From positions 1 to 64,000 of the forward strand of contig JAETQI010000013.1 in NCBI GenBank assembly GCA_021770755.1: a DNA stretch of 64,000 bases, in the 5' to 3' direction. Both the position numbers and the translations under genes were made by a program. This document shows positions 1-64,000 of this stretch, one piece after another (within the stretch, counting starts at the first letter, position 1; the number at the start of each line of letters is the position of its first letter). The stretch comes from Lachnospiraceae bacterium (GTDB taxonomy: Bacteria; Bacillota; Clostridia; Lachnospirales; Lachnospiraceae). The notes under the pieces are model-generated. The model worked only from the letters and a program-made list of their open reading frames with translations, searched no databases and was not told where the DNA came from.

Positions 1-136
1 GAAATATGAAGATGAAAAATGTTACAAAATAACAATAAAAATAGAGGTGAAACTAAAATCTTGGAAATTGCGGAGACCTTGTAAAATAAGGACTTCGAGT
101 TTCCGAGAGCACACTGAAAGAGTAGGAGGTGATCTA

Positions 137-896
137 ATGAGGATAGCAGTCTGTGATGACGATCCGAATGCAGTAGAAGTATTTGGGAGATATGCTGCAG
201 CGCTTATTGAATATGCATTTGAGTATAAGTTTTATCAAAATCCAGAGGAGATGCTTGCGGCATATTCTGGACAGGAGCGAGAGCCAGATATGTATATTCT
301 TGATATTGAGATGCCGGGAATGGATGGACTCGCTGTTGCGCGCGAAATCCGGAACCGAAAGTCTAAAGCATTAATTGTGTTCCTGACCAGCTATACCAAA
401 TACATGCCAGATGTGTTTGAGACAGTTACTTTCGATTTTATTCAGAAACCAATCACGGTGGAGCGGCTGCGGCTCCTGTTGGAAAAGGCAGAAAATTATC
501 TTGGAATGACAAATCAGAGCTTTTCTCAGGAACTGCTCAGCAATAACTGTACAGTCTGCGTAGAATGGTTTTGAGCAGTTCCTTGGTTATGGCAAAAGCC
601 GCTACAGTCTTAAATATGACGAAATCCTTTATTTTGAGAAAAAAGGGCGTCAGGCACTTATCCATACAACAGATACCCTGTACAAAACAAACATGACGAC
701 AAAAGAAATATGGCAATGCCTTGATGAGAGGATGTTTGCTACCATACATGGCTCTTTTATTGTGAACCTCAAACATGTAAAGACCGTTTCCGGCGGAGTC
801 GTCCGAATGTCCAACGGACAGGAGCTGGCAGTCACCAGAGGATACCGGAAGGAGCTAACGGAAAAACATATGGATTTTGTGCAGGGAGGAATGTAA
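137..896 (+). pseudogene. AgrA-like LytTR response regulator, frame broken
   Basis: This would be the response regulator of a peptide quorum-sensing system. It is read from ATG 137 after AGGAGGTG. The first frame gives a receiver domain (start MRIAVCDDD, phospho-acceptor region YILDIEMPGMDG) and stops at 574. The second half lies one frame over, from about 564 to the stop at 894-896, and encodes a LytTR DNA-binding domain (DEILYFEKKGR..., IHGSFIVNLKHV). The frames switch between about 540 and 570, so no single frame encodes the whole protein. The gene is followed directly by the agrC-like gene. Domain identity is clear; whether the break is real or a sequencing error cannot be told here. Confidence 0.85.
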
Positions 897-897
897 C

Positions 898-2188
898 ATG
901 GCACTATATGGAATCCGTCTGCTGATAAACATATTTGACCTGTGTATCTTCTGGCGTTTTCTGGAGGTGTTTATTGGAAAAAGAAAAACCCCTGTGGAAA
1001 TTTCCATCGTGATTCTTCTGGTATGTGAGGCAGCAGGGAGCATCATCAACCTGAAAGGGGTAAACTGGCTGAACCTTATCACATTAGCGGTCATTTTAGG
1101 AATATTTATATCACAGTATGAGCGGAATATATCAACAAAAATGGTTGCGGTAATGATGTATATGGGGCTGGTAGTAGTCGCAGAACCGGCAGGATATATC
1201 ATTTACAGGATATTCGTGGGAAAGCTGGTAACAAACGGCTGTGTATTATATTACAGTGTTTGTAATGGAGCTTTTTCGTGCCGTTTTGGTTGAGGTATTT
1301 TGTCGTATCAAGAAGGGAAAGGTTCTTCGCATTTCCGCGATGCCCAGAGAGGTATTTTACATACTGGCACTGATTCCTCTTGCAAGTCTGGTAGGGTGTT
1401 TTTTGTTGATTGAGGTGGTGCAGGAACAGTTATCGGCACGGACAGGGGTTTTGTGCATCTGCATTATCTTTACAATCATCTTAACGGATTACATGGTGTT
1501 TCTTATGATGGAAAATTATACAGACATGGCAGAAAAGCGGCATGAGGAAGAAATGCTTCTGAGTGAGATTTCCTACCAGGACGAATATTATAAGGATATG
1601 GAGCGCTATCAGGAGGAGATTCAGAATATCAAGCATGACATGAAGAACCGACTGAGTACGCTTTATGATGCGGCAGGAGAGGGAGACAGCAGTATGATGA
1701 TGGCAGCGCTGGAAGAGATGCTGGACGAGATCAGTCTGGCGGAGGATATCATCTATTCTGCCAATCCTGTCTTAAATTCCATACTGAAAATCAAGGTGGC
1801 AAAGGCAAAAGAGAATGGAATTGATATCAGGGTTCATGTGTTTATTCCCCAAAAGGTTTCCGTTGAAATCGGGGATATGGGTGTACTGTATGGAAACCTG
1901 CTGGACAATGCAATTGAAGCCTGCTGTCAAGTGGTGCAGGAAAAGCGGTTTATTGAGTTTGAGACGAAGTATCAGGAGGGCAATCTGTTCGTTTTAATAA
2001 AGAACAGCAAAACAGGGAAAGAAAATAAGGAAATGACTACAACAAAAAAAGATAAGCGAAAGCACGGCAGGGGAGTCAGGGCAGTACAAAGGGTGGCGGA
2101 AAAATATGGCGGGAATTTAATTTTGAAAGACCGGGGTGATATGTTTGAGGCAAAGCTCCTTCTGACAGGGATAGGACGTCTGGAATGA
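898..2188 (+). pseudogene. AgrC-like sensor histidine kinase (HPK10/GHKL), frame broken
   Basis: This is a membrane receptor kinase for the cyclic peptide. It starts at ATG 898, one base after the agrA stop, with GGGAGG upstream. The first frame encodes several hydrophobic segments and runs to 1293. The second frame is open from about 1241 to 2188. The two overlap, and the join falls near 1241-1260. The second part has the HPK10 H-box (IKHDMKNRLSTL), the N-box (YGNLLDNAIEACC) and a G-box-like KHGRGVRAVQRV. The membrane half and the kinase half are therefore out of frame. Order and spacing place it in the agr operon. The family call is secure, the functional state is not. Confidence 0.85.
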
Positions 2189-2199
2189 CGAAAAGTGCA

Positions 2200-2231
2200 A
2201 CTTATTACAGCTAACGTAAGACTTATTACAG
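2200..2231 (+). promoter_or_regulatory. LytTR-type direct-repeat operator upstream of agrD
   Basis: Two perfect copies of ACTTATTACAG (2200-2210 and 2221-2231) lie 21 bp apart start to start. This is the classic geometry of binding sites for LytTR regulators such as AgrA, ComE and PlnC. A TTGATT (2237-2242) at a -35 position follows 5 bp downstream. The -10 is poor; GATAAA at 2257 is off-spacing. A near copy of the repeat pair lies at 3549-3580. Confidence 0.75.
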
Positions 2232-2315
2232 ATAGCTTGATTTTTTTACATCAGATGATAAAGTGGAAGCAGTCAAATATTAGGAGGTGTTTTCATGAAG
2301 AAATATTAAGATCTG

Positions 2316-2459
2316 ATGTATGGGGTAAGTAACGGTGTACTGAAATTTATTGCAGCCGTAGCACTCGGAGTGGCTACACTGTCGGTAAACCAGTGCTGTA
2401 TGTGGTTTCTGGGACAGGACGAGATACCGGAGAATGCCAAAAAACTGAGGAGGTTTTAA
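2316..2459 (+). CDS. agrD: AgrD-type autoinducing peptide precursor (in-frame stop upstream)
   Basis: This is a 47-residue precursor with a hydrophobic amphipathic leader, a core NQCCMWFL and a charged tail GQDEIPENAKK, which is the AgrD layout. Aligning the conserved Pro with staphylococcal AgrD, where the ring ends five residues before it, predicts a five-residue thiolactone Cys-Met-Trp-Phe-Leu from the second Cys. The natural start looks like ATG 2295, which has AGGAGGTG (2282-2289) at good spacing. But that frame reads Met-Lys-Lys-Tyr and then TAA (2307-2309) before continuing in the same frame, so the coordinates given begin at the internal ATG 2316, which has no good ribosome site. The gene ends just upstream of agrB. 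Confidence 0.75.
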   Translation: MYGVSNGVLKFIAAVALGVATLSVNQCCMWFLGQDEIPENAKKLRRF

Positions 2460-2461
2460 CC

Positions 2462-3040
2462 ATGTCCGGGTGGTTAAGCCGCTGGATGCAGGAACGGGGG
2501 ATCATAGAGGGAGATGACAGGGAGATTTATCAGTATGGAATCAGGAACGGGGTTATCATACTGATGAATGTTGCTACGGCATTCCTGATAGGACTGTTCA
2601 CGGAACAGCTTCTGGTGGTATGTGTGTTTACATTTTCTTTTATGACACTCAGGAGCTTTACTGGCGGTTTTCACTGTGACGACAGACTGTTTTGCTACAT
2701 TAGTTCAAGTGTTGTACTGTTTATACCAGTATATACGGGTGGACTGCTTGTTTGGATGTCCGTCCCTGCAGTACTGCTTACGCTTGCAGCGGCGGCAGGG
2801 ATTATACTTATTTTCAGCCCGATGAACAGCAGAAATAGAAAACTTGACCAGAAAGAGAAAAGACACTTTGGCAGATGTGCGAGAATCATAGTTATTCTGC
2901 AGATAATAGTGTTCTTCATCTTATGGCATCTGGGATATCTGGGTTGTGCCTATGCTGTCTATTCAAGTATCTGTATCACGGCAGTTTTTATGCTGGCGGG
3001 CAGGGTAAAACTTTTTATACAACTTCATATGGAAAAATAG
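2462..3040 (+). CDS. agrB: AgrB-type peptide-processing membrane protease
   Basis: AgrB proteins cut AgrD at the C-terminal side of the ring residue and help form the thiolactone. This 192-residue protein starts at ATG 2462. Its GGAGG lies inside the end of agrD, so translation is probably coupled. Hydrophobic segments alternate with the motif RSFTGGFHCDDRLFC, which has the catalytic His and Cys seven residues apart as in staphylococcal AgrB (His77/Cys84). Length and C-terminal basic loop fit the family. It is the only gene of the agr set here whose frame is intact. An intrinsic terminator follows immediately. Confidence 0.92.
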   Translation: MSGWLSRWMQERGIIEGDDREIYQYGIRNGVIILMNVATAFLIGLFTEQLLVVCVFTFSFMTLRSFTGGFHCDDRLFCYISSSVVLFIPVYTGGLLVWMSVPAVLLTLAAAAGIILIFSPMNSRNRKLDQKEKRHFGRCARIIVILQIIVFFILWHLGYLGCAYAVYSSICITAVFMLAGRVKLFIQLHMEK

Positions 3041-3041
3041 G

Positions 3042-3081
3042 AATCCCTTCCGGGAAAAGAAAAAACCGGAAGGGATTTTTT
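3042..3081 (+). terminator. Intrinsic terminator after agrB
   Basis: AATCCCTTCCGG pairs with CCGGAAGGGATT, followed by a run of T. It lies between agrB and the convergent gene at 3106-3273 and may serve both. Confidence 0.85.
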
Positions 3082-3105
3082 TGTGTGATTACAGCCGAGA
3101 ACTTA

Positions 3106-3273
3106 TTCACCTGTTATTTTGCCATGGTTTTTCTCGAATTCAGCAATCCGTTTTTTCATGAGGAATTCTACTTCCCTGTTGGTAGAACGTGCATTATATT
3201 CTGCAACATAACCAAATTTTCTCAACAGGTCTTCTCCTACACGGACTGTAAATTTTAATTTTTTCTCTTTCAT
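3106..3273 (-). CDS. Arc/MetJ-like ribbon-helix-helix protein
   Basis: This is a 55-residue protein read on the minus strand from ATG at 3273, with GGGAG upstream. The sequence begins MKEKKLKFTVRVGEDLL and continues with NARSTNREVEFLMKKRI. It has one beta-strand and two helices, the second rich in conserved hydrophobic and basic residues, as in Arc family DNA-binding proteins. A perfect minus-strand -10 (TATAAT, plus-strand 3306-3311) lies upstream. Small Arc-like proteins of this kind often accompany mobile elements or toxin genes; no partner toxin is adjacent. The gene is short but has a good start, terminator and promoter. Confidence 0.7.
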
Positions 3274-3408
3274 TGAAACTGCTCCCTTCGTGTTTTTGTG
3301 AACTTATTATAGCGTTATCGTGATGGTAAACAGGGCCTATTTTATGGAATCCTTTTGACCGCCCGGTATATCAAATAAGAATCAACACTATGGAATAACA
3401 TTGATAAA

Positions 3409-3445
3409 ACAGAGATAAACAGAAAAGAGTTATCTCTGTTTTTTT
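3409..3445 (+). terminator. Intrinsic terminator in intergenic DNA
   Basis: ACAGAGATAA pairs with TTATCTCTGT, followed by seven T. No gene precedes it directly on the plus strand, so it may insulate the promoter at 3549-3614. Confidence 0.8.
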
Positions 3446-3548
3446 GTGGATTTTAGGAATATTGAAAACCTTACAAACTTATTAAAGTATGAACTTTCAA
3501 AAGGGCGGGGTGTTCATTTCTGGCATGAGATATCGGCATAAAATTGCA

Positions 3549-3614
3549 ACTTTTTACAGCCAGCGTAAGACTTATTACACATTTATTGAAACGGTTTTAT
3601 CTTACGGGTATAGT
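3549..3614 (+). promoter_or_regulatory. Second LytTR operator with a sigma-A promoter
   Basis: ACTTTTTACAG (3549-3559) and ACTTATTACAC (3570-3580) repeat with the same 21-bp period as the agrD operator, and the spacer GCGTAAG is shared. Five bases downstream is TTGAAA (3586-3591), then 17 bp, then TATAGT (3609-3614). This is a textbook LytTR-activated promoter. Only very short reading frames follow until the sigma-like gene at 4069, which is its probable target. Confidence 0.7.
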
Positions 3615-4068
3615 ACCACGAGGAAAAGAACTGCTGATAATACGCTATGAATCTGACCTGTCTGATGCATTAAAATCTTAACACGACCTTTCGTGTGTCT
3701 GTGATTTTTCCCGTTCATGTGAGTCCGAAGGAAAGGAACATTGATCCTCCCGTCAGTTTTACTGGTTATTTCTGGACAGTTCTTAAAGAATGTACAGGAG
3801 TAATAGATTGACGGGACTGGCAAAGGGATATTCTGCAGCTGGGGCAGACACAAAAAAGAAATTTTATAAAGTAAACGGGCAGGTGCATTGGATACAGCAG
3901 TCTTTATATGCACAGTTTCATACAGAGGCATTCTGTTGGAAGATAGGTATCTGGTATACAGGCGGAGGAAGAGATATTCCCGACCGCTTGTTACACCTAT
4001 ATGGCAGTGGTACAAGGGGACCGCCTGTGTCCTTCATTTCAAAAAAACAAGAAATGGAGGACACAGAG

Positions 4069-4494
4069 ATGTCAGAATGGATCAGAATCAGAATAAAGGA
4101 TTTTTATAAAGATGCTGTCGGTGAGACAGAGTATACCTATGTTTCCCATGAAGTGTATGAGGCGCTGGCAGATCTATTTCGCAGGGAGGCACACGCAGAA
4201 GAAATGCGGGACCTGCGCCACCTTACAGCAGGCGGTTACATAGAAGGTGAGACGGAAGAACAGATGGCAGGGGAGGCAGAAACACTCGAGGATATGGTTA
4301 TTCGCCGGATGGAGCTGGAAATCCTGCAAAAAGCGGTGCAGTCACTCACACAAGTCCAGAGGGAGCGGCTGCACCTTTATTTTTTTGAAGGGCTGACTTT
4401 CCGCCAGATTGCAGAAAGAACAGGTGTTAGTGACATGTCAGTTAGGGAGAGCGTGGAGATGTCTCTGAAAAAAATTAAAAAATTTTTCAATTAG
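4069..4494 (+). CDS. Small sigma-70 region-4-like factor of a mobile element
   Basis: A 141-residue protein is read from ATG 4069 behind ATGGAGGAC. The frame is open further upstream, but that part has no start or family likeness. The C-terminal third (LTQVQRERLHLYFFEGLTFRQIAERTGVSDMSVRES) is a sigma-70 region 4 helix-turn-helix. The N-terminal part (KDFYKDAVGETEYTYVSHEVYEAL) matches the small sigma-like regulators common in conjugative and integrative elements of Clostridia. It lacks region 2, so it may be a DNA-binding regulator and not a true sigma factor. It lies downstream of the LytTR promoter at 3549-3614. Confidence 0.8.
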   Translation: MSEWIRIRIKDFYKDAVGETEYTYVSHEVYEALADLFRREAHAEEMRDLRHLTAGGYIEGETEEQMAGEAETLEDMVIRRMELEILQKAVQSLTQVQRERLHLYFFEGLTFRQIAERTGVSDMSVRESVEMSLKKIKKFFN

Positions 4495-5123
4495 TACCCT
4501 CTCAAAACGCGTTTGAGTGTGAGTACCTTATGAGGGGGTAAATTTCCGACAGACAACTACCTGTCAGAAAGTCCGCTCAGGAACCTTGACAAATGCCGGA
4601 GGTATTCGCTTTCGAGAGCACATGTAGATGACAGTATGTGCCAGCCATATCCAGCAGTCCAGATACATTAGCCATTTAAAGAGCCGTAACCGGGGCGCAG
4701 AGACACTCCTGCACATTTTAAGAATGTGTAAAAAAGATCGCATCTAAGGAGCCGAGCGGGAAAGCCGGGGTACAGCCTGTCCGTGGTGGACAGGTGCGAA
4801 GAGGGAAATGGCCTATAATGATACTCCTTGAGATTAGCCAGCACGCAGTGGTGGAGGTGAGATTCCTGTGATGTCTGCAGAACCGGCAGACGGTCTGGAT
4901 TGCTGCCCATGGAATACCAGGGGACAGGGAATGTTTTTTTCATTCGTCTGTCTTTGCGGTGTTCTGCCCCGGGGAGTAGTGTCGAATAGGGGCAGGTCAC
5001 TTTGATAAAAAGTGAATTGATTATGACAGTAAGACTTAATCACAGAAACCATGCGGCGGAGGGAAGTATTCCGCCGCATTCTTGTGTGGTTAAGCACAGA
5101 AGGGAGTTAGGAGCTGTAAACAA
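4495..5123 (+). other. Non-coding, hairpin-rich stretch
   Basis: No convincing gene was found in either strand. Several inverted repeats are visible. TACCCTCTCA...TGAGGGGGTA starts right at the sigma gene stop (about 4493-4542). Others are GACAG...CTGTC (near 4550-4567), CCTGTCC...GGACAGG (about 4778-4794) and GTCTGC...GCAGAC (about 4876-4894). It could be a structured RNA, a transfer or excision site, or a degraded gene. I could not match it to a named RNA family. Confidence 0.4.
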
Positions 5124-5213
5124 ATGAAAAAAGAAGAGAAAGAAATGCTGGAAAGAATTTTTGATATGGAGACAATCGGATATGCCTGTCTGTATCCGGC
5201 TGGCGGGGCATGA
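5124..5213 (+). CDS. Small ORF coupled to the next gene
   Basis: A 29-residue reading frame (MKKEEKEMLERIFDMETIGY...) starts behind TTAGGAGCTG. Its TGA overlaps the ATG of the following gene (ATGA). The overlap suggests translational coupling. Alternatively it is the N-terminus of a longer ancestral protein that lost its frame. The function is unknown. Confidence 0.45.
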   Translation: MKKEEKEMLERIFDMETIGYACLYPAGGA

Positions 5214-5518
5214 GGCAGGAAAGCATGGTTGCGGCCACACCGAAAAATCTGGCAAATTACATTGGGAGTCATTTTTTTGATGCGGAGAAGATCGTGGTCA
5301 CGGATATGTGCGACCGCTTGATACTGGATACATATGGTGGATTTATCAATGAGTGTCCAGACCAGAACCTGCGCAGGGAGATTAACAGCCACCTTGTGCC
5401 AGTCCAGATGGGAGAAAAGAGTGCGGGGGAAGTTTTAAGCGTGGATAGGAAGGCGGCGGAGGAATACTTTGCGCTGGAAAATGAGGCGGTAACAATGGCA
5501 AGGTATGGCATGATGTAA
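5210..5518 (+). CDS. Hypothetical mobile-element accessory protein
   Basis: A 102-residue soluble protein begins MRQESMVAATPKNLANYIGSHFF and has a mixed alpha/beta pattern (KIVVTDMCDRLILDTYGGFI). I think it resembles small DUF6329-type proteins found beside recombinases in Lachnospiraceae elements, but the family name is not certain. Its ATG overlaps the stop of the preceding 29-residue frame, and it has no independent ribosome site. No catalytic motif is visible. Confidence 0.55.
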   Translation: MRQESMVAATPKNLANYIGSHFFDAEKIVVTDMCDRLILDTYGGFINECPDQNLRREINSHLVPVQMGEKSAGEVLSVDRKAAEEYFALENEAVTMARYGMM

Positions 5519-5604
5519 ATATAGAAATTCCCTGACTTGGTTAACTGGAAATAGATTTTGAAAAAGTAATAAGTTAAAAATATTGCATAGGAGGTAACAG
5601 GTAT

Positions 5605-5712
5605 ATGAAGTGGATTATTATAACAGCGGCTATATTGGCATCACTTGGTATTTTTACCATATTTACAGTAGGTGTTGCGGTCACCATCGCAGCAAAATAT
5701 CAGACAGACTAA
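5605..5712 (+). CDS. 35-residue single-pass membrane peptide
   Basis: ATG 5605 follows ATAGGAGGTAAC at good spacing. The product begins MKWIIITAAILASLGIF, is almost wholly hydrophobic and ends AAKYQTD, consistent with one membrane helix. A second 35-residue membrane peptide lies on the other side of the recombinases at 11287-11394. The function is unknown; a holin-like, toxin-like or membrane-anchoring role is possible. Confidence 0.55.
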   Translation: MKWIIITAAILASLGIFTIFTVGVAVTIAAKYQTD

Positions 5713-5758
5713 ATAGCCGAAATTATAATGATTGAGATATAAAAGGAGTATAGCAGGA

Positions 5759-5914
5759 ATGAAGAAGGAAGCCAACGAGGTCATGTACAAGATGGCTGAG
5801 TACCTCTTAAAAAAGATGCAGGAAAACGGGCTGATCAGCGGGGAAGAACGGGAAAAAATCAGGACTTTGAATATTGAGACTTTCTCCCCTGAACTGGCAG
5901 AAGTATATCTGTAA
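5759..5914 (+). CDS. Small helical hypothetical protein
   Basis: A 51-residue protein starts at ATG 5759 with AAAGGAG upstream. The sequence (MKKEANEVMYKMAEYLLKKM, then GLISGEEREKI) suggests two helices joined by a short turn, like SHOCT-type or recombinase-associated accessory peptides. It lies 90 bp before the first recombinase and is probably co-transcribed with it. No function can be assigned. Confidence 0.6.
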   Translation: MKKEANEVMYKMAEYLLKKMQENGLISGEEREKIRTLNIETFSPELAEVYL

Positions 5915-6004
5915 AAACACTAGCTATATCTGAAATTGTGTGGTAGTGTATGTTGCTAACAGGGACATAAGAACCCCTGAAAATACAGGGAAGGGAGAAA
6001 AAAT

Positions 6005-7666
6005 ATGGCAAAAAAAGTCACAGTCATAAACGCAGTGCCAGCAAAAACCAGCCAGCCTGGGAGACCGAAACTGAGGGTGTGCGGGTATGCCAGAGTCAGC
6101 ACGGGCAGTAAGGCACAGGCAGAATCCTACGCCACACAGGTAGCTTATTTTACAGAGAAGATAGGGAACAACCCATTATGGGAATTTGCCGGAATGTATG
6201 CGGATGAAGCCGCCACCGGCACAAAGGTAAAGGGCAGGGAGGAATTTCAGGCAATGATTGAAGCCTGCGAGAATGGGGAAATCGACCTGATCCTCACAAA
6301 GTCTGTCACAAGGTTCGCCCGCAATACCGTGGAATGCATCCAGACCATAAGGAAGCTAAAGGCGCTCGGAGTCGGCATTCTTTTCGAGAAAGAGAATATC
6401 AATACACTGACCGAAAAGAGCGAGCTGATGCTGTCCATCCTGTCCTCCATCGCACAGGGCGAATCGGAGGATTTTTCAGGAAATAACAGGTGGGCAGTAG
6501 AAAAGCGGTTTCAGGAGGGGACATTTATCATCGGTACACCTGCCTATGGATACAAAAATGATGAGAACGGCGAGCTAGTGATCGCAGAGGAGGAAGCAGA
6601 GACCGTGCGGTGGATATTTGATACATATTTGAACGGCCTTGGCACCTATCTGATTGCAAAAGAACTAAACAAAAAAGGAATCCCGACTATACGGTCAGGA
6701 GAAAAGTGGTGTGACAGTACCATTAAAGATATCCTGTCCAATCCGGTTTATGAGGGCAACCGTCTGCAGCAGCGGACATACACCGAATCACAGTTCCCGT
6801 TCGTGCGGAGGGTGAATACCGGACAACGGAACCAGTACCTGATAGAGGATGACCATGAACCGGTTATCACCCATGAGGAAGCAGAGGCTGTGAGAAAAAT
6901 CATGGAGTACAGGAGCCGGTCGCTGAAAATGGGCGGCGATAAATACGGGAACAGGTATTTACTTTCAGGGCGCATCATCTGCGTGGAATGCGGCAGCCAT
7001 TTCCGCAGGCAGAAAGTCTGCATAGGACAGCCGAATGAAAGGGTTATCTGGAGCTGCCACAGACATATCCATGATAAAGACGCCTGCCCCATAAAGGCAG
7101 TGCGTGAAGATGCCATACAGCAGGCTTTCATGGTGATGTGGAACAGGCTCTACACCAACCAGGGAGTTATTTTAGAGCCATTATTAGATGAATTAATGGA
7201 GCTGTCCGCAGGCATGGCGGATACAGACGAGATTGGACAGCTGGACAATGAAATACAGAATCTAAGCGAGCAGAGCCGAATCCTGAACCAGGTAATGAAG
7301 AAAGGATATATGGACTCTGCCCTTTTTATGGAGAGCAACAGCCAGCTCACCCGCCAGCTGACCGAATGCAGGAGGAAGAGGACGCTGCTTGCGGGGAGAC
7401 AGCGGCGGACAAGGGAGATTGTGCAGACACAGCAGCTAATCGGGCTGCTGGCGGGACAGGAGGAACCGCTGGGGGAGTTCGATGAAAACCTGTTTGACCT
7501 GACGGTAAAGGAGATACGGATATCGAAGGAACACGACATCACATTCTGCCTGCACAACGGACTTGAACTGACAGAGAAAGAACAGGATGCCACGTCATAC
7601 CCATACAGCAATATGAAAGGGAAAGGGGGCGATGCGGATGCAGTGGCACATGCCAATCGGATATAA
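6005..7666 (+). CDS. Large serine recombinase (first of three)
   Basis: A 553-residue site-specific recombinase starts at ATG 6005 after GGGAGAAA. Domains in order are an N-terminal resolvase catalytic domain (YARVSTGS with the nucleophilic Ser near residue 34; LTKSVTRFARN; LSSIAQGES), a recombinase domain (GTPAYGYKNDENGELV...) and a zinc-ribbon region (CVECGSHFRRQ...CHRHIHDKDACP), followed by a coiled-coil C-terminus. Enzymes of this family cut and rejoin att sites of integrative elements through a 5' phosphoserine. The usual EES.NISEN stretch after the catalytic core reads GESEDFSGN here, a departure from the third recombinase. The end overlaps the next gene by 29 nt. Confidence 0.92.
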   Translation: MAKKVTVINAVPAKTSQPGRPKLRVCGYARVSTGSKAQAESYATQVAYFTEKIGNNPLWEFAGMYADEAATGTKVKGREEFQAMIEACENGEIDLILTKSVTRFARNTVECIQTIRKLKALGVGILFEKENINTLTEKSELMLSILSSIAQGESEDFSGNNRWAVEKRFQEGTFIIGTPAYGYKNDENGELVIAEEEAETVRWIFDTYLNGLGTYLIAKELNKKGIPTIRSGEKWCDSTIKDILSNPVYEGNRLQQRTYTESQFPFVRRVNTGQRNQYLIEDDHEPVITHEEAEAVRKIMEYRSRSLKMGGDKYGNRYLLSGRIICVECGSHFRRQKVCIGQPNERVIWSCHRHIHDKDACPIKAVREDAIQQAFMVMWNRLYTNQGVILEPLLDELMELSAGMADTDEIGQLDNEIQNLSEQSRILNQVMKKGYMDSALFMESNSQLTRQLTECRRKRTLLAGRQRRTREIVQTQQLIGLLAGQEEPLGEFDENLFDLTVKEIRISKEHDITFCLHNGLELTEKEQDATSYPYSNMKGKGGDADAVAHANRI

Positions 7667-8663
7667 GGTTATAAACGGGAAAATAACCATCCATGAGGAG
7701 CATAGAAAGATTGTGGAGGAGATTTTTCATGATTATGATAACGGGATATCAACGCTAAGGATTGCCCAAGATTTGAAAACGAGGGGAATATGTAACGCTC
7801 ATGACAGGGTGGCATGGACACATGCCTCGATAGGAAAAATCCTTGAAAACCACAACTACCTCGGAACAGAATATTACCCGCAGCTTATCGACAAGGAGCT
7901 GTTTGACAGGGTACAGAAGCGCAGGGAACAGATACGCATAGAAAAAAGCAGGGGCAGCCACAGGCCAGACAGGGATGAGAGAATCCTGTTCGGTGGAGTT
8001 ATCATCTGCGGCGAATGTGGGGAGACATGCAGCCATATCCAGCCAAGGAGCAGGGAAAAGAACAGGGGCGGTACGGCAAAGTGGAAATGTAAGAATTATA
8101 TATATCAGAACCGAGTATCCTGTACGGGTGGATTTATCACAGATGAGCAGGTAAAAGCAGTCTGTGTCAGCGCTATTAACCGGATCATACAGGACAGAAA
8201 GCGGATGCGCCCTCCCACCACAGCAAAAGGAACAGTCAGCGCAGAATACAGGAAAATAGAGCGCAGGCTGGAGCTGGCGAAAAACAGGCGGAAAACGGAA
8301 GATACAGTGCAGGAAATGCAGCGCCTAGAGAGTGGCCATCAAAACGCGGTTTTAAATGAAACTGCGCAGGAATCTGAACATATGGAGCATAGCCATATCA
8401 ATGTGGATTCAGGACAGGAAAACGGACATGTGGATATCATGACACTTATATACGAAAGGGCACAGGAGAGATACCGAACCCTGGAAATAAATGATACAGA
8501 TTTCCGCACGGAAAAGATGCAGAAAGTCCTTTCAGACAGGGAGATGCTGACAGAGTTTGATGAAGGGCTGTACCGAAAGCTGGTCACAAGGATTGTGGTT
8601 TATAAAAACAATACAGCCGAGGTCGTGTTTCTGAACGGGTGTAGCATAAAAATAGAATATTAG
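7638..8663 (+). CDS. Recombinase-domain protein without the catalytic resolvase domain
   Basis: A 341-residue protein starts at ATG 7638. GGGGG at 7625-7629 is 8 nt upstream, too close for the other in-frame ATG at 7632. It begins directly in the recombinase domain (MPIGYKVINGKITIHEEHRKIVEEIF), then a zinc ribbon (CGECGETCSHI...CKNYIYQNRVSCTGG) and a helical C-terminus. The serine catalytic domain of about 150 residues is absent. As the start overlaps the upstream gene with a proper ribosome site, this looks like a stable truncated partner, not a broken gene. It probably binds DNA or forms mixed tetramers with its neighbours. Confidence 0.85.
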   Translation: MQWHMPIGYKVINGKITIHEEHRKIVEEIFHDYDNGISTLRIAQDLKTRGICNAHDRVAWTHASIGKILENHNYLGTEYYPQLIDKELFDRVQKRREQIRIEKSRGSHRPDRDERILFGGVIICGECGETCSHIQPRSREKNRGGTAKWKCKNYIYQNRVSCTGGFITDEQVKAVCVSAINRIIQDRKRMRPPTTAKGTVSAEYRKIERRLELAKNRRKTEDTVQEMQRLESGHQNAVLNETAQESEHMEHSHINVDSGQENGHVDIMTLIYERAQERYRTLEINDTDFRTEKMQKVLSDREMLTEFDEGLYRKLVTRIVVYKNNTAEVVFLNGCSIKIEY

Positions 8664-8764
8664 TCAGACAACCCATAAGAGCGTATGCTGCCTATGATAT
8701 TTTTCAAATATGCAGGCGGGATGTCATATCTGGAATAATAACTATGACAGCTCTCCAAGCAGTG

Positions 8765-8850
8765 AACAGATGCCACGTCGGATTTAAAGAATGACATGGT
8801 CTACGAGCTGGCAAAGATCGAAGCAATAAACAGATGCCACGCAGGATTTA
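8765..8850 (+). repeat. Pair of 22-bp direct repeats before the third recombinase
   Basis: AACAGATGCCACG followed by a two-base variable position and GGATTTA occurs at 8765-8786 and 8829-8850, 64 bp apart, with two mismatches. A shorter relative (CAGGATGCCACGTCA) lies at the end of the first recombinase near 7585. The copies fall at matching places in two tiny reading frames (8744-8794 and 8796-8879), so they may be coding repeats or recombinase-binding sites. Confidence 0.5.
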
Positions 8851-8879
8851 GCAGATACATATATAAAAATAAAATATAG
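8796..8879 (+). CDS. Possible 27-residue mini-protein (NRCHAGF motif)
   Basis: ATG 8796 to TAG 8877-8879 encodes a peptide of 27 residues containing AKIEAINRCHAGFSR. A shorter frame just before it (8744-8794) encodes LQAVNRCHVGFKE. The shared NRCHxGF core within repeated DNA argues for duplication of a peptide unit. No strong ribosome site is seen, so coding status is doubtful. Confidence 0.3.
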   Translation: MVYELAKIEAINRCHAGFSRYIYKNKI

Positions 8880-8893
8880 GAAAAGGAGCAGAA

Positions 8894-10534
8894 ATGGCAA
8901 GCACAGCAGAAAAGAAAAAAATATCCATGATACCCGCAAAACCGCAGTATGACCGCAGTGTGAAGCTTGCGGAGAAACGGCTGAAGGTAGCCGCATACTG
9001 CCGCGTCAGCACAGAGCTGGAGCAGCAGGAAAGCAGCTACGAGGCGCAGGTAGAATATTATACAAACAAGATAGAGGAAAACCAGAACTGGAAAAACGCC
9101 GGTATTTACGCCGACGACGGCAAGAGCGCGACGAACACCAAAAAGAGGGACGATTTCAATACCATGATAAAGGATGCGCTCGACGGCAAAATCGACATGA
9201 TCCTGACCAAGTCCGTGAGCCGCTTCGCAAGAAACACAGTGGACGCGCTCACTATCATCCGCCAGCTGAAGGAAAAGAATGTGGCGGTGGTATTCGAGAA
9301 GGAGGGCGTCAACACCTTGGACGGCACAGGTGAAATCTTACTGACGATCCTGAGCAGTCTTGCACAGGAGGAAAGCCGGAATATTAGCGAGAACACAAGA
9401 TGGGGCGTGGTGAGGCGGTTTGAAAAGGGACAGGTCATTGTCAACCATAACAAATTCATGGGTTACACCAAAAACGATAAGGGCGAGCTGGTCATTGTAC
9501 CAGAGGAGGCAGAGGTGGTGCGCCTGATTTTCAGGCTTTACCTTGAAGGCTACAGTACCGCTAAAATCAGCGAATATCTGGAAGAAAAGGGAATCAAGAC
9601 GGCGACCGGAAAAGACAAGTGGAATGCGACCGTGATAGCAAAAATGATCAGAAATGAGAAATATATGGGCGATGCATTACTGCAGAAAACATACACGGTA
9701 GATTTCATGACCAAGAAGAAAATCGTCAACAACGGCATTGTGCCACAGTACTATGTGGAAGATGACCACGAGGCCATCATACCCAAGGAATTATTTTTCC
9801 GGGTGCAGGAGGAGATCATGCGGCGGTCAGCCATGTGCAAGTCCGCGGTCACAAGAAAGAAAAACCAGAAGAGCAAATATTCATCGGGATACGCGCTGAC
9901 CGGAATCCTGCTGTGCGGCAAATGCGGACAGGAATACCGCAGGGTGACATGGGCAAGAAACGGCAAAAAGAAGATCGTGTGGAGATGCTCAAACCGCCTG
10001 ACAAACGGTGTAGAGCAATGCAGTGATTCCGAGACCTTGGAAGAAGGCGCACTGAACAGGGCAGTCATGGACGCCATCCACCGCATCACCAGAAATGAGG
10101 GGGATTTCGTCGGAGCCTTCCGCCAGAATGTCATCCGGGTAATCGGCAGCTACGGCAGGGAACAGCAGTCTGACGAATACAATGATCAGATAAAGGCAAA
10201 GCAGGAAGAGATGGTCGCGCTGATCGCAGAGAACGCGAAAGTGGGAGACTACACACAGGAATTTGATGAACAGTACCGTAAAATCGCGGAGGAAATCAGT
10301 GCCCTCAAAGAAGAGCAGGCGGAATCGGCAAGAAGGAAAAAACTCGCAGAAAACTACGAACAGCGTGTGAAGGACATGGATGCCTTCATCAGCGCAAGCA
10401 CCTGCCAGATCCCGGAGTTTGACAACGACCTTGTGAGAAGGCTGATTGCAGGCATCAGGGTAATCTCCGCGGACAAAATAGAGATACAGTTTCAGTCAGG
10501 AATCGTGATGGAGCAGGAGATTATAAATGAGTAA
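8894..10534 (+). CDS. Large serine recombinase (third of three)
   Basis: A 546-residue recombinase starts at ATG 8894 behind AAAAGGAGC. The catalytic domain is canonical: AAYCRVSTE with the nucleophilic Ser, LTKSVSRFARNTVD and SSLAQEESRNISENTRWG. The recombinase domain (GYTKNDKGELVIVPEEAEVVRLIFRLY), a zinc ribbon (CGKCGQEYRR...CSNRLTNGVEQC) and a long coiled coil follow. It has all the family's key residues and is the best candidate for the active integrase/excisionase of this region. It is followed by an inverted repeat and an intrinsic terminator. Confidence 0.93.
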   Translation: MASTAEKKKISMIPAKPQYDRSVKLAEKRLKVAAYCRVSTELEQQESSYEAQVEYYTNKIEENQNWKNAGIYADDGKSATNTKKRDDFNTMIKDALDGKIDMILTKSVSRFARNTVDALTIIRQLKEKNVAVVFEKEGVNTLDGTGEILLTILSSLAQEESRNISENTRWGVVRRFEKGQVIVNHNKFMGYTKNDKGELVIVPEEAEVVRLIFRLYLEGYSTAKISEYLEEKGIKTATGKDKWNATVIAKMIRNEKYMGDALLQKTYTVDFMTKKKIVNNGIVPQYYVEDDHEAIIPKELFFRVQEEIMRRSAMCKSAVTRKKNQKSKYSSGYALTGILLCGKCGQEYRRVTWARNGKKKIVWRCSNRLTNGVEQCSDSETLEEGALNRAVMDAIHRITRNEGDFVGAFRQNVIRVIGSYGREQQSDEYNDQIKAKQEEMVALIAENAKVGDYTQEFDEQYRKIAEEISALKEEQAESARRKKLAENYEQRVKDMDAFISASTCQIPEFDNDLVRRLIAGIRVISADKIEIQFQSGIVMEQEIINE

Positions 10535-10540
10535 GATGGA

Positions 10541-10578
10541 GCAGGAATAACAGCAGAATATGGATATGTTATTCCTGC
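10541..10578. repeat. 12-bp perfect inverted repeat after the recombinase genes
   Basis: GCAGGAATAACA (10541-10552) is the exact reverse complement of TGTTATTCCTGC (10567-10578), with a 14-nt loop. It lies 6 bases after the recombinase stop with no T run behind it. It could be an att-arm site, an operator, or part of the tandem termination structure with 10593-10625. Confidence 0.6.
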
Positions 10579-10592
10579 CGGTTTGCGGTAAG

Positions 10593-10625
10593 AATAAAAT
10601 GCCCGACTGCATCGGGTGTTTTATT
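10593..10625 (+). terminator. Bidirectional-looking intrinsic terminator
   Basis: AATAAAATGCCCGA pairs with TCGGGTGTTTTATT, allowing two G-U pairs, with a 5-nt loop. A-rich and T-rich flanks allow function in both directions. It ends the recombinase operon. Confidence 0.8.
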
Positions 10626-10720
10626 GTTGGCGCAAGCGGTAATGTAGAAGTGCATTGAAAGCATACCGGATAGCGGCCTGCCGCAAAAAAAATAAAATGA
10701 AGCAGAGGAGAGAAGAGAAA

Positions 10721-11212
10721 GTGAAAGCAGAAGAAACGTTACAATTTATGATGGATTTTTATCCGGAGCTGTATCCGACAAGAAAACACTGCCTGAATCA
10801 CCTATTCTGTTCCATCGGGAACGGATATGACTGGAGGAAGGGCGAGCTGGTTGACAGGGAGTGTGAATTCAGCAAAAGATACAGGCTTAATCAAAATATC
10901 GACAGGGCAAAACCAAGAAATGAGGAATACTATCAGATGCGTCTGGAGCTCGAAAAAGAGCTCAGGGAACAAAGGGGAGACAGCTACCAGATTACGCCAC
11001 AGAATATCAAATATAATTTTGAATGGAGCACACCCAGTAAAAACTACTCGTATATTTACCATTATCCAAAGAATATCAGGGAGGACTGGCTTGCACTGTT
11101 AAAGGAATGTGAGCAGATGCTGATTGAGGATGGGATTATTCTGGGCGATGGTCAAAAGGAAGGGACGGAGGAGGCACAGGAAGAGCAGAGCGGCGGGATG
11201 CAGATGGTATAA
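10721..11212 (+). CDS. Hypothetical protein, 163 aa
   Basis: The reading starts at GTG 10721 (MKAEETLQFMMDFYPELYPTRKHCL) with GAGGAG about 11 nt before. An ATG at 10697 is also in frame. The protein is soluble, rich in charged and aromatic residues, with a central NYSYIYHYPKNIREDWLALLKECEQML and an acidic tail. I do not recognise the family. Similar-sized proteins are common cargo beside recombinases in Lachnospiraceae elements, which fits the position. Confidence 0.6.
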   Translation: MKAEETLQFMMDFYPELYPTRKHCLNHLFCSIGNGYDWRKGELVDRECEFSKRYRLNQNIDRAKPRNEEYYQMRLELEKELREQRGDSYQITPQNIKYNFEWSTPSKNYSYIYHYPKNIREDWLALLKECEQMLIEDGIILGDGQKEGTEEAQEEQSGGMQMV

Positions 11213-11286
11213 CGTGTATGCTGATTCGTATCAATATGACGTATATGAAGAGATTTTGTTATGCAGAATAAGAGAGGAATGAGATT

Positions 11287-11394
11287 ATGAATTTTTTGAT
11301 AGTGCTGGTACTAAAATACATACTTTTAACTGCCATGCTGTTTCTGACGGGAATGTTTATGAACTGTTTATTTGATAAGGAATGTCTGGAATAG
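11287..11394 (+). CDS. 35-residue membrane peptide
   Basis: ATG 11287 follows GAGAGGAATGAG. The product (MNFLIVLVLKYILLTAMLFL... ending FDKECLE) has a single hydrophobic segment of about 25 residues and a short charged C-terminus. It has the same length as the peptide at 5605-5712 but is not obviously similar in sequence. The function is unknown. Confidence 0.5.
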   Translation: MNFLIVLVLKYILLTAMLFLTGMFMNCLFDKECLE

Positions 11395-11668
11395 CTGAAT
11401 ACAGAGTATTGCCCAAACAGAATGAAGCGGGTGAGAAAAGAACTAATCTGTGCTGTTGGAAGAGGTATTGACAGACCAGAATCAGGATTCTGTATAGAAA
11501 CATGTTATGGACAAAACATAATAGACAACAACTGGCAAAAAGGTAATATTGGTGAGGAGAATAAACAAAAATAGAGATAGAAAATTTCAGATTGGAAAAG
11601 TCCAAATAATTTATTGAAATACGTAAAGAATTACAGTATGATAAAAACATCAAGAAGGGAGTGGTTGG

Positions 11669-11911
11669 ATGACACAGCTCAAGGAAAGGGCAGTCGAAAT
11701 GATTCAGCGTATGCCAGAGGAAAAGATGTTTTATGTGATAAATATCCTTCAAAATCTGGAAGGAATGGCGGCTGATAAAAATACTGATAAAGAGCAGGCG
11801 ATTGCTGCATTTGAGGATATTATGAGATACAGGGGGCGGCTTCCTGCAGATTTTGATGCTGACAGGGAACTGGCAGAGGCAAGGGAGGAAAAGTATGGTC
11901 ATATTGGTTGA
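11669..11911 (+). CDS. Antitoxin of a PIN-type toxin-antitoxin pair
   Basis: An 80-residue protein starts at ATG 11669 after AAGGGAGTGG. The N-terminal half (MTQLKERAVEMIQRMPEEKMFYVINIL) is the helical signature of DUF2281/RelB-like antitoxins, and the acidic C-terminal tail (FDADRELAEAREEKYGHIG) is typical of the toxin-wrapping segment. It overlaps the PIN gene by 17 nt, the usual arrangement for co-translated antitoxin and toxin. It probably also represses its own promoter. Confidence 0.8.
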   Translation: MTQLKERAVEMIQRMPEEKMFYVINILQNLEGMAADKNTDKEQAIAAFEDIMRYRGRLPADFDADRELAEAREEKYGHIG

Positions 11912-12320
11912 TACAAATATTCTTATGGATGTTATTGCTGACCGTAAACCTTATGCCGAATATGGGAAAGAGATACTGGAAATGTGTGCAAAGCGACAAG
12001 TCACAGGAATTATGGCGGCACATAGTATCCCCAATTTATTTTATATACTCAGAAAAGATTTCAGCCAGGAAGAAAGGCGGGCCTTATTAAGAAATTTATG
12101 CAGGATATTCCGCATCTCAGATCTGAATGCGAAGAAAATATTGGCTGCACTGGACAATGATGAATTTTTGGATTTTGAAGATTGTCTACAGGAGGAATGC
12201 GCAGTGGAAGAATCAGCGGATTTTATTGTGACAAGAAATCCTGATGATTTTATGAAATCCAGAGTGAAAGTGCTTCAGCCAGACGAATTTTTAAAGATTG
12301 CGAAATCTACAGACGTGTAA
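11895..12320 (+). CDS. PIN-domain (VapC-like) ribonuclease toxin
   Basis: A 141-residue protein starts at ATG 11895 with GGGAGG inside the antitoxin gene. The frame is open upstream, but MVILVDTNILMDVIADR is the standard PIN N-terminus with its first metal-binding Asp. Further acidic residues fall in the right places (DFEDCLQEECAVEESADFIVTRNPDDF). PIN toxins cut tRNA or rRNA when freed from the antitoxin. Length and gene order fit a VapBC-type system, although the antitoxin is not a classic VapB. Confidence 0.85.
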   Translation: MVILVDTNILMDVIADRKPYAEYGKEILEMCAKRQVTGIMAAHSIPNLFYILRKDFSQEERRALLRNLCRIFRISDLNAKKILAALDNDEFLDFEDCLQEECAVEESADFIVTRNPDDFMKSRVKVLQPDEFLKIAKSTDV

Positions 12321-12403
12321 TGTTTTTTAATTAGCGAAATCCTTCATCAGTAATAACGCGTGTGAACTTTAATATAGATAATAATAAAACCCGTTATGGT
12401 GAA

Positions 12404-12820
12404 ATGAAAAAGGACATAGTGTATTTACTTTTGATGATATGTACAGCAATATTGCTCACAGAAATGAGTGGCACAAAGAGGGGACAGAGCATACCAACGT
12501 TCAATATCAATGCACAGACAGAACAGGAGATTAAGGATGAGATAATTATTGCAGCATTTATACGGGATATTGAAAAAGCAGTTCAACATTTTTATACACA
12601 GAATTTGTCAAAAAATGTAACAGTTTATGATTATGAAACGTCGATTATCAGTGTAGAAAAGTTAGATGGCGGATTGATCCAGATTAAATTTGGTGTTGTA
12701 CCACAGGAAGGAGCGCATGATCCAGTAGGATTTGACGTTATGACTTATACGATTGATTCAGGCGGAACGAAGCAAATGATAGGCTACCAGCATGTAAAAA
12801 CTTATCATGAAAATGAATAG
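12404..12820 (+). CDS. DUF3888-like exported or membrane-anchored protein
   Basis: The chosen start, ATG 12404, puts a signal-like segment (MKKDIVYLLLMICTAILLTEM) at the N-terminus. A GTG at 12362 would add 14 residues. The rest (IIIAAFIRDIEKAVQHFY..., VYDYETSIISVEKL, HDPVGFDVMTYTI) matches my recollection of DUF3888 proteins, small extracytoplasmic proteins of Firmicutes with unknown role. There is no lipobox Cys. It follows the toxin gene by 83 bp and is probably independent cargo. Confidence 0.6.
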   Translation: MKKDIVYLLLMICTAILLTEMSGTKRGQSIPTFNINAQTEQEIKDEIIIAAFIRDIEKAVQHFYTQNLSKNVTVYDYETSIISVEKLDGGLIQIKFGVVPQEGAHDPVGFDVMTYTIDSGGTKQMIGYQHVKTYHENE

Positions 12821-13048
12821 TTTTACATGGTTGGAAATAGAATTTTTAAGTCAAATAGAGGCATAGGACTCTGCCAGAACTGTTGAATGAAAAACTGCCT
12901 GTCTGTTGATACTACATTGCAGGAAGTATGGATGGTACAAACTGAAAAAAGGTATGTATCACGGTATATTAAATACAATAGAAGTATCCAGAAAAGCGGT
13001 ATTAAGGGGATTTTGCGATGAGCCTGATTCATGGAAATGAGAACAACT

Positions 13049-13651
13049 GTGTGCGGCAGATATCATGTAGATGAGGAAACGGCAAAAGAGATTGAAAAGA
13101 TTATCCGGCTGACGGATGAGAATGTAAGGAAAAAAGCTTCCATAAATTTCCAGGTGCAGGCAAGAGATCTTCACCCGACAGAAACAGCGCTGGTTTTGAC
13201 GGCATCAGATTCAGGGCTGGAATGCAGCCTGAAACGGTGGGGGCTTCCGGGTTTTCAGGGAAAACAAGTCCTATTTAATGCCAGAAGTGAATCCGCATTG
13301 AAGAAAAAATCTTTCAGGGAAGGCATGGAACACAGGCGTATCGTGATACCAGCAGCATGGTTCTACGAATGGAGCCGCAATAAGGAAAAGAATATTTTTT
13401 ATCGAAAAAGAGAGCCAGTACTTTTTATGGCAGGAATCTATAATCATTATGAAGCTGGAGACTGTTTCACAATTCTGACGACACAGGCGAATGCTTCCGT
13501 GAAACCCATACATGACCGAATGTCGCTTGTATTAGAAGAGAACGAAATTATTCCATGGATATTTGACAGGCAGAAGGCCATAGAATATCTTCGGAAAGTA
13601 CCATGCCTGCTGGAGAGGAAGGCAGAGTATGAACAGATGAGTCTGCTGTGA
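13049..13651 (+). CDS. SRAP (YedK/HMCES-type) abasic-site shielding protein
   Basis: SRAP proteins trap abasic sites in single-stranded DNA through a thiazolidine bond made by Cys2. Here the frame is open from an ATG at 13031, but a GTG at 13049 gives the mature N-terminus Cys-Gly-Arg-Tyr that the chemistry demands, so I place the start there. The other catalytic residues are present: FNARSES (Asn), AAWFYEW (Glu) and PIHDRMSLVL (His). The 200-residue length is normal. SRAP genes occur both in chromosomes and as cargo of mobile elements; the accessory context favours cargo. Confidence 0.9.
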   Translation: MCGRYHVDEETAKEIEKIIRLTDENVRKKASINFQVQARDLHPTETALVLTASDSGLECSLKRWGLPGFQGKQVLFNARSESALKKKSFREGMEHRRIVIPAAWFYEWSRNKEKNIFYRKREPVLFMAGIYNHYEAGDCFTILTTQANASVKPIHDRMSLVLEENEIIPWIFDRQKAIEYLRKVPCLLERKAEYEQMSLL

Positions 13652-13927
13652 TGGGAGAAACGGTGATGCATATTTGTCAGAAACAAAATTGAAGCAAGTG
13701 AAGAAGTTGGTACAAAAAACTGGGCGTTTGATCATGAAGATAAATAAAAGTTTGATGTTTTTACGAATGTGAAAGTCAGGTTAGATGCTCCTTGGAGCGT
13801 CCAGCCGTCCAGGTGGAAAGAATTTGTATAAATCCGATTGCTTTAGAAGTGCTTCTAAGATATAATTTAAATAAGTCATATGTCTGTTGGAAGATGGCTA
13901 TGTCTAGTACAAAAGGGAGGAAGGTCT

Positions 13928-14884
13928 GTGGATACAGAACTTAAAAATGCAGTCAGAGCAACAGATACGAAAGCACAGTACGATACAAGTGCAAAGTGTC
14001 TGTTAGGACAAAAAAGCATATTGGCACATATACTGGTAAAGACAGTGGATGAGTTTAAGGGAATGAATCCCAAAGATGTTGTTTCATATATTGAAGGAAC
14101 ACCATATATAAGCGCAGTACCCGTAGAACCGGGACTTACGAATACTGCCACTGAAAAGAGTGGCCAGAGAGTTGTCAGCTTCAATACAGAAAATGCAGAA
14201 GTGAATGAAGGTCTGGTAAGATTTGATATTATCTTTTATGTGCGAATGAAAGACGGACTTGCGCAGATCATCGTAAATGTTGAAGCACAGAAAGATGAGC
14301 CGACAGAATACCAAATCTTAAACAGAGCAATCTTTTATGTGAGTCGGTTAATTTCTTCGCAGAAAGAACGTGACTTTGAAAATTCCAGTTACGATGATAT
14401 TAAACGCGTATACTCTATATGGGTATGTATGAATATGACAGAGAATACCATGAGTTATATTCATCTTACCAAGGAAGATGTAGTTGGTTCATATGAGTGG
14501 AAAGGTAAGCTGGATTTATTGAATATTATTATGATAAGTTTGGCGAAAGAACTTCCAAAACATGGTGAACTGTACGAACTACATCGCTTGTTGGGTGCGT
14601 TGCTGTCACAGGATCTTACTATTGATCAAAAATTAGATATAATTGGTAATGAATACGATATTCCTATTGAGGATAACCTGAGAAAGGATGTGAGTGATAT
14701 GTGTAATTTGAGTCAGGGCATTGAGGATAAGGGCATTGCAATTGGTGAGGCAAAAACAGAGACAAGAATCATTATTAATATGTATAATAAGGGATTCACA
14801 GTAGATCAGATTGCGGCAGCGACCGATAAGGAGATAAAAGATGTGAAAGCGATTATTGCAGGAGCAGAACCTGTGCTCGTTTAG
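13928..14884 (+). CDS. Rpn-family PD-(D/E)XK nuclease (transposase-related)
   Basis: A 318-residue protein starts at GTG 13928 behind GGGAGG. Regions visible are an N-terminal helical part (AVRATDTKAQYDTSAKCLL), then a nuclease-like core (VRFDIIFYVRMKDGLAQIIVNVEAQKDE, supplying Asp and the E-x-Q motif typical of Rpn/PDDEXK proteins), a helical middle (LPKHGELYELHRLLGALLSQ), and a C-terminal tail (GIAIGEAKTETRIIINMYNKGFTVDQIA) like the short regulatory tails of the family. Rpn proteins promote recA-independent recombination and have been linked to anti-phage defence. A diverged copy of the tail follows at 14961-15188. Confidence 0.82.
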   Translation: MDTELKNAVRATDTKAQYDTSAKCLLGQKSILAHILVKTVDEFKGMNPKDVVSYIEGTPYISAVPVEPGLTNTATEKSGQRVVSFNTENAEVNEGLVRFDIIFYVRMKDGLAQIIVNVEAQKDEPTEYQILNRAIFYVSRLISSQKERDFENSSYDDIKRVYSIWVCMNMTENTMSYIHLTKEDVVGSYEWKGKLDLLNIIMISLAKELPKHGELYELHRLLGALLSQDLTIDQKLDIIGNEYDIPIEDNLRKDVSDMCNLSQGIEDKGIAIGEAKTETRIIINMYNKGFTVDQIAAATDKEIKDVKAIIAGAEPVLV

Positions 14885-14895
14885 ATTTTAAAGAA

Positions 14896-14940
14896 GAAGG
14901 AGAGCCTTTGAGTTTTGTAACTTGGAGGCTCCTGTTTCTA
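14896..14940 (+). terminator. Probable terminator after the Rpn gene
   Basis: An imperfect hairpin formed by AGGAGAGCCTTTGAG and CTTGGAGGCTCCT is followed by TGTTTCTATTT. It separates the full gene from its tail-only copy. Confidence 0.55.
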
Positions 14941-14960
14941 TTTGACAATATTCCAAGTTC

Positions 14961-15188
14961 GGTAATGAGTACGATATTCCTGTTGAAGAAAATCTTAGAA
15001 AGGATGTGGGTGTCATGTGTAATTTGAGTCAGGGAATTAAGGAAGATGGAATTGCAATTGGGGAAGCGAGAATTATTATTAGTATGTATAATAATGGCTT
15101 TACAACAGAGCAGATAGCAGCAGCTACAGATAAGGATATAAAAGATATCGAAATTATTATTAGAGGGAAGGAATTAGCAACAGTATAA
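14961..15188 (+). pseudogene. Detached second copy of the Rpn C-terminal tail
   Basis: From 14961 the frame reads GNEYDIPVEENLRKDVGVMCNLSQ and continues to GKELATV, closely matching the last 75 or so residues of the neighbouring Rpn protein (GNEYDIPIEDNLRKDVSDMCNLSQ...). No catalytic core precedes it. A GTG at 15006 could start a 60-residue protein, though without a clear ribosome site. It is either the remnant of a second Rpn gene or a stand-alone tail. Small proteins translated from the 3' end of Rpn genes are known inhibitors of the nuclease, so a retained tail need not be junk. Confidence 0.7.
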
Positions 15189-15205
15189 TTAGAGAACAAA
15201 TATTA

Positions 15206-15247
15206 AAGAAATCTTTCAAACAAAAGAAGTTTGAGAGGATTCTTTTA
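15206..15247 (+). terminator. Intrinsic terminator
   Basis: AAGAAATCTTTCAAAC pairs with GTTTGAGAGGATTCTT, followed by T-rich DNA. It closes the Rpn tail unit. Confidence 0.65.
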
Positions 15248-15407
15248 TTTGGAAAGTGGTTGCTGAATAGGTTTTTCTAATCAGAAAGTGGTGTGTCTAT
15301 AGAGATTAATGGAAACAGAATAAAGTTATAGAGTTTTGCAAAAATGATTTTGCATTGGTAATTAAGAATTCAAATTAATTTGATTGTAAAGATAGGAGAG
15401 ATTTCAA

Positions 15408-16085
15408 GTGGAGGAAGAAGAGCTGACAAAGGAACTATTTCCATTTAAAAAGCCATTGACATCACGTTATAGGAAAAAGTATGTAGAGTTCCTTGCATTA
15501 GGTATTTTACAATATTGCTATGATGGAACATATGAAGGTTTTGATGTATATGATGTCCCAGATATCAGAGATAAAGCTAAAACAGTTGGAATAGAAGTTA
15601 CAGAGGCTATTAATATTGAACAGGCACAAATAGAGAGTGAATTTGTGAAATATCGTTTGGAAAATAATGAAGAAAAGAAAGTGCGTAGGAAACAGATTAT
15701 AGAAGAAAACGGTGCAAAAGTTGATGAGCTGGGATTAACATATCCTGTGAAAAATAGTGATGATGAAAAATTGATATTTCAAAATGCTATTAAAAAGAAG
15801 ATGGAAAAGCTGGCATCATATAGAAAACAGGGTTTTAAGAAAATAGGATTATTTGTATTTTATGATGAACCACCAATTCCCATTAAACTTGAAGAATTAA
15901 AAGAATGTTTTGATGATGTTCTAAAAGAGTATAATGATAAGTATGATGTTATTTATTTTGGATTTACATGTGGACTGATAGAATATAACATTTTATCGGA
16001 TGAGATAAATGTAAGACCAATTGATAGAAATATGTATTATAGATTACTTTATGAAACAAGGCTAAAGGTAGAAGCGAAAGAGTGA
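15408..16085 (+). CDS. Hypothetical protein, possible restriction-fold nuclease
   Basis: A 225-residue protein starts at GTG 15408 with AGGAGAG upstream. The segment VPDIRDKAKTVGIEVTEAI has the look of a PD-(D/E)XK-type core (Pro-Asp, then a buried strand GIEVT) but lacks the usual Lys. KKIGLFVFYDEPPIP and YDVIYFGFTCGLIEYNI look like further core strands. The coding DNA is markedly AT-rich compared with the chromosomal genes downstream, a sign of transfer. It lies next to an Rpn protein, so a defence role is possible. I cannot name the family. Confidence 0.6.
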   Translation: MEEEELTKELFPFKKPLTSRYRKKYVEFLALGILQYCYDGTYEGFDVYDVPDIRDKAKTVGIEVTEAINIEQAQIESEFVKYRLENNEEKKVRRKQIIEENGAKVDELGLTYPVKNSDDEKLIFQNAIKKKMEKLASYRKQGFKKIGLFVFYDEPPIPIKLEELKECFDDVLKEYNDKYDVIYFGFTCGLIEYNILSDEINVRPIDRNMYYRLLYETRLKVEAKE

Positions 16086-16138
16086 AAATACTAACAATGA
16101 CATTTGGTTAAAATATTGAAAAAATGGCTGGAAAAATG

Positions 16139-16172
16139 CCTCCAAATCAAACGGGATTTGGGGGTTTTCTTC
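16139..16172 (+). terminator. Intrinsic terminator
   Basis: CCTCCAAATC pairs with GATTTGGGGG, followed by TTTTCTTCT. It ends the AT-rich gene at 15408-16085. Confidence 0.75.
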
Positions 16173-16558
16173 TGCCCATTTTTATTTCAGAGAAGTCTAT
16201 CCGAAAATGAAATTCTATGGTATATTTAAATGAAACAATATATGCTATAGAAAAAGCAGATTTCAAATCACGACAAGACCGATCAAGGGCTTGTCTAAAA
16301 AAGCAGTTCTTAATTTTTATGGGGAAACATAGAGATAGATATGCCGTCCGTTATAGGTTTAGTGAGGAATTAAAGCATTATTTTATGGCTCATATTTACC
16401 GAACCAGACAAGACAAGTGCATCTTTATTCCCCACTCACGGCACGTAGAGACAGTAGTAAAACTTTGCTTGAAAAATCAATAATTGTGGGTGTTGAATAG
16501 GGCGAAAAAGTTCACTTTGCCTGCGTCATGCCTACGCCGGATTCAAATGTTGGCAAAA
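16173..16558. other. Intergenic stretch without a supported gene
   Basis: An 88-codon frame (16217-16483, plus) is present but has no ribosome site, no family likeness and odd composition. I see no RNA gene or repeat. It probably marks the edge of the accessory island. Confidence 0.4.
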
Positions 16559-16588
16559 TAAAAGGGACGCGTAAGCGTCCTTTTCATT
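16559..16588 (-). terminator. Intrinsic terminator for the AraC gene
   Basis: AAAGGGACGC and GCGTCCTTTT form a stem around GTAA. It lies 30 bp beyond the stop of the minus-strand regulator, with A and T runs on both sides. Confidence 0.75.
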
Positions 16589-16617
16589 TTGTAGCCTCTC
16601 CACCAAGTAAAGTTACA

Positions 16618-17802
16618 CTATCGTGTTCGCGTCTGTTTCCTGTACTCTAATGGTGTTATATGATACTGTTTTTTAAACAGACTCTGAAAATGTGGTTGAC
16701 TGGAAAAGCAGAGATAGCTGCTAATCTCTGCGAGGGTTCTATCACTGTAGGTCAAAAGACTTTTTGCTTCTTCCAGTTTGCAGCGTGTAATAAATGCGCC
16801 GACAGTAAAACCTAATTCCTCTTTAAACTTTTTCATGACATAAGAACTGCTTCGCTGTATATTCCATGCAACATCATCTATTGAAACTGGGGAGTTAGTG
16901 TGGGTGCGAATATAATTCATGCATTCATAGACTTCTTGGGATATTCCTTTTGGAATTTTTGTTTCACCGGCTCTCTGGCAAAAATCCAATAACATAGAGT
17001 ACTGTAAGGCTTTAATTTTATCAATGGTCTGCAGTTTTTCACATTCCTGAATATAGAGATCGATCAACTGGTATGTTATTTCAATATCGACGCCGCCTGG
17101 AATTGCACCAAGCATTCCTATTTTTGCAGTTGTTTCGATAAACAAATTTTTTGCATGGCGCAAAGGTGTCTGGGCAAGCTGGCCCTCTTTTAGCGTCAGG
17201 TTACTGGAAGTGAGAAAGTCCTGTAGTGCACGTACATTTCCGTTCCGTATATACTGAAAAAGTTCCTGTTCAAAATAATATGTATTATGTAGCTGCTCAT
17301 TTTCCATATTTTCTGTGATAGATTTGAGATGCTGTTCTTTTTGCATCTGCATTTTGGGTGCTCTCTGCTGGATCAATTCCAAAGCTGTAATCTCTTTATT
17401 GTTCAGACATTGATGCAAAAATACCAGATGCTGACAAAACTGTGCATGTGTCAGGCGCGGGATTGAAGCGAGGGTTTCCATAAGCGCTTCCTTATATTTC
17501 AACGGTGTAGCCTGCTCCTTCATATAGCGGCGCACAAGGTCGTCAGTAATGGGAACGGAAAAAATTGGACCGAGCATCACATAGTCGCCAGTGCTTTCAA
17601 TCTGGACAGATCCATATACAATGTCTGAGGACAGGCAGCGAAATTCCGGGTTGTAATCCGCTGGCCATATGGTCACGGGATTTGTTGCAGGAATATGGAG
17701 TAAATCTGACAGGGCAGAGTATAAAATCTCATGATTGTTTACCAGATTGATAGGAAGTCCGGTAATAGCAAAATAGTTTTGGCAAAAAGCAATATTATCC
17801 AT
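16618..17802 (-). CDS. AraC-family regulator of the glycoside locus
   Basis: A 394-residue regulator. The start at ATG 17802 (MDNIAFCQNYFAITGLP) has GGAAAGGG upstream; a TTG 18 nt earlier is less likely. The N-terminal 280 residues form an uncharacterised sensor region similar in layout to other long AraC regulators of Firmicutes. The C-terminal 100 residues hold the two AraC helix-turn-helix units (SIDDVAWNIQRSSSYVMKKF and LAEISSYLCFSSQPHFQSLF). It is transcribed away from the hydrolase operon across a 218-bp AT-rich gap, so it very probably activates that operon in response to the glycoside or its sugar. Confidence 0.88.
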   Translation of the reverse strand: MDNIAFCQNYFAITGLPINLVNNHEILYSALSDLLHIPATNPVTIWPADYNPEFRCLSSDIVYGSVQIESTGDYVMLGPIFSVPITDDLVRRYMKEQATPLKYKEALMETLASIPRLTHAQFCQHLVFLHQCLNNKEITALELIQQRAPKMQMQKEQHLKSITENMENEQLHNTYYFEQELFQYIRNGNVRALQDFLTSSNLTLKEGQLAQTPLRHAKNLFIETTAKIGMLGAIPGGVDIEITYQLIDLYIQECEKLQTIDKIKALQYSMLLDFCQRAGETKIPKGISQEVYECMNYIRTHTNSPVSIDDVAWNIQRSSSYVMKKFKEELGFTVGAFITRCKLEEAKSLLTYSDRTLAEISSYLCFSSQPHFQSLFKKQYHITPLEYRKQTRTR

Positions 17803-18020
17803 AGAGAAAACCCTTTCCAAAATAGTATTTCAGTACGTAGCGAAATAAGAAACTATAAAGAACTATAATAAAAAGTATAAAGCAGTTAAAAATAAAAAAC
17901 AATATTAAAATATGTAATTTTGTATGCTATTATATAATATTTTTCAATTCGGTTCTGTTAAAGTAGGGTTTATAAAGTTCCTAAGTCAAAGTAAATACGA
18001 TGGAAAGGAAGACATGGACA
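17803..18020. promoter_or_regulatory. Divergent promoter region of the glycoside locus
   Basis: This is an AT-rich spacer between the AraC gene and the hydrolase operon, with several A/T tracts and TATAAT-like hexamers (for example near 17930-17940). I cannot fix the start sites or the AraC operator by eye. Confidence 0.45.
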
Positions 18021-20456
18021 ATGAGACAACATATCAAGATTCATAAGACACATCCAAACAAGGGAGTTTTGGATTATTCACATCTGCTGGATGCTCCGGC
18101 AGGAAAACATGGCTTTGTGAAAACGAGAGAAGGACATTTTTATTTTGAGGACGGCACGAGAGCCCGGTTTTTGGGATTTAACGTGGCAGCGAGATCAAAT
18201 ACGCCCGATCATGAGACCGCGGAAAAGCTGGCGGAGCGTTTTGCAAGCATGGGAGTCAATATCATCCGCCTCCATGCCGCTGATGCACCGATTGGTGATG
18301 AACCTGGGAGTTGGGCAAGCTGCAGGGAGACACCGCTCTTGGATTATGAGAAAGGCAGCGGACGGGAATTTCATCCGGAAGGGCTGGACCGTTTTGACTA
18401 TTTTGCGGCACAGTTAAAAAAACGGGGGATTTATCTCCATATTGATCTGATCGTGGCAAGGGATTTTGTAGAGGGCGATGGTCTGGATTATCCGGGAAAT
18501 GCCGGCTCCTGTGTCAAGCGTTTTCCCATGTATAACAGGCGGATGATTGAGCTTCAGAAGGAGTACGCGAAAAACTTTTTGTGTCATATAAATCCCTATA
18601 CAGGTTTGGCTCTGATCGATGATCCGGCGGTTGTGACGATTCAAATTAACAATGAAGAGTCTGCGATCAAGGGTACCATGGAGACAGATGCCAGAGAAGA
18701 TATGCAGCCATACCGTGACGAGGTACAGAAACGGTTTAATCATTTTCTTTTAATGAAATATGAGACACGGGAACGGCTGAAAGAGGCATGGACATTTGAG
18801 GGCGTCTGTGCACTTGGCGAGGAGGAGGATCCAGTACAGGGAACGGTGCTGGGAGTGGACGGGAATTTTTATCAGCCGGTCAATGAACCGACGGGTGACT
18901 GGAAGGGGGCAGTGAGTCCTGCGAGGTATGCTGATTTCATGGAATTCGGCATCGCCATGAATCGGAATTTTTATCAGGATATGAAAGACTACATTCGTTG
19001 TCTCGGCGCAAAAGTACCGATTGTGACAAGCAATCTTGTCGCGGGGGCGGCAGATGTCTACGGACATACAGACGGGGATCTGATGGAAAATAACAGTTAT
19101 TTTAATCACCCTCTGCTTCCGGTTCAGGAAAACAATACATACCTTGTCGCAGGACCAACAGAATATGTATCTACAAATCCGCTGACGATGCAGACGGGTG
19201 TCGGTGCTATGGCGACGACGCTGTTAAGCCTTGGTTCTGTGGCGGTTGTAAAAGGAAAGCCGTTCATGCTCAGTGAATGGAATGAATATGGAGAGCATCC
19301 CTTTCACTCTACAGCGTTTGTACATACAGTTGCCTATGCCTGCCTAAATGATTGGGATGGGCTGATCCTGTACAATCACCATACATCCGAGAAGGGCGAT
19401 GACCAGCCGGCGGATGAGATCCTGAATGTTTTTGATGTTTATAATGACCCGGCGGTAATCTGTCAGTGGGGATTTATGGCATCTGTGTTTTTAAAAGGAT
19501 TGGTGGCATCAGCTAAAAATCATGTAGACATTGTCTATACACAGAATGATCTGAAAACCTTGCCCAATATGCATGCCATGCCGATGACGTTTCTGCCGTA
19601 TGTGACGTCCATGCGAAACGTATTTCTGGATGGAGGGGACACTTATCAGGGAGATGCGCAGGTGGCGGTAAATGCCGGTTTTTTAAACGGAGCCGATTTA
19701 TCAGAGGCAAAGCATGGCGTGTATTATGCATGGTCTCCTTACCGGGATGCGATGAGAAAATACAAGGAGGAGAACCGCCTTGTGGCTGCGGCGAAGAATA
19801 CCACAGAAATACAGGAAGGTGTTCATCTGGGGGAGCAGGCGCTGGTATTTGATGAGATTGCAAAAATTGCAGGAAGCGGTAACTATCAGGAGTTTGCATC
19901 TCTTCTGGACAGGGCAATGAAACAGTGGGGCGTTATGCCAAAAGGAGCTGGTCTGGTGGATGGAAAATTGATTTCGGACACTGGGGAGCTGGTTTTCGAT
20001 CCGGAGCATGCAAAATTTCAGATTCAAACGCCATACTGCGGATACTTTAGCGGGACGCCAGATGAAAAGATAGCACTCTCCGAGAAAGTGGAAGTGCATT
20101 CGGATAATGAGAGAATTACGCTTTCGTTGGTTTCCGTCAAAGAAAAGGCATTGGGAGAGGCTCAGGAATTTGTGCTGACAGCCATGGGAACAACAGGCAT
20201 GGATGAGACAACCTGCAGCGAAGGGCCTGAAATGATGGGAATACCATTCACGGCGGTGCAGTTTAAAGGAAAACTGTATGCGGAGACGCTGGAAGGAAAA
20301 ATTGTCGTCAAGGCGGAAGAAGCAATACTGAAAGTGTTCGATCCGGTAGGAGAAGAGATTGGGGAGATTACAGGAGAGAAAACGTCTGGGGGCATTCAAT
20401 TTACTATGACAGGCGAACTTCCAGGTATTCAGTACCATTTGATCATACAAAAGTGA
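18021..20456 (+). CDS. Clan GH-A glycoside hydrolase (GH5-like)
   Basis: An 811-residue enzyme. ATG 18021 (MRQHIKIHKTHPN) is preferred because AAGGAAG lies just upstream; ATG 18000 is in frame but has no such site. The N-terminal half is a (beta/alpha)8 barrel like GH5 cellulase-family enzymes (RFLGFNVAARSN, GVNIIRLHAADAP, RFDYFAAQLKKRGIYLHIDL). The acid/base is the Glu in TIQINNEES, and the nucleophile is probably the Glu in MLSEWNEYGEHPF. The C-terminal half is beta-rich and probably accessory. There is no signal peptide, so it acts in the cytoplasm on an imported glycoside. It is the first gene of the operon. The exact family and linkage are unknown. Confidence 0.8.
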   Translation: MRQHIKIHKTHPNKGVLDYSHLLDAPAGKHGFVKTREGHFYFEDGTRARFLGFNVAARSNTPDHETAEKLAERFASMGVNIIRLHAADAPIGDEPGSWASCRETPLLDYEKGSGREFHPEGLDRFDYFAAQLKKRGIYLHIDLIVARDFVEGDGLDYPGNAGSCVKRFPMYNRRMIELQKEYAKNFLCHINPYTGLALIDDPAVVTIQINNEESAIKGTMETDAREDMQPYRDEVQKRFNHFLLMKYETRERLKEAWTFEGVCALGEEEDPVQGTVLGVDGNFYQPVNEPTGDWKGAVSPARYADFMEFGIAMNRNFYQDMKDYIRCLGAKVPIVTSNLVAGAADVYGHTDGDLMENNSYFNHPLLPVQENNTYLVAGPTEYVSTNPLTMQTGVGAMATTLLSLGSVAVVKGKPFMLSEWNEYGEHPFHSTAFVHTVAYACLNDWDGLILYNHHTSEKGDDQPADEILNVFDVYNDPAVICQWGFMASVFLKGLVASAKNHVDIVYTQNDLKTLPNMHAMPMTFLPYVTSMRNVFLDGGDTYQGDAQVAVNAGFLNGADLSEAKHGVYYAWSPYRDAMRKYKEENRLVAAAKNTTEIQEGVHLGEQALVFDEIAKIAGSGNYQEFASLLDRAMKQWGVMPKGAGLVDGKLISDTGELVFDPEHAKFQIQTPYCGYFSGTPDEKIALSEKVEVHSDNERITLSLVSVKEKALGEAQEFVLTAMGTTGMDETTCSEGPEMMGIPFTAVQFKGKLYAETLEGKIVVKAEEAILKVFDPVGEEIGEITGEKTSGGIQFTMTGELPGIQYHLIIQK

Positions 20457-20475
20457 ATGATAGGAGGAAAAGACG

Positions 20476-21891
20476 ATGGGTAGAGGAAAAGACGAGGTCC
20501 GTTATGATGCGGACGGTGCAAGGCGTGTAATGAGAAAACGGGATTATATGGCTGATTTTGGCGGTCAGTTGGGTTTGGGGCTGATGGCAAATCTGGTTGG
20601 ACAGCTTACATATTTCTATACGGACAAAGTGGGGATGGCAGTAGGCGGTGTAGGCGTTGTCATGATGATCGCAAAAATTCTGGATGCGTTTACAGACGTG
20701 ATAGTGGGGAACATGGTGGATCACTCCAAAGGCGGAAACAAAAAGTACTATTCCTGGATGTTCCGTATGGCAATTCCGGCAGCTATCGTGATTATCCTGA
20801 TGTTTACAGTTCCGATTCAGGCGGGGCAGACGGCTGCATTAATCTATGTGCTGGTTACGAATTTATTGCTGACAGCAGTTATTTATACTATGATTGCAAC
20901 GCCTTTTGGGGCAGTGATGATTGTACGTACAAACAGTTTAAGTGAGCGGAGCAGTATAGGACTGTTTCGTGCAGTAGGGAATTATGGTGCTGGGATGATT
21001 GTTGCGATCGCAACAATTCCGGTTACTAATATTCTTGGCGGCACACAGAATGCATGGATTAAATATGGGGTTATTATTGGGGCAGTAACCTTATTGCTTT
21101 TCCTGATCTGTTACAATAATGGAAGAAAGGCTAAATTTGCATCTGATTATGAACAGGAAGAAAGCGTTGAAGCACCAGAAGAGGAAGAGAATGTACCATT
21201 TACGGAAGCAATGGGTATGCTGTTGCACAATAAATACTGGGTTATTGTCCTTTTGTTTAACCTTATTACGAGCATTTCTTCCGCAGTTGCTGCATCATCC
21301 GGAACTTATTATGCAAAATGGATTTTTGGGAATGACAATCTGGTTGCGATTACAGGAACAGCAGGAATGCTGGCGACAGTTATTGGATTTATTCTTTCTA
21401 AGCCGATCATAGCAAAACTGGGTGTAACTAAGACTGTCCAATTAGGGTTGCTCGGAGCGGCAGTTCCGGCATTGATCCGCTGCCTGTTTCCGACCAATTT
21501 TATAGTGAATGTGACATGTAGTCTCTTCGCAAGTTTTATTCAGATCCCGCTAATGTGTCTGTATGGTGTCCTGACAGCCATGGCTGTAGACTACAATGAG
21601 TGGAAATATGATAAGAAGCTGGTAGCGATGTCAGGTGGAGCGATTGGATTTGGAAGCAAAGTGGGTAATGGATTAGGCTCTGTGATTTTGACTGCGTTTC
21701 TTTCAATCGGTGCCTATGATGCGACTCTGGAGGTGGCGTCTACTTCCATGAGATATGCAATTTACGGGTTTTCTAACTACCTTCCGCTGATTATTAATGT
21801 TGTGATGTTCCTCATTTTCACAAGATTTGACTTGGAAAAGAAACTGCCGCAGATGCGTGAGGAAGTGGCGGCGAGAAAAGCAGCAAAATAA
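20476..21891 (+). CDS. GPH-family sugar:cation symporter
   Basis: A 471-residue membrane protein starts at ATG 20476 after TAGGAGGAAAAG. About twelve hydrophobic segments are visible, with GPH features such as an N-terminal MADFGGQLGLGLMANL..., IAKILDAFTDVIVGNMVDHSKGG between helices 2 and 3, and VDYNEWKYDKK in the second half. GPH carriers import glycosides, pentosides and hexuronides with Na+ or H+. Its place between two cytoplasmic-type hydrolases shows that the operon takes up intact glycosides. The substrate is not deducible, but a small rhamnose- or glucose-containing glycoside fits the neighbours. Confidence 0.92.
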   Translation: MGRGKDEVRYDADGARRVMRKRDYMADFGGQLGLGLMANLVGQLTYFYTDKVGMAVGGVGVVMMIAKILDAFTDVIVGNMVDHSKGGNKKYYSWMFRMAIPAAIVIILMFTVPIQAGQTAALIYVLVTNLLLTAVIYTMIATPFGAVMIVRTNSLSERSSIGLFRAVGNYGAGMIVAIATIPVTNILGGTQNAWIKYGVIIGAVTLLLFLICYNNGRKAKFASDYEQEESVEAPEEEENVPFTEAMGMLLHNKYWVIVLLFNLITSISSAVAASSGTYYAKWIFGNDNLVAITGTAGMLATVIGFILSKPIIAKLGVTKTVQLGLLGAAVPALIRCLFPTNFIVNVTCSLFASFIQIPLMCLYGVLTAMAVDYNEWKYDKKLVAMSGGAIGFGSKVGNGLGSVILTAFLSIGAYDATLEVASTSMRYAIYGFSNYLPLIINVVMFLIFTRFDLEKKLPQMREEVAARKAAK

Positions 21892-21906
21892 AAGGAGATA
21901 AATCGT

Positions 21907-24639
21907 ATGAATATTTGTGATCTTCGAATAGAGTACAGAAAAAATCCAAAGGGGCTTTCTGTAAAAATTCCCCGTTTTTCGTGGAAAATTGCGGCTGAAA
22001 AAGAGAATACCGTACAGGCAGCATACACAATTAGAGTGTGTTGTGAGGGGAAAATTGTGTGGGACAGCGGCAGGATAGTTTCTGATCAGTCTGTGCTGGT
22101 TCCATATGCAGGAGAGCAGTTGGACACGGAAAAACGGTATGACGTGAAGCTGACAGTGGAGGATAACTATGGGGAGATTCAACAGAAAGACACCTGGTTT
22201 GAAACAGGTATTTTTGATACAGATTTGTTCAAAGCGCAGATGATCACCCATAATTTCCCAGACGACGAGACAGCATGTCCGGTGTTTTATCGGAGATTTA
22301 GAATAGGGAAAGTGGTTAAAAAAGCAAGTCTTTTTGCAACTGCCCAGGGTGTCTATGAAATGGCGCTGAACGGCCGTCGCATCGGGAAGGATTACATGGC
22401 GCCAGGATGGACCAGTTATCATCACCGCCTTCAGTATCAGTACTACGATATTACGGAAGCTTTACAAAAAGAAAATGCAACAGAAAATGTAATCGAGATG
22501 ATGGTAGGTAACGGCTGGTACAAGGGGATTTTAGGCTTTGACTGCAAGCCCAACCGATACGGCGACAGGGTGGGAGCTTTTGCGGAAATCCATGTCTGGT
22601 ACACAGATGAAACCATGGAAGTGATTGCGACAGACGAGAGCTGGGGCGTGCGGACAGGAAGCATTCGTTACAGTGAGATTTATATGGGTGAAACGATTGA
22701 TACAGATAATCCTGATATACGCGAAGGAAAAGTGTCCGCCATCCCGTTTGAGAAGTCGCTTCTGACGCCGCAGGAGTGCGAGCCTGTGAGAGTGACAGAG
22801 CGGATTGCGGCAAAGAGCGTGTTCAGAGATCCCAAAGGAAATGTCCTGGTGGATTTTGGGCAGAATATCACGGGACTGGTGGAAGTAAAGGTGAAAGGAG
22901 ACAAAGGACAAAAGATCAGAATCCGTCATGCGGAAGTATTGGATAGGGACGGCGTGTTTTACCCGGACACACTGCGCACGGCTATCTCCCACGACACTTA
23001 TATTCTCAACGGTGAGGAGCAGGTGCTGATGCCGCATTTCACATTTCATGGGTTCCGCTATATTGCGGTGGATGGCATCGCGGAAGTGAAGCCGGAGATG
23101 TGCACGGCCTGTGCGATGCACTCTGACATGGAGAAGATCGGAAGCTTTCACTGCTCCAACGAGAAAGTGAACCGGCTCCAAAGCAACATCAGTTGGGGAT
23201 TGCGCGATAATTTTTTTGATATCCCGACAGACTGTCCGCAGAGGGACGAACGGCTCGGCTGGATGGGGGATGCACAGGTCTTTTCATGGACAGCCGCATT
23301 TAATCGGAATACGGCGCTGTTTTTCACGAAGTGGATGCGGGATATCGCCGCAGAATCGTCGCTTGAAAAAGGCATTCCGCATGTGGTTCCTGATATTGTG
23401 GGAAGCTGCAGCTCCGCGGCTTGGAGCGATGCTGCGGTAATCATTCCATGGGTGGTTTATCAGACTTATGGCGATACCAGGATTTTGGAGGAATCATGGA
23501 AGTGCATGCATGAGTGGGTTGACTATATTCAGGACAAGACCAATGAGGACGGTTTGTGGATGACCAACTACCAGTTTGGCGACTGGCTGGCGCTTGACAG
23601 GGAACAGGGTGACGGGAGCGTGGGGGCAACGGATGTCTACCTCGTTGCGAATGCTTACTATCTCTACGTGACCGATTTGGTAAGGCAGACGGCGGAAGTG
23701 CTTGGCAGGAAGCAGGAGGCTGATTATTATCAGAAGCTGTATGGGAAGACTCTGGAATCATTCCGAAAGGAGTATTTCACGGAACGGGGGCGTATTGTCA
23801 GCGAGACGCAGACGGGATGTGTGCTGTCACTGTATTTCGACCTGGCAAGGGAGAAGGACCGTGAGAAAATCCTTCATGCCCTGACCACAAATATAGAAAA
23901 CCATAAAAACCATCTGACAACGGGATTTGTGGGAACGCCGTATCTGTGCCATGCGTTATCGGAAAATGGCGCGCATGATATTGCAGCCATGCTGTTTATG
24001 AGAGAAGATTATCCGTCATGGCTTTATGCTGTCAGCAAAGGTGCCACCACCATATGGGAGAAGTGGAACGGAATCTATCCGGATGGAACCATGCCGCACC
24101 CTGGACTGAACTCCATGAACCATTATGCCAACGGTGCAGTCGGTGACTGGATGTACCGCAAGATCGGCGGAATTAGTCAGTTGGAGCCGGGCTATCACAG
24201 ATTCTGTGTAAAGCCTATGTTTGTCCGCGGCATTGAGGAGGCACAGACAGAGCTGGAGACACCCTATGGTAAGATTATTTCGTACTGGAGCTGCAGAAAT
24301 GGAAAGATTCAGATAAAGGTCACGGTGCCGGGAAATACAACTGCACTCTTATATCTTCCGGAAAAAGAGGGGGTGCTGACTGTGGGATCAGGTTCCTATA
24401 TCTATGAATATGAGACAAAAACCAGTTTAAAAGAGCTGAAATACAGTCTGGATAGTACGCTTGGAGAGATTCTGGAAGAGCCGCTCGGATTGCAGATGAT
24501 GGAACAGATGGTGCCGGAGCTGATGGCAAATCCAATGATTGATTATGCGAAACAGATGACACTTTCCGAGGGGATCAGCTCTGCGCCCGAGATCAGACCA
24601 GTTTACGAGGCAGTGATCAATGCATTGAACGAACAGTAG
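21907..24639 (+). CDS. GH78 alpha-L-rhamnosidase
   Basis: A 910-residue enzyme starts at ATG 21907 behind AAAGGAGATAAA. Domains run as in the family: N-terminal beta-sandwiches (ENTVQAAYTIRV, DSGRI, FETGIFD), a carbohydrate-binding-like part with VFYRRFRIG, an (alpha/alpha)6 catalytic barrel, and a C-terminal beta-domain. The signature DCPQRDERLGWMGDAQVF carries the general-acid Glu, and GATTIWEKWNG carries the likely base Glu. It removes terminal alpha-linked L-rhamnose, for example from plant glycosides or pectic side chains. It lacks a signal peptide, unlike secreted pectin-degrading members, which again points to imported substrate. Confidence 0.95.
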   Translation: MNICDLRIEYRKNPKGLSVKIPRFSWKIAAEKENTVQAAYTIRVCCEGKIVWDSGRIVSDQSVLVPYAGEQLDTEKRYDVKLTVEDNYGEIQQKDTWFETGIFDTDLFKAQMITHNFPDDETACPVFYRRFRIGKVVKKASLFATAQGVYEMALNGRRIGKDYMAPGWTSYHHRLQYQYYDITEALQKENATENVIEMMVGNGWYKGILGFDCKPNRYGDRVGAFAEIHVWYTDETMEVIATDESWGVRTGSIRYSEIYMGETIDTDNPDIREGKVSAIPFEKSLLTPQECEPVRVTERIAAKSVFRDPKGNVLVDFGQNITGLVEVKVKGDKGQKIRIRHAEVLDRDGVFYPDTLRTAISHDTYILNGEEQVLMPHFTFHGFRYIAVDGIAEVKPEMCTACAMHSDMEKIGSFHCSNEKVNRLQSNISWGLRDNFFDIPTDCPQRDERLGWMGDAQVFSWTAAFNRNTALFFTKWMRDIAAESSLEKGIPHVVPDIVGSCSSAAWSDAAVIIPWVVYQTYGDTRILEESWKCMHEWVDYIQDKTNEDGLWMTNYQFGDWLALDREQGDGSVGATDVYLVANAYYLYVTDLVRQTAEVLGRKQEADYYQKLYGKTLESFRKEYFTERGRIVSETQTGCVLSLYFDLAREKDREKILHALTTNIENHKNHLTTGFVGTPYLCHALSENGAHDIAAMLFMREDYPSWLYAVSKGATTIWEKWNGIYPDGTMPHPGLNSMNHYANGAVGDWMYRKIGGISQLEPGYHRFCVKPMFVRGIEEAQTELETPYGKIISYWSCRNGKIQIKVTVPGNTTALLYLPEKEGVLTVGSGSYIYEYETKTSLKELKYSLDSTLGEILEEPLGLQMMEQMVPELMANPMIDYAKQMTLSEGISSAPEIRPVYEAVINALNEQ

Positions 24640-24656
24640 AACGAAAAGGAGACAGG

Positions 24657-27062
24657 ATGGAAAAAAAGAGTATTTTTAGGGAACTGGTGGAAGAGTCCAT
24701 CGTGTTGTTAAAGAATGAAAACCATATATTGCCGCTCAGGGAGAATCAGAAAGCCGCTTTTTTCGGCAGGGCGCAGATTGAGACTTTTTTCTCGGGTAAC
24801 GGGTCGGGTGCAGCGCAGGCAATGGAGGCGAAAAGCCTGATCAGCGAATGCGTTAGAAGCGGAGTGTATCCCGTTTCGGAGCTGAAAGATTTTTATAAGG
24901 CGCAGCGTGGAAAGGAGCCGGAAAAATTTGCGGTGGATGGTGTTGATATCACGAATGTCGGAGAATTGACCAGCGGGTTTATGTATGAGATTTTCGGACG
25001 TTACCAGGCGCAGTGTGAGGAGTATGAAGTTCCTGACGAGCTGATCAGACAGGCAAAAGAGCAGACGGACACGGCAGTTTTTGTATTGGGAAGAAATTCC
25101 GGGGGTGAGGAGTGTGACCGCCATCTTGAGTCGGATTATTATCTGACTTCTTCGGAAATAAAGCTGCTTGACAGGGTGAGCGCTGTCTTTGAGAAAATGA
25201 TCCTGATTTTAAATATTAACGGTCTGATTGATCTTAGCTGGCTGGAGAGGTATCCGATGATACAGGGTGTGCTGTTCGTGGGGATACCAGGGGAAGAGGG
25301 CTGCGGGGCAGTGGCGGACGTCCTGACAGGAAAAATCAATCCATCCGGAAAGCTCTCTGTGTCGATTGCTCCCCAATATGAGGATTATCCTGCGTCGGCG
25401 TATTTTACGTGGGATAAAGAGAACCCAGAGCACATTCTGACTTATGAAAGCTATGGTTTGAGTGCCAGGGAAAATGAAAGCGTCGGCTATGAGAAAAGTC
25501 CTGTGACATTTTATCACGAGGATATCTATGTGGGATACCGTTATTTTGACACCTTTCATAAGAAAGTGTTGTTTCCGTTTGGATATGGACTTTCCTATTC
25601 TGATTTTGATGTTCATCCGTTGCAGCTTTTGCAGTGCAATGACGGGATTGAGCTGATTGCGGAGGTTACAAATACAGGATCATGTGCAGGAAAGGAAACG
25701 GTACAGGTGTATCTGTCCTGCGAGGGGACGGTAAGCGAAAGACCATTGCGGGAGTTAAAAGGATTTGAAAAGACAAAGTTATTAGAGCCAGGTGAAAAAG
25801 AGGAAGTACATATCTGGATACCATTCAGGGAACTGGCATGTTACGTGGAGGATCAGGCTGCTTATGTGATCGAAAAAGGAAATTATCAGTTTTTTGTGGG
25901 AAATTCATCGAGAAATACGCGTTTTGCAGATGAAGTCCGTATGGAGGAAGATATCCTGATGGAGCAGTGTACAAACCGGCTTCAGGTGAAAGCATGCAAT
26001 CGGGAAAAACTGGATTTTTTATCAAGAGGTGCAGCAGGAAGGAACGCAGCGGATGATGAAGTACGGAAAATCTCAGTAGAAGAATCAGCCAGAGTGTGTC
26101 GTGAAGATACGGTTGCGACAAATGTACAGGAATTATCTGACCGGCAGCTTGCGGCGCTCTGTGTCGGGTATGGGCCGGGAACACCTTTTGCGGCTTTCAG
26201 TGACGGCAGTGAGCCGGAAACAATCTGTGATGAGGAAGGAAAGCCTCTGACGACAAACAGCCACCCAGTCGGAACAAACGGATATGTGTCCCCTGCCATA
26301 GAAGAGAAAGGCATCCATTCGATTTTTTATAAAGACGGACCTGCCGGGATCGGCACAGGTGCATGGCCGACAGAGATGTTAATTTCCTGTGCATTTAACA
26401 AAGAGCTGTGGCGCAGGTTTGGTGATGCTGTTGGGAAGGACTGTGAAGAAAAACAGGTGGACGTGTGGCTTGCTCCGGCTGTCAATATACATCGGCATCC
26501 GCTGTGCGGGAGAAATTTCGAGTATTTTTCCGAAGACCCGTATCTGACAGGAATCTGTGCGGGACAGATCACGAAAGGTGTGCAGGAAAATCACAAAGTC
26601 TGTGTATGTCCGAAACATTTTGCAGTCAATGAGCAGGAAACATACCGCCGGGGGAGCGCAAAAAAGAATTATGATGCAGTGGATTCCCTGATCACAGAGC
26701 GCGCGGCGAGGGAAATCTATCTTAAGCCTTTTGAAATGCTGGTCAGGGATGTGGGAATCTCTTTTCTAATGACATCGTTTAATAAAATCAACGGGACATT
26801 CGCGGGTGGAAACAAAGACCTGTGTACCCATATACTGCGTGAGGAATGGGGATTTGAAGGTGTCGTGGTGACGGACTGGGGCGATATGGATATGGTGGTG
26901 GACGGAGGCGATGCGCTTGCGGCCGGAAATGATATCGTGATGCCGGGAGGTCCTCCCGTGATCAGACAGATTCTAAAGGCATGCCAGGAAGGGCAAATTG
27001 GGCGCAGGGAGCTGGAAAGGACAGAGGACCGGCTGATAAAAGCAATCAGAAAGTGCAGATAA
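24657..27062 (+). CDS. GH3 beta-glycosidase with permuted domain order
   Basis: An 801-residue enzyme starts at ATG 24657 after AAAGGAGACAGG. The order is reversed from the usual GH3. The alpha/beta-sandwich (GH3 C-type) domain comes first (ESIVLLKNENHILPLREN...FFGRAQ), then a fibronectin-III-like domain (around VTNTGSCAGKETVQVYL), and the (beta/alpha)8 domain comes last (KDGPAGIG, PAVNIHRHPLCGRNFEYFSEDP, CPKHFAVNEQE). The nucleophile is the Asp in VVVTDWGDMD, near residue 742. Such permuted GH3 beta-glucosidases are known from rumen and gut Clostridia. It presumably removes beta-linked glucose from the imported glycoside. Confidence 0.92.
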   Translation: MEKKSIFRELVEESIVLLKNENHILPLRENQKAAFFGRAQIETFFSGNGSGAAQAMEAKSLISECVRSGVYPVSELKDFYKAQRGKEPEKFAVDGVDITNVGELTSGFMYEIFGRYQAQCEEYEVPDELIRQAKEQTDTAVFVLGRNSGGEECDRHLESDYYLTSSEIKLLDRVSAVFEKMILILNINGLIDLSWLERYPMIQGVLFVGIPGEEGCGAVADVLTGKINPSGKLSVSIAPQYEDYPASAYFTWDKENPEHILTYESYGLSARENESVGYEKSPVTFYHEDIYVGYRYFDTFHKKVLFPFGYGLSYSDFDVHPLQLLQCNDGIELIAEVTNTGSCAGKETVQVYLSCEGTVSERPLRELKGFEKTKLLEPGEKEEVHIWIPFRELACYVEDQAAYVIEKGNYQFFVGNSSRNTRFADEVRMEEDILMEQCTNRLQVKACNREKLDFLSRGAAGRNAADDEVRKISVEESARVCREDTVATNVQELSDRQLAALCVGYGPGTPFAAFSDGSEPETICDEEGKPLTTNSHPVGTNGYVSPAIEEKGIHSIFYKDGPAGIGTGAWPTEMLISCAFNKELWRRFGDAVGKDCEEKQVDVWLAPAVNIHRHPLCGRNFEYFSEDPYLTGICAGQITKGVQENHKVCVCPKHFAVNEQETYRRGSAKKNYDAVDSLITERAAREIYLKPFEMLVRDVGISFLMTSFNKINGTFAGGNKDLCTHILREEWGFEGVVVTDWGDMDMVVDGGDALAAGNDIVMPGGPPVIRQILKACQEGQIGRRELERTEDRLIKAIRKCR

Positions 27063-27133
27063 AGGAGAACGTGAAGCATATTGTAATAGAAAACAGTATT
27101 TTATAATACGAAATCGGTTTGTACTGATAAAAT

Positions 27134-27168
27134 AAAGCGTGTTTGGATATGAATTTCAGACACGCTTT
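27134..27168 (+). terminator. Hairpin between the GH3 and GH94 genes
   Basis: AAAGCGTGTTT pairs with AGACACGCTTT around a short loop. The T tract behind it is weak (TTTCATATT), so it may only attenuate transcription into the next gene. Confidence 0.6.
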
Positions 27169-27203
27169 CATATTCCGAACAGGAAAGGAGCAGGGTTATA
27201 AAT

Positions 27204-29519
27204 ATGGAAAAGAATAAAATATACGAATTTACACAGGACGGTAATGCATGTGTCATAAAGGAGCCGCGCACGCCCAGATACTGGTATAATTATCTGTGGA
27301 ACGAGAACAGGTACTGCGCACAGGTCTCACAGATCGGACACGGACGAAGTTATTATCTCAGTGAACAGGCGGATATGTGCATGATAAACCGCGATGATGC
27401 GCGCTATGTATATCTACGGGACGAGGATACGCAGTCCTGCTGGAATATTGGACTGGGACCTCTGAACACAGCGGTAGAGAATTATCAGTGCATACACAGT
27501 ATCGGCTTTTCGCGGATGCAGTCAGATTATAAAGGTATACGGAGCGCATGGCGGATCTTTGTGCCGCAGGAAGGCTTTCATGAGATCTGGAGTCTGACGA
27601 TTCAGAATACAGGGGACAGAGCGAGAACATTAAGCATCTTTTCAGCGGTAAGCTTCTCGCTGGAAGGATTTTCCTACCCAAGATATTATGAGATGTATCG
27701 GTGCATGAAGACTGATTTTGACAGGGAATTAAATGGAATCTACTGTGATTCGTCACATCCTTTTGCGCCGCATGACCGATACCATGGTTTTCTTGCATCT
27801 TCCGAACCGGTCTATGCGTATGACGGGGATCTGTACAAATTTTGTGGTCCGACAAGCACCATCACGCAGCCAGATGCTTCTGCCTGTGCACTCTTCCAGC
27901 GCCCGGATGTGGTGATGGAGGGGAGAGATTGTACCAATTCCGAGGCGGCACTTTTTATTCTGGGCGGCGTGCTGCAGCATAAGATTATTCTGCAGCCGGG
28001 GGAGACAAAGGAAATTCATCTGATGTTTGGCATCAGCAACTCCCGCAAGGAGGCGAGAGATACTGTATCTGCAATATTGGACAGTGATGCTGTCGAGGCG
28101 GCGTTTGATCGGGCACAGAACTATTATTATCAGAAATATAGTTCTTTGTCCATACAGACGCCGGACGAAAAGATCAATCATATCATGAACAATTGGGTAA
28201 AGAAACAGGTGGATTTCTGCATTGTCGGGAAAAAAGGTGTCAGGGACAATTTGCAGATTGCAGCGGCACTGTTAAATTACAGGCAGGACAAGGCAAAGGA
28301 GGAGATTCTGGAATGTCTGCGGCATCAGTTTCAGGATGGCCATGCAGTCCTGACATGGTATCCTTATGATGATACGCGTTATTCAGACCAGCCGTTCTGG
28401 ATCATCTGGGCTGTCTGCCGGCTGATTAAGGAGACAGGCGACTTTGGGCTGCTAGATGAGCGTATCACATGGCAGGACGGCGGGGATGCAACGGTATTTG
28501 AGCATGTTAAGGCTGCGGTGGAAAGGCTGATCGCTGACAAGGGCAGAAACGGGCTGGTGCGCATTTACTTTGCGGATTGGAACGATGCCCTGAATATCAC
28601 CACGGACCCAGAGGCGGAATCGGTGATGCTCTCGCATCAGTTCTGTCTGGCGTTAAAGGAACTGGAACAGTTGATGAAAAAGTACGGAGACAGCGCGTAT
28701 GCCCGGAAACTTGCCACGGAATATGAGATATTAAAGAAGAGCATCAATGAAAAGGCATGGGACGGGAAATGGTACATGCGTGCGCTGAGTTCAGCGGAAA
28801 ATATCGGCTCTAAAGAAAGCCGCGGAAGCAGGATCTATCTGAATGCCCAGACGTGGGCGGTGCTTGGCGATGTGGCGGATGAGTCAAAGCTGCCTTTGGT
28901 GCTGCAGGCAGTGGACAGCATGGAGCATGACTTCGGATTTCCTTTAAATATGCCGCCCTATCCTGAATACTCACCAAATGTTGGAAGAATGTCAGGCATG
29001 CTTCCGGGGCTGTTTGAGAACGGAGGTGTGTACTGCCATGCGACAGGGTTCAAGATTCTGATGGATTGTAAGACAGGGCGCGGCGGCAAGGCTGTGGAGA
29101 CGTTAAAAAAGATCATGCCCGACAGTGACAAAAATTCTTCTATGCAGTCAGGGGCAGAGCCGTATGTGTTCACCAACTGCTATTCCACACATCCAGGGTA
29201 TTACGGGAAATCTTATCAGTCCTGGACGACTGGGACTTCGGCGTGGTGTCTGATGGGACTTTACGAGGGTATTATGGGCGTAAAGCATGATTACGACGGG
29301 CTCTGGATCGAACCATGCTTTCCGGCAGCATGGGAATGTGCGCAGATGAAACGACATTTCCGGAATGCGGATTATCATGTGGTTGTCAGAAATCCCGATC
29401 ATCTGGAAAAAGCTGCGGTACGGATTACAGTGGATGGAACATTGATATCCGGAAATATTCTGCCGGATTTTCGAGATGGTAAAATGCATGAGATAGAAGT
29501 ATTGCTGATACCGTCATAA
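27204..29519 (+). CDS. GH94-type glycoside phosphorylase
   Basis: A 771-residue protein starts at ATG 27204 behind GGAAAGGAGCAGG. The N-terminal beta-sandwich (TPRYWYNYLWNENRYCAQVSQIGHG) is followed by an (alpha/alpha)6 catalytic domain with YFADWNDALN, the GH94 motif holding the catalytic Asp, and conserved TGTSAWCLMGLYEGIMG near the end. GH94 enzymes cleave beta-glucosides such as cellobiose, laminaribiose or beta-1,2-glucan oligomers with phosphate, saving ATP. It is smaller than many cellobiose phosphorylases only at the C-terminus. In this locus it would salvage a beta-disaccharide freed by the hydrolases. The substrate is not certain. Confidence 0.85.
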   Translation: MEKNKIYEFTQDGNACVIKEPRTPRYWYNYLWNENRYCAQVSQIGHGRSYYLSEQADMCMINRDDARYVYLRDEDTQSCWNIGLGPLNTAVENYQCIHSIGFSRMQSDYKGIRSAWRIFVPQEGFHEIWSLTIQNTGDRARTLSIFSAVSFSLEGFSYPRYYEMYRCMKTDFDRELNGIYCDSSHPFAPHDRYHGFLASSEPVYAYDGDLYKFCGPTSTITQPDASACALFQRPDVVMEGRDCTNSEAALFILGGVLQHKIILQPGETKEIHLMFGISNSRKEARDTVSAILDSDAVEAAFDRAQNYYYQKYSSLSIQTPDEKINHIMNNWVKKQVDFCIVGKKGVRDNLQIAAALLNYRQDKAKEEILECLRHQFQDGHAVLTWYPYDDTRYSDQPFWIIWAVCRLIKETGDFGLLDERITWQDGGDATVFEHVKAAVERLIADKGRNGLVRIYFADWNDALNITTDPEAESVMLSHQFCLALKELEQLMKKYGDSAYARKLATEYEILKKSINEKAWDGKWYMRALSSAENIGSKESRGSRIYLNAQTWAVLGDVADESKLPLVLQAVDSMEHDFGFPLNMPPYPEYSPNVGRMSGMLPGLFENGGVYCHATGFKILMDCKTGRGGKAVETLKKIMPDSDKNSSMQSGAEPYVFTNCYSTHPGYYGKSYQSWTTGTSAWCLMGLYEGIMGVKHDYDGLWIEPCFPAAWECAQMKRHFRNADYHVVVRNPDHLEKAAVRITVDGTLISGNILPDFRDGKMHEIEVLLIPS

Positions 29520-29550
29520 AGAGAGTATCAGGAAAGGAAGAGGTAGAAGG

Positions 29551-31971
29551 ATGGAAAAACAGTATTTAGATAGTACAAAAACCCCGGAAGAACGCGCAAA
29601 ATTATTGCTGGCAGAACTGAGTCTTGATGAGAAGATGGCGCAGGTTGGCTGTATCTTTCCTTTTGGGGAAAACTATACAGATATGGGGAAAATATCGGCG
29701 GACACGCCTTTTGGGATCGGCGAAGTGAGCACGCTGGAAATGCGCCGGATCACGAGTCTGGAAGAGGCGGCCAGATGGCAGAGGAATGTGCAGAATATCG
29801 TGATGGAGAACAGTCCGCACCATATTCCGGCAATCTTTCATATGGAGGGGTTATGTGGAGCCTTTATTCAGGATACCACCAGTTTTCCGGCAGGGATCGG
29901 CAGGGGTTCGAGTTTTAATCCGGATCTGGAAGAACGGATTGCGGAGATTGTGAGCAGACAGGAAGCGGCGTGCGGTATCACACATATATTAGCGCCCGTG
30001 TTGGATATTTCAAGAGATTCCCGCATGGGGCGTCAGGGGGAAACTTACGGGGAGGACCCTGCGCTGGCATCAGCTATGGGAGCGGCTTACACCAGAGGTA
30101 TCCAGAAAGGGGAGACAGCAGGGAGAAAGACCGAAAGTGTGGCGAAACATTTTCTGGCGTTCCACAATTCACAGGGCGGAATCCATGGAACGCACAGCGA
30201 CACGCCACCGCGCCTTTTGCGTGAGATTTATGCAAAACCCTTTCAGGCTGCTATCGCGGAGTCTGGTCTGAAAGGAATCATGCCCAGCTACAATTCCATT
30301 GACGGAGAGCCGATGTCAGCATCGCATGAGTTGCTGTGCGGACTTCTGCGCGATGAGTTGGGATTTGAGGGTGTATGCATTAGTGATTACGGTGCTGTTG
30401 GCAATGTCCACCATGTGCAGCATATCGGGGAGACGGCAGCAGATGCAGGGCTGCGCTGTATGCAGGCGGGAATGGATATTGAAATGCCCAGCGTGACGGG
30501 ATATAATGAGGAACTGAAAAAACGGTTTGTGCGCGGCGAGGCTGATATAGCCCTGCTGGATGCGGCTGTGCTGCGCATTCTTGCCGCAAAGTTCCGAATG
30601 GGACTCTTTGAGCAGCCCTGCGCATTGGAGGGGGATATACTGCGGGATACTGTCTGCCATGAGTCGGATCGGAAAATTTCTCTGCAGTCAGCGAAAGAGT
30701 CACTGGTTTTATTGAAAAATAATGGAGTATTGCCGTTAAAGGGAATATCTAAAAAAATTGCCTTGATTGGTCCTCATGCGGATTGTGCCAGGAAATTTTT
30801 TGGCGGCTATACCCATATGTGTATGATGGAGTCCACATACGCGGTCGCCAATTCCATTGCCGGGGTGAGCGGTGTGGTGCAGGCAGACACTGCTCAGATC
30901 AGGACAATTCCGGGAACCAATATCCAGTCGGATGAGACGGAGGAGTTTGATGCCATACTGCGCCGTCAGAAACCATACTGCAGGAGTTTGCTGGAAGAGA
31001 TGAGGGACAGAATGCCGGAGAAGGAGATTCTCTATGCATACGGCTATCCTGTCGCGGGGGCGGATGAATCTCATTTTGCAGAGGCACTGCAGGCAGCGAA
31101 AGAGGCGGATCTTGTCATCATGACACTCGGCGGAAAACATGGAACCTGTTCCATGGCGTCCATGGGGGAAGGCGTGGACGCGAGCAATATCAATCTGCCG
31201 CCATGCCAGGAGGCATTTATCAGAAAAGCAGCTAAACTTGGAAAAACATTGATCGGCGTTCACTTTGACGGGAGGCCAATCTCAAGTGATGCTGCAGATT
31301 GCTGTCTGGATGCCATACTGGAAGCGTGGAGTCCGGCGGAGACCGGAGCGGAGGCAGTTGTCGGTGCGCTTCTTGGCGAGTATAGTCCAGGTGGAAAACT
31401 GCCAGTATCAGTGGCTCATCATGCAGGACAGATACCGGTTTATTACAACCATCCTTATGGTTCTGCATGGCATCAGGGCGAGAGTATCGGTTTTGTAAAC
31501 TATGTGGATTTGCCGCACACACCGCGGTATTATTTTGGGCACGGTCTTTCCTACACGACATTTGCTTATTCTGATCTGCGGATTTCCGAAAAGGAAGTCG
31601 ACGCGCAGGGAAGTATTATAATTGAAGTGTCAGTGTTCAACACTGGGGCGTATGAAGGCGATGAGGTGGTGCAGCTCTATCTCTCTGACAGATATGCGGA
31701 CATGACAAGACCGGTGAAGGAACTGGCTGGATTTAAGCGTGTATCGCTGAAACCGGGGCAGAAAGAGACAGTTGTGTTTGAGGTTATGGCAAACCAGATG
31801 GCGTTTCTTGACAGGGATATGCGCTGGAAGGTGGAGAAAGGTGTTATCGGAGTGGAGGTAGGAAGCTCCTCTGCGGACATCCGACTGACAGGTGAATACA
31901 GTGTGATAAATGACAGTTGGATCGAAGGCAGAAAAAGGGCTTTTTATGCTAAAGCATATGTGAAAGAGTAG
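29551..31971 (+). CDS. GH3 beta-glycosidase (canonical order)
   Basis: An 806-residue enzyme starts at ATG 29551 with AGGAAAGGAAGAGG upstream. It has the usual GH3 order: a (beta/alpha)8 domain (SLDEKMAQVGCIFPFG, APVLDISRDSRMGRQGETYGEDP, AKHFLAFHNSQGG, nucleophile Asp in GVCISDYGAVG near residue 277), the alpha/beta-sandwich (SLVLLKNNGVLPL...), then a C-terminal fibronectin-III-like domain (VFNTGAYEGDEVVQLYL). Sequence style is closer to beta-xylosidase/beta-glucosidase GH3 members than to the permuted enzyme upstream. No signal peptide is present. Two different GH3 enzymes in one operon suggest two beta-linkages or aglycones. Confidence 0.93.
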   Translation: MEKQYLDSTKTPEERAKLLLAELSLDEKMAQVGCIFPFGENYTDMGKISADTPFGIGEVSTLEMRRITSLEEAARWQRNVQNIVMENSPHHIPAIFHMEGLCGAFIQDTTSFPAGIGRGSSFNPDLEERIAEIVSRQEAACGITHILAPVLDISRDSRMGRQGETYGEDPALASAMGAAYTRGIQKGETAGRKTESVAKHFLAFHNSQGGIHGTHSDTPPRLLREIYAKPFQAAIAESGLKGIMPSYNSIDGEPMSASHELLCGLLRDELGFEGVCISDYGAVGNVHHVQHIGETAADAGLRCMQAGMDIEMPSVTGYNEELKKRFVRGEADIALLDAAVLRILAAKFRMGLFEQPCALEGDILRDTVCHESDRKISLQSAKESLVLLKNNGVLPLKGISKKIALIGPHADCARKFFGGYTHMCMMESTYAVANSIAGVSGVVQADTAQIRTIPGTNIQSDETEEFDAILRRQKPYCRSLLEEMRDRMPEKEILYAYGYPVAGADESHFAEALQAAKEADLVIMTLGGKHGTCSMASMGEGVDASNINLPPCQEAFIRKAAKLGKTLIGVHFDGRPISSDAADCCLDAILEAWSPAETGAEAVVGALLGEYSPGGKLPVSVAHHAGQIPVYYNHPYGSAWHQGESIGFVNYVDLPHTPRYYFGHGLSYTTFAYSDLRISEKEVDAQGSIIIEVSVFNTGAYEGDEVVQLYLSDRYADMTRPVKELAGFKRVSLKPGQKETVVFEVMANQMAFLDRDMRWKVEKGVIGVEVGSSSADIRLTGEYSVINDSWIEGRKRAFYAKAYVKE

Positions 31972-31993
31972 ATTTGGTATAGGAGATAAAGTG

Positions 31994-33538
31994 ATGGATA
32001 ACAAAATACCTGCAATAAAAGATTTAAACGGGATCCCTACGCTGTATGTGAATGGTGCGCCATTCTTTGCTTATGCCGGGGAGGTACACAATTCTTCGGC
32101 ATGCAGTCTGGAATATATGGAAAGGCATGTCTGGGATAAAATAGACGGGCTGCAACTGAACACGCTTGTAGTTCCGGTGTATTGGGAGCAGCTCGAACCG
32201 GAGGAGGGTGTATTTCAATATGAGATTGTTGAAGGTCTGCTCAAACAGGCAAAACAGCGGGACATGCACCTTGTCCTGCTGTGGTTCGGGCTGTGGAAAA
32301 ATGCGGAATCCATGTATGTGCCGGGGTGGATGAAAAAAGACAGCCGGAAATATTTCAGGGCTGAAAAGGGAAGCCATGAGAAATTGAACACAATCTCGCC
32401 GTTTTGTGAGGCGGCCGTGGAAAGGGACGCCGCCGCGTTTGCGAAACTGATGGAACATATTAAAACGCAGGATGAGAATCATTCCACGGTCATTGCCGTA
32501 CAGGTGGAGAATGAGGTGGGGCTGCTTGGAACCGGGCGGGATCACTGTGCCGTGGCGGAGGAAAGATTTGCGCGGCAGATACCGGAGCAGCTCGCGGCGG
32601 AGTATCAGGCTAGCGGAACATGGGCAGAAGCATTCGGGGCGGATGCCAGTGAATATTTTATGGCGTACTATTTTGCCAGCGCACTGGAACGGATCGCATC
32701 CGGAGGGCGTGCTGTGTATCCGCTCCCATGCTATACCAATGCCTGGTTAAAGCAGCACCCGTGGTACGCCGGTTCGTATCCCTCCGGCGGCCCAGTTAAG
32801 GATGTGCACCGGATCTGGAAGAGAACCGCGCCATCCCTGTTTACGCTGGCGCCCGATATCTATGTGCCGTATACAGCCGAAGTGACGGAGGAGTACGGAT
32901 ATGAGGGAAATCCCCTGTTTATCCCGGAAGTGAGAAAGGATGCTGTGACGTCGTCCTACTGCCTGTATGCCTTTTTGAAGTGTCATGCGATCTGTTATTC
33001 GCCTTTTGGCATTGAGGATCTGGGGCTTCTGCCTGAGGAAGTGGAGAAGCCTTCGCCGGAGGTGATGGCAGCACTGAATATCAATCCGGCAGTGTTTGCG
33101 ACAGATGGCGGCAGCAAATATCTGGGAAAGACATACCGCCTGCTGTGGAACCTGGAGCCGCTGTATCTGAAATACCGTGGAACAGATGCCATGCAATGTT
33201 ATATAAAAAAGTCGGAGACAGATACGGGCACTTATTTGCGCTTTCAGAAGTATCAGGTTATCATTGACTATATGCCGACAGCTCCGGCAAAACCGGTGGC
33301 GGCAGGTGCAGTTATTGCGCTGGGTGAAAATCAGTTTTTGATCGCGGGAATGATGAGCAGACTGACCTTTCTGGCAGAAGATAATGATACTGGAAAGGTT
33401 GCGATATTAAAGCTGCAGGAGGGCAGGATTGAGAGGGGAGAGTGGATTCCGACAAGGACTTTAAACGGGGATGAACAGATCATGCTCAGTCTGGGAGAAA
33501 TGCCGTCGTGTCTTTATGTGGAGTTGTATCAATATTAG
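31994..33538 (+). CDS. GH35/GH42-like beta-galactosidase (DUF5597 type)
   Basis: A 514-residue enzyme; ATG 31994 is preferred over GTG 31991 because AGGAG lies 9 nt before it. The barrel begins VNGAPFFAYAGEVHNSS and continues with LNTLVVPVYWEQLEPEEG. The acid/base Glu is in VIAVQVENEVGLLG, and the nucleophile is probably the Glu in PLFIPEVRKDA. This pattern is that of DUF5597-type GH35/GH42-like proteins in clan GH-A. It is the last gene of the operon and is followed by a strong hairpin. Activity on beta-galactosides is the family expectation, not shown by the sequence. Confidence 0.8.
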   Translation: MDNKIPAIKDLNGIPTLYVNGAPFFAYAGEVHNSSACSLEYMERHVWDKIDGLQLNTLVVPVYWEQLEPEEGVFQYEIVEGLLKQAKQRDMHLVLLWFGLWKNAESMYVPGWMKKDSRKYFRAEKGSHEKLNTISPFCEAAVERDAAAFAKLMEHIKTQDENHSTVIAVQVENEVGLLGTGRDHCAVAEERFARQIPEQLAAEYQASGTWAEAFGADASEYFMAYYFASALERIASGGRAVYPLPCYTNAWLKQHPWYAGSYPSGGPVKDVHRIWKRTAPSLFTLAPDIYVPYTAEVTEEYGYEGNPLFIPEVRKDAVTSSYCLYAFLKCHAICYSPFGIEDLGLLPEEVEKPSPEVMAALNINPAVFATDGGSKYLGKTYRLLWNLEPLYLKYRGTDAMQCYIKKSETDTGTYLRFQKYQVIIDYMPTAPAKPVAAGAVIALGENQFLIAGMMSRLTFLAEDNDTGKVAILKLQEGRIERGEWIPTRTLNGDEQIMLSLGEMPSCLYVELYQY

Positions 33539-33542
33539 ATTT

Positions 33543-33612
33543 AGGAATCGTCGCAAAACAACTTGTGTAGATGACAAGTCAGATGCACAAGTTATTTCAA
33601 GACGATTCCTTA
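33543..33612 (+). terminator. Long nested hairpin at the operon end
   Basis: AGGAATCGTC (33543-33552) pairs exactly with GACGATTCCT (33601-33610). Inside it AACTTGTG (33560-33567) pairs with CACAAGTT (33586-33593). It is probably a terminator, although the T run is short. Confidence 0.65.
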
Positions 33613-33665
33613 CTTACAAAGGGGTTAGGTAAATTCCTTTTTCAGATTATTGATGTATTTATACA

Positions 33666-33845
33666 TTGATAGCGGCCATGATCGGAGGAAAACTTTTTGG
33701 TATCATAGGTATAATATTCTTCCTCCCGCTCATGGCAGTGGTGGTTGAACTTGTCAGGCCGCCTTTAGGCGGAACCGCAATATGCCCCTGGAGGGGGCAA
33801 TCCAGACCACCAGCAGGGCTGGCGGTTGAGCCGGACGGGCCGTGA
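33666..33845 (+). pseudogene. C-terminal remnant of an AI-2E-type transporter, in structured DNA
   Basis: The frame reads LIAAMIGGKLFGIIGIIFFL followed by PLMAVVVELVR, which matches the conserved C-terminal helix region of AI-2E family (PF01594) exporters. Nothing of the first 300 residues precedes it. From about 33739 the DNA becomes GC-rich with several stems (CCGCC/GGCGG, TGCCCC/GGGGCA, AACCGC/GCGGTT, GGTGGT/ACCACC), so a structured RNA or terminator may overlap the end. Apart from this remnant, the 33613-34003 stretch holds no gene. Confidence 0.5.
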
Positions 33846-34003
33846 TTTCATGCGTTTATGCTGCCTTAGACAGTTGCATGTCTTTCAAAATGTGTGTATA
33901 CTTTATATGGAAGATGGCAGGAATTTATCTCTGACAGTGCCTGCATGATGAGGGTCAAAAGGTCTTTTTTGGCTGTGATGAGTAGATCAGATGTGTGAGG
34001 GGA

Positions 34004-34723
34004 ATGAGAACATTGAAAACGATATTGTTGATCGAGGATGACAGGGATTTGAATGCGGGGCTGGCGTGCGATCTGGAGATGGAGCGGTACGAGGTGCTGT
34101 CCGCATTCACGCTCGCGGAGGGGCAGCGGATTCTGGACGAGGGTGCACCGGATCTGATCCTGCTGGACGGAAATCTGCCGGATGGGGACGGCTTTGATTT
34201 TTGCAGGAAAGTCAGATCCGAATATGACATTCCCGTCATTTTTCTGACGGCGAGGGATATGGAGCAGGAGGAACTGCAGGGCTTTGACTGCGGGGCGGAT
34301 GACTATATCACAAAGCCGTTCAGAATGCCGGTACTCCACAGACGGATACAGGCGGCGCTCCGCAGGACGGGTACGCGGGAGGAGCGCCGCCTGTACGACG
34401 ACGGATGTCTGCGCATCGATTTTGACCAGATGACCGCGGCGCGGGAGGATGAGCCGCTTACAATGACACCGACTGAATTCAGGATCCTGCGGCTGTTGAT
34501 AGCAAACGCGGACAAGGTCATGACGAAGCGCCTGCTGCTGGAAAAGATATGGGACGTCAGCGGAAATTTCGTGGATGAGCACGCGGTGGCGGTGAACATC
34601 AACCGTTTGCGGAAGAAGCTCGAAACGCAGGATCACGAGTATATCAGGACGCTGTACGGCGTGGGATATCAGTGGCAGAGCAGGGAAAAAGGATTAAAAG
34701 ATGGAGGAAACGGGATAAGATGA
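34004..34723 (+). CDS. OmpR-family response regulator
   Basis: A 239-residue regulator starts at ATG 34004 behind GTGAGGGG. The receiver domain (LIEDDRDLNAGL, phospho-Asp in LILLDGNLPDGDGF, ITKPF) is followed by a winged-helix DNA-binding domain (LTMTPTEFRILRLLIAN...VDEHAVAVNINRLRKKLE). The stop overlaps the ATG of the kinase gene. With the kinase and the ABC exporter downstream it forms a Bce/Vra-like set that usually senses and resists peptide antibiotics or cell-wall stress. Confidence 0.93.
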   Translation: MRTLKTILLIEDDRDLNAGLACDLEMERYEVLSAFTLAEGQRILDEGAPDLILLDGNLPDGDGFDFCRKVRSEYDIPVIFLTARDMEQEELQGFDCGADDYITKPFRMPVLHRRIQAALRRTGTREERRLYDDGCLRIDFDQMTAAREDEPLTMTPTEFRILRLLIANADKVMTKRLLLEKIWDVSGNFVDEHAVAVNINRLRKKLETQDHEYIRTLYGVGYQWQSREKGLKDGGNGIR

Positions 34724-35667
34724 ACTGGATCGTGCTTGGAAGCGCCGCGCTTTTGTTTGCGGCGTCTGTAGCTATTTTGCTGTATGTCAGAAAAGGGCTT
34801 GTGCAGTATACAACGCAGTTGGTGTACAGTCTTGACGCCGTACTCGCGGGGGAGGCATGGGTCGATCTGCGGGAAGACAGGGAGACATTGAACGGAAAGC
34901 TGCAGGCGAAGCTGTGTCAGCTCAATGAGGTGCTGGAACAGAGGTCAGAGGAGAACCTCCGACAGCGAAAACAATTGGAGGCGATCATTTCCGATATCTC
35001 GCATCAGGTCAAAGCGCCGATCGCAGGCATACGGATGTACCATGATCTGCTGAGCCGCCAGGGACTCAGTGAGGACAGGAGGGCAGCGTTTCTGGCGGCG
35101 GTGGAGCATCAGGTGGACAAGCTGGAATTTTTTATGAAGAGCATGATCCGCATGTCCCGGCTCGAGACAGGGATCGTGCAGGTGCAGCCCAAAAGAAATT
35201 CGATATCTGAGTTGATCGCACAGGCGGTCTGTGACGTGGCGCTGAAAGCTGAAAAGAAAATGATCGATATCGTCATTGACGGAAGCATCGAAGACACGGG
35301 ATCCGGCAGCGAGGAAATGACCGCGTATTTTGATGCCCGGTGGACAGCCGAGGCAGTGTTCAACATTCTGGACAACAGCGTGAAATATACGCAGAGCGGC
35401 GGAAAGATCATTATTTCAGCCAGAAAGACGGATTTTTTCGTGCGGATCGGTATCAAAGACAATGGAAAGGGCATTGCGGAGGCGAGGATCCCGCTGATCT
35501 TTAAGCGGTTCTACAGGGAGCCGGAGTCTGCCGGTGTCGAGGGCGTCGGCATCGGTCTGTATCTGGCGCGCGAGATCGTGATGAACCAGAGAGGATTTAT
35601 CGAAGTGCACTCCAAAGAGGGGGAGGGCACGGAGGTCTTTGTGAGCCTTCCGGCAGCGAGATCTTAA
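34720..35667 (+). CDS. Sensor histidine kinase, Bce/Vra-like
   Basis: A 315-residue kinase starts at ATG 34720 in an ATGA overlap with the regulator. One N-terminal membrane segment (NWIVLGSAALLFAASVAILLY) leaves almost no extracellular sensor. The H-box is ISDISHQVKAPIAGI, followed by the N-box (NILDNSVKY), the G1-box (DNGKGIA) and the G2-box (GVGIGLYLA). Kinases with such a reduced sensor usually read the state of a partner ABC transporter, and one is encoded next. An intrinsic terminator follows. Confidence 0.92.
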   Translation: MNWIVLGSAALLFAASVAILLYVRKGLVQYTTQLVYSLDAVLAGEAWVDLREDRETLNGKLQAKLCQLNEVLEQRSEENLRQRKQLEAIISDISHQVKAPIAGIRMYHDLLSRQGLSEDRRAAFLAAVEHQVDKLEFFMKSMIRMSRLETGIVQVQPKRNSISELIAQAVCDVALKAEKKMIDIVIDGSIEDTGSGSEEMTAYFDARWTAEAVFNILDNSVKYTQSGGKIIISARKTDFFVRIGIKDNGKGIAEARIPLIFKRFYREPESAGVEGVGIGLYLAREIVMNQRGFIEVHSKEGEGTEVFVSLPAARS

Positions 35668-35692
35668 CAGTTCCTTATGATTCCTGTGAATA

Positions 35693-35748
35693 TAAGATTA
35701 TCTCAAAACTGTTACTTTTTTGAGAACAGTTTGTGATAATCTTTTTCT
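35693..35748 (+). terminator. Strong intrinsic terminator before the ABC genes
   Basis: AAGATTATC...CAAAACTGTT pairs with AACAGTTTG...GATAATCTT and is followed by TTTTTCT. The ABC genes therefore likely have their own promoter in 35749-35795. Confidence 0.85.
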
Positions 35749-35795
35749 ATTCTTATTTTAGAATTTTTTAGAATTTTTGATCAGGAGGGGAAACC

Positions 35796-36482
35796 ATGAA
35801 CTACATTTTGGAGACAAAGGATCTGAAAAAATATTACGGCAGGGAGCCCAATATCACAAGGGCGCTGGACGGTGTCAGCGTGGCGGTGGAGCAGGGGGAG
35901 TTTGTGTCGATCATCGGAACGAGCGGCAGCGGGAAGTCGACGCTGCTCAACATGCTCGGCGGGCTGGATATACCGACCTCGGGCAGTGTGAAGATCCGCG
36001 GCAGGGAGATCGGGCAGATGAACGATGAGCAACTGACGGTATTTCGCAGGCGGAATATCGGGTTTGTGTTTCAGAATTACAACCTGGTTCCGATCTTAAA
36101 TGTCTATCAGAATATCGTGCTGCCGATCGAGCTTGACGGCAACAAAGTGGATAAAGCGTATGTGAACAGGATCATTCAGACACTGCATCTGGAGGGAAAA
36201 CTTGACAATCTGCCAAACAATCTCTCAGGCGGGCAGCAGCAGCGCGTGGCGATCGCACGTGCGCTGGCGGGCAAACCGGCGATCATGCTTGCCGACGAAC
36301 CGACTGGAAATCTGGACTCGAAGACTTCGCTGGAAGTGATGCAGCTGCTGCGGATGACCAGCACGGAATTTGGGCAGACACTCCTCATGATCACACACAA
36401 TCCCGAGATCGCGCAGATCGCAGACCGGATGATCCATATCGAGGATGGAAAGATCAGGAAGCAGGGGGATGAAGCGAGATGA
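35796..36482 (+). CDS. ABC transporter ATPase (BceA/LolD-like)
   Basis: A 228-residue ATPase starts at ATG 35796 after TCAGGAGGGG. It has Walker A (GTSGSGKSTLLN), Q-loop (FVFQNYNLVP), signature (LSGGQQQRVAIARAL), Walker B plus D-loop (AIMLADEPTGNLDS) and H-loop (LMITHN). This subfamily powers FtsX-type permeases in peptide-antibiotic resistance, lipoprotein release or cell-envelope sensing. Its stop overlaps the permease start (ATGA at 36479). The preceding two-component genes make a resistance or detoxification role likely. Confidence 0.95.
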   Translation: MNYILETKDLKKYYGREPNITRALDGVSVAVEQGEFVSIIGTSGSGKSTLLNMLGGLDIPTSGSVKIRGREIGQMNDEQLTVFRRRNIGFVFQNYNLVPILNVYQNIVLPIELDGNKVDKAYVNRIIQTLHLEGKLDNLPNNLSGGQQQRVAIARALAGKPAIMLADEPTGNLDSKTSLEVMQLLRMTSTEFGQTLLMITHNPEIAQIADRMIHIEDGKIRKQGDEAR

Positions 36483-38986
36483 AATTATTGGAGAACAATA
36501 ACCGGAAATTTATCCGTGCATTGTCTGACAGCTGTTTAAAGGCCAACAGGGGCAGAAATGCGATCGCGATATTGGCAGTAACGCTGACAGCAGTCCTGTT
36601 CATGGCGCTGACGACTGTACTCGAGGGAACACAGATCTCAATGAAAAGCCGGATGTTCCAGGAGGCGGGCAGTCAGTTTATGGTATCGGTCAAAAACCTG
36701 ACGAAGGAGGAGGCGGAGGAGCTGGTTTCAGATCCGGATTTTACGGCTGCGGGGATCGAGCAGTACGTGTCCATGGCTGTAAATCCTGCGCTGGGCAATA
36801 TCAATGCGGTCGTTGGCTGGGTGGATACAGTCATAATGGAGAATAGTTTTATGCAGCTGCAGGCAGGGCATTATCCTGAAAAGGCAGATGAGATCGCCTG
36901 TGACACGGAGGTCTTAAGATTGCTGGGACTGCCGGAGGACACCCTCGGAAGCACCTTCGTGCTGGAATACACGGCAGGCGATGTGTTCATGGAGAAGAAG
37001 ATGACAGTCTGCGGTATCTGGGCGGGCAGGAAGTACGAGCAGTCTGCCTCCCTGCTGGTATCGAAGCCTTTTGTGGAGGAGGTACTGGCAAACTATACGG
37101 GAGAATACGAGCCGCTCCGTGAGACGTGCTATGATGTCCGCGGCAGCTTTGCAAGCGACAGGAACATATCGATGCAGCTTGACCAAATGGTTGAAAAACT
37201 GGGGTATGATCCCCTGGCGGAGCGCGGGGAGGAAGGCTTTCTCATACATCATGTGAGTCCGGCGTACATGAGCGGGATCACAGGAAATACAGCGGCGGCG
37301 TACATTGCGGAAGGGGTTGGCGCAGCGCTGATCCTGTTTGCGGGATATCTGATCATCTATAACATATTTAAAATTTCGATCGAAAAGGATATCCGTCTCT
37401 ATGGCCAGCTCAAGACCATCGGGGCTTCACCGCGGCAGATCCGCTATATGGTGATCCGGCAGGGAAATGTGTTGTCGGCGGTGGGGATTCCGGCAGGGCT
37501 GCTGTCCGGCTGGTTGCTGGGCAACCTGCTGCTCCCGCTCGTGATGGCAAATACGATCATAGGCGAGGCAGCATTCGTCGTTCCGCCTGTCTGGGTCTGG
37601 TTCATATCGGGATCGTTTACGTGGATCACGGTGCGCATCAGCTGCGGCAGACCGGGCAGGATCGCGGGAAGGATCTCTCCGGTTGAGGCGTTGAAATACC
37701 ATGGTGTATCGGATACTGCAAAGACGCACAAACGCGGCATGGACTCCAGCCATCGGATCATGTCGATGGCGCTTGGGAATCTGGGCAGGAACAGGGGAAA
37801 GACGGTGCTGGTGGTGCTGTCGATCTCGTTCAGCGCGGTGCTGCTCAACAGCGTCCTCAATTACGCCGGAAGCATGGATGAAGAGACGTATATCCGAAGG
37901 GACAGCATCACGGACTTTGACGTGCGGAGTGCGGATTTTTATAAATATATGATCGATCATTACACGAAGGTCGTGCCAGAGCAGGTCGTGGATATACTCA
38001 GAAATATGGAAGGTGTGGAGGATCTTGGGCTGGTTTACTGCAACATGCTGCCGGGTGAGCAGATCACTGCCGCGCGGGAGGATCTGGCGAAAATAAAGCA
38101 CGCCAATGAAAAAGAAGTGCAGGGCAGCATGATCTATGGATTTGACGCCTGCGCACTGTCGCTTGGGCGGGTGATCGAAGGCAGTGTGGACTATGAAAAA
38201 ATGTGCGGCGGAAATGATATCGTGATGGTGGGATTTCTTGATGACCGCGGAGAATATATCTATGAAGCGCAGCAGTATCACGCGGGCGACGTGATCGCTG
38301 CTGAGATTGACGGGAACGTGCAGGAGTATACGGTTCTGGCGGTTGTGGGAATGCCAAACGCCGCCCTGCAGTGCTACAGCGCCGGGAGTTATGAGGCGAT
38401 CGGCTTTGCGGAGCCGGTCTTTCGGGAGAAGTTTCCGGGGATGCAGCAGCCGATCCACTGTCTGTTCAACGCGGCGGAGGGAACGTTTGACCAGATCAAC
38501 GAGCAGGCCGGAGAGATCGCACTGTACAACGGATTGTCAGTCCAGACGAGACTGACCGTGGAGGAGGATTTTAAAGTTTTCCAGAATATGTATGAAATGG
38601 TTGGTCTGGTGAGCTCACTGATCCTGGGCGGCATCGGCATTCTGAATCTGGTCAATATGATCCTGACTGGCGTGATCGCGAGACAGAAGGAGTTTGCGTC
38701 CATGCGCAGCATCGGCATGACGCGGCGGCAGCTTCGCAGGCTGGTCGTCTATGAGGGAATCTGTTACGCGGTTCTTGCAGGTATCGTCGGAATCGTGCTC
38801 AGCGCCGTGCTGTCGCTCACACTGGTGCAGTCGGTGGCAGAAGGTATGTGGTATATGAAGTATTCATTCACGATCGTTCCGGCGGTGCTGGTCTCTGCCA
38901 TCTGTCTGCTGCTGGCAGTGTGCATCTCTGCGATGACGGACCGGGTATGGAATCAGGGCAGCATTGTGGAGCAGCTCTCACAATAA
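36479..38986 (+). CDS. FtsX-type ABC permease
   Basis: An 835-residue permease overlaps the ATPase gene by 4 nt. An N-terminal helix (IAILAVTLTAVLFMALTTV) is followed by an extracellular domain of about 200 residues and a first FtsX helix set (GVGAALILFAGYLIIYNIFKISIEKDIRLYGQLKTIGAS). A second helix, a second extracellular domain and a second FtsX set (SLILGGIGILNLVNMILTGVIARQKEFASMRSIGMT) end the protein. This is the two-module layout of long FtsX permeases, unlike the ten-helix BceB with one large loop, so the exact transported substrate is open. Confidence 0.9.
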   Translation: MKLLENNNRKFIRALSDSCLKANRGRNAIAILAVTLTAVLFMALTTVLEGTQISMKSRMFQEAGSQFMVSVKNLTKEEAEELVSDPDFTAAGIEQYVSMAVNPALGNINAVVGWVDTVIMENSFMQLQAGHYPEKADEIACDTEVLRLLGLPEDTLGSTFVLEYTAGDVFMEKKMTVCGIWAGRKYEQSASLLVSKPFVEEVLANYTGEYEPLRETCYDVRGSFASDRNISMQLDQMVEKLGYDPLAERGEEGFLIHHVSPAYMSGITGNTAAAYIAEGVGAALILFAGYLIIYNIFKISIEKDIRLYGQLKTIGASPRQIRYMVIRQGNVLSAVGIPAGLLSGWLLGNLLLPLVMANTIIGEAAFVVPPVWVWFISGSFTWITVRISCGRPGRIAGRISPVEALKYHGVSDTAKTHKRGMDSSHRIMSMALGNLGRNRGKTVLVVLSISFSAVLLNSVLNYAGSMDEETYIRRDSITDFDVRSADFYKYMIDHYTKVVPEQVVDILRNMEGVEDLGLVYCNMLPGEQITAAREDLAKIKHANEKEVQGSMIYGFDACALSLGRVIEGSVDYEKMCGGNDIVMVGFLDDRGEYIYEAQQYHAGDVIAAEIDGNVQEYTVLAVVGMPNAALQCYSAGSYEAIGFAEPVFREKFPGMQQPIHCLFNAAEGTFDQINEQAGEIALYNGLSVQTRLTVEEDFKVFQNMYEMVGLVSSLILGGIGILNLVNMILTGVIARQKEFASMRSIGMTRRQLRRLVVYEGICYAVLAGIVGIVLSAVLSLTLVQSVAEGMWYMKYSFTIVPAVLVSAICLLLAVCISAMTDRVWNQGSIVEQLSQ

Positions 38987-39074
38987 CCGTCCCCGGTAGT
39001 CTGTGGATTACTGATCACCTGATAGCCGTCAGATCTGAGACGCTGATGTCTCATACTCCTTTGGATATTCAGCA

Positions 39075-39698
39075 TTATTCATCATCTGGCTGCTGCCCAT
39101 TGTGCGCTTTCCACAGGCACTCTGTGATCATCATGTTAGTGAAGACGGCGGTAAAGCTGGAATCTTCCGGGCTGCATGCATAGATTCCGAAGCGGATCGT
39201 TCCTGCGCCTTCCCACATATGGCAGATGCGCATCTGGGAAAAGTGCACGCCGTCCTGTGAGCACTCGATGCAGTAATCGTCCTGTCTGCGGCTGAGACGA
39301 TACCACATTGTACGGATATCGGCGGAGATGGCGGTAGTTGCCCAGTCAGAATAGCCGTGATTCGTCACAACTGAGCCGAGGTGCTGGAAGTCTTCATTCT
39401 CATACTCGACAGATCCCTTCAGCCAGTTCTCGGAGTCGAGATACAGGACGATGCCGCACTGGTCAAAACGGTGCTGGCTTGTGCTGAAATCTGACCTGAC
39501 AGTAAACGAAAAAAACGGTTCGTCCGTCTCCATCTGAAGCACCGGTGCATTGTCATTGCGGAAGTGGTAGTAAGTCCGCTGCCACAGATCCGTGTGCGGT
39601 TCCGTGGTGATCTCAATCCGTTTTTCTGTTATGCTGTAGACGGCAGGCTCCCTGATCCACTGAAAATCTTTGGTGTTCATCGTTAGCGCATTATGCAT
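39075..39698 (-). CDS. DUF1349 (concanavalin-like) protein
   Basis: A 207-residue protein starts at ATG 39698 with GGAGGTAACG upstream. The frame is open further 5' but without a start site. The sequence (DLWQRTYYHFRNDNAPVLQM, FDQCGIVLYLDSENWLKGSVEYEN, GYSDWAT, WYRLSRRQDDYCIECSQDG) is typical of DUF1349 proteins, beta-sandwich folds related to concanavalin-like lectins or glucanases with no fixed activity. No signal peptide is present. It is divergent from the gene at 39877. Confidence 0.88.
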   Translation of the reverse strand: MHNALTMNTKDFQWIREPAVYSITEKRIEITTEPHTDLWQRTYYHFRNDNAPVLQMETDEPFFSFTVRSDFSTSQHRFDQCGIVLYLDSENWLKGSVEYENEDFQHLGSVVTNHGYSDWATTAISADIRTMWYRLSRRQDDYCIECSQDGVHFSQMRICHMWEGAGTIRFGIYACSPEDSSFTAVFTNMMITECLWKAHNGQQPDDE

Positions 39699-39796
39699 GA
39701 TCGTTACCTCCATAAAATGATATAGGGTGTTTCTTTCTGCTGAGTATATCATAAAACGGCGGGAGATGAAAGCGTTAAAATGCAGAACAGTTCTGA

Positions 39797-39825
39797 TTGA
39801 TATTGTCCCAAAAAAGTAGTATAAT
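39797..39825 (+). promoter_or_regulatory. Sigma-A promoter for the 39877 gene
   Basis: TTGATA (39797-39802), a 17-bp spacer and TATAAT (39820-39825). Confidence 0.7.
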
Positions 39826-39876
39826 ATTTTGATAATCGAGTTGTGGACTGATTCTTGGTGGGAAAGGAAGATCAAT

Positions 39877-40602
39877 ATGGCTGAGAAAATCAAAGGAAAA
39901 TGTAAATTTTGTGCAAAGGAATACGCGTACAGCTATATGGGCAGGCATCTGGATGCCTGCAAGGAGCGTCAGCGCCAGCTTATGGCGGAGACGGGGAGAA
40001 AGTGCGGATATTTTGAACTGGTTATTTACCCGCGCTATCACAAGGAGCACTGGCTGTTTATCGAGATCAAGGAGAGTGCAACATTGCGGGATCTTGATAC
40101 ATTTCTGCGGGATATCTGGCTGGAATGCTGTGGGCATCTGAGTGCATTTTACATTGACGGCGTCACATATGATGTGGCTCCGGACGACGATGATTTCTGG
40201 GGAGAACCCTCGGAGAGCATGAACCACAAGCTGGGAAAGGTACTGCGCAAGGGCATGACATTTCGCTATGAATATGATTTCGGCGATACGACCGAGCTGG
40301 AGATAACTGTGCGCGACCATACTAAGAAGGCGATCAGGAAGGAAGATTTGATCCTTCTGTCAAGGAACAATCCACACGAATATATCTGCAGCGAATGTGG
40401 TAAAAAGCCTGCAACAATGATCTGTCAGGAATGTTATTATGAAAGCGGGGAAGGTTTTCTGTGTGAGGACTGCAGCAAGACGCACGAATGCGGCGAGGAC
40501 ATGCAGTTGAATGTGTGCAATTCCCCGCGGATGGGCGTGTGCGGCTATGAAGGAAGCAATCGTTATCCGGATCAGTTTGTGCCGGATGTGCCGGCGAAAT
40601 AG
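39877..40602 (+). CDS. IS1096-passenger (pRiA4b ORF3-like) protein with zinc motifs
   Basis: A 241-residue protein starts at ATG 39877 after AAAGGAAG. The N-terminus has a small zinc-finger-like motif (CKFCAKEYAYSYMGRHLDAC), then the plasmid pRiA4b ORF3-like fold (LVIYPRYHKEHWLFIEIKESATLRDLDTFLRDIWLECCGHLSAFY, FRYEYDFGDTTELEI), and a second Cys-rich part (CSECGKKPATMICQECYYE). The family occurs widely in gut Firmicutes and is named after a transposon passenger gene; no transposase is nearby. The function is unknown, and the zinc motifs suggest nucleic-acid or protein binding. Confidence 0.85.
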   Translation: MAEKIKGKCKFCAKEYAYSYMGRHLDACKERQRQLMAETGRKCGYFELVIYPRYHKEHWLFIEIKESATLRDLDTFLRDIWLECCGHLSAFYIDGVTYDVAPDDDDFWGEPSESMNHKLGKVLRKGMTFRYEYDFGDTTELEITVRDHTKKAIRKEDLILLSRNNPHEYICSECGKKPATMICQECYYESGEGFLCEDCSKTHECGEDMQLNVCNSPRMGVCGYEGSNRYPDQFVPDVPAK

Positions 40603-40679
40603 GGATCGTTTTTATTGACCGGTGCATTTTGCGACGCAGGCAGAGCGACCGAATGGGTGATTCGCGAAGGGAGTACAGG

Positions 40680-41513
40680 ATGAACATCATTGAAAATGAG
40701 ATTGTGGTAAAAGATCTGGTTACAAGATCAAACCTTCCGGCAAGCGATTATGTGATTAATCCATATGTAGGCTGTCCGCATAGCTGCAGGTACTGTTATG
40801 CCTGTTTTATGAAGCGGTTTACGAACCACAGTGAAGAATGGGGGCGTTTTATCGACATTAAGCGGTGTGACAGACCGATCAGCAGAAAGAAGCTGCAAGG
40901 GAAGTCCGTCTTTTTGTCATCTGTGACAGACTGCTATAATCCGTATGAGGAAAAGTACAAGAATACGCGGAAGATACTGGAACAGTTGATTTCCATCGAT
41001 TGTGAGCTGAGTATCTCAACGAAATCTCATCTGATCTTACGGGACATCGATCTGCTGAGACAGTGCAAAGATCTGAAAGTTTCAATATCGATCAATACAT
41101 TGGACGAACAGTTTAAAGATGATATGGATCATGCCAGCAGTATCGGAAAACGGCTCGAAGCATTGGAAACATTGCATAGGAACGGCATATACACGGTGCT
41201 GTTTATGTCGCCCATCTTTCCGGGAATAACGGATTTTAAGAAAATAATAGAAAAAACGTGTGGATATGTGGATGAATACTGGTTTGAAAATCTGAACCTG
41301 CGCGGACAATATAAAAAAGATATCCTCAGCTACATCAACAACACCCGCCCGCAGTTAGCAGGACTGTATGATGATATTTATATAAATGGGGACATGCGCT
41401 TCTGGAAGGATCTTTCTGTCGAAATAGAGAAGTATTGTGCCTTACATGCAGTAAAATATATCAACTATTTTTACCATAAGGAGCTGGTAGAAGCCAAATC
41501 AGGTCGAAAATAA
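40680..41513 (+). CDS. Radical SAM protein (SPL/Rv2578c-like)
   Basis: A 277-residue radical SAM protein starts at ATG 40680 after GAAGGGAG. The iron-sulfur motif is CPHSCRYCYACFM. The surroundings (YVINPYVGC before it, SSVTDCYNPYEEKYKNTRKILE after it, and ISTKSHLILRDIDLL) match the spore-photoproduct-lyase-related radical SAM group. The reaction is unknown; DNA repair is often guessed but not shown. It stands alone just before the thrS control region. Confidence 0.88.
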   Translation: MNIIENEIVVKDLVTRSNLPASDYVINPYVGCPHSCRYCYACFMKRFTNHSEEWGRFIDIKRCDRPISRKKLQGKSVFLSSVTDCYNPYEEKYKNTRKILEQLISIDCELSISTKSHLILRDIDLLRQCKDLKVSISINTLDEQFKDDMDHASSIGKRLEALETLHRNGIYTVLFMSPIFPGITDFKKIIEKTCGYVDEYWFENLNLRGQYKKDILSYINNTRPQLAGLYDDIYINGDMRFWKDLSVEIEKYCALHAVKYINYFYHKELVEAKSGRK

Positions 41514-41525
41514 TCGGTACTATTG

Positions 41526-41554
41526 TTGACAATTCCCGGCGTGAATGTTATCAT
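41526..41554 (+). promoter_or_regulatory. Promoter of the T-box-thrS transcript
   Basis: TTGACA (41526-41531), a 17-bp spacer and TATCAT (41549-41554) place the start near 41561, just before the T-box. Confidence 0.8.
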
Positions 41555-41569
41555 ATTAGACAGATCAGC

Positions 41570-41824
41570 ATAAGAAAAAGCGATGACGGAAACAAGTAGC
41601 ATATTGGTCGCAGACAGAGAGAGCATCATTTGGTGGAAGATGTTTATGTGGATCGTATGTGAAAACCATTCCCAAGCTGTAATACTGAAAGTAGATGTAA
41701 GTATTACCGTACACCTGCGTTAAAGGTTAGGATTTGATAGAATCTGAAGTGAAAAATTGAGGTGGAACCGTGCAATGAGCACCCTTAAAGATACCATACA
41801 GGTATTTTTGAGAGTGCTTTTCTT
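41570..41824 (+). ncRNA. T-box riboswitch (threonine)
   Basis: The leader has stem I (from about 41575, GCGATGACGGAAACAAGTAG), an ACC specifier triplet at 41706-41708 (TATTACCGTA), the conserved T-box GGTGGAACCGTGC (41761-41773) and a terminator (41778-41824) made by AGCACCCTTAAAGATACC and GGTATTTTTGAGAGTGCT plus T run. Uncharged tRNA-Thr would stabilise the antiterminator and allow thrS transcription. The codon and the downstream gene agree. Confidence 0.92.
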
Positions 41825-41863
41825 ATGTTGGTTCAAATTTTATTCAGGAAAGGACATGATAAA

Positions 41864-43618
41864 ATGAAGATCAAGATGAACGACGGTTCCATTCAGGAGG
41901 CAGGCTTTGAGGAAGAACTGGGAAAAAATGCATTCAGACACACAACGGCGCATATTCTGGCACAGGCAGTAAAGAGACTGTATCCAACAACAAAATGTGC
42001 GATCGGTCCGTCGATCACAGAGGGTTTCTATTATGATTTTGACTTTGATTTCCGCTTTTCAGAAGAAAACTTTGCCGAGATAGAAGCGGAGATGAAGAAG
42101 ATCGTGAAAGAAAACCTGCAGCTCAGGCACTTTACAGCAGACCGCAGAAAAGCGGTGCAGCTCATGGAAGAAAGAGATGAGACATACAAGCTTGAAATCT
42201 TAAAGGATCTGCCGGAGGACGAGACGATCAGCTTTTACCAGCAGGGAGAATACCTGGAAATGTGTGCAGGACCCCATGCGGCATATACCAGTGCGATCAA
42301 GGCGTTTAAACTGCTGTCCGTTGCGGGCGCATACTGGCGCGGCGATGAAAAGAATAAAATGCTTACCAGGATCTACGGCACATCTTTTCCAGACGAGGGT
42401 ATGCTGGCGGAATATCTGAACCGGTTGGAGGAGGCAAAAAAGAGGGATCATAGAAAATTAGGAAGGGAATTAGGCTTATTTGCGCTGTTTGAGGAGGGAC
42501 CGGGTTTTCCGTTTTTTCTTCCAAAGGGACAGATCTTAAAAAATCTGCTGATCGATTACTGGAGAAAGCTGCACACAAGAGAAGGGTATGTGGAGATCTC
42601 CACGCCGGTCATGCTGAACCGGCAGCTTTGGGAGACATCCGGGCACTGGGAGCATTACAGGGATAAGATGTATACGACTTCGATTGACGGGGCAGATTTT
42701 GCGATAAAACCCATGAGCTGTCCGGGCGGAATGCTCGTATACAAAATGGAACCCCGTTCCTACCGTGAATTCCCGATGCGCATCAGTGAGCTGGGACTGA
42801 TACACAGAAATGAAAAGTCCGGTACGCTGCATGGCCTGATGCGTGTCCGCTGCTGTACACAGGACGACGCCCACATCTTTATGACGCCGGATCAGATCCA
42901 GGACGAGATCAAGGGCGTTGCCCGCCTGATCGACGAGGTATATTCTGATTTTGGGTTCCGGTATCATGTAGAGCTGTCCACGAGACCTGAAGGCTCCATC
43001 GGGAGTGATGAGGACTGGGAAATGGCGACAGACGGGCTGAAAAACGCGTTGGACGATCTGAAACTGCCATATATCGTGAACGAGGGGGACGGGGCGTTTT
43101 ATGGCCCAAAGATCGATTTTCACCTGGAGGATTCCATCGGAAGGACATGGCAGTGCGGGACGATCCAACTGGATTTTCAGTTACCGCAGCGTTTTGAGGC
43201 AGAGTATATCGGGGAAGACGGGAACAGGCACCGCCCGATCATGATACACAGGGTCGTGTTTGGCTCGATCGAGCGGTTTATAGGGATTCTGATCGAACAT
43301 TTTGCTGGAAAATTTCCCTTGTGGCTTTCGCCGGTACAGGTCAGGATCCTGACGATCTCGGACAAATACGCTGATTATGCGAAAGAGATCGAAAAGATTT
43401 TCAAACGAGAAGGCCTGCGCTGTGAAATAGATGAAAGGTCTGAAAAAATAGGTTACAAAATAAGAACGGCACAACTGGAAAGAATACCCTACATGCTTGT
43501 GATCGGTGAGAAGGAAGTCCAGACGAACAGTGTCTCTGTCCGCGGGAGGGACAACGGCGACATGGGAAGTATGCCGGTGGAACGATTGCTGAAAGTTCTT
43601 CGTGAGGAAGGGATCTGA
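41864..43618 (+). CDS. thrS: Threonyl-tRNA synthetase lacking a full TGS domain
   Basis: A 584-residue synthetase starts at ATG 41864 after AGGAAAGGACATG. After only about 20 residues (MKIKMNDGSIQEAGFEEELG) the editing domain begins (FRHTTAHILAQAVKRLYP with the HxxxH motif; later EMCAGPHAAYTS). The N-terminal TGS domain of about 60 residues found in the usual 640-residue ThrS is therefore missing or reduced to a stub. The catalytic domain (MSCPGGMLVYK, RIHNE-like LIHRNEKSG, RVRCCTQDDAHIF) and the anticodon-binding domain (PVQVRILTISDKYADYA) are complete. Expression is controlled by the T-box. Confidence 0.95.
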   Translation: MKIKMNDGSIQEAGFEEELGKNAFRHTTAHILAQAVKRLYPTTKCAIGPSITEGFYYDFDFDFRFSEENFAEIEAEMKKIVKENLQLRHFTADRRKAVQLMEERDETYKLEILKDLPEDETISFYQQGEYLEMCAGPHAAYTSAIKAFKLLSVAGAYWRGDEKNKMLTRIYGTSFPDEGMLAEYLNRLEEAKKRDHRKLGRELGLFALFEEGPGFPFFLPKGQILKNLLIDYWRKLHTREGYVEISTPVMLNRQLWETSGHWEHYRDKMYTTSIDGADFAIKPMSCPGGMLVYKMEPRSYREFPMRISELGLIHRNEKSGTLHGLMRVRCCTQDDAHIFMTPDQIQDEIKGVARLIDEVYSDFGFRYHVELSTRPEGSIGSDEDWEMATDGLKNALDDLKLPYIVNEGDGAFYGPKIDFHLEDSIGRTWQCGTIQLDFQLPQRFEAEYIGEDGNRHRPIMIHRVVFGSIERFIGILIEHFAGKFPLWLSPVQVRILTISDKYADYAKEIEKIFKREGLRCEIDERSEKIGYKIRTAQLERIPYMLVIGEKEVQTNSVSVRGRDNGDMGSMPVERLLKVLREEGI

Positions 43619-43637
43619 GGAGGACCGTTTATTGATG

Positions 43638-43664
43638 GAGGGGCAGTTATTTTGCCCCTCTGTT
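43638..43664 (+). terminator. Intrinsic terminator after thrS
   Basis: GAGGGGCA pairs with TGCCCCTC, followed by TGTTTGG. Confidence 0.8.
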
Positions 43665-43701
43665 TGGAAATATGTAAAAAGAAAAAATGAACGATACCAT
43701 A

Positions 43702-43748
43702 TTGACAAATGGATCAAATGCGCATATACTGTACTTATCGAATATGTA
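43702..43748 (+). promoter_or_regulatory. Promoter and likely operator of the ytr-like operon
   Basis: TTGACA (43702-43707), 17 bp, then TATACT (43725-43730). A palindrome-like TGTAC...TGTAC arrangement overlaps the -10 and start site and is a plausible GntR operator for autorepression. Confidence 0.7.
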
Positions 43749-43783
43749 CGCATATAACGGAAGATACGCGCGGAGGTGATTTA

Positions 43784-44155
43784 TTGGAGATAATCATTAG
43801 CAACAGCAGCGATAAGCCAATTTATGAACAGATCTGCATGCAGGTCAAGAATCTGATCATGAACGGGACTTTGTCTGCCGGCGAGGCACTGCCGTCTATG
43901 AGGGTATTGGCGAAGGATCTGCATATCAGTGTGATTACGGTTCAAAGGGCTTATGAAGATCTGACCCGCGATGGATTTATAGAAACGGTATCCGGGAAGG
44001 GCAGTTTTGTTGCGGCTCAAAATAAGGAATTTATCCGGGAGGAGCAGTTGCGTGTGGCGGAGGAGTTGCTGCAGAAGGCTGCAGAGATAGGCAGGGCGCA
44101 TGGGATCAGTTATGAGCAAATGACAGATATCCTGAAATTGTTTTATGAAGAGTGA
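43784..44155 (+). CDS. GntR-family (YtrA-type) repressor
   Basis: A 123-residue regulator starts at TTG 43784, 8 nt after GGAGGTGA. The winged helix (PIYEQICMQVKNLIMNGTLSAG, SMRVLAKDLHISVITVQRAYEDL, FIETVSGKGSFV) is followed by a short C-terminal helical tail, the YtrA subfamily layout without a ligand domain. It is the first gene of a three-gene operon with an ABC ATPase and permease. Such repressors are often relieved by cell-envelope-active antibiotics. Confidence 0.92.
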   Translation: MEIIISNSSDKPIYEQICMQVKNLIMNGTLSAGEALPSMRVLAKDLHISVITVQRAYEDLTRDGFIETVSGKGSFVAAQNKEFIREEQLRVAEELLQKAAEIGRAHGISYEQMTDILKLFYEE

Positions 44156-44167
44156 GGAGGTACACGG

Positions 44168-45025
44168 ATGGAGCAAAACAATATTTTGGTGCGGGATCTA
44201 TGCAAAAAGTTTGACAGCTTTTCGTTGGACCATGTATCGTTTCAGGTTCCGAAGGGCAGGATCGTCGGCTTTATCGGTGAAAATGGGGCGGGGAAGAGTA
44301 CGACCATGAATCTGATACTCGATGAACTGAAAAAGGACAGCGGGCAGATACAGATTTTCGGCAGGGAAAATACGATTTCTTCTGTCAGGGAAAATATCGG
44401 GGTTGTTTTTGACGAATGCAGCTTTCATGATGTATTCAACACGGAGGACATCGAAAGGATATTATCGGGCGTATATCAGTGTTGGGACAGCAGTCTGTAC
44501 AGGCAGTATCTGAACCGGTTTAACATTCCTGGAAAGAAACCGATCGGTTCTTTTTCAAAGGGAATGAAGATGAAGTTATCTATTATCTGCGCTATGGCAC
44601 ACAAACCGAAGCTGCTGCTCCTGGATGAGGCGACGACGGGACTCGATCCGGTTGTGCGCGACGAGATGCTGGATCTGTTTTTGGAGTTTATACAGGATGA
44701 GGAGTGTTCGATCTTCTTTTCTTCCCATATCACGTCGGATATACAGAAGATTGCGGATTATGTGATTCTGATCCATCAGGGCAGGATCGTGTTTGAGGAA
44801 CAGAAGGACGATCTGATTTACAACTGGGGCGTGGTAAGATGCGGGAAGGAGAGATTCGCTGATATTGTTCCGGAGGATTACATCATTCACAGGACCACGA
44901 ATCTGAGTGTGGAGTGTCTTGTGCGGGACAGGGAAATGATAAAGCGCAAATACAAAAATGTTGTCGTTGACAAGGCATCGCTGGAGGATATCATGCTTTT
45001 TTATGTCAGAGGAGGTGCAGCATGA
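44168..45025 (+). CDS. ABC transporter ATPase (YtrB-like)
   Basis: A 285-residue ATPase starts at ATG 44168 after GAGGAGG. Walker A is GENGAGKSTTMN, signature FSKGMKMKLSIICAMA, Walker B LLLLDEATTGLDP and H-loop FFSSHI. The C-terminal extension (KDDLIYNWGVVRCG...) is typical of ABC-2 exporters. The stop overlaps the permease start. Confidence 0.93.
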   Translation: MEQNNILVRDLCKKFDSFSLDHVSFQVPKGRIVGFIGENGAGKSTTMNLILDELKKDSGQIQIFGRENTISSVRENIGVVFDECSFHDVFNTEDIERILSGVYQCWDSSLYRQYLNRFNIPGKKPIGSFSKGMKMKLSIICAMAHKPKLLLLDEATTGLDPVVRDEMLDLFLEFIQDEECSIFFSSHITSDIQKIADYVILIHQGRIVFEEQKDDLIYNWGVVRCGKERFADIVPEDYIIHRTTNLSVECLVRDREMIKRKYKNVVVDKASLEDIMLFYVRGGAA

Positions 45026-45654
45026 AAGGATTGATCTATAAGGATATTGCTATTTTCTTTAAGTGTATTGACAGAAAAATGATCCTGATCGCGGTTGGCG
45101 CGATCATACTGCTCATGTGCAATACGGGTGTTTATGCAGGGCTGGTTGCCTCAGTCATGCTCGCAATGACGATCGGGATGCAGAATGTGATGAGCTTTGC
45201 CAGTGATGAAAAAGCGGGATGGAATCAATATCAGATGGCACTGCCTGTGAGGGCAGTGTATGTGGTGGCAAGCAGGTATCTTGCCGTTGTCTGTACACTG
45301 GCAGTCAGTCTTGCGGGGAGTGTGACACTGAATCTTATTTCCAGCGTTGTTTTCCGCCATTTTGACAGCAGGGTCTGGGGCGTTTCGGCGGCGGTTTCTG
45401 TTATGATCCCGCTGTTATGGACGGGGATCTGTCTGCCGCTGACGTATTGGTTTGGTTTTCGCTCCGCGCAGACGATGGGGATGATCGCGGTGATTCCGAT
45501 GTTCTATTTTGTCCGGTATTTTGAAGATGGTGCCGGGTTTTCAGCCATGACAGATTCCATAGGTATGTATGCCGCAGTAATGGGGGCGGCCGTCTCGCTT
45601 CTTTTCATGGTTTCTATGATGATCAGCGTCGCGGGCTACAGGAGAAGACGATAA
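45022..45654 (+). CDS. ABC-2 type permease (YtrC-like)
   Basis: A 210-residue membrane protein starts at ATG 45022 in a 4-nt overlap with the ATPase gene, with AGGAGG upstream. It starts MKGLIYKDIAIFF and has about six hydrophobic segments, with NVMSFASDEKAGWNQYQMALPV in the first cytoplasmic loop, a pattern of small ABC-2 permeases paired with YtrA regulators. The substrate is unknown. It is convergent with the AraC gene at 45681, with only 26 bp between them. Confidence 0.9.
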   Translation: MKGLIYKDIAIFFKCIDRKMILIAVGAIILLMCNTGVYAGLVASVMLAMTIGMQNVMSFASDEKAGWNQYQMALPVRAVYVVASRYLAVVCTLAVSLAGSVTLNLISSVVFRHFDSRVWGVSAAVSVMIPLLWTGICLPLTYWFGFRSAQTMGMIAVIPMFYFVRYFEDGAGFSAMTDSIGMYAAVMGAAVSLLFMVSMMISVAGYRRRR

Positions 45655-45680
45655 TGTGATCATACTGGGCACTGGACTGC

Positions 45681-46493
45681 TCAGGTTATTTCTTTAAGGG
45701 TCCGTATCAGGCGGAAAGGGGTCAGTCCGTGGATCTGCTGAAAGACTGAGGAAAAATAATTGGTGTCATTATAGCCGCAGGATCTTGCAGCTTCCGCCAC
45801 GGATATGCCGCCCTTTTTCAGGAGCTTTTCTGCATTTGACATTCGCACATAAGTGATGTACCGGTTGATTCCGATTCCTGTAACGGCCTTAAACTTTCTG
45901 GAAAGATAGCTTTCACTGATGGCAAATCTCTGGCTGATTCCATGCAGTGAGATATCCTGCCTATAATTCTGCTCGATATAGGCCGTGATCTCATATATGA
46001 TACGGTCCGATTCCTGGATCGTACGTTTTCCGGGTCGTTGATAGCGGCAGAGAAGAGAGAGCAGTTCCGTGATATAACTGTGCATCAGGATCTCTCCATA
46101 TGCTTTGGACTCTTTGTATTCCCTCTCTATCTTTCTGAAAAGTTCTTCCAATTCCGGTATGTTAGTTTCCGGTATGGTATAGACAGTCTGTCTGCAAAGC
46201 GCCTGGTATAACTCCTGGGATCTCCCCTCAAAGACTTTATCTGAAAAATTCAGCAGGATTCTGGTATTTTTCCTGCATTCCCCGCTGTCTGTCCGATGGA
46301 GTATTCCTTTGGGGATAAAAACAAAATCGCCTTTCTCCACACTGAGGATTTCGTTGTCAATGAAGTAGGTTGTTCTGCCGTCCTGCATATAATACAGCTC
46401 ATGCGCATCGTGATAGTGCACTCCGCAGCTTTTTCTCCGGTTTACGATCTTATCCCTCGAGATCAACGAATCCGAGACTTTGACAGCTTCCAT
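45681..46493 (-). CDS. AraC-family regulator with cupin sensor
   Basis: A 270-residue regulator starts at ATG 46493 with AGAGGAG upstream. The N-terminal cupin (VHYHDAHELYYMQDGRTTYFI, VEKGDFVFIPKGILHRT) probably binds a sugar. The C-terminal AraC domain (DISLHGISQRFAISESYLSRKFK; VAEAARSCGYNDTNYFSSVFQQIHGLTPFRLI) binds DNA. It is divergent from the GH4 gene and probably activates it. Confidence 0.93.
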   Translation of the reverse strand: MEAVKVSDSLISRDKIVNRRKSCGVHYHDAHELYYMQDGRTTYFIDNEILSVEKGDFVFIPKGILHRTDSGECRKNTRILLNFSDKVFEGRSQELYQALCRQTVYTIPETNIPELEELFRKIEREYKESKAYGEILMHSYITELLSLLCRYQRPGKRTIQESDRIIYEITAYIEQNYRQDISLHGISQRFAISESYLSRKFKAVTGIGINRYITYVRMSNAEKLLKKGGISVAEAARSCGYNDTNYFSSVFQQIHGLTPFRLIRTLKEIT

Positions 46494-46588
46494 AGCAGAT
46501 CTCCTCTTTTCTCTTTTGCACATCATGATAACACGGAAAGAGAAAAAGATCAAATTTTTCCTGTTTTACCTGTAAATAGTCAAATAAA

Positions 46589-46618
46589 TTGAGGATTCCT
46601 GTAAAAATTTGCTATATA
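46589..46618 (+). promoter_or_regulatory. Possible promoter of the GH4 gene
   Basis: TTGAGG (46589-46594), an 18-bp spacer and TATATA (46613-46618) form a plausible, AraC-dependent weak promoter. Confidence 0.45.
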
Positions 46619-46668
46619 ATGGATGTGATCGGAACAAAAAATATTTTATTTCAACGGAGGACAGAACT

Positions 46669-48087
46669 ATGCAGTATACACAAAACAGAGTAGAGGGAAT
46701 CAGGATCGCCTATATCGGCGGAGGGTCCAGAGGCTGGGCGTGGGGGCTTATGAGTGATCTGGCTGCCTGCGAGGATATCAGTGGTCAGGTCATTCTCTAC
46801 GATATCGATCTTCAGGCCGCAAAGGATAACGTGGTCATCGGGAATATGTTTGATGGTGTGGAGGGAGCCAGATCCCACTGGCATTATGACGCGTCAGCGT
46901 CCCTCGAGGAGGCACTGGAGGGAGCTGATTTTGTGGTCATCTCTATCCTTCCCGGGACTTTTGATGAGATGGAGTCCGATGTACATGCGCCGGAGCAATA
47001 CGGGATCTATCAGTCGGTAGGGGATACGGCAGGACCTGGCGGTATCATTCGTGCCATGCGGACGGTCCCGATGTTTGAAAAGATCGCTGAAGGAATAAAA
47101 AACTGCTGTCCGGATGCATGGGTCATCAACTATACGAATCCCATGACCTTATGCGTGAAGACGCTCTATCATGTTTTTCCGAAGATCAGGGCTTTCGGAT
47201 GCTGCCATGAGGTCTTTGGCACCCAGAAATTTCTGGTGCGCATGGTGGAGGAGGTCTTTGGCGTAAAAGGGGTAGACCGCCGTGATATCAAAGTCAATCC
47301 TGTGGGCGTCAATCACTTTACATGGCTTACCAGCGCCTGCTGGCAGAACCAGGATCTGTTTCCTTATTATCGGGATTTTTGCCGTAAGTATCAGAATGGC
47401 TATGATTCCGCTGAGGGAAACGTTGACTCCAACTGGATGAACAACAGTTTTATCAGCACAGAGAAGGTTAAAATGGATCTTTTTCTCCGATATGGTTTTA
47501 TCGCTGCCGCGGGCGACCGTCATCTGGCGGAATTCTGTGAGGGAAAATGGTATCTGGAAAGTCCTGAGAGAGTTCAGGAAATGCAGTTTGGGCTGACCAG
47601 TGTCGCATGGAGAAAAAAGGATCTGGAGGAGCGCAGGATGCGAAGCAGAAAGCTGCGGTCCGGTGAGGAGCCCGTGCAGATCAACGGGACTGGGGAGGAG
47701 GGCGTCTCGCAGATCCGTGCGCTCCTTGGGCTCTGTGACCTAGTGACGAACGTCAATATTCCCAATCATGGACAGATCCCGAATCTGCCTGCCGGCGCTG
47801 TGGTGGAGACAAATGCAGTCTTTCGTGCAGGCAGTCTGGTTCCTGTCCTGGCAGGACCGGTTCCTCTGGAGATCTATCCGCTTGTTTCCAGAGTCTGCGG
47901 GGAACAGGAACTGGCGTTTGAAGGGATCATATCCAGAGACGTTCAGAAGATCTTTGCGGCTTTTGCAAACGATCCTCTTGTGACATGCAGTCTTTCCGAT
48001 GCCCGCAGCCTGTTTCGGGAAATGTGCGGGAATACCCGAGAATATCTATCCATGTATGATCTTTCATGGCTTGATCTGGATCGGTGA
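46669..48087 (+). CDS. GH4 NAD- and Mn-dependent glycosidase
   Basis: A 472-residue enzyme starts at ATG 46669 after AACGGAGGACAG. The NAD-binding fold opens with IRIAYIGGGSRGWAWGL. GH4 landmarks follow: ISILPGTFDEMESD, DTAGPGGIIRAMRTVP, NYTNPMTLCVKTLY and GCCHEVFGTQKFL with the metal-binding Cys and His, then VNHFTWLTS. GH4 enzymes use a redox-elimination mechanism and include alpha-galactosidases, alpha-glucuronidases and phospho-glycosidases. The Cys-His motif fits alpha-galactosidase/alpha-glucuronidase-like members, but the substrate is open. It is controlled with the divergent AraC gene. Confidence 0.92.
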   Translation: MQYTQNRVEGIRIAYIGGGSRGWAWGLMSDLAACEDISGQVILYDIDLQAAKDNVVIGNMFDGVEGARSHWHYDASASLEEALEGADFVVISILPGTFDEMESDVHAPEQYGIYQSVGDTAGPGGIIRAMRTVPMFEKIAEGIKNCCPDAWVINYTNPMTLCVKTLYHVFPKIRAFGCCHEVFGTQKFLVRMVEEVFGVKGVDRRDIKVNPVGVNHFTWLTSACWQNQDLFPYYRDFCRKYQNGYDSAEGNVDSNWMNNSFISTEKVKMDLFLRYGFIAAAGDRHLAEFCEGKWYLESPERVQEMQFGLTSVAWRKKDLEERRMRSRKLRSGEEPVQINGTGEEGVSQIRALLGLCDLVTNVNIPNHGQIPNLPAGAVVETNAVFRAGSLVPVLAGPVPLEIYPLVSRVCGEQELAFEGIISRDVQKIFAAFANDPLVTCSLSDARSLFREMCGNTREYLSMYDLSWLDLDR

Positions 48088-48210
48088 GAAAATCCGAATA
48101 GGCGTTGCCGCCGATTGCGGATTGTACCATAAAAAGTGCAAATGATACCAAAAGCCTATTTGTTTGGAAGATATCTGCTAAACTTTTAGCTAGACAACTT
48201 TTTATGCGCA

Positions 48211-48253
48211 GACCCGTGCAGAGGAAAAATGCCGCCAAGGCGGCGCACGGGTC
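48211..48253 (+). promoter_or_regulatory. Perfect nested inverted repeat in the NRPS leader
   Basis: GACCCGTGC (48211-48219) pairs exactly with GCACGGGTC (48245-48253). Within it GCCGCC and GGCGGC form a 6-bp stem around AA. No T run follows, and the NRPS start is 65 bp downstream. An operator or a leader-RNA control element is likely. A weak promoter (TTGCCG 48105-48110, 17 bp, CATAAA) lies upstream. Confidence 0.55.
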
Positions 48254-48317
48254 GCGCACGAGTAATGGAAGAGGGCTGACAACAGTTCCTCATCGTCAGG
48301 CAAAGGAGGACATGGCA

Positions 48318-51300
48318 ATGGATTTTCCAACTAATTTTTTGGACAGGTTTGAGCAGATCGTGGATCGGTATCCGGACAAGACTGCGATCGTGGATATGGA
48401 CGGGGCGAGGTGCACGACGTATCGCGAACTCCGCGATCTGAGCCGGAGGGTTGCGGCAGGGCTCTGCGGGCAGGTCGGACCGGGTGCAGCCGACGGTATC
48501 GATGGGAGCGCTGTTCTGGTCTGCATGGACAGACGGATGGAGTATGTGGCGGCGGAGATTGGCGTCATGATGGCCGGGGCGGCGTATGTGCCGCTGATCC
48601 CGGAGTACCCGCAGGACAGGGTGGACTATATCAGGAAGGACTGCGGAGCGGTGTGCTGTATCGATGCTGCGTGGATGGAAGCGTTAGGGGAGGCGGTAGC
48701 TGATAAAGACAGTTTTGGGAAGAGAGAGGATAACAAAAGGGCGCTGATCATCTACACGTCGGGCTCCACAGGCGTGCCGAAGGGGATCGTGCACAGCCAT
48801 GCGAGCCTGTTTGACGGTGTTATGTGTATTGTGGGGGCGCTTGGCTTTGATGAACGGACTTGTCTGGCGGCGTCCGCTCCGCTGTCCTTTGTGGCATCGC
48901 TGATGGAGTATCATGCGGTGCTGGGCAGCGGCGGCTGTGTCCACATGCTCTCTGAAGAGGTCCGCAGGGATGTGCGCCTGCTGGAGGACTATTATGCGGA
49001 AAAGGAGATCACCTGCGGTTTCATCAGTCCCCAGATGCTGCGCTATTTCAGGAACCGGGGGAAGGCGCTGAAGATGGTTATGACCGGAAGCGAGCGGGTA
49101 TCCATGTTGAGTGGTGACGGCTATGTGCTATACAATCTTTATGGCTGCAGTGAGGTAGGGCTTCTGGCGTCTGCTTTCCGGGTGGAGAGACCGATGGAAA
49201 ATACGCCCATCGGGAAGCCTGTGCAGGGGGTGGAGATGTTCCTGCTGGACGAGCAGGGCATGGAGGTACCGGACGGTGAAGAGGGGGAAATCTGTGTTCT
49301 CGGCGTGCTGGGTGAGTGTTATCTGAATCTGGAAGAACAGAGCGCCCGGACGTTCCAGCGCCAGGAGGACGGAAGGATCCTGCTGCATACTGGCGATATA
49401 GGGAGAAAACTGCCGGATGGAAATTATGTGTATGTCAACCGCCGGGACTGGATGGTAAAAGTCAATGGACAGCGCGTGGAAGCGGGGGAGATCGAGCTGC
49501 GTATGGCGGCGGTACCGGGTGTGGAAAACGCTGTGGTGAAAGCTTTTGAGGATGAAAACGGGCAGAATTATCTGTGCGGATATTTTGTGGCAGGGGCGGA
49601 AGTCGGGGCGGAGGAGCTCCGTGCGCAGTTGAAGAAGACACTGCCGGATTACATGATCCCGCGCTTTTTCAAGAGACTTGACGCGCTTCCGAAAAATGTA
49701 AATGGAAAACTGGACAGGACTATGCTGCAGGCGCCGGGCGTATCGGAATACAAAGCGGATTACCGGGCGCCGGAGAATGAGCTGCAGCGCCGGATCTGTG
49801 ATGCCTTTGAGACGGTTCTGGAGTGCGGGACGGTGGGGCTTGACGACGACTTTTTCCGGCTGGGCGGTGATTCCATCAATGTCCTGAAGCTGGCGGAGTG
49901 TCTGGCAGATATCGCCCTGACGCCCCAGCTTGTGCTCCGCGGCAGGACACCGGAGCAGATCGCGGTTCTGATACAGGCACAGCAGGGGACAGCGGTGCAG
50001 GAAGGCTTGCGGCATCAGGCAGATCTCCGTGCAGAGTATCCGCTCACGGATTCGCAGATGGGAGTCTATCTGGAGTGCGCGAATGAGCCGGACACCACGA
50101 TGTACAACATACCGATGTACTGCGAACTGCCGCGGGATGTGGACCTGGACCGGTTCTGTGAGGCGGTGGGGACGGTTGTTTCCATGCATGCGGCGTTTGG
50201 CGTTACGATCGTGCAGCGTGAGGGCGTTCCTGTCATGCGCGTGTGTCCGGAATATGCGGCTGCGTCGGTAGAGCTGTGTGAGACAGAGGACATGGAGGCG
50301 GCGAGATCAGCGTTTGTCCGTCCGTTCTGTATCGGGGAGGAGCCGCTCTACCGCATGGCGGTGTACAGGCAGCAGGACAGAAGCTGCTTCCTGTTTGACG
50401 TGCACCATCTGATCTTTGACGGCACGTCGGTGAAGGTATTTCTGGAGGAGATATCCCTGATCTATGAGAACCGTGTAAACGGTAAAAAGTGGGATATCAG
50501 ACCGGAAACGTGCTCTCTGCTGGATATGGCGGCGAGGGAGGAATCCCTGAGAACGACACCGCAGTATCAGGCGGCGAGGGAATATTTTCAGGAGAAACTG
50601 GCGGACGTGGAGGCAGGGGATCATCTGATCAGGGATCACAGGCCAAAGACTGTCACTGCCGCGTGTGCCTCTGTGCGGGTATCTCTGGGAGAGACGTTGT
50701 CTGTCATGGCGGTCGAGCAGTTCGTGCGCCAGAACGGGATCTCTGAGAACACGCTGTTTCTGGGGGCGTTTGCCTATGCGCTGGGCAAATATACGGGCGA
50801 GAACAGGAGCCTGTTCTGTACGGTGAACAACGGGCGGCACGCGCCGGAGCTTGCCAATTCTGTCGGCATGTTCGTCAGAACGCTGCCGATGGCGCATTCG
50901 TGGGATGAGGATTCCTCTGTGCGCGCGTATCTGCAGGAATTCCAGCGGAATTTTTATGAGACGATGGAGCACGACTGCATTTCGTTTGGGGAGCTTGCGC
51001 GGGCGTACGGGATCGCCTCGGATATTCTGTTTGTCTATCAGGGCGGGATGCTGAGCGGATTGTCGATCGACAAAAAGCAGTATCCGGCGTGTCCGGTTCC
51101 GCCAAAGGAGGTGCAGGCGGATCTCTCGGTCATGGTGATGAAGGGACAGGGAGGCTATGAGATCACGCTGGATTACCGCACGGATCTGTACCGCGTGGAG
51201 ACCGCGCGCGGACTGCAGAGAATGTTCGTGCAGGTGCTGGAGGGCATGCTGACCTGTGCCGCACTCAGGGAAATGACACTGGTGTCAGAATCGGATCTGC

Positions 51301-54300
51301 GTCTGCTCGAGCGTTTTCACGGGGAGGAGCTTCGGTATGACAAGTCCCGGACGGTGGTCGACCTGTTCCGGGAGCAGGTCAGGCGGGCGCCGGAGCACAC
51401 AGCAGTGATCTATACGGAACGCACATACACCTATGCGCAGCTGGACGATCTTACGGATCGGCTTGCCGCATATATCGCCGGTCTTGGTATTGGCAGGGAG
51501 CAGGTGGTGTCCGTGCTGATTCCCCGGTGCGAGTATATGGCGATCGCCTCACTGGGCGTCCTGAAAGCGGGCGCTGCCTATCAGCCGCTCGATCCGACTT
51601 ACCCCGGGGAGCGTCTGGCGTTCATGATCGCGGATGCAAAGGCGCAGCTTTTGATCGCGGATGAATCTCTATTATCCCTTGTGCCGGATTACCATGGCGA
51701 TGTTCTTCTGACAAAGGATATTCCTGGTCTGCCGCAGGCATCACAGCAGCCAAAGCAGCCGGAACCGAAGGATCTGTTTATCCTGCTGTACACGTCCGGC
51801 TCCACCGGAATGCCGAAAGGGTGTATGCTCGAGCATGGAAATATTGTGGCATTCTGCCATTGGTACCGGTCGTATTATGATCTGCAGCCGGAGAGCTGTG
51901 TCGCGGCGTATGCAAGTTACGGTTTTGACGCGCATATGATGGATCTGTATCCGGCGCTGACGACGGGGGCTTCGGTCTGCATCATTGAAGAGGCGCTCCG
52001 TCTGGATCTGGATGAGCTGAACCGGTATATGGAATCGCAGAACGTCACGCACGCGTTTATGACGACGCAGATCGGCAGGGCTTTTGCGACCTCAGTGCGC
52101 AGCCGGACACTGAAGCATCTGGCCATGGGCGGGGAGGCGCTCACACCGTTTGCGCCGGATGGCAGCACGGTGTACCACAATATTTACGGACCCACCGAAT
52201 GCACCGTGAATGCCACAGCCTATGAAATGGAGGCATTTGAGGAGAATGTGCCGATCGGCAGGGCGATCGCCAATGTGAAGGTGTACGTGCTCGACGCGTG
52301 CGGCAGGCGTGTTCCTGCAGGCGTGCCGGGTGAGCTGTGCATTGCAGGTGTGCAGGTTTCGCGCGGGTATCTGAACCGGCCGGAAAAGACGGCGGAGGTG
52401 TATGCCGAAAATCCGTTCTGCGCACACGAGGATTACCGCAGGATGTACCGCACGGGGGATATCGTGCGCTTTCTGCCGGATGGGAACATACAGTTTATCG
52501 GACGGCGCGACGGACAGGTCAAGATCAGGGGATTCCGTATCGAGCTGACCGAGGTGGAGGAAGTGATCCGCAGATTTCCGGGTATCAGGGACGCGGCGGT
52601 AGCGGCGTTTGACGAGCCGGCCGGCGGAAAATATATCGCCGCCTATATCGTGTCGGATGAGACGGTGGACATTGCAGCGATGAATGCGTTCATCGAGGCG
52701 AGCAAGCCGCCGTACATGGTTCCTGCTGTGACAATGCAGATCGACCGGATACCGCTGAACCAGAATCAGAAGGTGGACAAACGCGCGCTGCCCAGACCGG
52801 AGCGGAGACAGGAGGCGCTGTCAGCGCCGAAAAATGACGTACAGCAGAAAATATTTGACTGTGTGGCGGATGTGATTGGGCACAGGGAGTTTGGCGTCAA
52901 CACGGATCTCTACCGGGCGGGCCTGACTTCGATCGGCGCCGTGAAGCTCACAGTGACGCTCTCTGCGGCATTTGATGGGGCGGTCGTGCGCAATAAGGAG
53001 CTGAAGGAAAACAATACGGTTGAGAAGCTGGAGCGGTTTTTCGGACAGGATACGGCAGAGGAAGTGTTCGAACAGCAGGAGGCGTACCCGCTGACACAGA
53101 CGCAGAGCGGTATCTTTGTGGAGTGCGCGGCGAATCCGGGGAGTACGATCTACAATATTCCGTTCCTGTTCCGCATGGACGACGCGGTCGATCTGCAGCG
53201 GCTGAAAAAGGCGGTTGAGACGGCGGTCGAGGCGCACCCGTACATGAAGACGACGCTGTATATGGACGAGAACGGTGATATCTGGCAGAAGCGCAATGAT
53301 GATGCGCTGTTCGAGGCAGCGGTCAGGGATCATCTGGACAGGGAGACACTGGTCCGGCCTTATGAGCTGCTGGGCGGCAGGTTGTTCCGCATGGAGCTGT
53401 ATGATACGCCGGACGGGAAATACCTGTTTGTGGAGTTTCATCATATTATCAGCGACGGGACTTCGTGCGGCATTTTTATCAGGGATATCAACCGCGCTTA
53501 TGCGGGAGAGCAGCCGGCGCGCGAGGCGTTTTCCGGCTTTGAGGCGGCTCTTGTGGAGCAGAGGGCGCTGCAGGGGGAGGAGTATGCGCGTGCAAAGGCG
53601 TATTACGATTCTGTTTTCAGGAACTGTGACACGGATTTCCTGCCGGCGAAGGACAATGTGCAGGGGGAGGAAGAAAAGGCTGCCGTCGGTGTCTACAGCC
53701 GTCGTGAGCCGGCGGATCTAAAGGCGCTCCAGGCGTTCTGCGCAGAGAACAGGATCACCATGAACGCGCTGTTTACCGCGGCGTTTGGCTTTGTGACGGG
53801 GCGCTATGTCTACAAGGATGACGCGGTGTTTACGACGATCTACAATGGAAGGAACGACTCACGCTTGGCGTCTGCGGTCGGCATGTTTGTCAAGACGCTT
53901 CCGGTGTACTGCAACATTGACGGGGAGCGCGGGATCGGGGACTATCTGCGGGAAGTGGGCGCACAGCTGGTGGACAGCATGAATGCCGACATCTATTCCT
54001 TTGCGGAGATCAGCAGGGCGTACGGGATCAGGGCGGATATCCTGTTTGCCTTCCAGGGCGACCAGTTCCGCTTTATGGAGGTCGCGGGAAAACCCGCGGT
54101 GATGGAGGAACTGCGGCTTGACACGGCAAAAGCGCCGCTCTCGGTGGATGTCGCCGTGGAGGACGGCGCGGTCTGCTATCAGGCGGAGTACCGCAGTGAC
54201 TTATATGAGGAGTGCACGATTGCCGGACTGATCGACAGTCTTGCCGTTGTCGTCAATGAGATGCAGGAGAGGAAGTACATCAAGGAGATCTGTATGGTGA

Positions 54301-57300
54301 GCGGCGCGGCGCGCAGGGAGCTCGACAGTTACAATGTGACGGACTGCCCGGTGGAACAGACGACGGCAAATGTTTTATTTGAACGTCAGGTGGCGCTCTG
54401 CCCGGACAGGACTGCCGTGATCGCGAACGGGGTCCGGCGCACTTTTTCGGAGCTGAACGCAGATGCCAACAGGATCGCAAACCGTCTGCTGGAGATGGGG
54501 CTGACGACGGAGCAGATGGTGGGCGTGATGATGCCGCGCACAGTGGATGTGTACGCGGTGCGGCAGGGGATCATGAAGGCGGGCGGCGCGTTTCTGCCGA
54601 TCGATCCGGAGTATCCCGACGAGCGCGTTTCCTATATTCTCGAGGATTCGGGGGCGAAGTTCGTCATTATGCCGCAGGCGCTCGTTAAAGAACGCAGTCT
54701 GTTTGGCGGGACGCTGCCGGTCAGGACACTTGTGCTGGAGGAGCTTCTCTCGGACGGCGGCGACACGCGGAATCCGCAGGTGGACATCAGACCGGAGAAT
54801 CTGTGCTATTGTATCTACACTTCGGGATCCACGGGAAAACCGAAGGGTGTGATGATCGAGCACCGCAATCTGGTGAATTATGTGGATGACAATCCGTTCA
54901 ATGTGGAAGCGCGGTCCTATGTGCAGAATGCTTCCGTATCGCTGGCTTTCGCGGCGATCACGTTCGATGTCTCGATCCTGGAGGAGTGCATACCGCTGTA
55001 TCACGGCATCACGGTCTGCATGGCGAACGAGGAGGAGATCCACAATCCGCTTGCGCTCTCGAAACTGATCCTGGCGCACGGGGTGGATATGATGACGTGC
55101 ACGCCGTCCTATCTGATCAACATTATCGATATGCCGCAGATGCGGGAGGCGCTGTCGCGGATCAAGGTGTTCAACATCGGCGCGGAGGCGTTTCCGGATG
55201 CGCTCTATCATAAGATCATGGCGCTCGGGACGGACGCAAAGGTGTATAACGGATATGGACCGACCGAGACGACGATCGGCTGCGCGTTTGAGCTGGTCAC
55301 GGGCGGTGCGGTCACGATCGGAAAGCCGATGGCAAATATCCAGATGATGATGCTTGACAAATACCGCAACCTGCTTCCCGCAGGCGCGCCGGGCGAGCTG
55401 CTGATCATCGGAAACGGCGTGGGCAGGGGCTACGTTGGCAAGCCGGAGATGACGGCGGACAAGTTTATCGGATTTGAGGGAAAGAAGGCGTACCGCAGCG
55501 GTGATCTCGCGCGGTGGAACCACCATGGCAAGATTGAGTTTATGGGGCGCATGGACAATCAGGTCAAGCTGCGCGGGCTGCGTGTGGAGCTCGATGAGAT
55601 CGAGAATGTGATCAACCGCTACCCGACAGTGAAGTCCAGCGTTGTCCTGGTGAAAGAGAAGGATTCCATTCAGTTTCTGTGCGGTTACTTTGTGGCGCAG
55701 GAGCAGATCGAAAAGCAGAATCTGACCTGTTTCCTGCAGAAGTATCTGACGCCGTACATGGTTCCGAGCGTGCTGATACAGCTCCCGGAACTGCCGCTCA
55801 CCAACAATGGCAAGGTGGACAGGCGGGCGCTGCCGGAGCCGGAATATGCGGCGGAGAGTCAGAATTATGTGGAGCCGCGCACGGAGCTGCAGCGCAGGCT
55901 GTGCGAGATCTTTGCGATGGCGCTCGGCGTGAAGCGGATCGGCATCGAGGATGATTTCTTTGAAAATGGCGGGACGTCGCTCTCCGCGTCCAAGGTGGCG
56001 ATGAAGTGTATGAGTGCCGGGATCGAGGTGGCTTACGCGGACCTGTTTACATACAAGACGCCGCTTGCGCTCGAGCAGTTTATCCTCGGGAAAAAGGGTG
56101 AGAAGAGAGCGGAGGAGAGCAGACCGGATATCCCTGATGACATACTGGGCCGGAACACGGTGGAGCGCGTCGATGAGATCAGGGCTGCCGCGGTGGGCGA
56201 TGTCCTGCTGACGGGGGCGACTGGTTTCCTCGGTGCGCATATCCTGAAGACGATGATCGAGCAGTGTGACAACCGCATATACTGTCTGCTGCGGAAGGGG
56301 AATGCGCCGTCGCTTGAGAAACGGCTAAAGAGCATGCTGGTCTACTATTTCAGCAATCCTTATGAGGAGCTTTTCGGCGACAGGATCTTTGTCATCGAGG
56401 GGGACATCACGGACGCGGACAGCGTGGCGGCGCTGCAGGCGTATGATTTTGCGCAGGTCATCAACTGCGCGGCGTGCGTCAAGCATTTTGCGGCGGACGA
56501 TATCCTGGAGCGGGTGAACTACCAGGGGGTATTGAACCTGATCGATCTGTGTACCGAAACCGGAAGGGAGCTGATCCAGATCTCGACGGTGAGCGTCGCG
56601 GGGGAGAATGTCGGAGGCAGATTCCCCGCGGAGAAGCGGCTGCATGAAAGTGAACTGTCGTTCGGGCAGAGCATTTCCAACAAGTATATCGACACGAAGT
56701 TCCGCGCGGAGGCGGCGGTCCTTGCGGCAGTTACGAAGGGCATGAAGGGCAGGATCATTCGTGTCGGCAACCTGATGAGCCGCGTCAGTGACGGGGAGTT
56801 TCAGATCAACTCTGTCACAAACGGATTTATGCGTACCTTGAGGGGGTATGTGGCGCTCGGAAAGTTCCCGGTTTCCCTGCTGGATGCGCCGGCGGAATTT
56901 TCGCCGATCGACGCGACAGCGGAGGCGATCGTGAAACTTGCTTCGTCGGAAGGGGACTTTAGTGTATTTCACGCGTACAGCAGCTACGTGATCCAGATGG
57001 CGGATGTCATCGAGCAGATGAACGCGCTGGGGATCTGGGTGGATATCGTCAGTGATGAGGCGTTTCAGACGGCACTTAAGAGTGCGCTTGACAATGAAGA
57101 GAAGAATGAGCTGATATCCGGGCTGATCGCGTACCTGTCGAGCGATGCGGAGGCGGGAAGCGTCTATATCGACGCGGACAATAGCTTCACGACAAAGGCG
57201 TTGTACCGGCTTGGTTTCAAGTGGCAGATGCCCGACGGAAATTATCTGCGCAATGCGCTGAAGGCGCTGGACACGCTGGGATTCTTCGATGGTAAAATAG

Positions 57301-57305
57301 GGTGA
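48318..57305 (+). CDS. Trimodular NRPS with terminal reductase (A-T-C-A-T-C-A-T-R)
   Basis: A 2995-residue synthetase. ATG 48318 is 8 nt after GGAGG; ATG 48312 is too close and the frame further upstream is leader DNA. Domains: A1 about 1-480 (YTSGSTGVPKG near 146), T1 (GGDSINVL, 516), C1 (HHLIFDG, 697), A2 about 1000-1490 (YTSGSTGMPKG, 1157; NIYGPTE), T2 (GLTSIGAVKL, 1535), C2 (HHIISDG, 1708), A3 about 2010-2490 (YTSGSTGKPKG, 2165), T3 (GGTSLSAS, 2551), and a reductase (LLTGATGFLGAH, 2629; YIDTK, 2791) that would release the chain as an aldehyde. There are no epimerisation domains. A1 reads SFVASLM where amino-acid-activating domains have FDxS, and YGCSE for YGPTE. The product is probably a three-unit aldehyde or a cyclised derivative. 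Confidence 0.95.
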   Translation: MDFPTNFLDRFEQIVDRYPDKTAIVDMDGARCTTYRELRDLSRRVAAGLCGQVGPGAADGIDGSAVLVCMDRRMEYVAAEIGVMMAGAAYVPLIPEYPQDRVDYIRKDCGAVCCIDAAWMEALGEAVADKDSFGKREDNKRALIIYTSGSTGVPKGIVHSHASLFDGVMCIVGALGFDERTCLAASAPLSFVASLMEYHAVLGSGGCVHMLSEEVRRDVRLLEDYYAEKEITCGFISPQMLRYFRNRGKALKMVMTGSERVSMLSGDGYVLYNLYGCSEVGLLASAFRVERPMENTPIGKPVQGVEMFLLDEQGMEVPDGEEGEICVLGVLGECYLNLEEQSARTFQRQEDGRILLHTGDIGRKLPDGNYVYVNRRDWMVKVNGQRVEAGEIELRMAAVPGVENAVVKAFEDENGQNYLCGYFVAGAEVGAEELRAQLKKTLPDYMIPRFFKRLDALPKNVNGKLDRTMLQAPGVSEYKADYRAPENELQRRICDAFETVLECGTVGLDDDFFRLGGDSINVLKLAECLADIALTPQLVLRGRTPEQIAVLIQAQQGTAVQEGLRHQADLRAEYPLTDSQMGVYLECANEPDTTMYNIPMYCELPRDVDLDRFCEAVGTVVSMHAAFGVTIVQREGVPVMRVCPEYAAASVELCETEDMEAARSAFVRPFCIGEEPLYRMAVYRQQDRSCFLFDVHHLIFDGTSVKVFLEEISLIYENRVNGKKWDIRPETCSLLDMAAREESLRTTPQYQAAREYFQEKLADVEAGDHLIRDHRPKTVTAACASVRVSLGETLSVMAVEQFVRQNGISENTLFLGAFAYALGKYTGENRSLFCTVNNGRHAPELANSVGMFVRTLPMAHSWDEDSSVRAYLQEFQRNFYETMEHDCISFGELARAYGIASDILFVYQGGMLSGLSIDKKQYPACPVPPKEVQADLSVMVMKGQGGYEITLDYRTDLYRVETARGLQRMFVQVLEGMLTCAALREMTLVSESDLRLLERFHGEELRYDKSRTVVDLFREQVRRAPEHTAVIYTERTYTYAQLDDLTDRLAAYIAGLGIGREQVVSVLIPRCEYMAIASLGVLKAGAAYQPLDPTYPGERLAFMIADAKAQLLIADESLLSLVPDYHGDVLLTKDIPGLPQASQQPKQPEPKDLFILLYTSGSTGMPKGCMLEHGNIVAFCHWYRSYYDLQPESCVAAYASYGFDAHMMDLYPALTTGASVCIIEEALRLDLDELNRYMESQNVTHAFMTTQIGRAFATSVRSRTLKHLAMGGEALTPFAPDGSTVYHNIYGPTECTVNATAYEMEAFEENVPIGRAIANVKVYVLDACGRRVPAGVPGELCIAGVQVSRGYLNRPEKTAEVYAENPFCAHEDYRRMYRTGDIVRFLPDGNIQFIGRRDGQVKIRGFRIELTEVEEVIRRFPGIRDAAVAAFDEPAGGKYIAAYIVSDETVDIAAMNAFIEASKPPYMVPAVTMQIDRIPLNQNQKVDKRALPRPERRQEALSAPKNDVQQKIFDCVADVIGHREFGVNTDLYRAGLTSIGAVKLTVTLSAAFDGAVVRNKELKENNTVEKLERFFGQDTAEEVFEQQEAYPLTQTQSGIFVECAANPGSTIYNIPFLFRMDDAVDLQRLKKAVETAVEAHPYMKTTLYMDENGDIWQKRNDDALFEAAVRDHLDRETLVRPYELLGGRLFRMELYDTPDGKYLFVEFHHIISDGTSCGIFIRDINRAYAGEQPAREAFSGFEAALVEQRALQGEEYARAKAYYDSVFRNCDTDFLPAKDNVQGEEEKAAVGVYSRREPADLKALQAFCAENRITMNALFTAAFGFVTGRYVYKDDAVFTTIYNGRNDSRLASAVGMFVKTLPVYCNIDGERGIGDYLREVGAQLVDSMNADIYSFAEISRAYGIRADILFAFQGDQFRFMEVAGKPAVMEELRLDTAKAPLSVDVAVEDGAVCYQAEYRSDLYEECTIAGLIDSLAVVVNEMQERKYIKEICMVSGAARRELDSYNVTDCPVEQTTANVLFERQVALCPDRTAVIANGVRRTFSELNADANRIANRLLEMGLTTEQMVGVMMPRTVDVYAVRQGIMKAGGAFLPIDPEYPDERVSYILEDSGAKFVIMPQALVKERSLFGGTLPVRTLVLEELLSDGGDTRNPQVDIRPENLCYCIYTSGSTGKPKGVMIEHRNLVNYVDDNPFNVEARSYVQNASVSLAFAAITFDVSILEECIPLYHGITVCMANEEEIHNPLALSKLILAHGVDMMTCTPSYLINIIDMPQMREALSRIKVFNIGAEAFPDALYHKIMALGTDAKVYNGYGPTETTIGCAFELVTGGAVTIGKPMANIQMMMLDKYRNLLPAGAPGELLIIGNGVGRGYVGKPEMTADKFIGFEGKKAYRSGDLARWNHHGKIEFMGRMDNQVKLRGLRVELDEIENVINRYPTVKSSVVLVKEKDSIQFLCGYFVAQEQIEKQNLTCFLQKYLTPYMVPSVLIQLPELPLTNNGKVDRRALPEPEYAAESQNYVEPRTELQRRLCEIFAMALGVKRIGIEDDFFENGGTSLSASKVAMKCMSAGIEVAYADLFTYKTPLALEQFILGKKGEKRAEESRPDIPDDILGRNTVERVDEIRAAAVGDVLLTGATGFLGAHILKTMIEQCDNRIYCLLRKGNAPSLEKRLKSMLVYYFSNPYEELFGDRIFVIEGDITDADSVAALQAYDFAQVINCAACVKHFAADDILERVNYQGVLNLIDLCTETGRELIQISTVSVAGENVGGRFPAEKRLHESELSFGQSISNKYIDTKFRAEAAVLAAVTKGMKGRIIRVGNLMSRVSDGEFQINSVTNGFMRTLRGYVALGKFPVSLLDAPAEFSPIDATAEAIVKLASSEGDFSVFHAYSSYVIQMADVIEQMNALGIWVDIVSDEAFQTALKSALDNEEKNELISGLIAYLSSDAEAGSVYIDADNSFTTKALYRLGFKWQMPDGNYLRNALKALDTLGFFDGKIG

Positions 57306-57319
57306 GTTAGGATAAGGTT

Positions 57320-59104
57320 ATGGAGAGAAATGCATTTTTGATCAACAAAAAGATTCATCAGTATATCCTGCCGGGGGTGTTGATGACGGTTGCGATGCAG
57401 CTGGGAAATGTGGTCGACGGCATGATCGTGGGAAACCTGCTGGGACCGGAGGCGATGGCGGCGATCGAGCTGTCCATGCCGGTCCTGCTGCTCCTGCAGA
57501 TGCCGGCGATGATGCTGGCGATGGGCGGCGCTGCCGAGGCGGCAGTGCTGCTCGGCAGGCGGGAGACCGGACAGGCGGGCGGTATTTTTACCGCCTCGCT
57601 CGCGGCCGGCGTCGGTCTGGCGCTTGTTTTTGCGCTGATGACGCCGGTGCTGCCGGGGATCCTCTCGCAGGCGCTCGCCGGAAATGAGCAGATGGCTGCG
57701 CTGGTGAAGCCTTATATCGCGGTGAACTTCGGCGGGATCCCGATCCTGACGGCGGCGATCATCTGCTGCTATTTTATGAATACGGACAATCACCCGCAGC
57801 TAGGAAGTGCGCTGTTCATCATTGCAAATGTAGTCAATCTGGTGTTGGACTTTGTGTTTTTGGAGGTGTTCGGGCTCGGGATGGCGGGGAGTGCGCTCTC
57901 GACCGTGATCGGTTATCTGACAGGCATGGTGACGGTTCTGTTTTATGCGCGCTCCGAACACAGAATGCTGCGGCTCACAAAACTGGACAGGAATCTTGCA
58001 AAGTATGTCAGAACGGCGGCGGTGGCAGGGATACCGAGCGCTGCTTTTACATTGATGTCGGCGCTCAAGTCGGTCATCATCAACTCGGCGATCGTGCGTT
58101 TCCTGGGCAATGATCCGATGGCGGTGTACTCTGTCTGCGCCAACGCGGTGCTGATCGCGGAGCTGTGCGTGGGCGGTATCATCGGGCTCGTGCCGAACAT
58201 CGCGGGGATCCTCTATGGGGAGCGGGATTATTACGGGATCCGCGCGCTCTGCAGGCGGGTGCTCTCCTACAGTTACCTCGCGATCGCAGTGCTGCTGGCT
58301 GTCTTTCTCGTGTTTCCGCAGGCGATCGCGGGGCTGTTCGGCATCGCGGAGGGGGAGATGCTGGCACTGTGCAGGACGGCACTGCGTATCTTCGCGTGCT
58401 CGTTTCCGTTTTATGTGTACAACAAGTTTTTGATGTCCTATTACCAGACGATCCTGCAGCCGGGACTTTCCACGGTGATCACGGTTCTGCAGGGATTCGT
58501 GCTGATCGTGCCGCTCACGCTGGCGGGAATGTTCTGGGTCGGGTTCTCCGGTGTCTGTATGGCGGCAGTGGCGGGGGAGATCCTGACTATTCTGTGCGGC
58601 ACATTGTACCGCGTGCGCGGACAGCAGACAGGGCGCTTTCCGTCAGGCGGGCGGTACATGCTCCCGCAGGTCACGAACGAGGTCAGTCTGGATCTTTCCA
58701 TGAAGAACCAGCTCGAGGATGTGGCAACACTGCGGGATCAGCTATTGGATTTCTGCGCGGACAACGGCATCGGGGAGAAGGACGCGAACCATCTGGCGCT
58801 TGCGCTGGAGGAGATGACTGCCAACATTGTCCGGTACGGTTACCGGAGCGGGCAGAAGAACTATATCGACATCAGCTTTACGATCCAGGACGGCAGCTAT
58901 ATCCTGCGGATCCGCGACGACGGCGTGCCGTTCAACCCGCTGGAGCACAAGGTGTCCGCGGAGGGGCCGGTGGTCGGCGGGATCGCGCTGATCCGCAGGA
59001 TCATGTCGGATTTCCAGTACACGCGGGTGCTGAATATGAACAATACGGTTATCGGGCTTGCGATCAGTGATGGCAGGCAGAGAGAGTTGGAGCGCAGAGG
59101 GTGA
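57320..59104 (+). CDS. MATE exporter fused to an RsbW-like ATPase domain
   Basis: A 594-residue protein starts at ATG 57320, 15 nt after the NRPS stop. Residues 1 to about 440 are a MATE transporter of some 12 helices (KIHQYILPGVLMTVAMQLGNVVDGMIVG, ... AGIPSAAFTLMSALKSVIINSAI). Residues about 455-590 are a HATPase_c_2 domain like the anti-sigma kinases RsbW/SpoIIAB: N-box LALALEEMTANIVRYGY, G1-like IRDDGVPFNP and GGIALIRRIMSDFQYT. The N-box Glu and Asn needed for Mg-ATP are present. MATE proteins normally end near residue 450, so the ATPase is a true fusion. It probably exports the NRPS product, with the tail sensing or controlling through the STAS protein at 62257-62553. Confidence 0.9.
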   Translation: MERNAFLINKKIHQYILPGVLMTVAMQLGNVVDGMIVGNLLGPEAMAAIELSMPVLLLLQMPAMMLAMGGAAEAAVLLGRRETGQAGGIFTASLAAGVGLALVFALMTPVLPGILSQALAGNEQMAALVKPYIAVNFGGIPILTAAIICCYFMNTDNHPQLGSALFIIANVVNLVLDFVFLEVFGLGMAGSALSTVIGYLTGMVTVLFYARSEHRMLRLTKLDRNLAKYVRTAAVAGIPSAAFTLMSALKSVIINSAIVRFLGNDPMAVYSVCANAVLIAELCVGGIIGLVPNIAGILYGERDYYGIRALCRRVLSYSYLAIAVLLAVFLVFPQAIAGLFGIAEGEMLALCRTALRIFACSFPFYVYNKFLMSYYQTILQPGLSTVITVLQGFVLIVPLTLAGMFWVGFSGVCMAAVAGEILTILCGTLYRVRGQQTGRFPSGGRYMLPQVTNEVSLDLSMKNQLEDVATLRDQLLDFCADNGIGEKDANHLALALEEMTANIVRYGYRSGQKNYIDISFTIQDGSYILRIRDDGVPFNPLEHKVSAEGPVVGGIALIRRIMSDFQYTRVLNMNNTVIGLAISDGRQRELERRG

Positions 59105-59109
59105 GAAGA

Positions 59110-60252
59110 ATGAAAAAAAGGATGAATACGATTTTTTCACAGAAAGAAGTCAACACGGGAAGGCAGCAGGAGTTTGATTATCTGAAAGGGATTTTCATGC
59201 TGTTCATTTATCTGATCCATGCGTTCCAGGCAACCTTGTCCCCGGAGGATCTGGTCACCCGATGGCTCTATATGTTTGCGACAATGTCCGGTGCGGCTAT
59301 TTTTATCTTTGTCATGGGGATCGGAACGGTTTACAGCAGAAATACGGCGCCGGCGGCGTTTGTAAAGAGCGGCCTGCGCATGGTGGTCTATCAATATCTG
59401 GACAATATTGCCTACGTGGCCGCACTGCTGATACCGTATCCTTTTGTTGCCGGGGGATTGTCTCAAAATGAGCTGGAGCGCTGCTGGTTCATGGCGAGGG
59501 TGTACATTCAATATACGAATATCTTCTTTATCACAGGGATCATTTATCTGGTGCTGGCACTGCTGAAAAAACTGGATGTGAAGACCATATGGTATGTGGT
59601 CATCGGTGTGGCTGCAGGCATTGCCGCGCCATTGCTCTACGGGACACCTGTGAATGTGCCGGTGGCCGGATATCTCGTGAGACTTCTGATCGGGGAGGCG
59701 GATTTCGTCTCGTTCACGCCGATCTATTTTCTGTCCTATGCGCTGTTTGGAGTCGCTTTTGGAAAGCTTCTGAGGCGCGTGAAGGATAAGGCAGGATTCT
59801 ACAGGATCCTGGCTGTCGCCAGCAGTGTGATCGTCGTTGTGTGGTGGGCGCTTGTGTTTGGAAGATACGGTTCGGATCTGCCGGAGATGATGGCTGTTCT
59901 GAGTGCGGCATACACATGTCCGGATCTCTGGCATGTGGCGGCAAGCCTCGCGCACATACTCCTCTTTGCGGCTGTTTTTTTCTACATCGGGGAGAGGCGG
60001 AAAAAGCGCGGCGGGCCTGACAGTCCTGCAGCGCGGCAGATCCTGTACTACAGCGGACATATATCAAAATATTATGCCCTGCATGTGCCCGTATACCTCG
60101 TTGTCCTTGGCTGCCATGGTTATGAGAGCTTTCAGGGCTATCAATGCTGGCTTCTTGCACTGTTCTCGATGTTCGTCACGGAGCTCATGGTGAGAGGATA
60201 CAACTATTTTTTTGAGAGACGGATCACATATGGAAGAAGGAAAGAGGGATAG
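59110..60252 (+). CDS. Membrane acyltransferase-like protein
   Basis: A 380-residue membrane protein. ATG 59110 is chosen because AGAGGGTGAG precedes it; GTG 59101 overlaps the previous stop. The N-terminus (QQEFDYLKGIFMLFIYLIHAFQA) has the Asp and His spacing of acyltransferase-3/DUF1624-type enzymes, and about ten helices follow, ending YYALHVPVYLVVLGCHGYESF. Such enzymes move acyl groups onto sugars, peptides or antibiotics. In this cluster it could acylate the peptide or an envelope target for self-protection. The family is fairly sure, the substrate unknown. Confidence 0.7.
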   Translation: MKKRMNTIFSQKEVNTGRQQEFDYLKGIFMLFIYLIHAFQATLSPEDLVTRWLYMFATMSGAAIFIFVMGIGTVYSRNTAPAAFVKSGLRMVVYQYLDNIAYVAALLIPYPFVAGGLSQNELERCWFMARVYIQYTNIFFITGIIYLVLALLKKLDVKTIWYVVIGVAAGIAAPLLYGTPVNVPVAGYLVRLLIGEADFVSFTPIYFLSYALFGVAFGKLLRRVKDKAGFYRILAVASSVIVVVWWALVFGRYGSDLPEMMAVLSAAYTCPDLWHVAASLAHILLFAAVFFYIGERRKKRGGPDSPAARQILYYSGHISKYYALHVPVYLVVLGCHGYESFQGYQCWLLALFSMFVTELMVRGYNYFFERRITYGRRKEG

Positions 60253-60264
60253 GATTTTACTGAG

Positions 60265-61278
60265 ATGGGGTGTGGGGAAAGCACTGATATAAAGATGGTT
60301 CCGCTGGAGATCGGCGGCTGTACAGTGGAGCTGTATTGGATGGACACGGGCGTGTTGGAGGATGAAGCCTGTTTTTCCTGTGCGTATCAGGCATTGTCGC
60401 GCGGGCGGCAGAAAAAAGTTGACGCCTTTTTGTTCAGGAAGGATAAGAGGCTCTCGCTGGGGGCGGGATTGCTGCTGCGCCAGGGTCTGGCGGCGCATGG
60501 GATCAACGAGCGGGAGGCCGTGTTTGCGTATGGGGAGAATGGAAAACCGTATCTGCCGGATTATCCGGATGTCCAGTTCAATCTGTCCCATTCCGGCGGG
60601 ATGGCAGTCGCGGTGTTTGCGAACACTGCTGTCGGATGCGACATCGAACAGATCGGAACTGCAGATCTGCCGCTTGCCGCGAAGTTTTTCCCGGAGGGGG
60701 AGTATCGGTATCTCGCCCGATTTCCCAAAGGATATCAGAGGGACGCGGCTTTTTACCGGCTGTGGACCTTGAAGGAGAGTTTTGTGAAGACGACCGGGGC
60801 AGGCCTCGCACTGCCGCTGGATGCATTTGAGATCGTGATCGCGGCAGGTGAATGTGATGGCAGGAATGAGCAGATCGAAGTCCGCCAGAATGTGGATCCT
60901 GCGGCGCGTTATCTGTTTGCAGAGCCTTATTTCAGAGGGTATTGTGTGTCGGTGTGCCTGAGAACAGATTGCGATCGATACCGAAAAAAGTGCGAACGGT
61001 GCCCGGATGCCCAAATGGATCAGAGGGTGTGCTATGATTATAGAGTGACAAAAACATGTTTTACAACAGAAAAGGAGTATATTTTTATGGCAGATTGCAG
61101 TAATAACAGACCATGTCCCTGTACATTTGACTGCCCGAGGCATGGCAGGTGCTGTGAGTGCGTGGCGCATCACAGAGACAACGACGAGGGCGTTCCGGGG
61201 TGCTTTTTCTCTGCGGAGGCAGAGGCGACCTACGACAGGAGCATAGAGGCATTGTGCCGCGACAGAGGAATACTATAG
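60265..61278 (+). CDS. Sfp-type phosphopantetheinyl transferase continuous with a Cys-rich domain
   Basis: One 337-codon frame from ATG 60265 (ATG 60295 is an alternative). Residues up to about 245 are an Sfp-type PPTase: FNLSHSGGMAVAVF, AVGCDIEQIG and FYRLWTLKESFVKTTGAGL contain the magnesium- and CoA-binding residues. This enzyme would convert the T domains of the NRPSs to their active form. The frame then continues without a stop through about 30 low-complexity residues into the DUF6485-like segment at 61087-61278, which has its own ribosome site. Normally these are separate genes, so the PPTase has probably lost its stop codon. Confidence 0.85.
   Translation: MGCGESTDIKMVPLEIGGCTVELYWMDTGVLEDEACFSCAYQALSRGRQKKVDAFLFRKDKRLSLGAGLLLRQGLAAHGINEREAVFAYGENGKPYLPDYPDVQFNLSHSGGMAVAVFANTAVGCDIEQIGTADLPLAAKFFPEGEYRYLARFPKGYQRDAAFYRLWTLKESFVKTTGAGLALPLDAFEIVIAAGECDGRNEQIEVRQNVDPAARYLFAEPYFRGYCVSVCLRTDCDRYRKKCERCPDAQMDQRVCYDYRVTKTCFTTEKEYIFMADCSNNRPCPCTFDCPRHGRCCECVAHHRDNDEGVPGCFFSAEAEATYDRSIEALCRDRGIL
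61087..61278 (+). CDS. DUF6485-like cysteine-rich small protein
   Basis: ATG 61087 follows AAAAGGAGTAT and gives a 63-residue protein with CPCTFDCPRHGRCCECV followed by GCFFSAEAEATYDRS, the pattern of small Cys-rich DUF6485 proteins of Clostridia. The cysteines and histidines could bind a metal or cluster. It lies in the same frame as the PPTase, so it can be made alone or as its C-terminal domain. The function is unknown. Confidence 0.75.
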   Translation: MADCSNNRPCPCTFDCPRHGRCCECVAHHRDNDEGVPGCFFSAEAEATYDRSIEALCRDRGIL

Positions 61279-61291
61279 GAGGGTCTGAGAG

Positions 61292-61873
61292 ATGGAAAAA
61301 CCGATTTTTACAGGATTATCACATGTATGCATTTTTGTGGACGACGTCAAAGAAGCGTTTGCGTATTATGAGCGGATTCTGGGGGCAGTGCCCAACCAGC
61401 ATATTCCGCATTGGAAAAACGAGGGCTTTTTCCAGGCGGGCGGTTTTATTGAGGAGGCGAAGGAGGCGGAGGTCTCCATTGGATTTATGGATGTGCCGGG
61501 CACAAAGTTCACGATCGAGCTGATGTGCTATCACAAGCCGGAAGGGCGCAAAGAGCCGATCATCTTCAAGGCGAACGATATCAGCGGCGCGCGCCATGTC
61601 GCGCTCAAGGTGACGAACATCGAGGAGGCGTTTGCGTACATCAAGGCACAGCCGGATGTCACGCTCATCAACACGACGGATGATTATAGGGTATACCAGA
61701 TCAGTAAGACAGAGCCTTCGGATTTCTATTATTTTGACGAGGCGAAGGAGAACGATGTGCAGGCAAAGCAGGCGGCGGCTGACATTCTTGGAAACACCAA
61801 GTATTTTTATTTCATCGACAAGTATGGTCTGCAGTGGGAGTTTGAGCAGGGACACACGGATATCGGGGACTGA
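61292..61873 (+). CDS. VOC (glyoxalase-fold) protein
   Basis: A 193-residue protein starts at ATG 61292 behind ATAGGAGGG. Two VOC half-units are visible: GLSHVCIFVDDVKEAFAYYERILGA and ARHVALKVTNIEEAFAYIK, with YFIDKYGLQWEFEQ at the end. His and Glu residues at metal-ligand positions (SHVC, TIELM, RHVAL, WEFEQ) suggest a metal site. VOC proteins act as isomerases, dioxygenases or drug-binding resistance proteins. Here product tailoring or self-resistance to a reactive aldehyde are both possible. Confidence 0.82.
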   Translation: MEKPIFTGLSHVCIFVDDVKEAFAYYERILGAVPNQHIPHWKNEGFFQAGGFIEEAKEAEVSIGFMDVPGTKFTIELMCYHKPEGRKEPIIFKANDISGARHVALKVTNIEEAFAYIKAQPDVTLINTTDDYRVYQISKTEPSDFYYFDEAKENDVQAKQAAADILGNTKYFYFIDKYGLQWEFEQGHTDIGD

Positions 61874-61895
61874 TCCTGCGTGAGGGGGAATGGAT

Positions 61896-62240
61896 ATGCC
61901 ATTTATCAATTCGAGGGTGAGCACTGTGATGACAGCGTCACAGCGCTCGTCCGTGAAGGAGAAGCTTGGCAGGGCGATCTCTATCATACCGGGAAAATCG
62001 GAGGAATGGCTGATGGTGGAGCTTGCCGACGGGTGCGACCTGTATTTTCGGGGTGAGCAGACACAGCCGTCCGCCTTTGTCGAGGTGAAGGTGTTCGGAG
62101 TGATCCCGGAGGGCTGTCTGGACAAACTGACAGGCGAGATCTGCGGGATCTATGAGCAGGATCTGCAGATCCCGCAGGATCACGTCTACGTCAAGTACGA
62201 GGAAGTTAGCAAGTGGGGCTGGAACGGAAGTAATTTTTGA
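61896..62240 (+). CDS. MIF/phenylpyruvate tautomerase-like protein
   Basis: A 114-residue protein. ATG 61896 gives Met-Pro-Phe-Ile-Asn, so Pro becomes residue 1 after Met removal, as the tautomerase reaction requires; GAGGGGGAATG precedes it. An ATG two codons earlier would bury the Pro. Length, LGRAISIIPGKSEEWLMVEL and VYVKYEEVSKWGWNGSNF match MIF-family proteins. They tautomerise keto-enol substrates such as phenylpyruvate. In the cluster it may act on a keto acid building block or on the aldehyde product. Confidence 0.85.
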   Translation: MPFINSRVSTVMTASQRSSVKEKLGRAISIIPGKSEEWLMVELADGCDLYFRGEQTQPSAFVEVKVFGVIPEGCLDKLTGEICGIYEQDLQIPQDHVYVKYEEVSKWGWNGSNF

Positions 62241-62256
62241 TGGAGGAAAAGGATAT

Positions 62257-62553
62257 ATGAAGATCACAAAATCGCAAAATGGAAATAACCTGACAGTGGC
62301 ACTGGAGGGACGGCTTGACACAAACACGGCACCGGAACTTGAGAGTGTCCTCAAAAATTCCCTTGACGGGATCACAGAACTGACGATCGATATGACGGCG
62401 CTCGATTACCTGTCGTCGGCGGGACTCCGCATTCTGCTGGGGGCGCAGAAGACGATGAACAAGCAGGGCAGCATGAAGGTGGCGAACGTGAACGACACGA
62501 TTATGGAGATCTTTGAAGTGACAGGTTTTGCGGATATTCTGACGGTGGTATAG
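62257..62553 (+). CDS. STAS-domain anti-sigma-factor antagonist
   Basis: A 98-residue protein starts at ATG 62257 after TGGAGGAAAAG. The full STAS fold is present: LTVALEGRLDTNTAPELES, LTIDMTALDYLSSAGLRILLGAQ with the phosphorylatable Ser in the LSSAGL loop, and VNDTIMEIFEVTGF. RsbV/SpoIIAA proteins of this type bind RsbW-like kinases and are switched off by Ser phosphorylation. No sigma factor is nearby, but the MATE fusion five genes upstream carries an RsbW-like domain, the obvious partner. The next NRPS starts 2 nt after its stop. Confidence 0.92.
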   Translation: MKITKSQNGNNLTVALEGRLDTNTAPELESVLKNSLDGITELTIDMTALDYLSSAGLRILLGAQKTMNKQGSMKVANVNDTIMEIFEVTGFADILTVV

Positions 62554-62555
62554 AT

Positions 62556-64000
62556 ATGGCGGCAGAAGGACAGAAGATCAGGGCGCTGAATCTCTCACAG
62601 AGAGAAGTCGCGATGACACAGCAGGTTTGTCCCCAGGGCGCCCGGAATACGATCTCACTGAAATTATATCTGCCGGATCGTACACCGCAGGCAGTGAAGG
62701 CGGCGGCGGATCAGGTGCTTGACAGCGCCGACATCTTTGCCGCATCATTGCGGCATGACGCTCACGAGTGGCAGATGGTATATGGGGAGAAGAGGCTGTA
62801 CACATGCAGTGTGTGGGAAGCATACACTGTGGAACAGGCTGAAAATCAGATGGCAGCGCTGGACAGGATCCCTATGGACATGGAAAAGCAGTTGTACCAT
62901 GCAGTTGTGATGCCGCTCTTAGGAGGCGGCGTCTATTTGTATGTGCGTTTTCACCATGTCATCATAGACGGCTATGGCATGAGCCTCTTTGTGCAGAAGG
63001 TTCTGGATGCGCTTGGCAAAAAGGCGGTAGCAGAATCTGTTTTTGCCGGGGAGGACGCTGCGATGGTGATGCAGGAAAGCGAGGACACTGCACGCGCATT
63101 CTGGCGGGACTACTTCAAGGATGCGGATTTCGAACCTGCTGTTTTCCCGAAGATCGATCCAGATGCGCACGAGGCATCACAGACACGGTCCCGCTCTGAC
63201 GGGGAAACGGAAAATGCAATGGGATCCGGCAGGATCACGCGCCGCGTGCCGGAGGCGCTCATGCGCGGGATCGAGGTGTTTGGCAGGCGGGAACAGGTCA
63301 CTGTGCCGTATATCGTGGCGGCGGCATACGCGTATTATCTCGCACAGGCGTCCGGAAAACCGGATGCTGTATTTTTGATGCCGCGCCTGGGACGGACAGC
63401 GGAACAGATGGATACGCTGGGCTGCTTCACGCTGCTTGTCCCTGTGTGTGTCAGGACAGAGGGAGCGGGTTCCTTTGCGGCGCTGTGCCGGGCAGCAGAG
63501 CATGCGTCGCGGGAAGCTTCGGCGCATAAGCATACGGGGTTTGACAGGATCCTCTCTGTTTTGCGCGAGGACGGCACGATATCGGATGCGCTTTCCGAGT
63601 ACGTGTTCAATTTTTACCGGTTTCAGTATCATACCGAACTGGATTACCGTGTCCGGTTCAGTGTCGCCGGCGACATGAGCAACCATATGACGTTCAGTCT
63701 GTTTTATGACAGCGACGGCGGACTGAATATGCAGTTTGACTACCATAAACAGTATTATACAAAAGAGCGGGCGGCATATCTTGCGGATGCTCTCTGTGCG
63801 ATCCTGGACAGGGGTGTGCGGGAAAATGTGCTGTCATGGCCGGTTGGGGAAGCAGAGTTTCAAAAGGTTACCTCGATCGCCGGGAAAAAGATCGATGTTC
63901 CGGATGACCTGACGATCCCCTTCCTGTTCCGGCTGGCGGCAGAATGCTACAGGGACAGACCGGCAGTGTATGCGGGCGACAAGACGCTCACCTTTGCACA
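62556..64000 (+). CDS. Second NRPS, starting with a condensation domain (runs off the window)
   Basis: The frame is open from ATG 62556 to the window end (481 codons). It begins with a condensation domain: LSQREVAMTQQV, then VYLYVRFHHVIIDGYGMSLF with the HHxxxDG catalytic motif, then GCFTLLVPVCVRTEGAGSF and YVFNFYRFQYHT. From about residue 445 an adenylation domain begins (TIPFLFRLAAECYRDRPAVYAGDKTLTFA). The ribosome site is weak, and coupling to the STAS gene 2 nt upstream is likely. The initial C domain could acylate the first residue or accept a chain from another protein. Confidence 0.93.
   Translation, partial: MAAEGQKIRALNLSQREVAMTQQVCPQGARNTISLKLYLPDRTPQAVKAAADQVLDSADIFAASLRHDAHEWQMVYGEKRLYTCSVWEAYTVEQAENQMAALDRIPMDMEKQLYHAVVMPLLGGGVYLYVRFHHVIIDGYGMSLFVQKVLDALGKKAVAESVFAGEDAAMVMQESEDTARAFWRDYFKDADFEPAVFPKIDPDAHEASQTRSRSDGETENAMGSGRITRRVPEALMRGIEVFGRREQVTVPYIVAAAYAYYLAQASGKPDAVFLMPRLGRTAEQMDTLGCFTLLVPVCVRTEGAGSFAALCRAAEHASREASAHKHTGFDRILSVLREDGTISDALSEYVFNFYRFQYHTELDYRVRFSVAGDMSNHMTFSLFYDSDGGLNMQFDYHKQYYTKERAAYLADALCAILDRGVRENVLSWPVGEAEFQKVTSIAGKKIDVPDDLTIPFLFRLAAECYRDRPAVYAGDKTLTFA

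Follow-up and report, generated by a model that had tools for sequence, protein, structure and literature searches.

What a partner-switching module is doing inside a nonribosomal peptide synthetase (NRPS) operon is the question raised by a locus of Lachnospiraceae bacterium (GenBank assembly GCA_021770755.1, contig JAETQI010000013.1). An earlier note on the window, the stretch of 64,000 nt covering positions 1 to 64,000 of this contig, had described a one-strand cluster of NRPS, exporter and small accessory genes and proposed that an RsbW/RsbV-like switch within it regulates synthesis or export. Pfam and motif analysis bore out the gene order, the single strand and the domain set, and the packing, described as gaps of mostly under 25 nt, was confirmed, no intergenic gap exceeding 16 nt. 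The finding stands, and the locus proved more extensive than first described: the operon passes the window edge and comprises 11 genes, reaching position 69170 (Table 1). We propose, with a probability of about 0.45, that this two-peptide operon carries its own partner switch and that the main output of the switch is the exporter, not a sigma factor.

Table 1. Features of the operon on contig JAETQI010000013.1
Feature	Position	Strand	Basis
Long, stable hairpin in the leader before NRPS1	48205..48260	+	Folding z-score; no Rfam match
NRPS1, A-T-C-A-T-C-A-T-R	48312..57305	+	Pfam, motifs, pocket codes, start site
MATE exporter with C-terminal RsbW/SpoIIAB-type HATPase domain (about residues 455-594)	57320..59104	+	Pfam, PDB sequence match, AF2
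Acyltransferase-3-like protein (start 59101-59122)	59101..60252	+	Pfam PF01757, below cut-off
Sfp-type phosphopantetheinyl transferase (PPTase)	60265..61278	+	Pfam ACPS 2e-15
VOC/glyoxalase-fold protein	61292..61873	+	Pfam PF00903 5.2e-10
MIF-family protein	61890..62240	+	Pfam PF01187 5.7e-09
STAS protein, RsbV/SpoIIAA type	62257..62553	+	Pfam STAS 5e-16, TIGR00377, PDB match
NRPS2, C-A-T-R	62556..64000 in window, on to 66818	+	Pfam, motifs
TM-SpoIIE phosphatase, membrane PP2C	66831-68300, outside window		SpoIIE 8.6e-46
RsbW-type kinase, stand-alone	68281-68688, outside window		Profile match
cNMP-binding protein	68685-69170, outside window		Profile match

The start of NRPS1 was not at 48211, as first placed, but at 48312 or 48318, behind an aaaggagg ribosome site. 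The leader upstream (48195-48312) gave a folding z-score of -4.72, with none of 200 shuffled sequences equally stable, and an Rfam search up to an E value of 0.1 returned no match for it. The two small genes previously listed as enzymes are present and were identified by Pfam as encoding the VOC/glyoxalase-fold and MIF-family proteins. The acyltransferase-3-like protein matched PF01757 at 1e-06, with 28.5 bits against a cut-off of 31. In the survey of 80 loci described below, its homologues lay within the same-strand run at 17 loci and MIF-family homologues were found at 2. No DNA-binding domain was recognised in the cNMP-binding protein.

NRPS1 proved trimodular and reductase-ended, as had been claimed, with the qualification that its first A domain (pocket VAMFMGLLLK) is without the Asp to which the amino group normally binds. 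The pocket positions and their meaning were presumed to be those of GrsA, and 12 of 177 A-domain matches were left out of the pocket codes owing to short frames or short matches. Because this Asp is missing, module 1 is probably a carboxylic-acid starter module, followed by two amino-acid modules. The second synthetase is also present and needs correcting to C-A-T-R, which makes it likewise reductase-ended. The terminal R domains of both synthetases contain GxxGxxG and YxxxK by Pfam and motif analysis, and since they are intact, aldehyde products are the likely prediction for both. NRPS1 would release an N-acyl-type dipeptide aldehyde built from an acid starter and two amino acids, and NRPS2 an N-acyl amino aldehyde; the starter of NRPS1 probably has no amino group, which makes a pyrazinone less likely there. 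Predicted here from genes, this acyl-dipeptide-aldehyde logic is shared with the gut N-acyl dipeptide aldehyde clusters (BGC0001686, ruminopeptin), whereas the starter of the window cluster is apparently loaded by an A domain. Products of the gut dipeptide aldehyde clusters inhibit proteases, according to the portions consulted of PMC8518294 and PMC12327764.

The STAS protein scored above the TIGR00377 cut-off and matched RsbV in the PDB (6m36, 1.9e-11) with the Ser aligned; this predicted phospho-acceptor lies in YLSSAGL and is kept in 43/43 STAS proteins. The stand-alone RsbW-type kinase has intact N, G1 and G2 boxes, its Glu, Asn and Asp and three lid Gly residues being kept in 19/19 sequences, and the four metal Asp residues of the SpoIIE-type phosphatase are kept in 23/23. 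As this phosphatase and kinase lie just outside the window, the predicted switch is complete, and by homology the operon encodes the full partner-switching set of STAS protein, RsbW-type kinase and PP2C phosphatase. The switch suggested in the earlier note is thus supported at the level of sequence by the adjoining phosphatase and kinase that it had lacked, by the conserved key residues and by the recurrent linkage of MATE, STAS and NRPS genes. A GHKL Ser kinase, a STAS protein with a conserved Ser and a PP2C phosphatase with a membrane part are common to this set, to RsbU/RsbV/RsbW and to SpoIIE/SpoIIAA/SpoIIAB; in contrast to those systems, the operon has no recognised sigma gene, carries a second RsbW-type domain on the exporter and is linked to NRPS genes.

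That exporter matched Pfam MatE in two stretches (4.1e-22) and HATPase_c_2 (1.8e-19), and the PDB sequence matches of its C-terminal part were to SpoIIAB only, with an E value of about 0.001. The AF2 model was helical (pLDDT 85.1, pTM 0.85), with the helices unassigned to membrane. When 80 loci encoding related MATE proteins were surveyed, the MATE was fused to a HATPase domain in 78, and the other 2 genes were interrupted by contig ends. The ATP site keeps Glu in 86/86 MATE-HATPases, Asn in 78/86 and Asp in 77/86, while the ATP-lid is degenerate, its third Gly being kept in 8/86. The Asn was lost in eight second-copy MATE-HATPases; a second copy, where present, lay directly behind STAS (8/8 loci, and again in L105 and L115).

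Within the examined stretches of the 80 loci ("in view"), NRPS domains were found in 75, STAS in 41 and SpoIIE in 23, and the MATE fusion and STAS genes are in this sense conserved beside NRPS genes. Architectures of the relatives were read from their C, A and R domains alone, carrier domains being outside the profile set. In records of Lachnospiraceae and Ruminococcus, the MATE-HATPase and switch genes recur next to NRPS genes of varied architecture and in varied gene order; Sporofaciens musculi (L074) and Petralouisia muris (L073) are among the names of carrier records. At 20 control loci of unfused, HATPase-less MATE proteins, STAS, SpoIIE, RsbW, A and R were found in 0/20, and one locus had a weak C-like match on a 608-aa protein. 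Because the combination recurs in related genomes and the control loci had no switch or A/R matches, these comparisons indicate that it is more than chance. We rejected two broader rules. A recognised switch part stood beside 9 of 25 places with a reductase-ended NRPS (150 genera; the count excludes two additional R-domain matches, in frames 349 and 354 aa long), so that not every such NRPS of the family carries a switch. Nor is the MATE fusion always tied to an NRPS, none being in view in 8/20 loci of another MATE survey and in 5 of the present 80. Three of these five (L078 and L083, with 10 kb viewed on both sides, and L085, with about 10 and 4.8 kb) encode a MATE 68-73% identical to that of the window.

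Of the loci, 45 had 9 kb or more on both sides. STAS was initially in view in 29 of them, of which 18 had the kinase and 19 the phosphatase in view; the 16 without STAS had neither. After extension of stretches that ended within the operon, STAS was found in 31/45, with the kinase in 24 and the phosphatase in 24 of these. Both extended no-STAS loci whose stretch had ended inside the synthetase (L105, L117) have STAS just beyond. That STAS, kinase and phosphatase are missing together can in part be an effect of view, because the three often lie together beyond the synthetase. No STAS was in view in the other 14 loci, all unextended, which include Selenomonadaceae, Monoglobus and Riflebacteria records; these speak against the linkage being universal. 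For nine loci first seen with STAS and no separate kinase or phosphatase, the end of the stretch was mostly responsible: on extension both genes followed in L062, L115, L120 and L140 and the kinase in L124, whereas L123 and L132 were counted from unextended stretches only. L077 and L126 still had no kinase or phosphatase besides their MATE-HATPase, NRPS and STAS, and L117 had none on its viewed side. Since only L077 and L126 stay without separate switch genes, the MATE domain is seldom the sole HATPase beside STAS. The unit STAS - C-A-T-R - TM-SpoIIE - RsbW also occurs alone, with no fused MATE in view (L177, L185), and the window cluster is on this comparison two sub-clusters joined; NRPS1 was not in view in the near relative G422.

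The recurrence of the switch-NRPS pairing in many related bacteria suggests that the switch controls the making or releasing of the products. Most likely, it acts post-translationally, through STAS docking on the ATPase domain of the exporter. The stand-alone kinase would phosphorylate the STAS Ser, and the membrane phosphatase would take the phosphate off once its sensor is triggered. Unphosphorylated STAS could then bind the RsbW-type MATE domain and alter transport, bringing export into line with supply or with an external cue. The complete kinase/STAS/PP2C set, the MATE fusion in 78/80 loci, its 0/20 control and the failure to find a spare SigB-type factor above the SigBFG cut-off in the window genome argue for an exporter output. 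Against it stand the degenerate ATP-lid, the STAS-less and NRPS-less loci and the unit without a fused MATE. The separate kinase and phosphatase genes that emerged on extension also weaken it, and they strengthen a classical output, in which the RsbW-type kinase serves as anti-sigma factor to a sigma encoded elsewhere, the switch activates transcription of the operon or of a wider regulon, and the MATE HATPase is a second sink for STAS. The matches of RsbW and STAS to the RsbW/SpoIIAB and RsbV/SpoIIAA families fit such an output, as does the stand-alone kinase being usual beside STAS (24/31 long-flank loci). However, no sigma gene was recognised by Pfam among the operon proteins, and the RsbW-type domain on the exporter in 78/80 loci is left unexplained. 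Exactly two factors scored above the SigBFG cut-off in each of the genomes G000, G114 and G422; in G000 the neighbour of one is its own SpoIIAB and that of the other a second sigma gene, from which the pair was read as SigF and SigG, although further sigma factors below the cut-off in each of the three would leave candidates. On balance we consider a sigma output rather unlikely. Hitch-hiking of the regulators with the cluster, functionally untied to product or exporter, would agree with the patchy genus distribution (MATE-HATPase at 74% identity or above in 3/38 genomes, NRPS2 in 3/38), with the composite cluster and with loci lacking STAS or NRPS in view, but the fused genes, the conserved key residues and the company of differing NRPS architectures and gene orders make it very improbable.

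The cue itself may be sought in the membrane sensor of TM-SpoIIE, a region of about 230 residues that AF2 predicts to form about seven long helices. The sensor is rare, occurring in 3/397 family genomes and 3/38 genus genomes (both including the window's own) and in 2/80 MATE loci. In 7/7 distinct loci it lies 0-26 nt behind a synthetase containing C, A and R domains, and RsbW either comes next or is fused. This linkage could mean that the exported NRPS2 product is sensed by the phosphatase and that the switch reads population density; for the Vfm quorum signal, synthesis by NRPS-type genes is assumed (PMC9306890, abstract). The linkage is, however, also compatible with feedback control of synthesis, and an eighth, weak profile match (L172, 1e-04) sits behind an A-C-A-R synthetase, from which a PPTase gene separates it. 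Nor did a fold search of the sensor model (pLDDT only 70) against the PDB return a match, the best E value being 0.09, and an AgrC-like sensor was rejected, with an hhalign probability of 3.6 against the membrane parts of five cluster-neighbour GHKL kinases, which we take to be AgrC-like. We judge a density-sensing circuit to be distinctly unlikely, and think it similarly doubtful that an acyl-amino-aldehyde signal of the C-A-T-R synthetase is read by the adjoining PP2C phosphatase and relayed post-translationally by STAS and RsbW to the docking domain of the exporter.

Our literature search, which did not reach key subscription literature, found no such system described. Non-sigma outputs of partner switches are described in the part of PMC8457831 consulted, where those of SiaC, HsbA and BgrV are diguanylate cyclases; SiaABCD, HsbA-HsbD and BgrV-BgrR would share a non-sigma output with the switch proposed here, whose target is instead a MATE exporter. 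The best NCBIfam match of the TM-SpoIIE protein was SiaA (1.4e-12), at 47 bits against a cut-off of 700. A free STAS protein acting on a transporter has a parallel in MlaB, which is proposed, in the section seen of PMC7367683, to stabilise MlaF, an ABC-type protein and not a MATE. Vfm of Dickeya would have an NRPS-made signal in common with our operon, but uses a two-component system, and the abstract of PMC9306890 mentions no partner switching. If the exporter reading is right, a secondary transporter and natural-product export would join sigma factors and diguanylate cyclases under partner-switch control, and the system would offer a handle on when gut anaerobes release peptide aldehydes, a class reported, in what was available of PMC8518294, to inhibit proteases. 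For genome mining, we offer the rule of a MATE fused to a GHKL domain beside an NRPS-R, and the TM-SpoIIE behind the C-A-T-R synthetase as a testable sensor-product pair.

The PPTase gave an AusB-like match below cut-off. Its C-terminal, Cys-rich tail is in frame from 61087 with its own ribosome site, an internal start, and the counterpart of this tail in locus L064 is a separate small gene.

The operon comprises 11 genes on the + strand of contig C46 (92 kb; genome, 4.7 Mb), of which the window covers bases 1 to 64000, and its genes are separated by gaps no larger than 16 nt or overlap slightly. Within the window the order is NRPS1, a MATE exporter fused to an RsbW/SpoIIAB-type ATPase domain (MATE-HATPase), an acyltransferase-3-like protein, a PPTase, a VOC protein, a MIF-family protein, a STAS protein, and NRPS2. 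The earlier note had placed a partner switch inside this operon; that switch is completed by the last three genes, which lay beyond the window and out of its view, encoding a TM-SpoIIE phosphatase, an RsbW-type kinase, and a cNMP-binding protein. The operon is followed, after 75 nt, by a gene for a 4-alpha-glucanotransferase. These domain calls are Pfam matches above cut-off, except for the acyltransferase, which scored slightly below it.

In matches of the STAS protein to structures of RsbV and SpoIIAA, the phospho-acceptor serine was aligned, and SpoIIAB was the only PDB match by sequence for the MATE C-terminal domain (E value of about 0.001). A GTDB genome scan seeded with six NRPS-adjacent relatives gave 163 MATE-HATPase relatives, the best 80 of which were analyzed; because the seeds were NRPS adjacent, these are no random sample of MATE-HATPases. 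In the best 80 loci, the serine was conserved in 43/43 STAS proteins, the four metal-binding aspartates in 23/23 phosphatases, and the boxes of the stand-alone kinase were intact in 19/19. The MATE-HATPases retained the base glutamate (86/86) and mostly the N-box asparagine (78/86), and their ATP-lid was degenerate, with the third glycine in 8/86. All eight proteins that had lost the asparagine were second copies, in the eight two-copy loci, and all eight second copies lay directly behind STAS. We infer that the MATE HATPase domain is a docking output and that the stand-alone RsbW-type protein is the main kinase. Loci L107, L110, L113, L121, L131, L185, and L212 encode phosphatase and kinase as a single fusion protein (SpoIIE-RsbW or SpoIIE-HATPase), a sign of joint action.

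Matches extending into the MATE C-terminal domain came from more than 20 genera among the matches listed in a search of 299 same-family genomes. NRPS domains were near the gene in 12/20 fetched same-family loci and absent in 8/20, L048 and L049 being pieces of one contig. Among the best 80 of 163, MATE was fused to HATPase in 78, the remaining 2 being cut by contig ends; in view were NRPS domains in 75, STAS in 41, SpoIIE in 23, and a kinase-type gene without a MATE part in 23. NRPS-adjacent MATE-HATPase genes came from records labeled Lachnospiraceae, Ruminococcus, Monoglobus, Selenomonadaceae, and one Candidatus Riflebacteria, and no STAS was seen in the loci of the last three. At first view, 29 of the 45 loci in this set that were flanked on each side by 9 kb or more had STAS, with a kinase in view in 18 and SpoIIE in 19, and the 16 loci without STAS had no kinase and no SpoIIE in view. 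Because many stretches stop inside the operon, eight were extended and a ninth was taken from an earlier view, after which STAS was present in 31/45. Of these 31 loci, 24 had a kinase and 24 a phosphatase; no STAS was seen in 14/45, with stretches as first viewed. Loci L105 and L115 carry STAS, a second MATE-HATPase, SpoIIE, and RsbW in consecutive order. As a control, 20 loci of HATPase-less MATE genes (7- to 20-kb stretches) gave no STAS, SpoIIE, RsbW, A, or R match and one weak C-like match, on a 608-aa protein.

In the converse test, the thioester-reductase family was found in 23/150 family genomes (E value of 1e-20 or better) at 27 places, or 25 NRPS places once 2 short frames were dropped. 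Six adjoined a MATE-HATPase (two being NRPS1 and NRPS2 of the window), three adjoined switch genes without one (L172, L177, and L179), five adjoined an unfused MATE, and one (genome G012, L058) adjoined a MATE with a C-terminal extension unrecognized by the profiles used; at 10, none of these was found adjacent. Switch parts occur at a minority of the 25 places, and the module thus marks a subset of NRPS-R clusters.

The membrane part of the phosphatase (the sensor, 230 residues) is rare, occurring in 3/397 family genomes and 3/38 genus genomes, both including the window's own, and in 2 of the best 80 of 163 loci. An AF2 model (pLDDT 70) has about seven long helices; a fold search with it gave no PDB match, and the sensor had no similarity to five GHKL kinases. 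It was present in seven distinct loci (the window, L177, L185, L186, L188, L066, and L093), in all of which the phosphatase lies 0 to 26 nt behind a synthetase with C, A, and R domains and an RsbW-type kinase is next or fused. STAS is immediately upstream of the synthetase in 5/7 and behind the kinase in L093; in L188, whose contig starts inside the synthetase, it is beyond view. A weak eighth match (L172; E value of 1e-04) lies behind an A-C-A-R synthetase, from which a PPTase gene separates it. No fused MATE was in view in L177 and L185. In the near relative G422, the MATE-HATPase is accompanied by PPTase, VOC, MIF, STAS, NRPS2, phosphatase, kinase, and cNMP protein and by a three-gene insert resembling, by eye, an ABC sugar importer; no NRPS1 is in view. 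On the basis of these gene orders, the window's cluster is best explained as two units joined together, one of NRPS1 and the exporter and one of STAS, the C-A-T-R synthetase, the phosphatase, and the kinase. We found no description of this combination in the open-access literature searched, judged by title or abstract start, and the module may stand, undiscussed, in published cluster maps. We rate this form of partner switching as new and the NRPS cluster carrying it as of a known kind.

Pfam recognized no sigma gene among the operon proteins. Two factors of the genome score above the SigBFG cut-off; one adjoins its own SpoIIAB and the other a second sigma gene, and from these neighbors we read the two as SigF and SigG. 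These observations, the exporter's RsbW-type domain, and the position of the second MATE-HATPases directly behind STAS favor, at the sequence level, a post-translational output in which the switch would act on the exporter itself. Such an output would be like those in which STAS-type proteins are reported to act on diguanylate cyclases (PMC8457831) and MlaB on MlaF (PMC7367683). Against action on the exporter stand the degenerate ATP-lid, the occurrence of the STAS/C-A-T-R/phosphatase/kinase unit where no MATE fusion accompanies it, and the rarity of loci in which STAS has no HATPase beside it other than the MATE domain (L077 and L126 once extended and L117 on the viewed side).

By Pfam, NRPS1 is A-T-C-A-T-C-A-T-R and NRPS2 is C-A-T-R; the condensation, adenylation, carrier, and reductase motifs were found in both, except for the third NRPS1 carrier domain, which was recognized by Pfam only. 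Read by position in GrsA numbering, the A-domain pockets are VAMFMGLLLK, DAMFAGIVNK, and DVLTNGGIGK in NRPS1 and DIFHLAGIGK in NRPS2. The first lacks the amino-group-binding aspartate, which among 165 A domains scored in related loci was missing in 23/47 initiating domains and kept in 118/118 non-initiating ones. NRPS1 is predicted from these features to join a carboxylic-acid starter and two amino acids and to release an aldehyde. This predicted product would follow the same assembly logic as the known gut N-acyl dipeptide aldehydes (PMC8518294).

Positions of the operon and of neighboring and recurrent features
Feature	Sequence	Positions	Remark
Operon	C46	48312 or 48318 (NRPS1 start) to 69170	+ strand
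PPTase frame	window	60265-61278	Cys-rich tail, 63 residues, from 61087
Long hairpin	window	48205-48260	very stable (z -4.7); no Rfam match
T-box leader	window	41574-41789	
Threonyl-type tRNA synthetase gene	window	41825-43618	type by domain set
pemK RNA motif	window	4815-4871	
Two large serine recombinases	window	6005-10534	
PaaK-like acyl-CoA ligase	C46	70979-72337 (L011 8979-10337)	1.8 kb downstream of operon
GHKL kinase gene	L093	11967-14071	
GHKL kinase gene	L066	14454-16533	
GHKL kinase gene	L043	6874-8190	
GHKL kinase gene	L048	2957-5028	
GHKL kinase gene	L050	871-2948	

The Cys-rich PPTase tail, which we take to be DUF6485-like, comes with a ribosome site of its own and in L064 stands as a small gene by itself, so that either a fusion or a lost stop would account for it. 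The hairpin lies between a family-4 glycosidase gene and NRPS1, and the T-box leader lies upstream of the tRNA synthetase gene; the pemK motif and the recombinases may belong to a mobile element close to the left end of the window. Distant homologues of the PaaK-like ligase (25% identity) are found inside clusters L048 and L050. A protein of about 560 residues, by eye a putative GH3-like acyl-amido synthetase, recurs in 9 of the best 80 of 163 related clusters (L072, L073, L075, L079, L082, L084, L088, L091, and L133). The GHKL kinase genes, by or inside related clusters and presumably AgrC-like, are mostly paired with response-regulator-like genes.
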